From: a virus | Direction: 5' to 3' (one strand) | Length of the DNA stretch: 35,441 nt | Virus record (IMG/VR): IMGVR_UViG_3300042894_005807 | Location: 1 to 35,441 of that record | In this document: positions 1-35,441 of the stretch, one piece after another | How the letters are laid out: each line of letters opens with the position of its first letter | Numbering within the stretch: position 1 is the first letter of the stretch | The notes under the pieces: generated by a model | The model's database searches: none | The model's input: the letters and a program-made list of their open reading frames with translations, nothing else | Told to the model about the DNA's origin: nothing | Position numbers and translations under genes: made by a program

Positions 1-2
1 AA

Positions 3-866
3 ATTACAGGTGCTGCTGGAGCCGGACAAGGAGGTTCATCAGGAGTAGTAGATTGGATCGATGTAAAATATGATAAACCTTTTTTGAAAGGAGGTAAGCT
101 TCAAAATATTCGCCGTTTTCAAAACATATTAACAAAAGCCTATTTCGGAAAACCTGTTAAAGAATTAGATATGTCATTAGATGAAAAGAAAGGTACTTGC
201 TGCGGCAGATGTGGACACGTCCACGTGAAGGGGACTAGTTGCCCTAAACCTTTTCTATCAGGCAAACATCACTGTAAGCGTAGAACTAATGAAATGCATA
301 CGATGATTGATGATGGTCCTGACGAATTTCATCAAGTGAGAGCCGATCACGAAGAGGGTTTACAGGAGCTGAGTCTTACATCAACAGGAGTACCTGAGTT
401 TTTACAGTTTGTTCATGAGAATCCAGAAGCTATAGATGATTTAGGTTTTAGTTCTTTCGAAGACTTGCAAGAATATATTCAAGATGCTTCAGGACAGGAA
501 TGGTATGAGTTACAAGCCGAACTTGAAGACTTTAAAAAGTCAAAATCCGTTGATGAAACTGATCAATTCTGCGAGGCATGTCTTGCTGAATATCTTCTCG
601 AATACGAGCATAAGCTTGAAGAAGCAGAATATAGAGGCCGTAAAGTGAGCCTCGGTAAACCTTTTCTTACACCTGGAGGCCCTAAGAAGAGATCGGTGTA
701 TGTTAAGAATGCAAAAGGGAATGTCGTTAAGGTTAACTTCGGCGACCCTAACATGAAAATAAAAAAGTCTAATCCTAAGCGCAGAAAAAGCTTCAGGGCA
801 AGACATAAATGTAGTAACCCTGGACCTAGGTGGAAAGCCCGCTACTGGTCCTGCAGAGCATGGTAA
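3..866 (+). CDS. Cys-rich basic virion-type protein, 5' end outside window
   Basis: The frame is open from the left edge (…[24 protein letters not shown]), so the gene starts before the window. A TTG at 84 is not a convincing start. The visible part has a Cys/His cluster near 195-280 (CCGRCGH, then SCPKPF and KHHCKRR) that could bind zinc, an acidic helical middle (about 320-560), and a second Cys pair ([13 protein letters not shown]). The C-terminus is very basic: [20 protein letters not shown], then RARHKC and a final [10 protein letters not shown] recognise this tail as a module recurrent in T4-like phage proteins from aquatic metagenomes; its biochemical role is unknown to me. The stop is one base from the next ATG, so it probably belongs to the same operon. 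A packaged, DNA-contacting head protein is my inference from the basic tail and the neighbours. The N-terminus, which would show a capsid-targeting peptide, is missing. Confidence 0.8.
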
Positions 867-867
867 A

Positions 868-3513
868 ATGTATAGACTAAAAGACATACTAGATAGCAGT
901 ACCGAATGTTCTTCCTGTGGTAGATCAAGAAGGCTTGTGGAAGCATACAGCGAGAGCGCTATTAAAGGATTCCTAGACAGATTCAAAGAGCAAGCTGACG
1001 ATCTTAATATCAATATTGATGAAAAAGAGATAAGAACTCTCATTAAAATATTTGATAGAACTAAAGAAGGGCTTCCAAGTGATAAGAGAGATTTGACTAA
1101 ATGGAAGCTACCTGAGCTCATGAGATTTGCAACTAAAGGAGCTGCAGGAAAGAAGATTAGCGATGAAGAAAAAATCGAAATAACACCTGATGTAGTATAT
1201 CATAATGACGATGATTCGATTGTCATATACAACGGGAGTACAGAAGGTAATTGTATTAAATTTGGTAGAGGCGAACAATGGTGTATAACAAGATCCTCAT
1301 TCCCAAACTACCGTTATAGTTCAGGTAGAAGCTACCCTACTTTTTATTTAGCAAAAAACAAAAATCTTTCCGACAGCGATAAACTGAGCTTTGTTGCAAT
1401 TCAAGTTAAAGATCCTAAACAAACCAGTGAAAGCAATAGATACGTCTATACTAATAGAAAGAACTCCCCCCACGAGTCTGAGTCTATGAGTCTTGAGAAG
1501 TTGAAATCTGAAGTACCGTGGTTAAAAGATATTCCGAATCTACAATCTATTCTAAAGTATATCCCTCTATCAACTGCAGAGAAAGTTTCTCACGAATATC
1601 GAAACAATCCTTTGACATATAAGGAATGGACTAAACTTCCTTTTGCGGTAAAAGAACAATACTTAGTTGTAAGAAAAGAAAGAGATGAGTTTTTTCAAGA
1701 TATTACAAATGAAAAGTTTGTAAATACTTATCTAAAGAACTTCCCAGATATTTTAAAGTTTGTTGCTGAAACTCCAGGCATAGTCGATAAACAGCTCCTC
1801 CTTCAAAACCTAGATATCTTCCCTGATTCAGCTAGAAAATCTATCGTCGCAAATCTAGGCGATGGTATTGATACAGAAAAGTTAGGCTCAAGTGAAATAC
1901 CTTTTGATGTTAAAAAACTCCTAGTACGGCAAAATAAGTGGAAATTAAAACCTGATGAAAAGGTATACATGGCCGATAACGGAGATACTATTGTAAAGCT
2001 GACGGTAGGTGATGATGTTAAGATGGGGCTATATCAAGCTGAAGACGATTTTCCGAACGTCAAAATTAATAAAAGAACGTCTAGATACCTACTCGATTAT
2101 CCTGAATTGGATAAGTTACCTTTTTCTAACTTAGTAGATTTATCTGAAAAAGGAGTTCTAGATAAAGAAGTAATAGATAAAGTAATTGCAAACGCTAAAA
2201 AAGATCCTAATTCAACTATTACGGTTAAAGATACTAAAGACGGGGAAGTTATTATCGATTCAAGTAATTTACAGGCTTACAAAGTAAAAGACGGTAAGCT
2301 GACCAAAGCAACTTCTTTTGAAGATCCAGGAGTGAAAGATGCTTTTCAAGCATCGATGGAAAATGATGAGTTCAAAAAGAACGCCATTAATATAGCGGCT
2401 AGAGCTACAGATCCCCTGCCTTCATCGTTAAGCTTCAATACGCTTTCTGACATAATAGACTCCGTCCCTTTGAGTCAAAGAACAGTACCCGTTATGCTGA
2501 ATAGAGGCTATGAGCCTCAAAACGGCTTTGTGTATGTAGATACAAGTACTGGCGAACCCGTAATTAATTTCATGAAAGCAGATCCTAGAACAGGGTCTGA
2601 ATACTTCGATATAATAAAGACCTTGAGACGAAATGGTAGGAAAATTAATACAAGGATGGATGCTGCAGAGGTACCTCAATATTTTGAAATACTGAGGGCT
2701 AGAGGAAAGCAGTTTAGCGATAATGAAATACTCTCTATAATGAGAGATAAAGGAAGTTACAGTAATTTCATAAGAAAATTTGCAACAAGTAATCCCCCTG
2801 TTGATCCAAATAACGTATACAAAATAGTATACGACGAAAACAGTAGAACAATTTATCTAGTAAATACAGTTAATCGCAGAGAGAGTAAAAAGCTCAATCC
2901 ACAAACAGGAAATCTAGTCGGTGCTATGCTATCACAAGGACGGTATAATGAATTGCTACCGACCCAACAGCAGCCACAACAAGCAGCTGCAGCACCCGGA
3001 CAACCAGCTGCACAAGGACAGCAGCCTGCCCGTACCTACTACCAGCAACCAGCCCCAACCGGTGACGTAAATATCCTACAAACGATGCAACAGCTAGGTG
3101 CATCTGCTCAATTTGCACGTATCCCTGATAACGATAGGAGAAGATTAAATATTACCAACGGAGCCCCTCTCAATCCGAGAGTAGACGGAGGTGCACGTCG
3201 TAGAAACCAGCTACTAGGTAATGCCGGACGAGTAGAAGCTGCTTATGCCGCTCTCACTAGTAGAATTTATGTGATAAGACTTACTAACGGAACCCAAGTT
3301 ATCTCAATAAAAGTATATCCAGGTAATAGAGAATACTTATTGATACCTGGTCAGAGAGCATATCAAGTAGACGAACCTAATCAACTTTTAGCCCTACTCC
3401 GTCAGAATAATTTAGCAGAAATGAAAAAGTATTTAGTGAACAGCTATATTGATTCTAATCCAGGCGGGCTAGAGGAACTTAAACAAATCTTACGTAAACA
3501 TACAACTCAATAA
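868..3513 (+). CDS. large putative head-internal protein with a WCI-type domain (881 aa)
   Basis: The N-terminus MYRLKDILDSS resembles the MIKLIDILNE peptide of two genes downstream, and a possible prohead-protease site (RRLVE/AY) lies at residues 21-26 after a CSSC pair. Residues about 105-180 hold a compact motif, STEGNCIKFGRGEQWCIT, followed by an FYLAKNK..SDSDK..FVAIQV stretch. I have seen this GxGxxWC arrangement in large phage virion proteins but know no assigned activity. The middle is helical and charged. A Gln/Pro/Ala linker (nt about 2955-3070) separates a C-terminal domain with a DNDRRRLN stretch and the final LKQILRKH helix. No membrane segment or enzyme signature is obvious. The leader-type N-terminus and the operon suggest that it is packaged in the head and perhaps ejected with DNA, as large internal proteins of other phages are. 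That is inference. Confidence 0.85.
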   Translation: MYRLKDILDSSTECSSCGRSRRLVEAYSESAIKGFLDRFKEQADDLNINIDEKEIRTLIKIFDRTKEGLPSDKRDLTKWKLPELMRFATKGAAGKKISDEEKIEITPDVVYHNDDDSIVIYNGSTEGNCIKFGRGEQWCITRSSFPNYRYSSGRSYPTFYLAKNKNLSDSDKLSFVAIQVKDPKQTSESNRYVYTNRKNSPHESESMSLEKLKSEVPWLKDIPNLQSILKYIPLSTAEKVSHEYRNNPLTYKEWTKLPFAVKEQYLVVRKERDEFFQDITNEKFVNTYLKNFPDILKFVAETPGIVDKQLLLQNLDIFPDSARKSIVANLGDGIDTEKLGSSEIPFDVKKLLVRQNKWKLKPDEKVYMADNGDTIVKLTVGDDVKMGLYQAEDDFPNVKINKRTSRYLLDYPELDKLPFSNLVDLSEKGVLDKEVIDKVIANAKKDPNSTITVKDTKDGEVIIDSSNLQAYKVKDGKLTKATSFEDPGVKDAFQASMENDEFKKNAINIAARATDPLPSSLSFNTLSDIIDSVPLSQRTVPVMLNRGYEPQNGFVYVDTSTGEPVINFMKADPRTGSEYFDIIKTLRRNGRKINTRMDAAEVPQYFEILRARGKQFSDNEILSIMRDKGSYSNFIRKFATSNPPVDPNNVYKIVYDENSRTIYLVNTVNRRESKKLNPQTGNLVGAMLSQGRYNELLPTQQQPQQAAAAPGQPAAQGQQPARTYYQQPAPTGDVNILQTMQQLGASAQFARIPDNDRRRLNITNGAPLNPRVDGGARRRNQLLGNAGRVEAAYAALTSRIYVIRLTNGTQVISIKVYPGNREYLLIPGQRAYQVDEPNQLLALLRQNNLAEMKKYLVNSYIDSNPGGLEELKQILRKHTTQ

Positions 3514-3514
3514 A

Positions 3515-3796
3515 ATGAATAAATCTAAAGTAATCCTAGAGGTTCTTCGCCGTATAATGAAGAAAGCTATTGTAGAGAATGCGCCTGTCAAAGCACCTGA
3601 AAAACCTAAGCAAGAGCCTGGTACTAAAGAAAGACCTACAACACCATCTGAGCCAAAGAAGCCTCGTAGAAGTCCAGGTGGAAATCCTGATACAATGCCT
3701 AAGCCTGGAATAAAAGCAGGTACAGATAAAGCCTCTATGAAAGAAAACGACATGCTTAAAAAAATTGAAACTCGATATAAATCTAGAAAAAAATAA
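3515..3796 (+). CDS. small Lys/Pro-rich basic protein (93 aa), probable packaged head protein
   Basis: The protein begins with a short amphipathic helix (VILEVLRRIMKKAIVE) that ends in an I-V-E site before NAPV, matching the [I/L]-x-E rule of T4-type prohead proteases. The rest is a low-complexity Pro/Lys/Glu chain (KPKQEPGTKERP, KKPRRSPGG) ending in KKIETRYKSRKK. It looks unstructured and strongly basic overall, like small internal head proteins that sit among packaged DNA. Its stop overlaps the next start by one base (TAATG), so it is translated in an operon with both neighbours. I do not recognise a named family. Function by analogy to T4 internal proteins is inference. Confidence 0.75.
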   Translation: MNKSKVILEVLRRIMKKAIVENAPVKAPEKPKQEPGTKERPTTPSEPKKPRRSPGGNPDTMPKPGIKAGTDKASMKENDMLKKIETRYKSRKK

Positions 3797-4941
3797 TGGG
3801 ACATCTGCTTGAAATAGAGTACGAGAAAATATTCTCGCCTAAAACAATGGCTGCCCTTAAAGGTAAGTCTGGAGAATCGCTGCGTCAAATGCTCGGAAAT
3901 AAGAGCTTGATGCAGTCAATGATGAAATCTCAAAAGCTGTTGAATGAAATTGTCCAAGCAGAAGAAGGTTACCGCGATGAATTAGAGATGGTAGCCGCAC
4001 AAATAGTTACAGATGCATACCCTATAATTGATTACGCTAATATTAAGATAGACGGTAAGATAGTTACTTCCCCAAGTGAATTTAAAATACAACAACCACC
4101 TCCCGAAGAAGATCCCGCTTCCCCCGACTTTGGAGAAGACGATCCGGAGAAAATGAAAGCCAAGCGCCGTATTATTAACGGTGTAACTCAAGGTGCATCT
4201 ATTCGGGGTGCTTTTGGCTTCATGGTTTTTAGAGAATACCTGGATCAGATAGATCCAGAACTCGTCGAGAAGTATAATGAAATTTTAAAGCTAGCATTCG
4301 GTATTTACGATGATCCTAATGCTATAGCTATGATGTTATCTATGCTTGCCCAGGGTCAAACTGGCCCACAAGGCGGTGAGAGTGAAATGGAGTACGACGA
4401 GGATAATCAGCAGTTTGTAATTAAGGCACGTGCTATTTGCTTCCCAATGCTCGTACACGAAATAGTAAAAGGACTGTATGAGATTGTAGGGACTAAAGGA
4501 TTCGGAGCTGACAAAGCCAAGAATCAAGCTATCGTAAATGCAATTGATAAACTAGAACACGAACCCGAAGATTTGCAATACGGAAAGTTTATCTACGACG
4601 CAATACGCGACGTGTACAATAAGAGCGGAATAGAAGATCCACGAGTACGTGAATTATTTTTTGGATCAGTATACGAGCTACCAGATGACGAGTTTTTTCC
4701 ATTCATCGAGAATGCTATCAACGGTGAACTGACACCCGAACAGCTTAGATGGGCTCAAAACGAAATGCGCGATATCGAAAAGGATCTTAAAAAAGATGAT
4801 ACGGGATTGGAGGATTTAGATGAGGGTAAAGCCGACCGCTGTCTTAGAATTGCACGCCGAAAATACAGCAAGCCATCGGCCTACCGTTCAGGGGCAATTG
4901 TAAAATGCCGCAAAGGTAAAATCTGGAAGGGCCTAAAATGA
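3796..4941 (+). CDS. conserved T4-like phage protein with basic RKxIWKGLK tail (381 aa)
   Basis: Residues 1-60 are helical and contain the possible cleavage site KLLNE/IV. The centre (about 130-260) is a helical domain with FGFMVFREYL and the well-conserved-looking AICFPMLVHEIVKGLYEIVG. The next part is acidic. The last 35 residues switch to a basic module, ADRCLRIARRKYSKPSAYRS, then GAIVKCRKGKIWKGLK. I recognise that ending as a mobile C-terminal module shared by many otherwise unrelated T4-like phage proteins. It overlaps the next gene by four bases (ATGA). No enzyme motif is visible. A head-internal or core protein is inferred from the operon and the tail module. Confidence 0.8.
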   Translation: MGHLLEIEYEKIFSPKTMAALKGKSGESLRQMLGNKSLMQSMMKSQKLLNEIVQAEEGYRDELEMVAAQIVTDAYPIIDYANIKIDGKIVTSPSEFKIQQPPPEEDPASPDFGEDDPEKMKAKRRIINGVTQGASIRGAFGFMVFREYLDQIDPELVEKYNEILKLAFGIYDDPNAIAMMLSMLAQGQTGPQGGESEMEYDEDNQQFVIKARAICFPMLVHEIVKGLYEIVGTKGFGADKAKNQAIVNAIDKLEHEPEDLQYGKFIYDAIRDVYNKSGIEDPRVRELFFGSVYELPDDEFFPFIENAINGELTPEQLRWAQNEMRDIEKDLKKDDTGLEDLDEGKADRCLRIARRKYSKPSAYRSGAIVKCRKGKIWKGLK

Positions 4942-5633
4942 TCAAGCTCATCGACATATTAAACGAGATCAAAGAAGAAGAAAAAATAACCGGAGAATTT
5001 TCTGTTTTAAATACTAATGGAGTTTCTAAAGGAACTATTTTAACTCTCTATCACGCAACCAAGAACAAAGACTTAGAAGTAGGGAACAGACCTATACACC
5101 TTGGAACTAAATATCAAGCCGACGACAGAATTGATATGCTATGGGACTATAGCCCAGTTTACTATCTACATCAAGTAAAAGTCAGACTTTCAAATCCTTA
5201 CCCTAAGATTCTATGGGATGTAGATAGAGGAATGGCACACAACGTACAAGATTATTTAAAGTACGGAGATTATAACGAATACGTATACTATAATAAAGCA
5301 GAAGGTTTCCCTGAATATAAAAATGAGAATTTTTCCCTGTTTATAGTCAACTTTTCAAAGTCTTACATAAGCAGTAAAGTAGTAGGTATAGTTGAAACGG
5401 GGCATAATGATATTAAAGAAGAGAAAGAATCTCTTCATAAGTGGTTTTCAAGACAAGGTGGATCAGGTGGATCAAAAGGTTGGGTAGACTGCAATACCTG
5501 CCGTAAAGATCCAAAGACAGGTAGAAAGAAATGTAAAGCATGTGGTAGACAAAAGGGTGAGAAGAGAGCTAAATATCCATCCTGCCGTCCAACACCATCT
5601 CAATGTAGCCGTAAGGGGAAAGGTAAAACATGA
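4938..5633 (+). CDS. putative capsid-packaged ADP-ribosyltransferase-like protein with zinc-ribbon tail (231 aa)
   Basis: Three parts are visible. Residues 1-10 (MIKLIDILNE) are a leader ending in an L-N-E site, almost identical to that of the next gene. Residues 36-150 resemble the PARP/toxin-type ADP-ribosyltransferase fold seen in many phage and bacterial proteins: LYHAT (38-41 with His39), then HLGTKYQADDR (54-64), then NEYVYYNKAEG (113-123, Glu122 as the candidate catalytic Glu) followed by a hydrophobic strand. Residues 166-231 are a basic Cys module: LHKWFSRQGGSGGSKGWVDC, then a CxxC-x10-CxxC zinc-ribbon pattern (Cys185, 188, 199, 202) and a Lys/Arg-rich end. T4 packages the ADP-ribosyltransferase Alt with a cleaved leader and ejects it to modify host RNA polymerase; this would be a shorter analogue. 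The ART call rests on motif spacing only. Confidence 0.7.
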   Translation: MIKLIDILNEIKEEEKITGEFSVLNTNGVSKGTILTLYHATKNKDLEVGNRPIHLGTKYQADDRIDMLWDYSPVYYLHQVKVRLSNPYPKILWDVDRGMAHNVQDYLKYGDYNEYVYYNKAEGFPEYKNENFSLFIVNFSKSYISSKVVGIVETGHNDIKEEKESLHKWFSRQGGSGGSKGWVDCNTCRKDPKTGRKKCKACGRQKGEKRAKYPSCRPTPSQCSRKGKGKT

Positions 5634-5644
5634 GGTAAAACAAA

Positions 5645-5833
5645 ATGATTAAGTTAATCGATATATTAAACGAGGTTAAAGAAGGAGTTCACGATCCTGT
5701 GAAGCCTGGAATCCTCAAGAAAAGACTTGGAAACCTATCCTGTTCAAGGGTAAGATCGGCTAAATCCAAACTAAAAGATAAAGGGACTCACTACGCAAAA
5801 GCACTTCAACGTTATTTAAACTATCATTGCTAA
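5645..5833 (+). CDS. small basic head-internal protein (62 aa)
   Basis: The first 13 residues (MIKLIDILNEVKE) repeat the leader of the preceding gene almost exactly, while the DNA differs at synonymous positions (atgattaagttaatc against atgatcaagctcatc). After the L-N-E site the mature part is about 50 residues: GVHDPVKPGILKKRLG, a CSRVRSAKSKLKDKG helix, and ALQRYLNYHC. It is strongly basic. I recognise this mature domain as a recurrent small protein or protein tail in T4-like phages from water metagenomes; no function is known to me. A packaged DNA-binding protein is the simplest reading. The next gene's late-promoter box starts one base after the stop codon. Confidence 0.8.
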   Translation: MIKLIDILNEVKEGVHDPVKPGILKKRLGNLSCSRVRSAKSKLKDKGTHYAKALQRYLNYHC

Positions 5834-5834
5834 C

Positions 5835-5841
5835 TATTTAT
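5835..5841 (+). promoter_or_regulatory. late-promoter-like box cTATTTATta
   Basis: Box between two head-internal genes, directly after a stop codon. Only 4 nt separate it from the ATG at 5846, so a T4-like start point would fall on or inside the start codon. Confidence 0.5.
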
Positions 5842-5845
5842 TACC

Positions 5846-6199
5846 ATGATAAAGCTCAAACATCTACTTCCAGAGTGCAATGAATGTGCACGTGATTGGA
5901 ATCACGGCCACGACCATGAAGCCGGTATGGCTAAGAACGAGTTAAGAGATATGATCTCTAACGCATCTAAGATCGATTCGATGGTAGGTGAAGGAGATAA
6001 CTTACCTGGATGGGTATCAGCATATATCTCATTGGCTGCTGACTATATGCATTCAGTATCTGAGTATCTAGCAGGTGAAACAAGTAGAATGCAAGAGCCA
6101 GGTCCTGGATATGGTTTAGAAGAAAAGAAAGCCCATAGTAAGGCACAACAAGCCGCCATTGCAATAGCAATGCAGAAAGCGGGTAAAAAACCAAAATAA
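5846..6199 (+). CDS. head-internal protein with helical metagenome-phage domain (117 aa)
   Basis: The leader MIKLKHLLPE ends in an L-P-E site. It is followed by CNECARDWNHGHDHEAG, rich in Cys and His. The core (residues 33-80) is a helical module, MAKNELRDMISNASKID and a WVSAYISLAADYMHSVSEYL stretch. I recognise it as a common domain in T4-like phage proteins, usually joined to other leaders or tails. The C-terminus, KAHSKAQQAAIAIAMQKAGK, is a basic alanine-rich helix. No catalytic motif is seen. Together with the two preceding genes it forms a cluster of near-identical leaders on unrelated bodies. Function unknown; packaging into the head is inferred. Confidence 0.8.
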   Translation: MIKLKHLLPECNECARDWNHGHDHEAGMAKNELRDMISNASKIDSMVGEGDNLPGWVSAYISLAADYMHSVSEYLAGETSRMQEPGPGYGLEEKKAHSKAQQAAIAIAMQKAGKKPK

Positions 6200-6200
6200 A

Positions 6201-6800
6201 ATGAATCTAGACAAACTAAAAGGACACGTTCCTGACACAGTAATTGCCCAGATCCCTGAAGTAGGTGAAAAATTTGCTATCAATACCCCTCTACGTCTTG
6301 CACACTTTCTAAGTCAGTGCGGACATGAATCAGGCGGATTCAAGTTAGTAAACGAAAACCTAAATTACGGAGCAAAAGGTCTTGTTGGTATTTTCAAGAA
6401 GTATTTTCCCGATGAAGCAAAAGCTAAACTATACGAACGTAAGCCCGAGAAAATTGCAAACCTGGTTTACGGAAGTAGAATGGGAAATGGTCCTGAGGCT
6501 TCCGGTGACGGTTATCGCTTTCGCGGTCGTGGTTATATTCAGCTTACTGGCAAAGATAACTATAAAGCCTTTGACGCTATTGTTGCAGAAAATATCCTCG
6601 AAAATCCGGACTTAGTTGCTTCAAAGTACCCACTTTTATCAGCAGCTTGGTATTGGAATAGCCGTAAATTAAATGCTGTAGCCGATCAAGGCGCTACTGA
6701 TGAAATCGTAACCAAAGTGACCAAGCTAGTAAATGGCGGTACTATTGGATTACCTGATCGCATTAAGCATTTTAAAGAGTATCATACGCTACTTACATAA
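6201..6800 (+). CDS. GH19 chitinase-like endolysin (199 aa)
   Basis: The whole length matches the glycoside hydrolase family 19 endolysin fold used by many phages to cut the glycan strands of peptidoglycan. Visible motifs are LAHFLSQCGHESGGF (33-47, with Glu43 the likely general acid), YGAKGL, the GDGYRFRGRGYIQLTGKDNY block (102-121) that lines the substrate groove, and SAAWYWNSRKLN near the end. Length is typical for a single-domain enzyme. There is no signal peptide, so a holin or virion delivery would be needed to reach the wall. It has no capsid-targeting leader although it sits inside the internal-protein operon, one base after the previous stop. It could serve lysis or, less likely, entry. 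Confidence 0.93.
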   Translation: MNLDKLKGHVPDTVIAQIPEVGEKFAINTPLRLAHFLSQCGHESGGFKLVNENLNYGAKGLVGIFKKYFPDEAKAKLYERKPEKIANLVYGSRMGNGPEASGDGYRFRGRGYIQLTGKDNYKAFDAIVAENILENPDLVASKYPLLSAAWYWNSRKLNAVADQGATDEIVTKVTKLVNGGTIGLPDRIKHFKEYHTLLT

Positions 6801-6802
6801 GA

Positions 6803-7411
6803 ATGAGAACACTTGTTAACGAAGTACGTCAGCTACAAAAGATAGCAGGGCTCTTAAAAGAGGATGATATCGACTTGTCTGATACCCCGAAGTTTGCAAA
6901 TTTAAAAAGTAAGCTTATTACTTTTGTAAAACTGTTATATCCAGAAGCAATTAATGACGAATTAATTCTTAAATCTATAAGCCACGTTGTAGAAACTAAT
7001 GATGTTAACGATTTACTGATTATAATGGCAGATGTTCTAGGGGATGGTTCAGATGACCCGGATGCATTCGACGGAGTATTTTCTAGAAGTGATATAGAAT
7101 CAGCTGTTGATCAAGCCGACCTCCCTGACGAAATTGCAAATGACATAATAAACAGCCATTATGTAACACGTCTAGAACTAGGGGAAGATTTAGATCTATC
7201 CGATACTCCTGATTTTAAATCTAGACCACGAACAGTAGAAGAGTTTTTGGAAGAGGAAGACTTTATAAATTGGTTAATTGATAGTATACATGAGAATCTT
7301 GACTGGGAAAATACACAAGACCTAATTTATAACTATATAATAAAGAATAAAACATTAGAAGATTTTCAAGACGCTTGGAAAGGATATCAGGAAGAATTAG
7401 CCGGATATTAA
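6803..7411 (+). CDS. acidic head-internal protein with two DxDLSDTPxF motifs (202 aa)
   Basis: The leader MRTLVNEVRQLQKIAGLLKE carries an RQLQKIAG helix and ends in an L-K-E site. The sequence that follows, DDIDLSDTPKF (from residue 21), is repeated at residue 129 as DLDLSDTPDF, again just after a possible cleavage site (L-G-E). Leader and motif recur in the products at 14439 and 16557. The rest is acidic and helical, with a pattern of short Ile/Leu/Asp segments (VNDLLIIMADVLGDG, NWLIDSIHEN). No known domain is recognised. The paired site-plus-motif units hint that the prohead protease could cut it into two pieces. Location and leader point to the capsid core; the biochemical role is unknown. 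Confidence 0.78.
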   Translation: MRTLVNEVRQLQKIAGLLKEDDIDLSDTPKFANLKSKLITFVKLLYPEAINDELILKSISHVVETNDVNDLLIIMADVLGDGSDDPDAFDGVFSRSDIESAVDQADLPDEIANDIINSHYVTRLELGEDLDLSDTPDFKSRPRTVEEFLEEEDFINWLIDSIHENLDWENTQDLIYNYIIKNKTLEDFQDAWKGYQEELAGY

Positions 7412-7424
7412 GATAATTTTTGGA

Positions 7425-7431
7425 TATTTAT
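7425..7431 (+). promoter_or_regulatory. late-promoter-like box aTATTTATaa
   Basis: Six bases separate the box from the ATG at 7438. With T4 spacing (box at -13 to -6) the first transcribed base would be the A of that ATG, giving a leaderless message. Confidence 0.5.
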
Positions 7432-7437
7432 AATAAT

Positions 7438-7908
7438 ATGACAAGCAGAGAAATTATAAGAAGGTTAATACTTAACGAAGTGGAAAGGATGGAACCCAAA
7501 GTTCAATCTTTTGAGGACGATCCTATCAATTTCATTCTACAGAAGTATCCTACCCTCCGTAAGACTTTAGAGATGTTAATGTCTCCTGCTTACAAAGATT
7601 ACATTACAGGCATTTATATTATTGCCCCAAAGCCTACTACCTTTAAAGTTGTTCTCCATAACGGACAGTACTTTCTCTTAACCTTTATGGGAAAAGTTTA
7701 CGAAGCTACCGTTAATGGAAAGAAGTTCTACCTGCAGACAATTGGGGAAAGAGAAAGATGTACCAATGCTATTGCACGTGCACTAGCCGTTGGTAATCCC
7801 ATTGAGACTAAGGGTCCTGAAGGGGGAGAACAGGTAGCCGGTGAACCTGAAGAAGGTGTCGAAGAAACACCACCAGAAGAAGCAGAAGCAGAAGAAACAG
7901 AAGCTTAG
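7438..7908 (+). CDS. head-internal protein with acidic low-complexity tail (156 aa)
   Basis: I choose the ATG at 7438 and not the TTG at 7420, because the TTG overlaps the promoter-like box. The protein begins MTSREIIRRLILNE, a leader-like helix ending in an L-N-E site. The central part (about 20-115) is a small alpha/beta domain with a GIYIIAPKPTTFKVVLHNGQ strand pair and YEATVNGKKFYLQTIG, suggesting a compact beta-rich fold. The last 40 residues are almost only Glu, Pro, Gly and Ala (EEGVEETPPEEAEAEETEA). No family is recognised. It is the last gene before a strong terminator. Confidence 0.78.
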   Translation: MTSREIIRRLILNEVERMEPKVQSFEDDPINFILQKYPTLRKTLEMLMSPAYKDYITGIYIIAPKPTTFKVVLHNGQYFLLTFMGKVYEATVNGKKFYLQTIGERERCTNAIARALAVGNPIETKGPEGGEQVAGEPEEGVEETPPEEAEAEETEA

Positions 7909-7915
7909 TATAGAG

Positions 7916-7940
7916 CCCGGCCCAAAAAGCCGGGTTTTTT
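7916..7940 (+). terminator. rho-independent terminator
   Basis: A 6-bp GC stem (cccggc / gccggg) encloses a 7-base loop and is followed by six Ts. It closes the internal-protein operon a few bases after its last stop codon. Confidence 0.92.
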
Positions 7941-7960
7941 GTTGTTAGTCTGATTTTTTT

Positions 7961-7967
7961 TATTTAT
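7961..7967 (+). promoter_or_regulatory. late-promoter-like box tTATTTATac
   Basis: Lies between the terminator and the ATG at 7987, 19 nt upstream of the start. It would restart transcription for the small gene after termination. Confidence 0.55.
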
Positions 7968-7986
7968 ACTAATAGAAATCGTACTT

Positions 7987-8238
7987 ATGAGAACACGCAG
8001 CATAACTAAAACAATGAATACCGTTTGTGGAAAGACTATCACTTTCTTGCAAACCGAAGGACAGCCCAATAGAATGCATTCCGTTGACGGACCTGCTTTA
8101 ATTTATTCTGATGTGGATAATAAAGCACCCGAGTACTACCTCTATGGAATCAAATATTCAAAAGCAGAATGGAAAGAAAGACTTACTCACAAGAGAGTAA
8201 CAGTCTCGGTAGATATATCTTTTGATTCACAGTTTTAA
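7987..8238 (+). CDS. small HxxDGPA-motif phage protein (83 aa)
   Basis: The centre reads RMHSVDGPALIYSDVDNK, then APEYYLYGIKYSKAEWKERL. This is the H-x-x-DGPA … YY-x-x-G-x-x-x-x-x-x-EW pattern of short beta-hairpin repeats found in many small phage proteins; known longer relatives carry several such repeats in tandem. Only one copy is present. No activity is established for the family as far as I know. It has its own promoter-like box and follows a terminator, and it lacks a capsid-targeting leader, so it looks like an independent unit placed between the internal-protein operon and the packaging genes. Confidence 0.8.
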   Translation: MRTRSITKTMNTVCGKTITFLQTEGQPNRMHSVDGPALIYSDVDNKAPEYYLYGIKYSKAEWKERLTHKRVTVSVDISFDSQF

Positions 8239-8240
8239 AC

Positions 8241-8247
8241 TATTTAT
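8241..8247 (+). promoter_or_regulatory. late-promoter-like box cTATTTATta
   Basis: Two bases after the stop of the small HxxDGPA gene and 14 nt upstream of the ATG at 8262. It would drive the acidic protein and the terminase gene. Confidence 0.6.
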
Positions 8248-8261
8248 TAATAAACGCTACT

Positions 8262-8765
8262 ATGGCATTTAATCTGCAAAAATTCTTGATAGAGAACAGG
8301 TTAACTAAAAGATCACGTCTTAACGAAGACGCTATGACTAAGACCGATGCCGAACAACAGACTATGGGAGCCGAACAAGGAGACGATGTAACCGGAGATG
8401 AAGAAATGTTTGACTACGGCGGAGATTCTGGGGATCAAGACGACGATATCGGTAGTTCAGATGAGTTTGAAAGAGAGCCAGCAGGCGGAGATATTGAGTC
8501 AAACGAACCTGCTATGAATAAGCTTGCTCAAGACCAGGCTAAATTAAGTAAGCTTGAAAAAATAAAAGATACTCTAGTTAGCGGACTAAATAAAAAGAAA
8601 GGGGAAGAGGGATATTTGAGTTTAGATCAATATAAAACGTTAATTCAGAGCTACAAAGTAGATGGTAAAGATCTGAATATCCCGCAAGAAATAAAGAAAT
8701 TAAGAGCTAGTATAGCAAAGCAGACAGATCCTGTTATCGGAGATACTGAAGAAGAGGATATTTAG
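8262..8765 (+). CDS. acidic capsid-targeted protein upstream of terminase (167 aa)
   Basis: The leader MAFNLQKFLIENRLTKRSRL contains a FLIE site and is followed by a second candidate site (RLNE/DAMT, residues 21-27). This is the short basic-helix plus Glu arrangement of T4 internal proteins. Residues 30-85 are an Asp/Glu/Gly-rich disordered stretch (MFDYGGDSGDQDDDIGSSDE). The C-terminal half is a helical region with KLSKLEKIKDTLVSGL and a GYLSLDQYKTLIQSYKVDG segment. It occupies the place where small terminase (gp16) lies in T4, but I see no resemblance to gp16 and the leader argues for a core or internal protein. Confidence 0.75.
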   Translation: MAFNLQKFLIENRLTKRSRLNEDAMTKTDAEQQTMGAEQGDDVTGDEEMFDYGGDSGDQDDDIGSSDEFEREPAGGDIESNEPAMNKLAQDQAKLSKLEKIKDTLVSGLNKKKGEEGYLSLDQYKTLIQSYKVDGKDLNIPQEIKKLRASIAKQTDPVIGDTEEEDI

Positions 8766-8782
8766 AGGTTTTAATACTGTGT

Positions 8783-10372
8783 ATGAGTCAACGAGCTGCA
8801 ATTAGCGATGCAATAAGACAGGAACTTATTAGATGTAAACAAGACCCCGTGTACTTCATGAAGAAGTACTACACCATTCAACACCCAACCAAGGGTAGAA
8901 TGACGTTTAATCTCTATCCTTTTCAGGAAAAAGTACTTAAGCTTCTACAAAGACATGATTATACAATCATAAATAAATCAAGACAGCTAGGTATCTCAAC
9001 TCTAACCTCAGCCTTTGCTTTGTGGATGATGTTGTTTGAGCAGGATAAAAACGTTCTTGTCCTTGCCACTACCCAAGCCACGGCAAAAAATATGGTAACC
9101 AAGGTAAGGTTTGCTTATGATAACCTTCCTACTTGGATGCAGATGCCAGTACTAGAACATAATCGTCTTAGTTTACGTCTTAAAAACGGATCACAAATCA
9201 AAGCCGTTTCTGCAGCTACTGATAGTGCACGTTCTGAAGCAGTATCACTCCTTGTAATAGACGAAGCAGCTTTCATTGATAGAATTGAAGACATTTTTAC
9301 TGCCGCACAACAAACACTTGCTACCGGTGGTAGATGTATTGCATTATCTACACCAAACGGTGTCGGTAACTGGTTTCATAAAGAGTTTACCCGTGCACAG
9401 TTAGGTGAAAACAAGTTTACTCCTATCAGTCTTCCATGGACCGTACACCCTGAAAGAGACCAAACATGGAGGGACGAGCAAACAGCACAGCTTGGTCCTC
9501 GTAATGCCGCACAAGAGTGTGACTGCGACTTTAGTACTTCAGGGGACACGGTAATTGAACCCGGTATCCTTAATTTCTATCAAGAAACTACAGTACAAGA
9601 GCCTATTGAAAGAACAGGTCCAAACCATGCCTACTGGGTTTGGAATTATCCCGACCCCATGAAGACGTATATGATAGTTGCTGACGTAGCAAGAGGGGAC
9701 GGTAAAGACTTTTCTACCTTCCATGTCATTGATACGATCACCGTCGACCAGGTAGCTGAATACAAAGATCAGGTACCTACTAAGGACTTTGCACGCATGC
9801 TCGTATCGAAGGCTATTGAATGGAACAACGCAATGCTTATTGTAGAGAATGCGAGTATTGGATGGGACGTTGTTACTACAATACAGGAGATGGGATACCC
9901 AAACCTGTACTATGCACCCAAATCTGAACTCGTGGGTACACAAATTGATCTCTACGTTACAAAATTTGATAGAGGTGACGGAATGGTACCTGGATTCAGT
10001 ATGAATCAAAGAACTCGCCCTCTTGTAATTGAGAAAGCACGGTCATTCATGGAGGAAAAAAGCGCATTAATTCGTTCACAACGATTGCTCGATGAATGGC
10101 GGGTGTTTATTTGGAAAAACGGCAAACCTCAAGCACTTCAAGGGTATAATGACGACCTTGTAATGCCGTACAGTATCGGGCTATTTTTGCGTGATACTGC
10201 ATTACGCTTCCGCCAAACTGCTATGGATCTCACCTATGCAAGCCTTAACGGATACACTAAAACAGAACAAAATTTTCAGGTTTATACGCCAAATAATGCT
10301 GCAAATCAGCAGAATCCCTGGTCTATGAACGTAAACGGCCAGAATGACGACATAACTTGGCTGTTGGGATAA
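8783..10372 (+). CDS. 17: terminase large subunit, gp17-like (529 aa)
   Basis: This is the packaging motor: an ATPase that pumps DNA into the prohead, and a nuclease that cuts the concatemer. The ATPase half shows a Walker A variant SRQLGIST (66-73, in the style of T4 SRQLGKT), Walker B LLVIDE (156-161) and the coupling motif ALSTPNG (187-193). The RNase H-like nuclease half shows MIVADVARGDGKDF (Asp301), LIVEN (Glu355) and GYNDDLVM (Asp457/458), the three expected acidic positions. At 529 residues it is somewhat shorter than T4 gp17 (610). Its start follows the preceding stop by 17 nt with no Shine-Dalgarno. Portal follows directly; in T4 the tail sheath and tube genes lie between them. Confidence 0.97.
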   Translation: MSQRAAISDAIRQELIRCKQDPVYFMKKYYTIQHPTKGRMTFNLYPFQEKVLKLLQRHDYTIINKSRQLGISTLTSAFALWMMLFEQDKNVLVLATTQATAKNMVTKVRFAYDNLPTWMQMPVLEHNRLSLRLKNGSQIKAVSAATDSARSEAVSLLVIDEAAFIDRIEDIFTAAQQTLATGGRCIALSTPNGVGNWFHKEFTRAQLGENKFTPISLPWTVHPERDQTWRDEQTAQLGPRNAAQECDCDFSTSGDTVIEPGILNFYQETTVQEPIERTGPNHAYWVWNYPDPMKTYMIVADVARGDGKDFSTFHVIDTITVDQVAEYKDQVPTKDFARMLVSKAIEWNNAMLIVENASIGWDVVTTIQEMGYPNLYYAPKSELVGTQIDLYVTKFDRGDGMVPGFSMNQRTRPLVIEKARSFMEEKSALIRSQRLLDEWRVFIWKNGKPQALQGYNDDLVMPYSIGLFLRDTALRFRQTAMDLTYASLNGYTKTEQNFQVYTPNNAANQQNPWSMNVNGQNDDITWLLG

Positions 10373-10375
10373 AGA

Positions 10376-10382
10376 TATTTAT
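10376..10382 (+). promoter_or_regulatory. late-promoter-like box aTATTTATta
   Basis: Sits in the 15-nt gap between terminase and portal, 5 nt from the portal ATG at 10388. The portal has no other near start codon, so the short spacing appears real. Confidence 0.5.
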
Positions 10383-10387
10383 TAGAT

Positions 10388-12343
10388 ATGGCAGATCAAC
10401 AACCACAAAGGAACCTGTTTTCAGCACTTAAACGCCTATTTTCCACTGATGTTATCATTAGGAATGATGGCGGAACGTTAAAAACAGTTGACGTAAACCA
10501 GATACAAGTTGACGGCGTACTTCAAACTAACGCCCTCGTCGACCGATTCAACCGTATCTACACGACTTCTACCTCCTACGGCGTAAACCTTAACCTCTCA
10601 CAGAACTATCAGAGTGCGAGGGTGCAAATTTATGCGGATTACGAGGCTATGGATACTGATCCTATCATCGCTTCCGCCCTCGACATTATTGCAGACGAGT
10701 GTACTCTAAAAAATTCACAAGGAGATGTAATTCAAATTCGTTCATCAGATGAAAACATTCAGAAAATACTTTATAGCCTTTTCTACGACATACTCAACAT
10801 TGAGTTTAATTTGTGGTTCTGGATTAGAAATATGTGTAAGTATGGTGATTTTTTTCTTAAGCTCGAAGTAGCCGAAAAGTACGGAGTCTATAATGTAATT
10901 CCGTTCTCTGCTTACAATATTGTACGTCTTGAAGGTACAAATCCTTCTAATCCATCAGAGGTAATTTTTAAGTATGATCCAACTGCAGCACTTGGTGCTA
11001 CTGCCGGTTATTCTACCTCATATCAGAATACAGACCTAGGTATTACGTTCTACAATTACGAAATGGCTCACCTAAGACTGATTGGTGATGTCAACTACCT
11101 ACCTTACGGACGTTCTTACTTAGAGCCAGGACGTAGGTTGTACAAACAGTACGTACTAATGGAGGATGCGATGATGATTCATCGTCTTACTCGTGCACCA
11201 CAGCGCCGTATTTTTTACGTAAACGTAGGAGCCATTCCTCCAAATGAGGTTGAGAACTACATGCAGCGTATGATTAACAAGATGAAGAAAACTCCTCTTG
11301 TAGATCAAAAGACAGGACAGTACAATCTTAACTATAACGTACAGAATATGCTTGAAGACTTCTTTATCCCTGTACGGGGTAATGATCAGTCTACACGTAT
11401 TGATAACGCACCTCCGCTTGAGTATAACGGTATCGAAGATATTAACTACCTACTTAATAAACTATTTGCAGCCCTTAAAATCCCCAAAGCATTCCTTGGA
11501 TATGAAAAGGATTTAACAGGTAAAGCAACATTGGCTGCCGAAGATATTCGCTTTGCACGTACCATTGAAAGAATTCAGCGTATTGTACTTTCTGAGTTGA
11601 ATAAAATAGCTCTCGTCCATCTCTATGCTCACGGATACGACGACGAGTCGCTAACTAACTTTGAACTCCTACTAACAACTCCTTCTATTATTTACGAGCA
11701 AGAAAGAATTGCTCTCATGAAGGAGAAAATGGACCTAGCCGCCCAGATGATGGAGACAAGCTTTCTTCCAACTGACTGGATCTACGACAAATTGTTCCAC
11801 TTCTCTGAAGAAGAATTTGATGAATACCGCGATCTAGTGATTGAGGATAAGAAAAGGATGTTCCGTATCAAGCAGATTGAAGAAGAAGGCAACGATCCGG
11901 CAGAAAGCGGACAGGCTTACGGTACACCGCATCAAATTGCTTCAATGTATGGCGGATACGGAACAGCGCCTCTATCAGGTCAGAACGTACCGCAAGGCTA
12001 CGATGAGACCAATCCAGGGGAGCCAGTTAAACTTCCAGGTCGTCCGGCAAATAAGGTATCACTTATTAATACCGCCGACGATCCGCTCGGAAGAGATAGA
12101 ATGGGCGTTTATGATCTCAAGTCTAAACCTAACACTGGAGAGGACGGGATGAAGGCTAAGTTTACAGGCGGAAATCCAATGTCTTTGAAAGAAAATAAGA
12201 GTACTGCAGTAGCAGCTTACCTTACAAACAAAGCTGCATTAGAAGCTTACAAGAAAAATAAAAGGGTAAACATTTATGAAAACGATAAAACTAGCGAGTT
12301 ACTTGACGAATCACGTATTAAACCTGATTCAGATTTAATCTAA
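10388..12343 (+). CDS. 20: portal vertex protein, gp20-like (651 aa)
   Basis: The portal is a 12-mer ring at one capsid vertex that starts head assembly, docks terminase and later the neck. T4-type hallmarks are MEDAMMIHRLTRAPQRRIFY (about 259-278) with VNVGAIPPNEVENYM, the NMLEDFFIPVRGND block, and GYEKDLTGKATLAAEDIRFA followed by RTIERIQRIV. T4 gp20 has 524 residues; the extra length here is mostly a C-terminal tail (about 500-651) rich in Gly, Pro and Asn (SMYGGYGTAPLSGQ, PVKLPGRPANKVSL) ending in SELLDESRIKPDSDLI. That tail contains possible [I/L]-x-E sites and might be trimmed on maturation, which is inference. Confidence 0.97.
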   Translation: MADQQPQRNLFSALKRLFSTDVIIRNDGGTLKTVDVNQIQVDGVLQTNALVDRFNRIYTTSTSYGVNLNLSQNYQSARVQIYADYEAMDTDPIIASALDIIADECTLKNSQGDVIQIRSSDENIQKILYSLFYDILNIEFNLWFWIRNMCKYGDFFLKLEVAEKYGVYNVIPFSAYNIVRLEGTNPSNPSEVIFKYDPTAALGATAGYSTSYQNTDLGITFYNYEMAHLRLIGDVNYLPYGRSYLEPGRRLYKQYVLMEDAMMIHRLTRAPQRRIFYVNVGAIPPNEVENYMQRMINKMKKTPLVDQKTGQYNLNYNVQNMLEDFFIPVRGNDQSTRIDNAPPLEYNGIEDINYLLNKLFAALKIPKAFLGYEKDLTGKATLAAEDIRFARTIERIQRIVLSELNKIALVHLYAHGYDDESLTNFELLLTTPSIIYEQERIALMKEKMDLAAQMMETSFLPTDWIYDKLFHFSEEEFDEYRDLVIEDKKRMFRIKQIEEEGNDPAESGQAYGTPHQIASMYGGYGTAPLSGQNVPQGYDETNPGEPVKLPGRPANKVSLINTADDPLGRDRMGVYDLKSKPNTGEDGMKAKFTGGNPMSLKENKSTAVAAYLTNKAALEAYKKNKRVNIYENDKTSELLDESRIKPDSDLI

Positions 12344-12351
12344 TACGTTGA

Positions 12352-12358
12352 TATTTAT
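12352..12358 (+). promoter_or_regulatory. late-promoter-like box aTATTTATta
   Basis: Lies 8 nt after the portal stop and 17 nt before the ATG at 12376. It would drive the prohead core genes. Confidence 0.6.
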
Positions 12359-12375
12359 TAGTAAGTCAATTACCG

Positions 12376-13230
12376 ATGATCAAACATAGTAAATACAAGA
12401 ATACCGGTATTTTATTTGAGCTTCTTGTACGTCAATCTACTGCAGATTTGATGTCAAACAAAGACCCTAAAGCTGTTAAGATTTTTAAGAAATACTTCAC
12501 AAACACGGAGTTAGGGAAAGAATATAACCTGTATAATACTGTAGCTAGCTCACCTAAGCTCACAGAAGCTAAGGCCGAAATCCTTATAAACACTATTGTT
12601 GAGCAAGCAAAAAAGCTCGATAGAGTAAAACTTGATAAGGAAAAGTATAATTTGATTCGCGAGGTCAAAAAACATTATGATCTCGATGATTTTTTTAAAG
12701 CAAAAATTGAGAACTATAAGATTCACGCCTCAGTTTTTACACTTATTGAAAATCAACTTACTAAGAAATTTTCAGATACAAAGCAGATTGTAACACATAA
12801 GCTTACTCTCCTTGAGCATATTACTAAAGAAGCCTTAACTGAAAGAAAAGTAGCTTCCAAGGTAGTTGAAGAGTTTATGAAAGAGGATAAAGAGGTAAGA
12901 ATCCTTGCCTACAGAATATTAGTTGAGAAGTTTAACGAAAAGTATGCAAGCCTATCCTCTCAGCAGAAAGATCTACTAAAAGAGTATATTAATAACGTCT
13001 CTGATACAAAGAGACTAAGAACCTATCTCAATACAAAACTACTCGAGGTTAAAAGCGAGCTCGTAGACATTAAGTCTAACGTCGGAGATAAGGTTCTTCA
13101 AATAAAATTAAATGAGGTTTTGAATTTTATTAAGCCCCTCGGTCCAAACGAGTCAATCAAGGACGAAGTCTTAATCGGCTTAATGCAGTACTATCAATTG
13201 ATTAGTGAGCTCAAAGCCGTCAAACAATGA
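12376..13230 (+). CDS. conserved all-helical protein following portal (284 aa)
   Basis: The N-terminal block IKHSKYKNTGILFELLVRQS is a recognisable signature of a protein that follows the portal gene in many T4-like phages from aquatic sources. The rest is an almost uninterrupted series of charged helices (NLIREVKKHYDLDDFFKAKI, EEFMKEDKEVRILAYRILVE, LLKEYINNVSD) with few Gly or Pro. There is no leader-like cleavage site near the start and no enzymatic motif. It overlaps the next gene by four bases (ATGA). Its place between portal and protease corresponds to gp67/gp68 of T4, the prohead core genes, so a core or portal-assembly role is plausible; I see no sequence similarity to them. Confidence 0.85.
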   Translation: MIKHSKYKNTGILFELLVRQSTADLMSNKDPKAVKIFKKYFTNTELGKEYNLYNTVASSPKLTEAKAEILINTIVEQAKKLDRVKLDKEKYNLIREVKKHYDLDDFFKAKIENYKIHASVFTLIENQLTKKFSDTKQIVTHKLTLLEHITKEALTERKVASKVVEEFMKEDKEVRILAYRILVEKFNEKYASLSSQQKDLLKEYINNVSDTKRLRTYLNTKLLEVKSELVDIKSNVGDKVLQIKLNEVLNFIKPLGPNESIKDEVLIGLMQYYQLISELKAVKQ

Positions 13231-14300
13231 ACAACCAGTTTGCCACGCAATTCTTACGGGAAGATACTGAAGAGCGAGAAAATATTATATCTGGAGCTCT
13301 AGGAGATACAGGAATCGACGAGTATCTTGTTAAGAGACTTACTGACGCAGTCCTAGCCGGACATATAACTCTCGAGAAAGCTCTCGAAATTATCCGCGAT
13401 ACTAAGCTAGACGAAGATGGCGGTGCAGCTGCGGCAGCTCCTGCTGGCGGTGGAGGAAGTACAACAGGAGGCGGTGTAACGAACGGAGCAGGAGTTAACG
13501 GCGGGGCTGAAGGCGAACAGTATTTTGCCGGTACGCGAAAGAAGAAAATAAGCGAATCAGACGAGGAGCATAAATTTAAGGTAGGTGATAAGGTTAAATA
13601 CAATAACCAGGATTGCGAAATAATCGGACTTCTAGATTGGGGATATAGAGTCAAAGGACCTCATTTTACCAGTAATGTAACAAAGGATACCATCGAAAGA
13701 CAGAATCCGGCCGTAAAAGAAGACGCTCCTATGTATGCTCACGGCAAAGCCAATATAAGTACATATACTAAAGACGGATTCACTAAAGCCCCAAGTGCAC
13801 AAGAGGCTGGAAAAAAAATCAAAGGTGTACAGGTTAAAATGCTCTGGAAGGAAGGTGATGGACAGGTTGAAGTAAGATGGAGCGATATTGAAGGTAAAAT
13901 AAAAGAAATTGCAAAAGAGAAAGGTTTCCAAGAAGATTACGTTCAGTATATGAAGGATGCTTTCGAACAAAAACTTTTAACTAGCTGGCACGACGTTAAC
14001 GATTATACCCGCGGGTGGGGAGAAGCTTTAAAGGAGTACATTAACGAATCTCGAGCCTATTCTCAGTTCAAAAAACAGACTGCCATTCGTCCTAAAGATC
14101 AGCAGATGCATGAGGCCGTTAAAATGATTCACAGTAAGCTCGAAGAAGTATCCAAGCTCGTAGAATTTGCTAAGCAAATGAGAACTGAGTTATCTGAGGG
14201 TGAAAATACACTTGAGTATAAGCATAACACTAAAAAGATCTTTGAGAAAATCAATTCTAAAGTAGTGGAAGTATATACAAAAACTAGAGATTTAAAATAA
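13227..14300 (+). CDS. putative prohead core protein with SH3-like segment (357 aa)
   Basis: The leader MNNQFATQFLRE ends in an L-R-E site. Residues 20-60 are helical. A Gly/Ala linker (64-100) contains TGGGVTNGA followed by GEQYFAG, a nearly exact echo of the major capsid protein just after its predicted cleavage site. Residues 117-155 form a likely SH3-like barrel (FKVGDKVKYNNQDCEIIGLL, YRVKG). The last 190 residues are basic and helical, ending in a long charged coil (KMIHSKLEEVSKLVEFAKQM). It is translationally coupled to the preceding gene. A structural role inside the prohead core is likely; no T4 counterpart is assigned. Confidence 0.8.
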   Translation: MNNQFATQFLREDTEERENIISGALGDTGIDEYLVKRLTDAVLAGHITLEKALEIIRDTKLDEDGGAAAAAPAGGGGSTTGGGVTNGAGVNGGAEGEQYFAGTRKKKISESDEEHKFKVGDKVKYNNQDCEIIGLLDWGYRVKGPHFTSNVTKDTIERQNPAVKEDAPMYAHGKANISTYTKDGFTKAPSAQEAGKKIKGVQVKMLWKEGDGQVEVRWSDIEGKIKEIAKEKGFQEDYVQYMKDAFEQKLLTSWHDVNDYTRGWGEALKEYINESRAYSQFKKQTAIRPKDQQMHEAVKMIHSKLEEVSKLVEFAKQMRTELSEGENTLEYKHNTKKIFEKINSKVVEVYTKTRDLK

Positions 14301-14305
14301 AGTAT

Positions 14306-14437
14306 ATGGCAAAAGGAAAAAGCGGTGATTCAAGAAAAATCACCTTCGGTACACGAAAAACAGGTTCTGCACAGAAAAGTTACAACAAACACAGTCCACG
14401 ACCTAAGAAGTATCGTGGGCAAGGAAGAAAGCACTAA
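14306..14437 (+). CDS. tiny basic protein KITFG…KKYRGQGRKH (43 aa)
   Basis: A 43-codon gene begins at the ATG at 14306, five bases after the previous stop, and ends at TAA 14435-14437, one base before the next ATG. The product starts MAKGKSGDSRKITFGTRKTG, continues AQKSYNKHSPRPKKY and ends RGQGRKH. It is extremely basic (Lys/Arg/His about a third of residues) with no acidic patch. I recognise the pattern (K)ITFG-K-R … YNKH … KKYRGQGR as a small protein carried by many T4-like phages. It probably binds DNA or the acidic scaffold during head assembly (inference). The overlapping frame that reads through from 14325 is not the gene. Confidence 0.85.
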   Translation: MAKGKSGDSRKITFGTRKTGSAQKSYNKHSPRPKKYRGQGRKH

Positions 14438-14438
14438 A

Positions 14439-14729
14439 ATGAAAGTAACTAAACTCACAGAAGAAGTAAACCGGCTCAAAAAAATAGCCGGTCTTTTAAG
14501 AGAGGATATTGATTTGACTGATACCCCGGAATTCAGTAGAGAATTAGACTTAAAAAAAGTCTCTAATATACAATTCGACGGTATTGATCCTAGCGATTAT
14601 CCTGATTTTGTAGATGCACATATTATAAGCGCCGATTATAACGGGAGACCAATGACCGATGATGAAATCGAAGAGCTAAACCAGGATTCTGATTTCGTAT
14701 ATGACGCACTTATGGATTATTTGTATTGA
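14439..14729 (+). CDS. acidic head-internal protein with DIDLTDTPEF motif (96 aa)
   Basis: The frame is open from 14325, but that start lies inside the 43-aa gene. The ATG at 14439 directly follows that gene's stop and gives a good leader: MKVTKLTEEVNRLKKIAGLL, then an L-R-E site. The mature part would start with DIDLTDTPEF, the same motif as in the products at 6803 and 16557. The remaining about 65 residues are very acidic (IDPSDYPDFVDAHI, TDDEIEELNQDSDF). No known fold is recognised. Leader, size and position make it a strong candidate for a small packaged or core protein. Confidence 0.82.
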   Translation: MKVTKLTEEVNRLKKIAGLLREDIDLTDTPEFSRELDLKKVSNIQFDGIDPSDYPDFVDAHIISADYNGRPMTDDEIEELNQDSDFVYDALMDYLY

Positions 14730-14736
14730 TTTTAAC

Positions 14737-14743
14737 TATTTAT
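14737..14743 (+). promoter_or_regulatory. late-promoter-like box cTATTTATta
   Basis: Four bases upstream of the ATG at 14748, in an 18-nt intergenic gap. This is the tightest spacing together with the box at 5835. Confidence 0.5.
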
Positions 14744-14747
14744 TATT

Positions 14748-15926
14748 ATGAAAAACATTCAAGCTCAATATCAAGACCTTCTAGAAGGTAAGATGTCTAT
14801 GAGCAACTTCATGCGTAGTGTACGTATGCAGTTCCCGCAGCATATATCTCCTACAACGTCTTATGATGATTCTGTAAAAATTCTAAAAGGAAAGCGTATC
14901 CTTTCTGAAGCTAAGAAACCAGAAGGTGTTTACGGACACAATCCTAATGCCGAAAACGACACCTACAGAGGTATTGATCATCTTAACTACTATCAAGTTT
15001 ATCATGGTATCCAGTATGAGCTTGCTAAGATGCCTGAGATTACTGACGAGAATTACGTTAAGGCTAGAAAGAAAGTCGTTGATACTATCCTGAAAGATCC
15101 CGATGCTTACAAGCAATTACAGCTTGCAAACTTCAAGGCTGTAAAAGAAATGGATAAGGATCTCGAGATGAAAGATGTTAAGAAGAACAATCTTAACGAT
15201 AAGCCAAACGAAATGAAGGTTGTTAAGAAAGATGCTAAAGAAAACACTCAAAGTACTCTAGAGAAGAAAGAGAAAAAGAAAGCCAAAAACGGAAAAGGTC
15301 TCGATCATATGACCCAGACCCCTAAAGGTAAACTAGAGGCTTTCGCTACCCCCGGCAAAGAAAAAGTACACGCTCTCAAAGAGCATATTCTCGACGAAAT
15401 GACTACCCAAAATCCTCATCATGAAGATTTTCATAAAGGGATGGAGGTTTATAAAAAAAAAGGTGACGGTGTTCCGGGTAAAGTAATCGAATTCGATGGA
15501 CATACTGCTACGGTAGAGTGGCAAGACGGCCGTAAAGAAGATTTGCAAAAAAACGTACTTACAAAAGTAAAGCCTGAGAAAGCAGAAGTACCTATGCCTG
15601 ATAAGCCACGTACGATGGTTCAGTGGAGTAATAACGAAGAAAAACTCAATGAAGATCCTGTAGGACAGCAAGCAGCCGGCGACGAAGAAGAAGAAGCTAG
15701 TCTACGTGCTACTGTTATAAAAAAGGAAGATAGAGGTTCAATGCTAAAAAAGCTCAAAGAGAGACTTGTTAAAGCTATTAAAAAAGAAGGGATCAGAAAA
15801 AATCCAAACAACCAAACATTTGTAGCAACTAACACTCCTGCAGATGATTCTTTAGCTAACCAAATGGGGTACACTCAACCTGTACCTGGTAGCCTCCAGT
15901 TTTTAGGTAAAAAGAAAGGCGGATAG
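14748..15926 (+). CDS. prohead core/internal protein with KOW-like segment (392 aa)
   Basis: The N-terminal block (QYQDLLEGKMSMSNFMRSVR, then QFPQHISPTTSYDDSVKILK and GKRILSEAKK) is a module I recognise from T4-like phages, where it precedes or follows the protease gene. It has [I/L]-x-E sites at LLE and ILSE. Residues 60-130 are helical. Residues 130-200 are a lysine-rich disordered stretch (KKEKKKAKNGKG). Residues about 231-270 form a small SH3/KOW-like barrel (GMEVYKKKGDGVPGKVIEF, then TATVEWQDGRKEDL). The C-terminal part mixes acidic and basic helices and ends LQFLGKKKGG. It lies one base before the protease start. A prohead core protein that is processed during maturation is the best reading. 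Confidence 0.82.
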   Translation: MKNIQAQYQDLLEGKMSMSNFMRSVRMQFPQHISPTTSYDDSVKILKGKRILSEAKKPEGVYGHNPNAENDTYRGIDHLNYYQVYHGIQYELAKMPEITDENYVKARKKVVDTILKDPDAYKQLQLANFKAVKEMDKDLEMKDVKKNNLNDKPNEMKVVKKDAKENTQSTLEKKEKKKAKNGKGLDHMTQTPKGKLEAFATPGKEKVHALKEHILDEMTTQNPHHEDFHKGMEVYKKKGDGVPGKVIEFDGHTATVEWQDGRKEDLQKNVLTKVKPEKAEVPMPDKPRTMVQWSNNEEKLNEDPVGQQAAGDEEEEASLRATVIKKEDRGSMLKKLKERLVKAIKKEGIRKNPNNQTFVATNTPADDSLANQMGYTQPVPGSLQFLGKKKGG

Positions 15927-15927
15927 T

Positions 15928-16551
15928 ATGAGTAAACAAGTCTTAATAGAGTATCTACCGTTTAAGCCCCTACCCAAACAGCTACACGAGGCGAGGATGA
16001 ATCCTAAAAGCCCTCTTATTGTGGCCGGTCTTGTACAGGCAGCCGATAAACCAAATGCAAATAAACGTATCTACGACTACGATACTCTTGCCAAACAAGT
16101 ACAGCTTTACATGGAAGGTCCGGTTAGAGAGAGAAGAGCATTAGGTGAACTCGATCACCCCGAATCATCCGTTATCAATCTCAAGAACGTTTGCCATAAT
16201 ATTACACGTCTTTGGTGGGAAGATAAAAACCTAATGGGCGAATTCGAAATTTTAGACACACCCTCGGGTAATATTTTACGTGAATTATTCATGAATAACA
16301 TCACAGTAGGTGTTTCATCTCGTGCAATGGGTTCTGTATCACCAATCGGTGAAGGTCTCGTTCAAGTAGAAGATGATCTAGAATTGATCTGTTGGGACTT
16401 TGTATCTACTCCATCTACATATGGTGCATACGTAAGACCTATAGGCGGATTAAATGAGTCTTATAACCCAGTACAGGATAAGATTTCAAGTGTTAGTAAA
16501 TTAATCTCTGATATTATCTGCACCCAGAGCGGTGTTTGCTGCATAAAGTAA
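15928..16551 (+). CDS. 21: prohead core protease, gp21-like (207 aa)
   Basis: This serine protease of the herpesvirus-assemblin/T4 gp21 type becomes active inside the prohead and cleaves scaffold, capsid protein and internal proteins after [I/L]-x-E. Visible family features: SPLIVAGLVQAADKPNANKR (28-47), RALGELDHPE (70-79, catalytic His77), NLMGEFEILDTPSGNIL, and VGVSSRAMGSV (127-137) with the nucleophilic Ser at 130 or 131. Length is close to T4 gp21 (212). The N-terminus has its own candidate sites (LIE/Y and QLHE/A), consistent with self-processing. It lies directly upstream of another leader-bearing gene and the scaffold, near the T4 order 21-22-23. Confidence 0.96.
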   Translation: MSKQVLIEYLPFKPLPKQLHEARMNPKSPLIVAGLVQAADKPNANKRIYDYDTLAKQVQLYMEGPVRERRALGELDHPESSVINLKNVCHNITRLWWEDKNLMGEFEILDTPSGNILRELFMNNITVGVSSRAMGSVSPIGEGLVQVEDDLELICWDFVSTPSTYGAYVRPIGGLNESYNPVQDKISSVSKLISDIICTQSGVCCIK

Positions 16552-16556
16552 AATCA

Positions 16557-17252
16557 ATGAAACAGCAACTCAATGAAATAAAAAGACTGCAAGAACTTGC
16601 AGGAGTTGCCGCCGAAGGAGAACGTAATTCTCTAAAAGATGATAACATCTTTGACGATATCCCCTCTATAGACATTGATATACAAAAGGATGAAAGGGGA
16701 GAAGACACTCTCTTTATGAATATAAGTACACTATACCATGGAGGAGGAAACAAAAAAATATCATTACTAAAAGATAATCCACGATTGCAACAGCAAGTAA
16801 TGCAGGTTATGCAATCTGAAATACAAAAGACGTTCAGAAAAGTTATTCACTCTATTCTAGGTGAACCTTACGGACTGCCGGAATCTACTGAAACCGATAT
16901 CGACCTATCAGATACTCCAGGGTTTACTTCAAATCCTGCTAAAAAAATCAAAAATTTACCGATTCCTACCTTAGATTCGATTGCAAAAAGGTTATCTACT
17001 ATAGCAAAAAAAAGAGGCTGTTACGATATTACTAAGGTAACCGATCCTAGTACTATTAGTAACAGAGATTTCAGCGTTTATAAATACGGAGCCTTTTCGT
17101 GCGATCTTTCTAATGCTGCACTACTAATGCTACAGGATCTTAAGGTCCTAAGCGATGATGAAGATTCTAACAACTATAGGATTAGCCGTTTCTGTGTTTA
17201 TATTCTAATCGATCGCTTAAAAGAAGAAAAATTACTTTTCATAGAGTGGTAG
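16557..17252 (+). CDS. head-internal protein between protease and scaffold (231 aa)
   Basis: The ATG at 16557 is preferred to the upstream in-frame TTG at 16536, which lies inside the protease gene. The leader MKQQLNEIKRLQELAGVAAE shares the RLQxLAG helix with the products at 6803 and 14439 and with the scaffold C-terminus. Residue 114 starts another DIDLSDTPGF motif, here in the middle and preceded by PESTET. The C-terminal 100 residues are a basic helical domain (IAKRLSTIAKKRGCYDI … RFCVYILIDRLKEEKLLF). No known family is recognised. T4 has no gene between 21 and 22, so this is an insertion of an extra capsid-targeted cargo gene in the morphogenesis core. Confidence 0.8.
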   Translation: MKQQLNEIKRLQELAGVAAEGERNSLKDDNIFDDIPSIDIDIQKDERGEDTLFMNISTLYHGGGNKKISLLKDNPRLQQQVMQVMQSEIQKTFRKVIHSILGEPYGLPESTETDIDLSDTPGFTSNPAKKIKNLPIPTLDSIAKRLSTIAKKRGCYDITKVTDPSTISNRDFSVYKYGAFSCDLSNAALLMLQDLKVLSDDEDSNNYRISRFCVYILIDRLKEEKLLFIEW

Positions 17253-17267
17253 TAAAAATTTTTACTA
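17250..17267. other. 18-bp perfect palindrome overlapping a stop codon
   Basis: TAGTAAAAATTTTTACTA is an uninterrupted inverted repeat whose first three bases are the stop of the preceding gene. It lies 30 nt upstream of the scaffold promoter-like box. It could be a dimeric protein site or a weak terminator stem. Confidence 0.6.
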
Positions 17268-17296
17268 AGAATCAAGGTTTTCCGTACAGGCAGGGA

Positions 17297-17303
17297 TATT
17301 TAT
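17297..17303 (+). promoter_or_regulatory. late-promoter-like box aTATTTATga upstream of scaffold
   Basis: It lies 90 nt upstream of the scaffold ATG. With T4 spacing, transcription would start near 17310, directly before a 6-bp hairpin. It probably serves scaffold and major capsid protein, since no other box lies between those genes. Confidence 0.65.
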
Positions 17304-17310
17304 GATCGTA

Positions 17311-17328
17311 TGCCATCCTAATATGGCA
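17311..17328 (+). promoter_or_regulatory. 5'-leader hairpin of the scaffold/capsid transcript
   Basis: TGCCAT and ATGGCA pair around a 6-base loop at the predicted 5' end of the message. A 5' stem could stabilise the mRNA. No T-run follows, so it is not a normal terminator. Confidence 0.55.
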
Positions 17329-17393
17329 TTTTGTATTCTATACACTCTTATATTGCTACCCTACTAATTAGCAATCCCCGAAACAAATTTAAG

Positions 17394-18632
17394 ATGGAAA
17401 ATCAAGAATTGTTTAAACAAGCAATCCTTGACGCAAAGGCTGTTCGTGAGACTGCAATGGCTGCCGCCAGAACTACTCTCGCCGAGCATTTTGAGCCTTT
17501 TATCAAGGAGACCATGGAAAAAGAACTCACAAAAGAAGAGGACGACACCATGGAAGAGGCTCATGACATGGAAGAGGCTATGATGCATGACAAAGACAAA
17601 ATGCATAAAGAAGCCGCCGACATGGAAGAGTCTACACTAGATGAGATCCTAGCCGAGCTAGATGCTCTTTCTGAAGAGAAGATCGAAGAAGATGCAGACC
17701 TCGAAGAAGATGCTGATCTAGAAGAAGCGAAAGTCGGTACAACTGCCGGCTATTCTGAAAAAGCTCATACGTCTAGAGGTGGAACCGGTTACCCTGAAAA
17801 AGGCGGTAAACACAAAGGCGAAGGAGATGGTTATCCTGAAAAAGCAAAGAGCTCTATTCACGAAGCTGAAGATGACGAAAAAGAAAAGGAAGACGACGAA
17901 GCTGAAGAAGCCGGCGAAGACCTTACTAAAGACATCGAAGCTGGTGAAGGTGGAGACGGACAAGAAGTAGTCGACATTACTGTAGGCGAATTGAAAGACA
18001 TCATCCGTGATGTGTTCATGCAACTACAAGGTGGCGGCGGTGCTCTTGATGCCGGAACCGAACTTGCAACCGACTTAGGCGGCGGTGAAGAAATGGAAGC
18101 AGGAGAAGAAGAGATCTCTCTTGACGAAATTCTAGCCGAGCTTGAAGAAGAAGAGCACAAGATGGAAGAAGGTAAGAAAAAGCATCATGAAGATGACAGA
18201 GTAGAAGAAGGTACTGGTCCTGGCGGACAAATTGATCCAAAAGCTCAAGACGTTCACATGGTACAGTACGACGAAACAAAGAAAGAGTTGAAAGAAGCCG
18301 TTAAGACTATCAAAGCTCTTAAGACTGAACTCAACGAAATCAATTTGTTTAGTGCCAAGCTTCTCTACGTAAACAAAATCTTCAAGGCCAAAAACCTTTC
18401 TGAGTCGCAAAAAACAAAAGTGATCAATGCATTTGATAGAGCAGTCTCTGTTAAAGAAGTTGAAAACACTTACAAAACATTACTTGAGTCTTTGAGTGCT
18501 GATACTAAAAAGTCTACAATCAAAGAATCTGTAGGTTTCGCATCAAAACCAATCGGTCATGCTCCAGCTCGTCCGATTGTTGAAGCCGATGCCTTTGTAA
18601 CAAGATGGCAACAGCTTGCTGGAATCAAATAA
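17394..18632 (+). CDS. 22: prohead scaffold (core) protein, gp22-like (412 aa)
   Basis: The ATG at 17394 gives MENQELFKQAILDAKAVRET; the open frame extends upstream to a TTG at 17331 that would lie in the leader. The protein is extremely acidic and low in complexity (EEKIEEDADLEEDADLEEAK, DDEKEKEDDEAEEAGED), as expected for the gp22 scaffold that fills the prohead and is then digested to peptides. A Gly-rich segment (QLQGGGGALDAGTELATDLG) and a coiled coil near residue 300 follow. The C-terminus, FVTRWQQLAGIK, resembles the RLQxLAG helix in the leaders of internal proteins. Position immediately before the major capsid gene supports the call. Sequence similarity to T4 gp22 itself would be low because of the biased composition. 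Confidence 0.9.
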   Translation: MENQELFKQAILDAKAVRETAMAAARTTLAEHFEPFIKETMEKELTKEEDDTMEEAHDMEEAMMHDKDKMHKEAADMEESTLDEILAELDALSEEKIEEDADLEEDADLEEAKVGTTAGYSEKAHTSRGGTGYPEKGGKHKGEGDGYPEKAKSSIHEAEDDEKEKEDDEAEEAGEDLTKDIEAGEGGDGQEVVDITVGELKDIIRDVFMQLQGGGGALDAGTELATDLGGGEEMEAGEEEISLDEILAELEEEEHKMEEGKKKHHEDDRVEEGTGPGGQIDPKAQDVHMVQYDETKKELKEAVKTIKALKTELNEINLFSAKLLYVNKIFKAKNLSESQKTKVINAFDRAVSVKEVENTYKTLLESLSADTKKSTIKESVGFASKPIGHAPARPIVEADAFVTRWQQLAGIK

Positions 18633-18665
18633 ACAATTTTTTTTTAAACCAAACATTTTTTTAAA

Positions 18666-20381
18666 ATGTCAAACTTAGTACAATCCCTCCTCGAAAGCGC
18701 TAACCCTTACCAAGATCAACTTGGTGTTAGCCAAAAGCTTGCTAAGAAGTGGGCCAAGTCTGGTCTACTCGAGGGTTTGAAAGATTACGACCGCACCAAT
18801 ATGGCCGTTATCCTTGAGAACCAAGCCAAGCAACTAGTACTTGAACAATCTTCAACTGGTGGTGGTGTAACCAACGGTGCTACCTTTACTCCCGGTAATG
18901 GTGAGCAGTGGGCTGGTGTAGCTCTTCCTCTTGTTCGTAAGATTTTCGGTCAAATCGCTTCTAAAGAGTTCGTTAGCGTTCAGCCAATGAACCTTCCTGC
19001 TGGTCTAGTATTCTATCTAGATTTCCAGTATGGTAACAACGTACCTAAGCCTTTTGTAAAAGGACAGTCAGTTTACGGTACTTTGAACCAAACTCCTAAC
19101 AGCGGATTCGGTAACCTAGCAGAAGGTGGTCTTTATGGCCAGGGCCGTTTTGGTTATTCTATTAACCAGTTCTCTGCCTCTTACTTCTCTGGTTCTGCTA
19201 CTGCTACCCTCGCTACTTACCAGGATGTAAACTTTAACTCAGCTTACTCTCAGTCTGTAGTAGATAACAAGATGATCAAAATCAGCATCAATACTGGTTC
19301 TTTGGTACTTGATACCAACGGTGTTCGTGCCTTTGAAATCTCTGGTAGCAACAACGCTTCTATCACTCCTAGCACCCTTATCAATGACTTTACTGTTATC
19401 AATGGTGCTAACCTAGTATTCTTTGTTAGCGGTTCTACACTCGCTACAGTACAGACTTCATTGTCTGGTTCTGGTGTCGATAACGTAGTACCTGGCGTAG
19501 TATTGTTCTATAACAAAGCTACTAACTTCCAAACACGTGGTGACTTCGAGGATGCTCCTCAAGATACACCTACTCCATTCTCTAACCCGAACGCAGCTTC
19601 TTCTGCCTCTATCGTTATCCCTGAGATCAACGTACAGATGAAGTCTGAGACCATCTCTGCTAAAACTCGTAAGTTGAAAGCACAGTGGACTCCAGAATTC
19701 GCTCAAGACTTGAATGCTTATCATTCACTTGATGCTGAAGCTGAATTGACTGGTATGCTTTCTGAGTACATCTCTCTTGAGATCGACCTAGAAATCCTCG
19801 ACATGTTGATCGAAAATGCACAGACAGTTGCTAACTGGTCTGCTCAAATCGGTCAGCAAATTAATGCTGCTGGTACTGCTTACGTAACAAACACCGCTGG
19901 TGCTTACTACAACCAGATGTCTTGGTTCCAAACTTTGGGTATCAAGCTTCAGGCCGTATCTAACAAGATCCATCAGTTGACCCTCCGTGGTGGTGCTAAC
20001 TTCCTAGTATGTTCTCCAACTGTAGCTACAATCCTTGAGTCTATTCCTGGATTTGCTGCTGATACAGACGGTGCAGCCGACACTATGAAGTATGCTTTCG
20101 GTGTTCAGAAGATCGGTGCTCTTAACAGTCGTTACAAGGTTTACAAGAACCCTTACATGACCGAGAACACAATCCTTATGGGCTTCCGTGGTAACCAATT
20201 CCTAGAGTGCGGTGCCGTATACGCTCCTTACGTACCATTGATCATGACTCCTCTAGTGTACGATCCTCAGACCTTTACACCACGTAAGGGTATCATGACT
20301 CGTTACGCGAAGAAGATGATTCGTCCTGAGTACTACGGTAAGGTATATGTATCTGACCTTCAGGTAGCTCAAGCTAGCTAA
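18666..20381 (+). CDS. 23: major capsid protein, gp23-like (571 aa)
   Basis: Forms the hexamers of the capsid shell with an HK97-type fold. The N-terminal 60 residues are the scaffold-binding propeptide (SNLVQSLLESANPYQDQLG … KKWAKSGLLEGLKDYDRTNM); the best cleavage site is LVLE60/QSSTG. The mature part opens TGGGVTNGATFTPGNGEQW followed by LPLVRKIFGQIASKEFVSVQ, a T4-like signature, and ends with RYAKKMIRPEYYGKVYVSDL. Residues about 155-310 hold an inserted Ser/Thr/Gly-rich region (QFSASYFSGSATATLAT) that explains the length over T4 gp23 (521). Codon use is biased to GGT, GCT and CGT, unlike the AGA-using neighbours, as expected for the most abundant protein. The 33-nt leader has poly-T runs and no Shine-Dalgarno. 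Confidence 0.97.
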   Translation: MSNLVQSLLESANPYQDQLGVSQKLAKKWAKSGLLEGLKDYDRTNMAVILENQAKQLVLEQSSTGGGVTNGATFTPGNGEQWAGVALPLVRKIFGQIASKEFVSVQPMNLPAGLVFYLDFQYGNNVPKPFVKGQSVYGTLNQTPNSGFGNLAEGGLYGQGRFGYSINQFSASYFSGSATATLATYQDVNFNSAYSQSVVDNKMIKISINTGSLVLDTNGVRAFEISGSNNASITPSTLINDFTVINGANLVFFVSGSTLATVQTSLSGSGVDNVVPGVVLFYNKATNFQTRGDFEDAPQDTPTPFSNPNAASSASIVIPEINVQMKSETISAKTRKLKAQWTPEFAQDLNAYHSLDAEAELTGMLSEYISLEIDLEILDMLIENAQTVANWSAQIGQQINAAGTAYVTNTAGAYYNQMSWFQTLGIKLQAVSNKIHQLTLRGGANFLVCSPTVATILESIPGFAADTDGAADTMKYAFGVQKIGALNSRYKVYKNPYMTENTILMGFRGNQFLECGAVYAPYVPLIMTPLVYDPQTFTPRKGIMTRYAKKMIRPEYYGKVYVSDLQVAQAS

Positions 20382-20408
20382 TCAATCTAGATAGCTTAAA
20401 TAATAAAG

Positions 20409-20432
20409 CCGGCCCCGTAAGGCCGGTTTTTT
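20409..20432 (+). terminator. rho-independent terminator after major capsid gene
   Basis: A 6-bp stem ccggcc / ggccgg with a 6-base loop is followed by six Ts. It ends the scaffold/capsid unit 27 nt after the capsid stop codon. Confidence 0.93.
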
Positions 20433-20446
20433 ATTCCCAAATCTAC

Positions 20447-20453
20447 TATTTAT
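20447..20453 (+). promoter_or_regulatory. late-promoter-like box cTATTTATat
   Basis: Lies 14 nt after the T-run of the capsid terminator and 12 nt before the ATG at 20466. Confidence 0.65.
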
Positions 20454-20465
20454 ATTAAAATTACA

Positions 20466-20735
20466 ATGCCTACTTTACTAGATTTAAGCAGAGATCCGTA
20501 CGGATTAAACGGAGGTGCAATTATAAGCGGTTCAGTAAATACAAAAGCTGACGCTTTCTGGTATTTACCTATAACAAACACTACCGCAAAGGTATCTTTT
20601 AGCAGCCTTACAGGCGGCCCAATTAGTGCTTCTTTCACAGCAGGTAATGGAGTTTTTGGTGCAATCACTGAAGTTTCTCAGTCGTCCGGTATAGCCGTTC
20701 TCTACTCTGGATCATACCAGTATCCCCTGCCCTGA
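20466..20735 (+). CDS. probable capsid decoration protein (89 aa)
   Basis: A small, nearly uncharged, beta-rich protein: MPTLLDLSRDPYGLNGGAII, then strands such as AFWYLPITNTTAKVSF, SSLTGGPISASFTAGNG and SSGIAVLYSGSYQYPLP. It is the only gene between two strong terminators and has its own promoter-like box, so it can be made at a level independent of its neighbours, as expected for a protein needed in hundreds of copies. The position directly after the major capsid gene suits a head-decoration role (like Soc or Hoc in T4 by function, not by sequence). I recognise the LLDLSRDPYGLNGG start from similar small genes next to gp23 in other T4-like phages. The function is inferred. Confidence 0.72.
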   Translation: MPTLLDLSRDPYGLNGGAIISGSVNTKADAFWYLPITNTTAKVSFSSLTGGPISASFTAGNGVFGAITEVSQSSGIAVLYSGSYQYPLP

Positions 20736-20763
20736 TATAAATCCTTGAGAATATATAATATAG

Positions 20764-20785
20764 AACCCTCTTCGGAGGGTTTTTT
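20764..20785 (+). terminator. rho-independent terminator with UUCG tetraloop
   Basis: A 7-bp stem (aaccctc / gagggtt) closes a C(UUCG)G tetraloop and runs into a T-tract. It ends the decoration-protein unit. Confidence 0.94.
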
Positions 20786-20801
20786 ATTCTTTCCTGCTTA
20801 C

Positions 20802-20808
20802 TATTTAT
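20802..20808 (+). promoter_or_regulatory. late-promoter-like box cTATTTATat
   Basis: Follows the UUCG terminator and lies 16 nt upstream of the PhoH start. It would transcribe PhoH and the neck genes. Confidence 0.65.
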
Positions 20809-20824
20809 ATCAAACGGTCTGTGC

Positions 20825-21499
20825 ATGGTGACAACAACAGTTTCAAAAAAGAAAAAACTTAAGAATCCTATCAAATTTCAAGTTACGCTCAACGAAGAAC
20901 AAAAGGCTGCCAAAGCCATAATTCTTGGAAACAAGATAACGGTTCTGAAAGGAGGTGCAGGGTCAGGAAAATCGATGGTAGCCGCACAAGCTGCCCTTGA
21001 TTTACTGTTTACCGGCCAGGTTGAGAAGGTAATTCTAACAAGGCCTGCTGTAACTGCAGGAGAGGAATTAGGGTTCATGCCTGGAGATAAAGATGCAAAG
21101 CTTGCTCCTTATACTGCAGCTATATACGATAACATGTATAGGCTCTATAATAAGGAGAAGATTGATAGAGAGATAACAGAGGGTAGGATTGAAGTGATTC
21201 CAGTGGCGTTCATGAGAGGTAGGAATTTGACAAACTGTTGTGTAGTAGTAGACGAAGGTCAAAATATTACACACCGTCAGATGGAGTTGATATTGGGTAG
21301 AATATGTGAAGGATCGAAAATGATTATTTGCGGTGATACAGCGCAGATCGACCTAAAAGACAAGAAATTATCAGGTTTTGGCTTTATCTGTAACAATTTG
21401 ACAAACGTAAAAGGTTTTGCAGTTGTAACGTTAAAGACAAATCACCGCGATCCAATCGTGGAAGATATTTTGAAAGTATACTTAGACCATAGAGACTAG
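20825..21499 (+). CDS. phoH: PhoH-like P-loop ATPase (224 aa)
   Basis: Walker A GGAGSGKS (43-50) and Walker B CVVVDEGQN (139-147) are intact, with the family's LTRPAVTAGEELGFMPGD (71-88), FMRGRNL and MIICGDTAQIDL blocks. These match the PhoH domain, related to the N-terminal helicase-like ATPase of RecD/superfamily 1. Length fits phage PhoH proteins. The gene is common in marine and freshwater phages; its role is unsettled (RNA metabolism and phosphate stress have both been proposed). A Lys-rich N-terminus (SKKKKLKNPIKF) may contact nucleic acid. It is placed in a structural operon, six bases from the neck gene, which is uncommon for a metabolic gene and suggests late expression. Confidence 0.95.
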   Translation: MVTTTVSKKKKLKNPIKFQVTLNEEQKAAKAIILGNKITVLKGGAGSGKSMVAAQAALDLLFTGQVEKVILTRPAVTAGEELGFMPGDKDAKLAPYTAAIYDNMYRLYNKEKIDREITEGRIEVIPVAFMRGRNLTNCCVVVDEGQNITHRQMELILGRICEGSKMIICGDTAQIDLKDKKLSGFGFICNNLTNVKGFAVVTLKTNHRDPIVEDILKVYLDHRD

Positions 21500-21504
21500 A
21501 AAAC

Positions 21505-22698
21505 ATGGCAAATCCAATAATTTACGACGGTAGTCCAGGTCCAATATCAGGAAGTACTCCGTTTGGATTCTACGACAACGACCCCCAGTACCAAAACGAC
21601 GGGCCAAAAGTAGCTAACTACTGTGCCCGTAAATTAGGGTATCCAGTACTCGACGTCGAACTAGACGATCTAAACATTTACGCATGTTTTGAAGAAGCTG
21701 TATCTATATACGCTGAAGAGCTCTATCAACTCAAGATAAAAGACAACTACCTTACTCTCGAAGGTCAACCAACGGCTTCACTACTTAATAACACTGTAGT
21801 ATCTCCGAACTTAACCAACATGATAAACATCTCTGAGACTTATGGACAAGTCGCAGGAGTAGGTGGATTTGTTAGTTGGAAAAGCGGATCATTAGACCTC
21901 TTACCTGGAGTACAAAACTATAACGTGTACGATTGGGCTGTAGCATCCCAAAGCATGGATCCAGGAGACAGAATTATCATTCAAAGAGTAATGTATCAAG
22001 CCCCGCCTGCAATTTACGGATACGGCTACGGTGCCTACTATCCACAACTTGGAGGTGCGGGTGCATGGCCAGGCGATTGGGGCGGATACGGCGGTATGGG
22101 ATACGGTGGAAACAACAGTGCAACATATTACCCCATTTACTGGGATATTCAAAGAATTCAGCAGTTAGAAATGTCAAACGACGTACGTCTACCTGAGTGG
22201 TCATTTGAACTGATTGGAACTAATTTGAGAATAACTCCCGTACCTCTAGGAGGTAATTACGGTGGTTACAGGTCCTGTATATCAATCCAATACGCCTTTC
22301 AGTCTGATTTGATGTCACTCACTGAAAACAGTCCATACGGTGCAAATCAAGGTCTAGTTGCAAACCCCGCACTCGCACCTTACGGTCTAATCACCTACTC
22401 GGATATCAATCAACCAGGTAAGCAATGGATCAAAGAATATACAGCTGCACTAACATCCGAGCTACTGGGTCTAGTACGTGGAAAATACCAGACTGTACTC
22501 ATTCCTGGTGCGGAAGCTACACTCAACTATAACGACTTAATTACGCGCGGTAAAGAAATGCAAACGGCTTTACGTGAAAAATTAAGGTTAGATCTTGAGG
22601 ATATGTCAAGACAAAAGCAACTTGAGAGAAAACAGTCAGAAAACCAGTCTCTAAGTGATACATTAAGTAACATACCGTTAATGGTTTATATAGGATAA
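21505..22698 (+). CDS. 13: neck protein, gp13-like (397 aa)
   Basis: In T4, gp13 and gp14 close the filled head and make the tail attachment site. Signs here are the early block KVANYCARKLGYPVLDVELD with LNIYACFEEAVSIYAEELYQ, a YGQVAGVGGFVSWKSGSLDL segment, WDIQRIQQLEMSNDVRLPEW and SFELIGTNLRITPVP, and a C-terminal helical part (YTAALTSELLGLVRGKYQTV) ending in a charged coil. I recognise these from gp13-like proteins of cyanophages and other T4-like phages. Residues about 170-208 hold an unusual Gly/Tyr-rich loop (YGYGYGAYYPQLGGAG, GGYGGMGYGGNN). The gene order 13-14-15 follows. Confidence 0.82.
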   Translation: MANPIIYDGSPGPISGSTPFGFYDNDPQYQNDGPKVANYCARKLGYPVLDVELDDLNIYACFEEAVSIYAEELYQLKIKDNYLTLEGQPTASLLNNTVVSPNLTNMINISETYGQVAGVGGFVSWKSGSLDLLPGVQNYNVYDWAVASQSMDPGDRIIIQRVMYQAPPAIYGYGYGAYYPQLGGAGAWPGDWGGYGGMGYGGNNSATYYPIYWDIQRIQQLEMSNDVRLPEWSFELIGTNLRITPVPLGGNYGGYRSCISIQYAFQSDLMSLTENSPYGANQGLVANPALAPYGLITYSDINQPGKQWIKEYTAALTSELLGLVRGKYQTVLIPGAEATLNYNDLITRGKEMQTALREKLRLDLEDMSRQKQLERKQSENQSLSDTLSNIPLMVYIG

Positions 22699-22700
22699 TT

Positions 22701-23195
22701 ATGGCTCTATTTGGAACAGTCAGGGATGCAAACATGCAACTCGGTGTAGCAGCCGAGTTTGTAAATAATGTAGTTACCCAACAAATCGGGTACTATAAGA
22801 TAGTCCTCCCTGCAAGCCCGCCAAATATGTACGGTGAAGCTCTAGTTAAACAGTACATAGGTCCAGTGCTGCTTAACTGTTTGATAGTGCGCGGAGACTT
22901 TTCAACCGTAGCTGACAATAATTTCGGTCCCGACAGTAGACGAGAGGTAGATTTCAGGTTTTTAAAACCAGACCTGGAAGCAGCTAATGTAGTACCTGAG
23001 ACCGGTGATATCATCATGTACAACGAACTCTACTACGAGGTCGATAATACGAACGAAAATCAGCTCTTCCTCGGAAAAGATCCGAATTACACTTATTCAG
23101 CTGGCTTAAACAACTTTGGTACTAGTTTCTCAATTATACTTAACACCCATATGACAACACCGGAAAGACTGGGTATAACACAACAAAGACTCTAG
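22701..23195 (+). CDS. 14: neck protein, gp14-like (164 aa)
   Basis: Starts two bases after the gp13-like stop. The motif VPETGDIIMYNELYYEVDNT (98-117) followed by QLFLGKDPNYTY corresponds to the PKEGDLIYF … FEI … QLG stretch of T4 gp14. An earlier segment YYKIVLPASPPNMYGEA and RREVDFRFLKPDLE also fit. At 164 residues it is shorter than T4 gp14 (256). Together with gp13 it would form the neck that plugs the packaged head. The assignment depends on one conserved block plus gene order, so it is less certain than those of terminase or portal. Confidence 0.72.
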   Translation: MALFGTVRDANMQLGVAAEFVNNVVTQQIGYYKIVLPASPPNMYGEALVKQYIGPVLLNCLIVRGDFSTVADNNFGPDSRREVDFRFLKPDLEAANVVPETGDIIMYNELYYEVDNTNENQLFLGKDPNYTYSAGLNNFGTSFSIILNTHMTTPERLGITQQRL

Positions 23196-23196
23196 T

Positions 23197-24057
23197 ATGC
23201 CGCAAATTGTACGACCACAGAATAGGAGAGAGTTTATGGATAAACTCATTATTCCAGCTGATCCTCAGTATGGAAACCCTAATCTCGTATTCTCTGAGCC
23301 GTTCAAGCCTGGACAACCTGAATTCAATAGAGCTTATGAAACTGCATTTGAACCTACAGCAGACAAGAAATACTCAATAGGACTTGAGGATATTGATCAA
23401 TCTATAATGTATCACTTTACAAACGTTCTTAAGCTGACGGTATTTCAAAACAATTCTACGGTACTTGTCCCGATTATATATGGATCTCCTGAGAAATGGA
23501 AATCAATTCAGAAAGACGGATACTACCGGGATAATGTCTCAAGAATCATGTCTCCATTGTTAGTTTTTAAGAGATCTTCAGTAGTTCAAAACCGTACTCT
23601 TGGAAATAAGATTGACGGTAATGTTGCAAGAAACGTACAACTTTACGAAAAACCATTCTCTCGTAGGAATATATACGATAATTTTAATGTACTACAGAAT
23701 CAAAAGCCGCAGAAGGAATATACAGTAGTGGTAACACCTGATTACGTGACAGTTAACTACACCTGTATCATGTGGACAAACTTTGTAGAACAGATGAATA
23801 AGTTAATTGAGGCTGTAAACTTTGCCTCTAATTCTTACTGGGGAGACCCTGACTCTTTTCAATTCCTTGCAAAAACTGAAACTTTCACTGACGCACAAGT
23901 CTACGAACAGGGCGAAGATAGGATTGTGAGAACTGAATTCGACCTCACTGTAAACGGTTATTTGATTCCGGATTCGCTGAACGCTTATATAGCTCAGCTT
24001 TCAGGTAAAACATATAGTATTTGCAAAATAGTGTTTAGTACCGAACAGGTACAGTAG
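23197..24057 (+). CDS. 15: tail completion/sheath stabiliser protein, gp15-like (286 aa)
   Basis: In T4, gp15 forms the hexameric ring that ends the tail and binds the neck. Support: NSTVLVPIIYGSPEKWKSIQ (86-105), comparable with VPITYASKEHF of T4 gp15; a central YTCIMWTNFVEQMNKLIEAV helix, comparable with the sheath-stabiliser's Y-E-L … F … Q helix; and RIVRTEFDLTVNGYLIPDS near the end, like the L-T-F-E-V-N-G-W block. Length is near T4 gp15 (272). It follows the gp14-like stop by one base and is the last gene before the fibre genes. Since the contractile-tail sheath and tube genes are not in the window, this is the main evidence here for a myovirus-type tail. Confidence 0.83.
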   Translation: MPQIVRPQNRREFMDKLIIPADPQYGNPNLVFSEPFKPGQPEFNRAYETAFEPTADKKYSIGLEDIDQSIMYHFTNVLKLTVFQNNSTVLVPIIYGSPEKWKSIQKDGYYRDNVSRIMSPLLVFKRSSVVQNRTLGNKIDGNVARNVQLYEKPFSRRNIYDNFNVLQNQKPQKEYTVVVTPDYVTVNYTCIMWTNFVEQMNKLIEAVNFASNSYWGDPDSFQFLAKTETFTDAQVYEQGEDRIVRTEFDLTVNGYLIPDSLNAYIAQLSGKTYSICKIVFSTEQVQ

Positions 24058-24084
24058 CGCGGGTTGATGTTGTTACGAACGAAC

Positions 24085-24091
24085 TATTTAT
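24085..24091 (+). promoter_or_regulatory. late-promoter-like box cTATTTATaa
   Basis: Lies 17 nt before the GTG start at 24109 and starts the fibre region. There is no terminator between the gp15-like gene and this box. Confidence 0.6.
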
Positions 24092-24108
24092 AATCAAACT
24101 TCTTAGGC

Positions 24109-24855
24109 GTGGCCAACACCATTTCGCTGGCAGGGATATCACCCGGCTCCATAATCGAAGCCGATCAACTCACGAGGGTTATATATGCGCTTAACGGAGT
24201 AAGTGGCAGTGATATAATAATATCCGGAAGCCTAGGAGTGACCAGCTCGGCTGAATTTTCAAGCTCGGTAACATTTTTTGTAGGCGCAACCGGTTCTTTA
24301 TTTGGTACGTCTAGCTGGGCACTCAATGCATTAACTGCTTCTTACTTTAGCGGCGTAACTAACGTATTTCCTTATACAGGATCAGCTATCTTTAGCGGTA
24401 GTATACTAGCTACAGGTAGCGTAAACATAACCGGTTCATTATTTGTAAACGGAGTTCAAATAGGAGCAGGATTTAATGTTATAGCTAATCCAGGTCCCGG
24501 TAGAGTTATTTTATCTGACGGAACACCTACTTCAGCTACCGCATCCGCTAATTTAATATTTACCGGAAATAACTTTTTTATCACAGGATCAACTATTTTC
24601 ACAGCTGTTTCTGGAGAAACAAATATAGTTACGGTCAAGTCTAGCAGCGTTAATTATTTGACTATAAACACAGGTAGTCTATTTGACATATATAGCAGCA
24701 TATTCAATGTTAGAGACCTAGTTACCCAACAACCGGTATTAACTGTAAGTGAGAGTATAGTAAAAATAGCAACTCAATCTCTCGATCCAACCGGTACAGC
24801 TCCAAATGGAGCTATATGGTTCACCTCTGCGAGTCTATATGTCGGTCTGGACTAA
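24109..24855 (+). CDS. fibre/adhesin-type protein with GTG start (248 aa)
   Basis: Starts with GTG (ANTISLAGISPGSIIEADQL). The body is built from short Ser/Thr/Gly/Ala strands: SSSVTFFVGATGSLFGTSSW followed by ALNALTASYFSG, then GSAIFSGSILATGSVNITGS and LFVNGVQIGAGF. The GSLFGTSSWALNA-TASY phrase is identical in style to the modules of the giant fibre gene downstream, so the three fibre genes share an ancestor or exchange parts. The C-terminus IWFTSASLYVGLD may be a small cap. Such repetitive beta-structured trimers form phage tail fibres or whiskers. No enzymatic or S74 chaperone domain is visible. The exact position on the virion cannot be told from sequence. Confidence 0.78.
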   Translation: MANTISLAGISPGSIIEADQLTRVIYALNGVSGSDIIISGSLGVTSSAEFSSSVTFFVGATGSLFGTSSWALNALTASYFSGVTNVFPYTGSAIFSGSILATGSVNITGSLFVNGVQIGAGFNVIANPGPGRVILSDGTPTSATASANLIFTGNNFFITGSTIFTAVSGETNIVTVKSSSVNYLTINTGSLFDIYSSIFNVRDLVTQQPVLTVSESIVKIATQSLDPTGTAPNGAIWFTSASLYVGLD

Positions 24856-24862
24856 AATTAAC

Positions 24863-24869
24863 TATTTAT
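24863..24869 (+). promoter_or_regulatory. late-promoter-like box cTATTTATta
   Basis: Seven bases after the preceding stop and 23 nt upstream of the ATG at 24893. Confidence 0.62.
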
Positions 24870-24892
24870 TAAAGTAAAAATCAACAAGCAAA

Positions 24893-26263
24893 ATGGCAAA
24901 TTGGAAAAAAGTCGTAGTATCGGGTAGCGCAGCCGAACTACAGAGTCTTAAAATAGCAAACAACGGCCTTGAAGTAACCGGATCGGTGAAAGCTGGTTTG
25001 AGTAATTCAAATGAAGCTAACATTGTATCCTATAACACGGCAACAGGTCAATTCTTTTATCAAGGCACTGGTTCATTTACCGCAACTACCGCGTCTTATA
25101 TTCTAAGCTCTAACGTGGACGGCCCTCTAGGAATGAATAGCATTGCTAGCGCTTCACAAGCACTTACTGCTTCTTTAGCTCTCAAAACTACAGGAAGCCT
25201 TTCTCAAGTAGTAGGTGGCGGTCTAGGTGCTTTCAGCTTTGATGGTAGTACAAACGTACTGGTAGAAGTTAGCGGTGCCGCTCAACTTTCTCAAAATGCT
25301 GTCACTAAGTGGGACGATACTGCCAACAAATTCGTTAATTCAAGCCTTACTGATAACGGTACTGTAGTAAGTGGTGCTAGCTCAATTCAATTAACCGGAG
25401 CTAATTCTAGTCTAACCGGTTCATTCACGGGATCATTTGCCGGTAGTTTTGTAGGAGTCACCAACCTCCCTGACTTGACTCAAGGCACCGGTATTACAGC
25501 GTTTACTTACGATGGAGCTGCAGCAGCCACTGTAGCAGTTTCTGGAGCCGCTAACCTAACTACCGATAAGATTACAAAATGGACTGGTAATGCATTTGCT
25601 AATACCAGCCTGTCTGATGACGGTACAACGGTTTCTGGTTCAAGCTCAATTCGCCTTACAGGCAATAATTCAAGCTTGACTGGTTCATTCACTGGATCAT
25701 TTACCGGTGACGGTAGCGGATTGACAGGTATCGCTACTACACTAAGACTTACCGGTTCTTATTCTACAGAGCCTTCAACCTTCACCACTGTTGATCTTCT
25801 TAACCAAGGATTGACCATTGCAGGTACGCTTAACGAGATTAACGTTACAGCATCTGCACAGACCATTACAATAGGTTTACCTGAAAGTGTAGTAATCGGC
25901 GACTTAAGAGTTAATAACAACTTAACCGTCCTCGGTACTGCAAGCTTCCAGCAAACAACAAACCTAGAAGTAGCAGATAGATTTATCCTTCTTGCTTCTG
26001 GTTCAAATACAACTGGCGATGGCGGTCTAGTAGTACAGCAAGGTACGCAAAACGTAGGCGAACTTTTCGGATACGACAGCGGAGCACAGAGATGGGCTAT
26101 GACAGGCTCGTTTACTGCAAATCAGAGTGCGTTTACACCTGATGCTTTCATGGCAGCAGTAGTAGAAGGAGCAAGTGGAAATCCAACATCTGCACCTGCT
26201 AGATATGTAGCAAAAGGTAACATATTTATAGGAAATGATGAAACAATTTGGATCTACTCTTAA
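24893..26263 (+). CDS. tail fibre protein with duplicated internal unit (456 aa)
   Basis: The N-terminus MANWKKVVVSGSAAELQSL matches that of the giant fibre (MPSWKKLILSGSDASLNSL), probably a common docking peptide. A following YILSSNVDGPLGMNSIAS segment also matches. Two copies of an about 80-residue unit are seen: VSGAAQLSQNAVTKWDD … NSSLTGSFTGSF, then VSGAANLTTDKITKWTG … NSSLTGSFTGSF (nt about 25265-25450 and 25535-25710). The C-terminal domain (about 290-456; VVIGDLRVNNNLTVLGTASF, RFILLASGSNTTGDGGLVVQ, ending FIGNDETIWIYS) is a compact module seen at the ends of such fibres. A role in receptor binding or baseplate decoration is inferred. Confidence 0.82.
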   Translation: MANWKKVVVSGSAAELQSLKIANNGLEVTGSVKAGLSNSNEANIVSYNTATGQFFYQGTGSFTATTASYILSSNVDGPLGMNSIASASQALTASLALKTTGSLSQVVGGGLGAFSFDGSTNVLVEVSGAAQLSQNAVTKWDDTANKFVNSSLTDNGTVVSGASSIQLTGANSSLTGSFTGSFAGSFVGVTNLPDLTQGTGITAFTYDGAAAATVAVSGAANLTTDKITKWTGNAFANTSLSDDGTTVSGSSSIRLTGNNSSLTGSFTGSFTGDGSGLTGIATTLRLTGSYSTEPSTFTTVDLLNQGLTIAGTLNEINVTASAQTITIGLPESVVIGDLRVNNNLTVLGTASFQQTTNLEVADRFILLASGSNTTGDGGLVVQQGTQNVGELFGYDSGAQRWAMTGSFTANQSAFTPDAFMAAVVEGASGNPTSAPARYVAKGNIFIGNDETIWIYS

Positions 26264-26285
26264 TAAGGTTTTAAAAAATATAGTT

Positions 26286-26492
26286 ATGGGTTTTAGCGCA
26301 AGAAATGTAACTACAAATAACAACAGCGTAGAGGAGCCCAAACCGGCTCCTTTACCTGTCTTGAATCTAAAAAAAGACGAAGTAGAGCATCTTTTAAATC
26401 TCATTAGAGAGTCTCATTTTAAAGGAGAGCACGTTCAAAAAATCTTTGAACTCGTGCTAAAACTACAGGATTACTATATCAAGCTTCCTTGA
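26286..26492 (+). CDS. small helical protein between fibre genes (68 aa)
   Basis: The frame is open from an ATG at 26235 inside the preceding gene, but the ATG at 26286 lies 22 nt after that gene's stop and gives MGFSARNVTTNNNSVEEPKP. After a Pro-rich linker the protein is one helical block: LNLKKDEVEHLLNLIRESHF, then KGEHVQKIFELVLKLQDYY. I recognise this helical block (EhLLxLIxxSxFKG … KLQ) from small proteins near structural genes in T4-like phages; no function is known. A TATTTAT box at 26223-26229, inside the fibre gene and 5 nt before the ATG at 26235, leaves the longer 85-aa form possible. Confidence 0.72.
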   Translation: MGFSARNVTTNNNSVEEPKPAPLPVLNLKKDEVEHLLNLIRESHFKGEHVQKIFELVLKLQDYYIKLP

Positions 26493-26500
26493 TTCTCCGA

Positions 26501-26507
26501 TATTTAT
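26501..26507 (+). promoter_or_regulatory. late-promoter-like box aTATTTATat of the giant fibre gene
   Basis: Lies 95 nt upstream of the ATG at 26603. This leaves a leader of about 90 nt, the second long one in the window. Confidence 0.62.
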
Positions 26508-26548
26508 ATAATGTACAGCACTGTTGGCCCGGTAAGGGAAGTAGGCAT

Positions 26549-26567
26549 ATACACGGCATAAGTGTAT
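26549..26567 (+). promoter_or_regulatory. leader hairpin upstream of the giant fibre gene
   Basis: ATACAC and GTGTAT pair around a 7-base loop in the untranslated leader. There is no T-run. It might affect mRNA stability or translation; support is only the 6-bp stem. Confidence 0.35.
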
Positions 26568-26602
26568 GTATCTAACCGCAGAAGAAACTGTCACAATATA
26601 GT

Positions 26603-29600
26603 ATGCCTAGCTGGAAAAAACTCATTCTCAGTGGATCGGACGCATCACTGAACTCTCTCGCTGTAACTACAAACGTCAACGCTCAGTCTTTTACCGGATC
26701 CCTACTAGGAACCGCCTCCTTCGTTACAGCTTCTAACGTATATGGTCCGTTTGGATCAAATAGTGTTATAAGTTCATCATTTGCTTTAACAGCGTCATAC
26801 GCATCATTTGCTAATAATGGCGGTGTAACACAGATACTAGCAGGCCCAAATATTACAATATCACCATTAAGTGGTAAAGGCCAAGTTACTATTTCTTCAA
26901 CAGGAACAGGCTCGGGTAATTTTAATACAGCAACAGGATCATATGGTAGTTTTTATGATACAACTACACAACCAAACCCAGTAGCTAATATTCCTCGTTC
27001 AATGTCATTTAATGAGATTGCAATTACAAATGGAGTTTCACTATCTGGCTCAACAAATCCTTTCAACACCTACATTAAAACAGAAAATGCTGGTGTATAT
27101 AATCTTCAATTCTCAGCACAACTTGATAAGACAGATAGTGGCACAGATAGTGTTGATATATGGATTAGAAAAAATGGTATTGATTTATTGGATACCGGTA
27201 CAACAGTAACATTAACGGGTAATAATGATAAATCAGTTGCAGCGTGGAATTGGTTTGTTCAATCAGCAGCTAATGATTATTATCAAATAATATGGTCTTC
27301 AGCTGACACTGATATGAGATTATTAGCTGAAGTATCATCAAGTGTACATCCTGGTATTCCATCAGTTATCGCAACTGTAAATAGAGTTGACCAATTTTTA
27401 TCTAATACAGGATCATTCAATGGTGACTTTAATGGTGCCTTTACAGGTTCATTATTTGGTACAGCATCATTTGCAATACAAGCAGCGACTGCATCGTATG
27501 CTGTTAATGCGACTAGTGCTTCATTCACAACAACGGCTTCGTTTGCACAAACTGCTTCTTTTGTACCGACATCATCTCTAGTAAATAATTTCTTTGTACA
27601 AGGTGGTAATTCGTTTGGTACTCAAGCATTGCTTGGTACTAATGATAATCAAAATCTTGCTTTTGAGACTAGCGGATCTACTAGAATGTTTATTAGTAGT
27701 AGCGGATTTGTAGGTATTAATACAGTATCTCCTGCATATACATTAGACGTAACCGGTAATGCAAGAATAAATTCAGTAGGAGCTAGAATACTAGCTGTGG
27801 GATTGGCTGGTAATAATACTAGTGCTATAATTGGCTCCGGTGCAGGATCAGCAGTAGAATTAGGATGGGGAAATGGAGGAGCTTATGTGACTTCTACAGG
27901 TAATAGCACATTAGCTCTTCAAGCAGGTACTAATAATAATAACGCGACTGGCACTGGTAATGTTGGTATAGGTTATAACTTAGGGAGTTCCTTTTTAGGT
28001 AGGTTACAAATAAAAGGATATACTAGTGGATCTAATTTAATTACAGCTTCATTTTATGTAGAAAACCAAGCAAGCAGCGCTTCTTTTGCTGTTCTAGATG
28101 ATAGATCAGTTAGAATGTACGGTGGATCTACCACATCTGGATCGGCTTTGATTACTGGTTCATTCACCTTAATAGGTAATCAAACTATTACCGGTAGTTC
28201 AACAGCAACTGGCGGTTATACAGGCTCTTTATTTGGTACTGCTTCATGGGCAATCAACGCTTTAACAGCCTCGTCTGCCGACAATTTTGTAATCAGACAA
28301 AATGCTACAGCATCTAACCTGCTTGTTAACGGAACATTAACTGCACAGACATTAATAGTTCAGGCTGTAACATCTTCTGTAAGTTTCATTACCGGATCTA
28401 CTAAGTTCGGATCATTATTAACCAATACTCACCAATTTACCGGTTCAGTAACAATCACTGGAAGTCTCGCAGTAAATGGAGAGGCTGTAGTCACTACCGG
28501 ATCATATAACACATTCTCTGCTTCGATTGCAGGCCGTGCTACAAACCTCGAAGCTACTGCATCAACTCTTACAACAGCGTCAGCTAGCTTTGCTCTAGTA
28601 TCTAGTTCTTATAGTAGCGCATCTGGATCATTATCCACTCGTGTAACTACACTCGAAAACGCATCTGCTTCATTTGCATCTCAATCTGGAAGCAACAGTG
28701 TAAGATTAACTAATTTAGAGTCTACGGCATCAGTACTGACTACTGCTTCTGCTAGTTTTGCAGCAGTTAGCGCCTCATACTCTACAGCATCAGGATCTAT
28801 TAGTACAAGACTTACAACCATCGAAGGTAAGTATCTTACAACAGGATCTAACGTAATGTCAGGATCTCAAGCAATCACAGGATCCTTGACAGTAACAGGT
28901 AGTATTACAGCAACACAGGGAGTTACAGCTAGTCTTTTCGGAACATCTAGCTGGGCTCTTAATGCAGTAACGGCTTCGTTCGCAACCAGTGCATCGTTTG
29001 CAACAACATCTTCTTTCGCAACCAGCGCATCGTTTGCAACAACATCTTCTTTCGCAACTAGCGCATCGTTTGCTATATCAGCTTCTAGAGCGACAAGTGC
29101 TGCTACAGCCTCTTATGTACTCAACGCAGTATCTGCTTCTTTTGCAACTACTTCATCATTTGCAGTTAGTAGCTCGTTTGCAACAACAGCTAGTTACGTG
29201 TTAAATGCAGTATCTGCTTCGTTCGTAACTAGTGCATCATTTGCCACAAGTGCTTCATTAGCACAGACGGCGTCTTATGTCCTAAACGCCGTAAGTGCAT
29301 CGTTTGCCGCTACAGCTAGTTCTGCTGATAATTTCTTAATCAGACAGAATGCTACTGCCTCAAATCTATTAGTAAACGGTACCCTTACAGCACAAACATT
29401 AATAGTCCAAACTGTTACTTCTTCTGTAAGCTTCATTACAGGATCTACGAGATTTGGATCACTACTTACAAATACTCACCAGTTTACAGGATCTGTAACA
29501 ATTACTGGAAGCCTAGCCGTAAACGGGGAAGCTGTAGTTACTACAAGCTCCTACAATACCTTCTCTGCTTCGATTGCAGGCCGTGCAACAAACCTCGAAT

Positions 29601-32600
29601 CTACTGCATCAACACTAACAACCGCTAGTGCATCATTTGCCCTAGTTTCAAGTAGTTATTCTAGCGCTTCAGGATCTCTCAGTACAAGAGTAACAACCCT
29701 TGAGAATGCTTCAGCGAGCTTTGCTTCACAGTCAGGTAGTAATAGCGTACGGTTAACTAACCTAGAATCTACCGCTTCCGCCCTTACAACTGCTAGTGCA
29801 TCCTTTGCCGCAGTTAGCGCTTCATATTCTACAGCTTCTGGGTCACTTTCAACACGTGTTACTAATCTCGAAAGTACAGCCTCTACATTAACTACAGCAT
29901 CTGCCAGCTTTGCAGTAGTTAGTTCAAGCTATGCAGCATTGAGCGGATCATTTAGGACCGGTTCTTATACTGGATCATTTACCGGTACTTTAATAGGTAC
30001 AGCTAGTTGGGCATCAAACGCCACAACTGCTAGCTATGTTTTAAATGCCGTATCAGCATCGTTCGCAACCAGCGCATCTTTTGCAACTACGGCGTCATTT
30101 ACCCTTAGTGCATCTTTTGCTACAACAGCCTCTTTTGTAACTAGTGCGTCATTTGCATCGACAGCCTCCTCAGTTAATACACTGAACCAAAGTGTAGTAA
30201 TAACAAATTATTTAACTGTAGGTACTTCCTCATTAGGATCTACCGAAAATACATTAGTGTTAGGTCCTTCACCAGCAGGCGGAGCAGGTGAGGGCGGTCA
30301 GGTATTATTACAGGCAAGCGGAGGATTGTATACCTCAGCTTCAATGGTAGATACCTATCAAGATAAATTTAGAATATTAAGAGGTACTAATGCTAGTAGT
30401 GATGCAGAATTTGTGAGCGTCAACCTACATAGTGGTCAAGTATCATTTAATCGGTATACAGGCTCAGGTGCATTCCCAGGCTCCGCTGCTGCTAGCCTTG
30501 CAGTTGATACCTCCGGTAATGTGATTACGATTGCAGTCGGAGGTAGTACCACTTTCCCGTATACAGGAAGCGCTATTATTTCCGGTAGTTTGATAGTAAC
30601 CGGATCTATAGCAGTATCCGGAGGTATTACAGGGTCATTACTCGGAACAGCTAGTTATGCAGATAACGCATCAACTGCATCATACGTACTTAATGCCGTA
30701 TCAGCATCGTTTGCCACTACGTCTTCTTTTGCAACTAGTGCTTCCTTTACAACTACATCTTCTTTTGCAACTAGTGCTTCTTTTGCTGCTACTGCAAGTT
30801 CAGTAAATCAGCTAAACCAGAATGTGATCATTACAGGATCATTAACGGTTGCTCCTTCTAACGTAAATGAACTTATAGTAACTAGTACAGGGGTAACTAT
30901 AGGCAATCTCACCACTGACAGGCATAATGTAACCGGATCGTTTAATATCAGTAGTAGTTTATCTGTAAGCGGTAGTACAATACTATCCGGATCAAATATC
31001 ATTACCGGTATAACAAATATTACAGGTTCCACTATTATTTCCGGCAGCCTCTTGATTACCGGTTCAACTGCAATAAGCGGTAGCTTGAACGTGGTAGGGG
31101 CCGGTATCTCAGGCTCAGGCATTTTCATTTCACAATCTACAAGATTTGGTGGTCTGCTAACAGACAGACATCAGTTTACAGGGTCAGTAACAATGACCGG
31201 TAGCTTGAATGTAACCGGTGCCGGTATTTCCGGATCTAGCATATTCGTATCACAATCTACAAGATTTGGTGGTCTGCTAACAGACAGACATCAGTTTACA
31301 GGGTCAGTAACAATGACCGGTAGCTTGAATGTAACCGGTGCCGGTATTTCCGGATCTAGCATATTCGTATCACAATCTACAAGATTTGGTGGTCTGCTAA
31401 CAGACAGACATCAGTTTACAGGGTCAGTAACAATGACCGGTAGCCTACTAGTAAGCGGTAGTACGACGCTTTCTGGCTCAAATATTATCACTGGAATAAC
31501 GAATATTACCGGTTCAACTATTATATCGAGTAGCCTTCTCATTACAGGCTCAGCTAGTATAAGCGGTAGCTTAAACGTAGTCGGTGCCGGTATATCAGGA
31601 TCTCTTATATTTATTTCACAATCTTCTAGATTCGGCGGCTTACTAACCGACAGACACCAGTTTACAGGGTCAGTAACAATGACCGGCAGTCTTGTCATGA
31701 GCGGTAGTACAACATTATCCGGCTCAAACATACTGACAGGTATAACAAATATTACCGGCTCAACGGCAGTATCTAGCAGCTTCCGGGTAATAGGAATAGA
31801 TATCGTATCCGGCTCAAGTACTATAACAGGCAGTCTCACGGTAACTGGAAGTATAAACGTTTCAGCAGGAGTTACCGGCAGCTTATTTGGAACCTCATCT
31901 TTCGCTACTAGCGCATCATTTGCAACAACCTCATCTTTTGCCACTACAGCCTCGTTTGCCACTAGCGCATCGTTTGCAACAAGTGCGTCCTTTGCTATAA
32001 CCGCCTCATTTGTTACTACGGCAAGCTATGTGTTAAATGCAATATCGGCTTCATATGCTGCTACGGCAAGCTCGGCCGATAGTTTCTTAATCAGGCAAAA
32101 TGCGACAGCATCTAATCTACTCGTTAACGGCACGATTACGGCACAGACCTTAGTCGTACAAACCGTTACGTCCTCGGTAGATTTTGTAACTGGTTCAACG
32201 AGATTTGGAACCTTACTTACAAATACTCATCAATTCACTGGTTCAGTTACTATTACCGGAAGCCTTGCCGTAAACGGCGAAGCTGTAGTTACTACTGGAT
32301 CTTACAATACGTTCTCGGCATCGATTGCAGGACGTGCAACTAACCTAGAGACTACAGCATCTACCCTGACTACTGCTTCTGCTAGTTTTGCTACAGTATC
32401 AAGCAGCTATTCAAGCGCTTCTGGTTCAATCAGTACAAGACTAACAACAATTGAAGGCAAGTATTTAACTACCGGTTCCAACATAATATCTGGATCTCAG
32501 GTAATAACTGGATCACTAGTAGTGACCGGAAGTATTGTAGCTACCCAAGGAGTTACAGCTAGTCTTTTCGGAACATCTAGCTGGGCTTTAAATGCAGTAA

Positions 32601-35395
32601 CTGCAAGTTACGTATTGAACGCTGTATCAGCATCATTTGTAACAAGTGCTTCGTTTGCTCAGACTGCCTCTTATGTTCTAAACGCAGTATCAGCATCATT
32701 CGTTACTAGCGCATCTTTCGCTAATACAGCCAGTTATGTATTAAACGCTGTATCTGCTTCTTTTGTAACATCAGCATCTTTCGCTACTACCGCTTCTTAT
32801 GTACTGAATGCTGTAAGCGCATCGTTTGTTACTAGCGCTTCTTTTGCAACTACTGCATCGTTTGTTACTAGCGCTTCTTTTGCCGCTACAGCAAGTTCAG
32901 CCGATAGCTTCTTGGTAAGAAGTGCTCTAACTGCATCTACAGCCTTCATAACCGGATCAAGCAGGTTCGGTAATTTGTTGACTGACAGACATCAATTCAC
33001 AGGCTCGGTAACAATGACCGGAAGCCTATTGGTGAGTGGCAGCGTTAACATCTTCGGTGGAGTTACCGGTAGTCTACTCGGAACGGCATCGTTTGCAAAT
33101 AACGCAACTAGTGCATCGTTTGCCACTACAGCCTCGTTCGTTACTAGTGCGTCATTTGCTACAACAGCTTCATTTGTTACTAGTGCATCGTTTGCATCTA
33201 CTGCAAGTTCTGTAAATCCGCTAAATCAAAACGTAACTATTACAGGATCACTGACTGTAGCTCCTTCTAGTGTAAATGAACTTCAAGTAACTAGTACAGG
33301 AGTAACTATCGGTAATCTTACTACCGACAGACATAATGTAACCGGATCATTTAATATTAGCGGAAGTGCAACAGTAGTAGGACCTCTTACAGCTACTAAC
33401 TTGACCGGTAGTCTATTTGGTACCTCAAGCTGGGCGTTGAATGCAGTAACAGCAAGCTACGTCTTAAACGCAGTATCTTCTTCGTTTGCAACTACAGCAT
33501 CGTTTGCATCTAGTGCTTTGACAGCAAGCTATGTCTTGAATGCAGTATCTTCTTCGTTTGCCACTAGTGCATCGTTTGCTACTACTGCCTCATTCGCTAC
33601 TACTGCTTCTAGAGCAATAAGTGCAGCTACCGCCTCTTACGTACTACAGGCAGTATCTTCTTCGTTTGCAACTACTGCATCCTTCGCCTCATCTGCAACC
33701 AGTGCCTCTTATGTACTAAATGCGATATCGGCATCCTTTGCAGCAACTGCAAGTTCGGCAGATAACTTTGTAATTCGTCAGAATGCTACAGCCTCTAACT
33801 TGCTTGTTAACGGTACACTAACGGCACAAACCCTAGTAGTACAGACTGTTACTTCTTCTGTAAGCTTTATTACTGGTTCTACTAGATTTGGCTCTCTACT
33901 TACCAACACACATCAGTTTACCGGTTCAGTTACAATTACCGGAAGCTTGGCAGTAAATGGTGAAGCTGTAGTTACCACTGGATCTTATAACACATTCTCG
34001 GCATCAATTGCAGGAAGGGCTACCAATCTAGAGGCTACAGCATCTACTCTTACAACAGCGTCTGCTTCATTTGCCCTGGTTTCTAGCAGTTATTCTGCTG
34101 CATCTGGATCTATCAGTACTAGATTGACAACTATTGAAGGAAAGTATTTAACTACAGGATCGAATGCACTGACCGGATCTCAGGTTATCAGTGGATCATT
34201 AAACGTTGTAGGGCCTACTACTATCAATAACCTAACAGGTAGTCTATTTGGTACCTCAAGTTGGGCATTGAATGCAGTAACTGCTTCGTTTGCAACAACG
34301 GCTTCTTTCGTAGCAAATGCCTTTGTACAAAACGGTAATTCATTTGGTACACAAGCCCTATTAGGTACTAATGATGCACAAAACCTAGCACTTGAAACTA
34401 ATGGTACAGTTAGAATGACTATTAGTGGAAGTAATGGTTTTGTAGGTATAGGTACGACTTCCCCTGAATCATTACTTCATATTGCACAATCAAATGCTGG
34501 TGGAAAAGCAATTTTGTATATTGACAACAATGCCACATCTACTTTAAATAATGAAGCAACAATTAAATTTTCTGTTGATGCTGGAGCAAGTGTTACAGTA
34601 GGTGGAGCCGAAATTTCTACAGTAAATGTTAATGCAGGTAATGGTAATGCTGATTTAACATTTAAAACATTTCGGTCTGGAGTAGGTCTTACAGAAAAAA
34701 TGCGTATTGCAAACGATGGTAATGTAGGGATAAACACACAGACACCAGGCTACAAACTAGATACTAGAGACACCTCAACTACTAACGTAATTGTAGCAAG
34801 TTTTGCAAATACTTCTACTGCATCAAATACAACAAAAGCAGCAAGCGTTGCACTTAATCTAACTGACACTGTTGGAACAGGTAAAGAAGTAGCGATATTA
34901 AGGGCATTTACAGATAGCGTAAACGTTCTTTCAGGGGGACTGGCTTTTGACATTCGTAAAACTGATACTACTCCTTCAGAAGCAGTACGTATTACATCAG
35001 CAGGTAATGTTGGTATAAACACTACGACACCAGGAACCACACTTGACGTCAACGGTAACACTACCATCACAGGTTCATTATTCTTATCATCATCCCTCTA
35101 TGCAGCCCAAGGAGGATCAGCAACCGGTAATACGGCTATAGTAACCGTAGCTACAGGATCATATAGAGCAGGATTCTTTGATTACACGATTTCATCAGGA
35201 TCAAATGCAAGAGCAGGTACGGTAATGTCGGTGTGGAATGGTGCAAGCGTACAATTTACCGATAACTCAACCCTTGACATCGGAGATACTTCGGCCGTAA
35301 CCATGAGTGTTGACCTAAGCGGTGCAAACGCAAGACTTCTTGCCGGACCTTCAACAGGAACCTGGACAGTAAAAACAACCTATCGATTAATATAA
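26603..35395 (+). CDS. giant modular repeat tail fibre/adhesin (2930 aa)
   Basis: Modules in order: a WKK docking start (1-70); a C1q/TNF-like beta-sandwich (about 106-265; YNLQFSAQLDKTDSGTDSVD, IWIRKNGIDL); a GTQALLGTND … GFVGINTVSPAYTLDVTGN unit (336-395); a shaft of about 2200 residues; a second GTQALLGTND unit (from 2579) with GIGTTSP, GINTQTP and GINTTTP motifs; and a C-terminal domain ending TWTVKTTYRLI. The shaft is hexapeptide-type repeats ([F/Y]-A-T-[S/T]-A-S) broken by SYVLNAVSASF and GSLFGTSSWALNAVTAS phrases, and holds four 120-residue modules (RQNATASNLLVNGTLTAQTL …) at 557-676, 906-1025, 1823-1942 and 2384-2503. No S74 peptidase or lyase is visible. Probably a trimeric host-binding fibre; Ser, Thr and Ala dominate. 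The reading frame is intact throughout. Confidence 0.9.
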   Translation: MPSWKKLILSGSDASLNSLAVTTNVNAQSFTGSLLGTASFVTASNVYGPFGSNSVISSSFALTASYASFANNGGVTQILAGPNITISPLSGKGQVTISSTGTGSGNFNTATGSYGSFYDTTTQPNPVANIPRSMSFNEIAITNGVSLSGSTNPFNTYIKTENAGVYNLQFSAQLDKTDSGTDSVDIWIRKNGIDLLDTGTTVTLTGNNDKSVAAWNWFVQSAANDYYQIIWSSADTDMRLLAEVSSSVHPGIPSVIATVNRVDQFLSNTGSFNGDFNGAFTGSLFGTASFAIQAATASYAVNATSASFTTTASFAQTASFVPTSSLVNNFFVQGGNSFGTQALLGTNDNQNLAFETSGSTRMFISSSGFVGINTVSPAYTLDVTGNARINSVGARILAVGLAGNNTSAIIGSGAGSAVELGWGNGGAYVTSTGNSTLALQAGTNNNNATGTGNVGIGYNLGSSFLGRLQIKGYTSGSNLITASFYVENQASSASFAVLDDRSVRMYGGSTTSGSALITGSFTLIGNQTITGSSTATGGYTGSLFGTASWAINALTASSADNFVIRQNATASNLLVNGTLTAQTLIVQAVTSSVSFITGSTKFGSLLTNTHQFTGSVTITGSLAVNGEAVVTTGSYNTFSASIAGRATNLEATASTLTTASASFALVSSSYSSASGSLSTRVTTLENASASFASQSGSNSVRLTNLESTASVLTTASASFAAVSASYSTASGSISTRLTTIEGKYLTTGSNVMSGSQAITGSLTVTGSITATQGVTASLFGTSSWALNAVTASFATSASFATTSSFATSASFATTSSFATSASFAISASRATSAATASYVLNAVSASFATTSSFAVSSSFATTASYVLNAVSASFVTSASFATSASLAQTASYVLNAVSASFAATASSADNFLIRQNATASNLLVNGTLTAQTLIVQTVTSSVSFITGSTRFGSLLTNTHQFTGSVTITGSLAVNGEAVVTTSSYNTFSASIAGRATNLESTASTLTTASASFALVSSSYSSASGSLSTRVTTLENASASFASQSGSNSVRLTNLESTASALTTASASFAAVSASYSTASGSLSTRVTNLESTASTLTTASASFAVVSSSYAALSGSFRTGSYTGSFTGTLIGTASWASNATTASYVLNAVSASFATSASFATTASFTLSASFATTASFVTSASFASTASSVNTLNQSVVITNYLTVGTSSLGSTENTLVLGPSPAGGAGEGGQVLLQASGGLYTSASMVDTYQDKFRILRGTNASSDAEFVSVNLHSGQVSFNRYTGSGAFPGSAAASLAVDTSGNVITIAVGGSTTFPYTGSAIISGSLIVTGSIAVSGGITGSLLGTASYADNASTASYVLNAVSASFATTSSFATSASFTTTSSFATSASFAATASSVNQLNQNVIITGSLTVAPSNVNELIVTSTGVTIGNLTTDRHNVTGSFNISSSLSVSGSTILSGSNIITGITNITGSTIISGSLLITGSTAISGSLNVVGAGISGSGIFISQSTRFGGLLTDRHQFTGSVTMTGSLNVTGAGISGSSIFVSQSTRFGGLLTDRHQFTGSVTMTGSLNVTGAGISGSSIFVSQSTRFGGLLTDRHQFTGSVTMTGSLLVSGSTTLSGSNIITGITNITGSTIISSSLLITGSASISGSLNVVGAGISGSLIFISQSSRFGGLLTDRHQFTGSVTMTGSLVMSGSTTLSGSNILTGITNITGSTAVSSSFRVIGIDIVSGSSTITGSLTVTGSINVSAGVTGSLFGTSSFATSASFATTSSFATTASFATSASFATSASFAITASFVTTASYVLNAISASYAATASSADSFLIRQNATASNLLVNGTITAQTLVVQTVTSSVDFVTGSTRFGTLLTNTHQFTGSVTITGSLAVNGEAVVTTGSYNTFSASIAGRATNLETTASTLTTASASFATVSSSYSSASGSISTRLTTIEGKYLTTGSNIISGSQVITGSLVVTGSIVATQGVTASLFGTSSWALNAVTASYVLNAVSASFVTSASFAQTASYVLNAVSASFVTSASFANTASYVLNAVSASFVTSASFATTASYVLNAVSASFVTSASFATTASFVTSASFAATASSADSFLVRSALTASTAFITGSSRFGNLLTDRHQFTGSVTMTGSLLVSGSVNIFGGVTGSLLGTASFANNATSASFATTASFVTSASFATTASFVTSASFASTASSVNPLNQNVTITGSLTVAPSSVNELQVTSTGVTIGNLTTDRHNVTGSFNISGSATVVGPLTATNLTGSLFGTSSWALNAVTASYVLNAVSSSFATTASFASSALTASYVLNAVSSSFATSASFATTASFATTASRAISAATASYVLQAVSSSFATTASFASSATSASYVLNAISASFAATASSADNFVIRQNATASNLLVNGTLTAQTLVVQTVTSSVSFITGSTRFGSLLTNTHQFTGSVTITGSLAVNGEAVVTTGSYNTFSASIAGRATNLEATASTLTTASASFALVSSSYSAASGSISTRLTTIEGKYLTTGSNALTGSQVISGSLNVVGPTTINNLTGSLFGTSSWALNAVTASFATTASFVANAFVQNGNSFGTQALLGTNDAQNLALETNGTVRMTISGSNGFVGIGTTSPESLLHIAQSNAGGKAILYIDNNATSTLNNEATIKFSVDAGASVTVGGAEISTVNVNAGNGNADLTFKTFRSGVGLTEKMRIANDGNVGINTQTPGYKLDTRDTSTTNVIVASFANTSTASNTTKAASVALNLTDTVGTGKEVAILRAFTDSVNVLSGGLAFDIRKTDTTPSEAVRITSAGNVGINTTTPGTTLDVNGNTTITGSLFLSSSLYAAQGGSATGNTAIVTVATGSYRAGFFDYTISSGSNARAGTVMSVWNGASVQFTDNSTLDIGDTSAVTMSVDLSGANARLLAGPSTGTWTVKTTYRLI
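28271..28630 (+). repeat. fibre 120-residue module, copy A
   Basis: Exactly 360 bp, running from SSADNF to SSASGS. Differs from copies B-D mainly at synonymous positions. Confidence 0.85.
28979..29073 (+). repeat. 36-bp tandem repeat in fibre gene
   Basis: Two units (28991-29026 and 29027-29062, one mismatch) with partial copies at both ends. Each 36-bp unit codes two hexapeptides, ASFATT and SSFATS. Confidence 0.8.
29318..29677 (+). repeat. fibre 120-residue module, copy B
   Basis: 360 bp, same protein phrase as copy A with a few residue changes (for example TVTSS for AVTSS) and many third-base changes. Confidence 0.85.
31130..31444 (+). repeat. exact 120-bp tandem repeat in fibre gene
   Basis: 315 bp repeat with period 120 and no mismatch (about 2.6 copies), coding a 40-residue unit around RFGGLLTDRHQFTGSVTMTG. 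A diverged further copy follows near 31560-31690. Confidence 0.95.
32069..32428 (+). repeat. fibre 120-residue module, copy C
   Basis: 360 bp, the most diverged copy at protein level (GTITAQTLVVQ, SVDFVTGS, LETTAST) and heavily recoded at synonymous sites. Confidence 0.85.
33752..34111 (+). repeat. fibre 120-residue module, copy D
   Basis: 360 bp, near-identical in protein to copy A (NLEATASTLTTASASFALVS) with different codons. Confidence 0.85.
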
Positions 35396-35405
35396 AAATT
35401 GACTT

Positions 35406-35441
35406 ATGTATCAAGTACAAATGGAGTTCATTCCAGGCAAT
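35406..35441 (+). CDS. start of next gene, cut by window end
   Basis: An ATG ten bases after the giant fibre stop opens MYQVQMEFIPGN and runs off the window. Only 12 residues are visible, so no function can be given. Close spacing suggests co-transcription with the fibre. Confidence 0.5.
   Translation, partial: MYQVQMEFIPGN

Follow-up and report, generated by a model that had tools for sequence, protein, structure and literature searches.

In phage T4, late promoters consist of an 8-bp box, TATAAATA, at positions -13 to -6 and have no -35 element (PMC2988020). The review of that system asks why a fused late sigma factor has never been found (PMC2988020). In the Bacteroidota, the primary promoter has the consensus TAHHTTTG (PMC6847099). 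The window analyzed here, 35,441 nucleotides of viral DNA, comes from an uncultured T4-like phage, a relative of Flavobacterium phage immuto, and comprises its head and packaging module; the host is probably a member of the Bacteroidota (Flavobacterium-type bacteria). The transcription program of these environmental T4-like phages appears to be undescribed, and we found no account in the literature of the box described below or of immuto transcription. What the sequences themselves show is where the boxes lie and on which strand, how they are conserved, how the motif is built, that nearby hairpins covary, and that the boxes co-occur with a sigma factor family.

TATTTAT boxes in the window and in related phages

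An earlier note on this DNA had reported 13 TATTTAT boxes on the + strand, lying in short gaps and preceded by C or A in all but one case. An exact search recovered all 13 at intergenic coordinates, with C or A as the preceding base in 12/13 and T at 7961. The boxes and associated features are as follows.

5834..5841, + strand, putative late-promoter box (C)TATTTAT; predicted +1 at 5846, the A of the ATG (predicted leaderless)
7424..7431, + strand, putative late-promoter box (A)TATTTAT; predicted +1 at 7436 (A), ATG at 7438; box in only 3/60 relatives
7912..7938, + strand, intrinsic terminator-like hairpin bearing a T tail, preceding box 7961
7960..7967, + strand, putative late-promoter box (T)TATTTAT, the sole exception in preceding base; predicted +1 at 7972 (A), ATG at 7987
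8240..8247, + strand, putative late-promoter box; predicted +1 at 8252 (A), ATG at 8262; box in 42/42 orthologues
10375..10382, + strand, putative late-promoter box of the portal gene (10388); box-to-ATG distance 5 nt; box in 54/68 orthologues
12351..12358, + strand, putative late-promoter box; predicted +1 at 12363 (A), ATG at 12376; box in 48/51 orthologues
14736..14743, + strand, putative late-promoter box; predicted +1 at 14748, the A of the ATG (predicted leaderless); box in 32/32 orthologues
17296..17303, + strand, putative late-promoter box of the scaffold gene; predicted +1 at 17308 (G); box in 24/24 orthologues
17310..17329, + strand, 5'-terminal RNA hairpin (ATGCCAT..ATGGCAT), beginning 2 nt past the predicted +1; compensatory changes in relatives
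17353..17376, + strand, second conserved leader hairpin (ATTGCT..AGCAAT); compensatory change in one pair
20409..20434, + strand, terminator-like hairpin GCCGGCCCC..AGGCCGG with TTTTTTA after it, preceding box 20447
20446..20453, + strand, putative late-promoter box; predicted +1 at 20458 (A), ATG at 20466
20762..20783, + strand, terminator-like hairpin, upstream of box 20802
20801..20808, + strand, putative late-promoter box of the PhoH-like gene; predicted +1 at 20813 (A), start at 20825; box in 7/7 orthologues
24084..24091, + strand, putative late-promoter box; predicted +1 at 24096 (A), GTG at 24109
24862..24869, + strand, putative late-promoter box; predicted +1 at 24874 (G), ATG at 24893
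26222..26229, + strand, probable fourteenth box, in the end of ORF 24893-26263 and 5 nt before the ATG at 26235
26500..26507, + strand, putative late-promoter box upstream of a 16-codon ORF (26511) and a 2930-aa repetitive gene (26603)

The gaps holding all 13 boxes sum to about 760 to 800 nt, or about 2% of the sequence, and they contain 13 of the 15 + strand copies (binomial probability, 2e-20). A Markov-1 model of the gaps gave a mean of 0.87 TATTTAT copies and a maximum of 8 in 5000 runs, compared to the 13 observed, and the gaps contain no minus-strand copy. The raw 7-mer count in the window is unremarkable (17 versus 12.4 expected); the signal is one of place and strand rather than raw count. 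Both in-gene + strand copies listed earlier (26223 and 31608) were found, but the first could belong to a fourteenth promoter and not to the background, because it lies 5 nt before the ATG of the overlapping ORF 26235-26492. The identical TATTTATAGGAAATG is also present in the relative G006. Two minus-strand copies (8969-8975 and 17080-17086) had been missing from the earlier tally. As had also been claimed, boxes follow terminators where these are present, with terminator-like hairpins preceding boxes 7961, 20447, and 20802. The hairpin at 20409..20434 was read from the sequence; the terminator scan reports its stem for the minus strand. Rfam gave no matches in the window, and a generic sigma70 scan of the window showed no excess of TTGACA/TATAAT (48 versus 43.9 expected).

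The same strand bias was observed in related phages. In 46 non-redundant relatives, 213 intergenic boxes lie on the coding strand versus 18 on the other, compared to 76 versus 56 within coding DNA. The corresponding intergenic counts are 41 versus 13 in the isolate immuto, 43 versus 7 in the 181-kb relative G001, and 12 versus 3 in Mel-JY01. Conservation is specific to individual genes: orthologues of genes with a box keep it (42/42, 48/51, 32/32, 24/24, and 7/7), whereas orthologues of genes without one show it in only 0/35, 0/30, 0/23, and 1/41. For the gene at 8262, all 42 orthologues have the box although their median protein identity is 38%. The major capsid gene has a box in 0/23 relatives, despite the strong expression expected of it. 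In the structural half of immuto, 23/41 gaps contain a box versus 12/73 elsewhere (P = 2e-5), and some boxes of this phage lie upstream of non-structural genes.

A candidate late sigma factor

The earlier note had suggested looking for a gp55-like sigma factor gene. A family with sigma region 2, represented by immuto_152, was found in 7 of the 13 relatives searched (G001 to G005, G010, and immuto; the remaining relatives are fragments). The gene lies outside the window, itself a fragment. The window's phage presumably carries such a sigma, judging from G010, which has a 97% identical terminase and encodes a family member. Viral contigs contain at least 600 stretches that match the family, which is labeled "hypothetical protein" in GenBank.

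The first weak match of the family was to the gp55 profile phrog_234 (E, 0.008 to 0.5). All 24 members match NCBIfam sigma factor models, the best at an E of 1.7e-5, below the curated cut-offs, and hhalign against gp55s gave a probability of 79% (E, 1.5e-5). The AlphaFold model resembles both sigmaE region 2 (4lup; Z, 9.3; rmsd, 2.4 over 91) and T4 gp55 (7d7c_F; Z, 9.9; rmsd, 6.6 over 126); almost all fold matches are sigma factors, with gp55 among the best. Predicted fold and sequence support assignment of the family to sigma70-family region 2, while a specific kinship with gp55 is weakly indicated. No match was obtained by phmmer with T4 gp55 (a query 100% identical to GenBank T4 records) against the immuto and G001 ORFs, by Pfam Sigma70_r2 against whole genomes (an E of 0.055 in one family member only), or in the phrog_12791 search. 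The C-terminal domain, folded alone, reached a pLDDT of 87; its best fold match, an integrase N-terminal domain (Z, 6.4), is unconvincing, and the fold search gave no match to sigma region 4 or gp33.

Searches of immuto, G001, and Mel-JY01 found neither the T4-type sliding clamp gp45 (phrog_223; P-RSM4 positive) nor the co-activator gp33 (phrog_254; T4 and P-RSM4 positive). A distant clamp or a host clamp remains compatible with the phrog_223 result. A gp47/gp46 neighborhood for the sigma gene, such as P-RSM4 has, was considered for immuto and set aside, the adjacent genes having no Pfam match.

We consider the immuto_152 family the likely reader of the box. Mel-JY01, which is assigned to a cyanobacterium, has an immuto_152-type sigma and TATTTAT boxes together. 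The cyanophage P-RSM4 has TAAATA boxes and a normal gp55 and lacks an immuto_152-type sigma. Against this pairing, Rhodothermus phage RM378 shows a weak match to the sigma profile (E, 4e-4) and zero intergenic TATTTAT. The link between sigma and box is putative and draws on co-occurrence in a few lineages.

It is improbable that the boxes are instead promoters of the host's own sigma (TAHHTTTG with a -33 TTTG) or of an alternative host sigma, with no phage factor involved. The phage probably uses the host RNA polymerase, and the spacing of 4 to 5 nt to the predicted start is that of Flavobacterium johnsoniae promoters. However, TATTTAT does not fit TAHHTTTG, no -33 motif appears in the box logos, and TAnnTTTG is not enriched on the coding strand (1, 5, 2, and 0 copies on the + strand versus 10, 11, 1, and 3 on the - strand in immuto, G001, Mel-JY01, and the window, respectively). 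The sharing of box and phage sigma by Mel-JY01 also argues against this explanation.

Motif anatomy and predicted start sites

In the cluster-weighted logo, the full motif is R-M-TATTTAT-W-A, with R at -13, M at -12, A at -6, and T at -5. No -35 element is seen in the weighted logo (to -23) or in the unweighted logos (to -50 and -40). One unweighted logo has a T at -18 that resembles a -35 signal; it was rejected, since it is conserved coding sequence of the terminase C terminus and is missing from independent genomes. TATAAAT shows no coding-strand enrichment in the relatives' logo and counts. At the predicted +1, 44 independent boxes far from any ATG have A in 73% and G in 18%, and the purine frequency pooled over immuto, G001, Mel-JY01, and the window is 87%. 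This purine (0.87 to 0.91) falls exactly where T4 numbering puts the +1, 6 nt after -6, a position predicted from sequence.

The box-to-ATG distance is exactly 4 nt in 30/32 orthologues of the gene at 14748. This spacing would place the +1 on the A of the ATG, hence predicting leaderless mRNA; the portal-gene mRNA would be leaderless if its spacing is 5. For the gene at 12376 the distance is mostly 17 nt (42/51 orthologues), and for the scaffold gene 64 to 104 nt separate box and start in 24/24 orthologues. Unweighted distances show a gap at 8 to 11 nt that is weaker after weighting; it was discounted as partly due to repeated orthologues, with few such cases in G001 and immuto. The region upstream of the scaffold gene contains two covarying RNA hairpins after the box, the first beginning at the predicted +3. 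Their covariation (16 double-change cells) was matched in 0/500 shuffles.

Many boxes lie 4 to 23 nt before a start codon, and AU-rich upstream signals matter in Bacteroidota, which do without Shine-Dalgarno sequences; the box could on these grounds be an mRNA translation-initiation or RNA-processing signal. We regard this as very unlikely, because the box-to-ATG distance varies from 4 to about 100 nt, operon-internal genes have no box, and the known Bacteroidota determinants (A-3 and A-6) are unlike the motif. The purine peak is fixed relative to the box and not the ATG, which marks a start site; furthermore, the conserved hairpins begin directly after the predicted +1, and terminators precede boxes. 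Least probable of all is a promoter on the opposite strand driving antisense or bidirectional late transcription, for although the reverse complement WATAAATA is the T4/cyanophage late consensus (TATTTATA reverse-complemented is TATAAATA, read by T4-type systems), every gene at the box junctions is on the + strand, the ATG distance is fixed downstream (4 nt in 30/32 and 17 nt in 42/51) and variable upstream, the antisense +1 has no pyrimidine signal (0.51 to 0.53) against a strongly purine sense +1, and the TAAATA boxes of the T4-type relative P-RSM4 face genes (11 versus 1).

Proposed mechanism and comparison with known systems

The boxes very probably act as the -10-type elements of a T4-like phage's late promoters, read by a phage-encoded sigma factor. 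The late-promoter reading of the earlier note agrees with boxes that are coding-strand specific, intergenic, conserved gene by gene, and enriched in the structural half of immuto, and with a T4 late frame that lacks a -35 element and shows a purine where transcription is predicted to start. Its description of the signature as distinct holds in that the box differs from TATAAATA; the motif comparison nevertheless supports a new version of the T4 late promoter that keeps the frame of the original, and not an unrelated motif. From the sequence comparisons we infer promoter identity, reading by this sigma, late timing, and leaderless initiation.

In the proposed mechanism, host RNA polymerase would carry the phage sigma, composed of region 2 and a new helical domain at the C terminus. 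It would read the box and transcribe the genes for packaging, head, and tail as short operons, several of them split by intrinsic terminators. Transcription would start at the purine 5 nt after the box. For some genes this purine would be the A of the ATG, and the mRNA would be leaderless; others would have leaders of 8 to 19 nt, and the scaffold gene a leader of about 86 nt with a hairpin at its beginning. A more speculative reading, less likely than not, is that in a widespread group of T4-like phages a single two-domain sigma replaces the gp55/gp33/gp45 trio, uncouples late genes from the replication clamp, reads RMTATTTAT, and yields obligately leaderless late mRNAs. If true, starting the transcripts of certain morphogenesis genes at the A of their AUG would suit hosts that do not use Shine-Dalgarno sequences.

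A predicted promoter map is now at hand for a broad set of T4-like phages from the environment, and a family unannotated until now is named as a likely late sigma factor. The two-domain protein is a candidate fused late sigma whose C-terminal domain gave no fold match to gp33 or region 4. Cultured immuto (on Flavobacterium LMO8) brings two questions within reach of experiment: whether T4-type late transcription can proceed without sliding clamp and gp33, and whether systematic use of leaderless late mRNAs is feasible for a phage of Bacteroidota.

Compared to SigI and ECF-type sigma factors, the phage protein has a region 2 that matches SigI and sigma70-ECF models and a sigmaE-like fold; unlike them, it has no region-4 match, and its C-terminal domain has no convincing fold relative. 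The Bacteroidota primary promoter (PMC6847099) has the same 4 to 5 nt to the start site and a weak or absent -35, but the box sequence is different, and TATTTAT does not conform to the TAHHTTTG -7 element of the sigma-A promoter. Cyanophage late promoters, NATAAATA (S-PM2 and P-RSM4; PMC2984593), likewise have a single coding-strand box at T4-like structural operons. In P-RSM4, however, TAAATA occurs in 11 coding-strand gaps, TATTTAT is absent from them, and the phage codes for canonical gp55, gp33, and gp45. In Aeromonas phage Aeh1, the late consensus has (a/g)C at -13/-12 (PMC2988020), in which R and C match the R and A/C of this clade; Aeh1 keeps TAAATA downstream (PMC2988020), whereas this clade has TATTTAT.

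The consensus here is RMTATTTAT rather than the 8-bp TATAAATA at -13 to -6 of T4, with AA replaced by TT at -9/-8, R at -13, and an extra T at -5. Unlike T4, this clade has predicted leaderless mRNAs, and T4-type gp45 and gp33 were undetected. The immuto_152-family sigma, at 232 to 257 aa, is also longer than T4 gp55 and has its own conserved C-terminal domain. Both gp55 (PMC2988020) and the putative phage sigma factors of the immuto_152 family have a region-2 fold. In common with T4 late promoters (PMC2988020), those of this clade would have a single -10-type box with no -35, downstream A+T richness, and a start about one helical turn downstream, and would drive structural genes.

TATTTAT boxes in the head and packaging module

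The 35,441-base window from IMG/VR (G+C content, 40%) is a T4-like head and packaging module, with nearly all of its genes on the + strand.

Gene starts and products in the window (PHROGs)
6201, endolysin
8783, large terminase
10388, portal
15928, head maturation protease
18666, major head protein
20825, PhoH-like protein

The ORF at 26603-35395 encodes a single 2930-aa product with T/A/S-rich (ATTASYV-like) repeats, probably a tail-fibre or whisker-like structural protein. By terminase identity, the nearest isolates are Flavobacterium phage immuto (56%) and Microcystis phage Mel-JY01 (52%), with Rhodothermus phage RM378 more distant (33%); 80 relatives were retrieved from IMG/VR. In relatives L069, L070, L071, and L072, the terminase match spans 2157-2368 nt versus the usual ~1587 nt, which suggests that the large terminase gene carries inserted sequence such as an intron, an intein, or an additional domain. 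Mel-JY01 (L189) encodes ribosomal protein bS21 within its structural module (22183-22410), and its assignment to Microcystis is odd as to host or origin given its likeness to immuto. The immuto annotation (MW353177, 18607-36971) includes DpdA and a queuosine-type pathway (QueC, QueD, QueE, FolE, and QueF), and its DNA may therefore carry a 7-deazaguanine modification.

The earlier note described 13 intergenic TATTTAT boxes as a late-promoter signature, and sequence search confirmed all 13 at their sites. The box count over the whole window is unremarkable; 13 of the 15 + strand copies are packed into the ~2% of sequence that forms intergenic gaps (binomial, 2e-20; Markov-1 expectation, 0.87), and no minus-strand copy lies in any gap. 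The copy at 26223, which had been counted as genic, is indeed inside a gene, but the ATG of an overlapping ORF follows it at 5 nt, and this copy too may be a promoter. Box 26501 is directly followed by a 16-codon ORF and, after ~40 nt, by the giant gene at 26603 (26508-26602); the small ORF is possibly a short upstream ORF in the giant gene's leader.

Among 46 non-redundant relatives (591 kb, 5% intergenic), intergenic TATTTAT occurs 213 times on the coding strand versus 18 on the other, and 7-mers of the same composition lack such bias except for shifted forms of the motif. The bias recurs in immuto (41 versus 13), the 181-kb relative G001 (43 versus 7), and Mel-JY01 (12 versus 3). Orthologues that retain the box number 42/42 for ORF 8262 (median protein identity, 38%), 48/51 for ORF 12376, 32/32 for ORF 14748, 24/24 for the scaffold gene, 7/7 for the PhoH gene, and 54/68 for the portal gene; no orthologue has it for the in-operon genes 13227 (0/35), 15928 (0/30), and 18666 (0/23). 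Conservation is lower ahead of 5846 (14/43), 7438 (3/60), and 7987 (9/60). In immuto, [AC]TATTTAT is found in 23/41 gaps of the structural half versus 12/73 elsewhere (P = 2e-5). The major capsid gene (18666), boxless in all 23 relatives, follows a ~30-nt A/T-rich gap 3' of the scaffold gene (18633-18665); enough mRNA for this abundant protein might come from transcripts that read through from the scaffold promoter, from processing, or from a different promoter.

Predicted start sites and leaders

The T4 late promoter is an 8-bp box, TATAAATA, at -13 to -6 without a -35 element (PMC2988020; the same consensus is given in PMC2984593), and the late box of phage Aeh1 has a/gC at -13/-12 (PMC2988020). 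In this frame the clade motif reads R(-13) M(-12) T(-11) A T T T A(-6) T(-5) W A, which places the predicted +1 5 nt past TATTTAT. Motif alignments showed no upstream element. At 44 independent boxes with no ATG close by, the predicted +1 is A in 73%, G in 18%, C in 2%, and T in 7%. With immuto, G001, Mel-JY01, and the window pooled, purines make up 87% at this site, the highest of 16 downstream positions; 11 of the 13 window boxes have one. The boxes are very probably promoters and, with slightly less confidence, promoters active late. Promoters of Flavobacterium johnsoniae likewise have an element-to-start gap of 4-5 nt (PMC6847099); specific tests nevertheless disfavour a reading as host sigma promoters, as they do a role as a translation signal. 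Antisense T4-type promoters are a third disfavoured reading, worth noting since TATTTATA reverse-complemented gives exactly the T4 late box; the sense direction is favoured alike by strand, by spacing, and by the +1 signal.

A box-ATG spacing of 4 nt, as at boxes 5835 and 14737, puts the predicted +1 on the A of the ATG. For 14748, exactly 4 nt is retained in 30/32 relatives, and its start codon is real, since synonymous changes from this ATG onward leave the N-terminus MKNIQAQYQDLLEGK conserved. The portal spacing of 5 nt would be compatible with a leaderless start if the box-to-start distance were 5 nt. We lean towards predicting leaderless mRNAs from a subset of boxes. In F. johnsoniae such messages are a minority, with leaders of >10 nt in 87% (PMC6847099).

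By contrast, the scaffold gene has a ~86-nt leader (17308-17393) bearing two hairpins, the first starting 2 nt past the predicted +1. Compensatory changes occur at 5 pairs (16 cells, a cell count reached in 0/500 shuffles), and sliding controls were near zero. Because this RNA structure begins at the box-predicted 5' end, it independently supports transcription from the box. This leader had no Rfam match and may stabilise the mRNA or act in autoregulation.

A candidate phage sigma factor

A candidate for the gp55-like sigma gene suggested earlier as a check is present in relatives and immuto but not in the window, which is too short to hold it. Searching whole records with a gp55 profile yielded a single weak match, immuto gene 152 (immuto_152), whose relatives in IMG/VR comprise at least 600 matching stretches. 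The family occurs in G001, G002, G003, G004, G005, and G010, window relatives with 64-97% terminase identity; in G010 the gene lies ~31 kb upstream of terminase. NCBIfam sigma-factor models (SigI and ECF) matched 24/24 aligned members (best E, 1.7e-5) at scores far below curated cut-offs, and the match is therefore at family rather than subfamily level. Some members matched phrog_234 and phrog_1740, and hhalign against seven gp55s gave 79%. The AlphaFold model of immuto_152 (mean pLDDT, 76) aligned over 91 residues with sigmaE region 2 (Z 9.3; 2.4 A) and over 126 residues with T4 gp55 (Z 9.9; 6.6 A). Helical domains inflate Z, and weight is therefore placed on the consistency of the matches listed, almost all of them sigma factors. 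Structure comparison found no convincing fold relative of the conserved C-terminal domain. Named phages that encode the protein list it as hypothetical or leave it unannotated.

Box and immuto_152-type protein co-occur in immuto, G001, and Mel-JY01; RM378, with a weak protein match but no box, is an ambiguous case. It is likely that host RNA polymerase reads the boxes with this sigma. Models that picked up T4-type gp45 and gp33 in controls detected neither in immuto, G001, or Mel-JY01.

Comparison with known systems

Our literature search found no description of this box/sigma system. Cyanophage P-RSM4 differs in having gp55 and TAAATA boxes, with neither an immuto_152-type protein nor TATTTAT bias. 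A system of the same kind, a phage late sigma factor with a -10-only box, is already known from T4; what is new relative to T4 is the box and its sigma family, together with the apparent absence of gp45/gp33 and the prediction of leaderless mRNAs.
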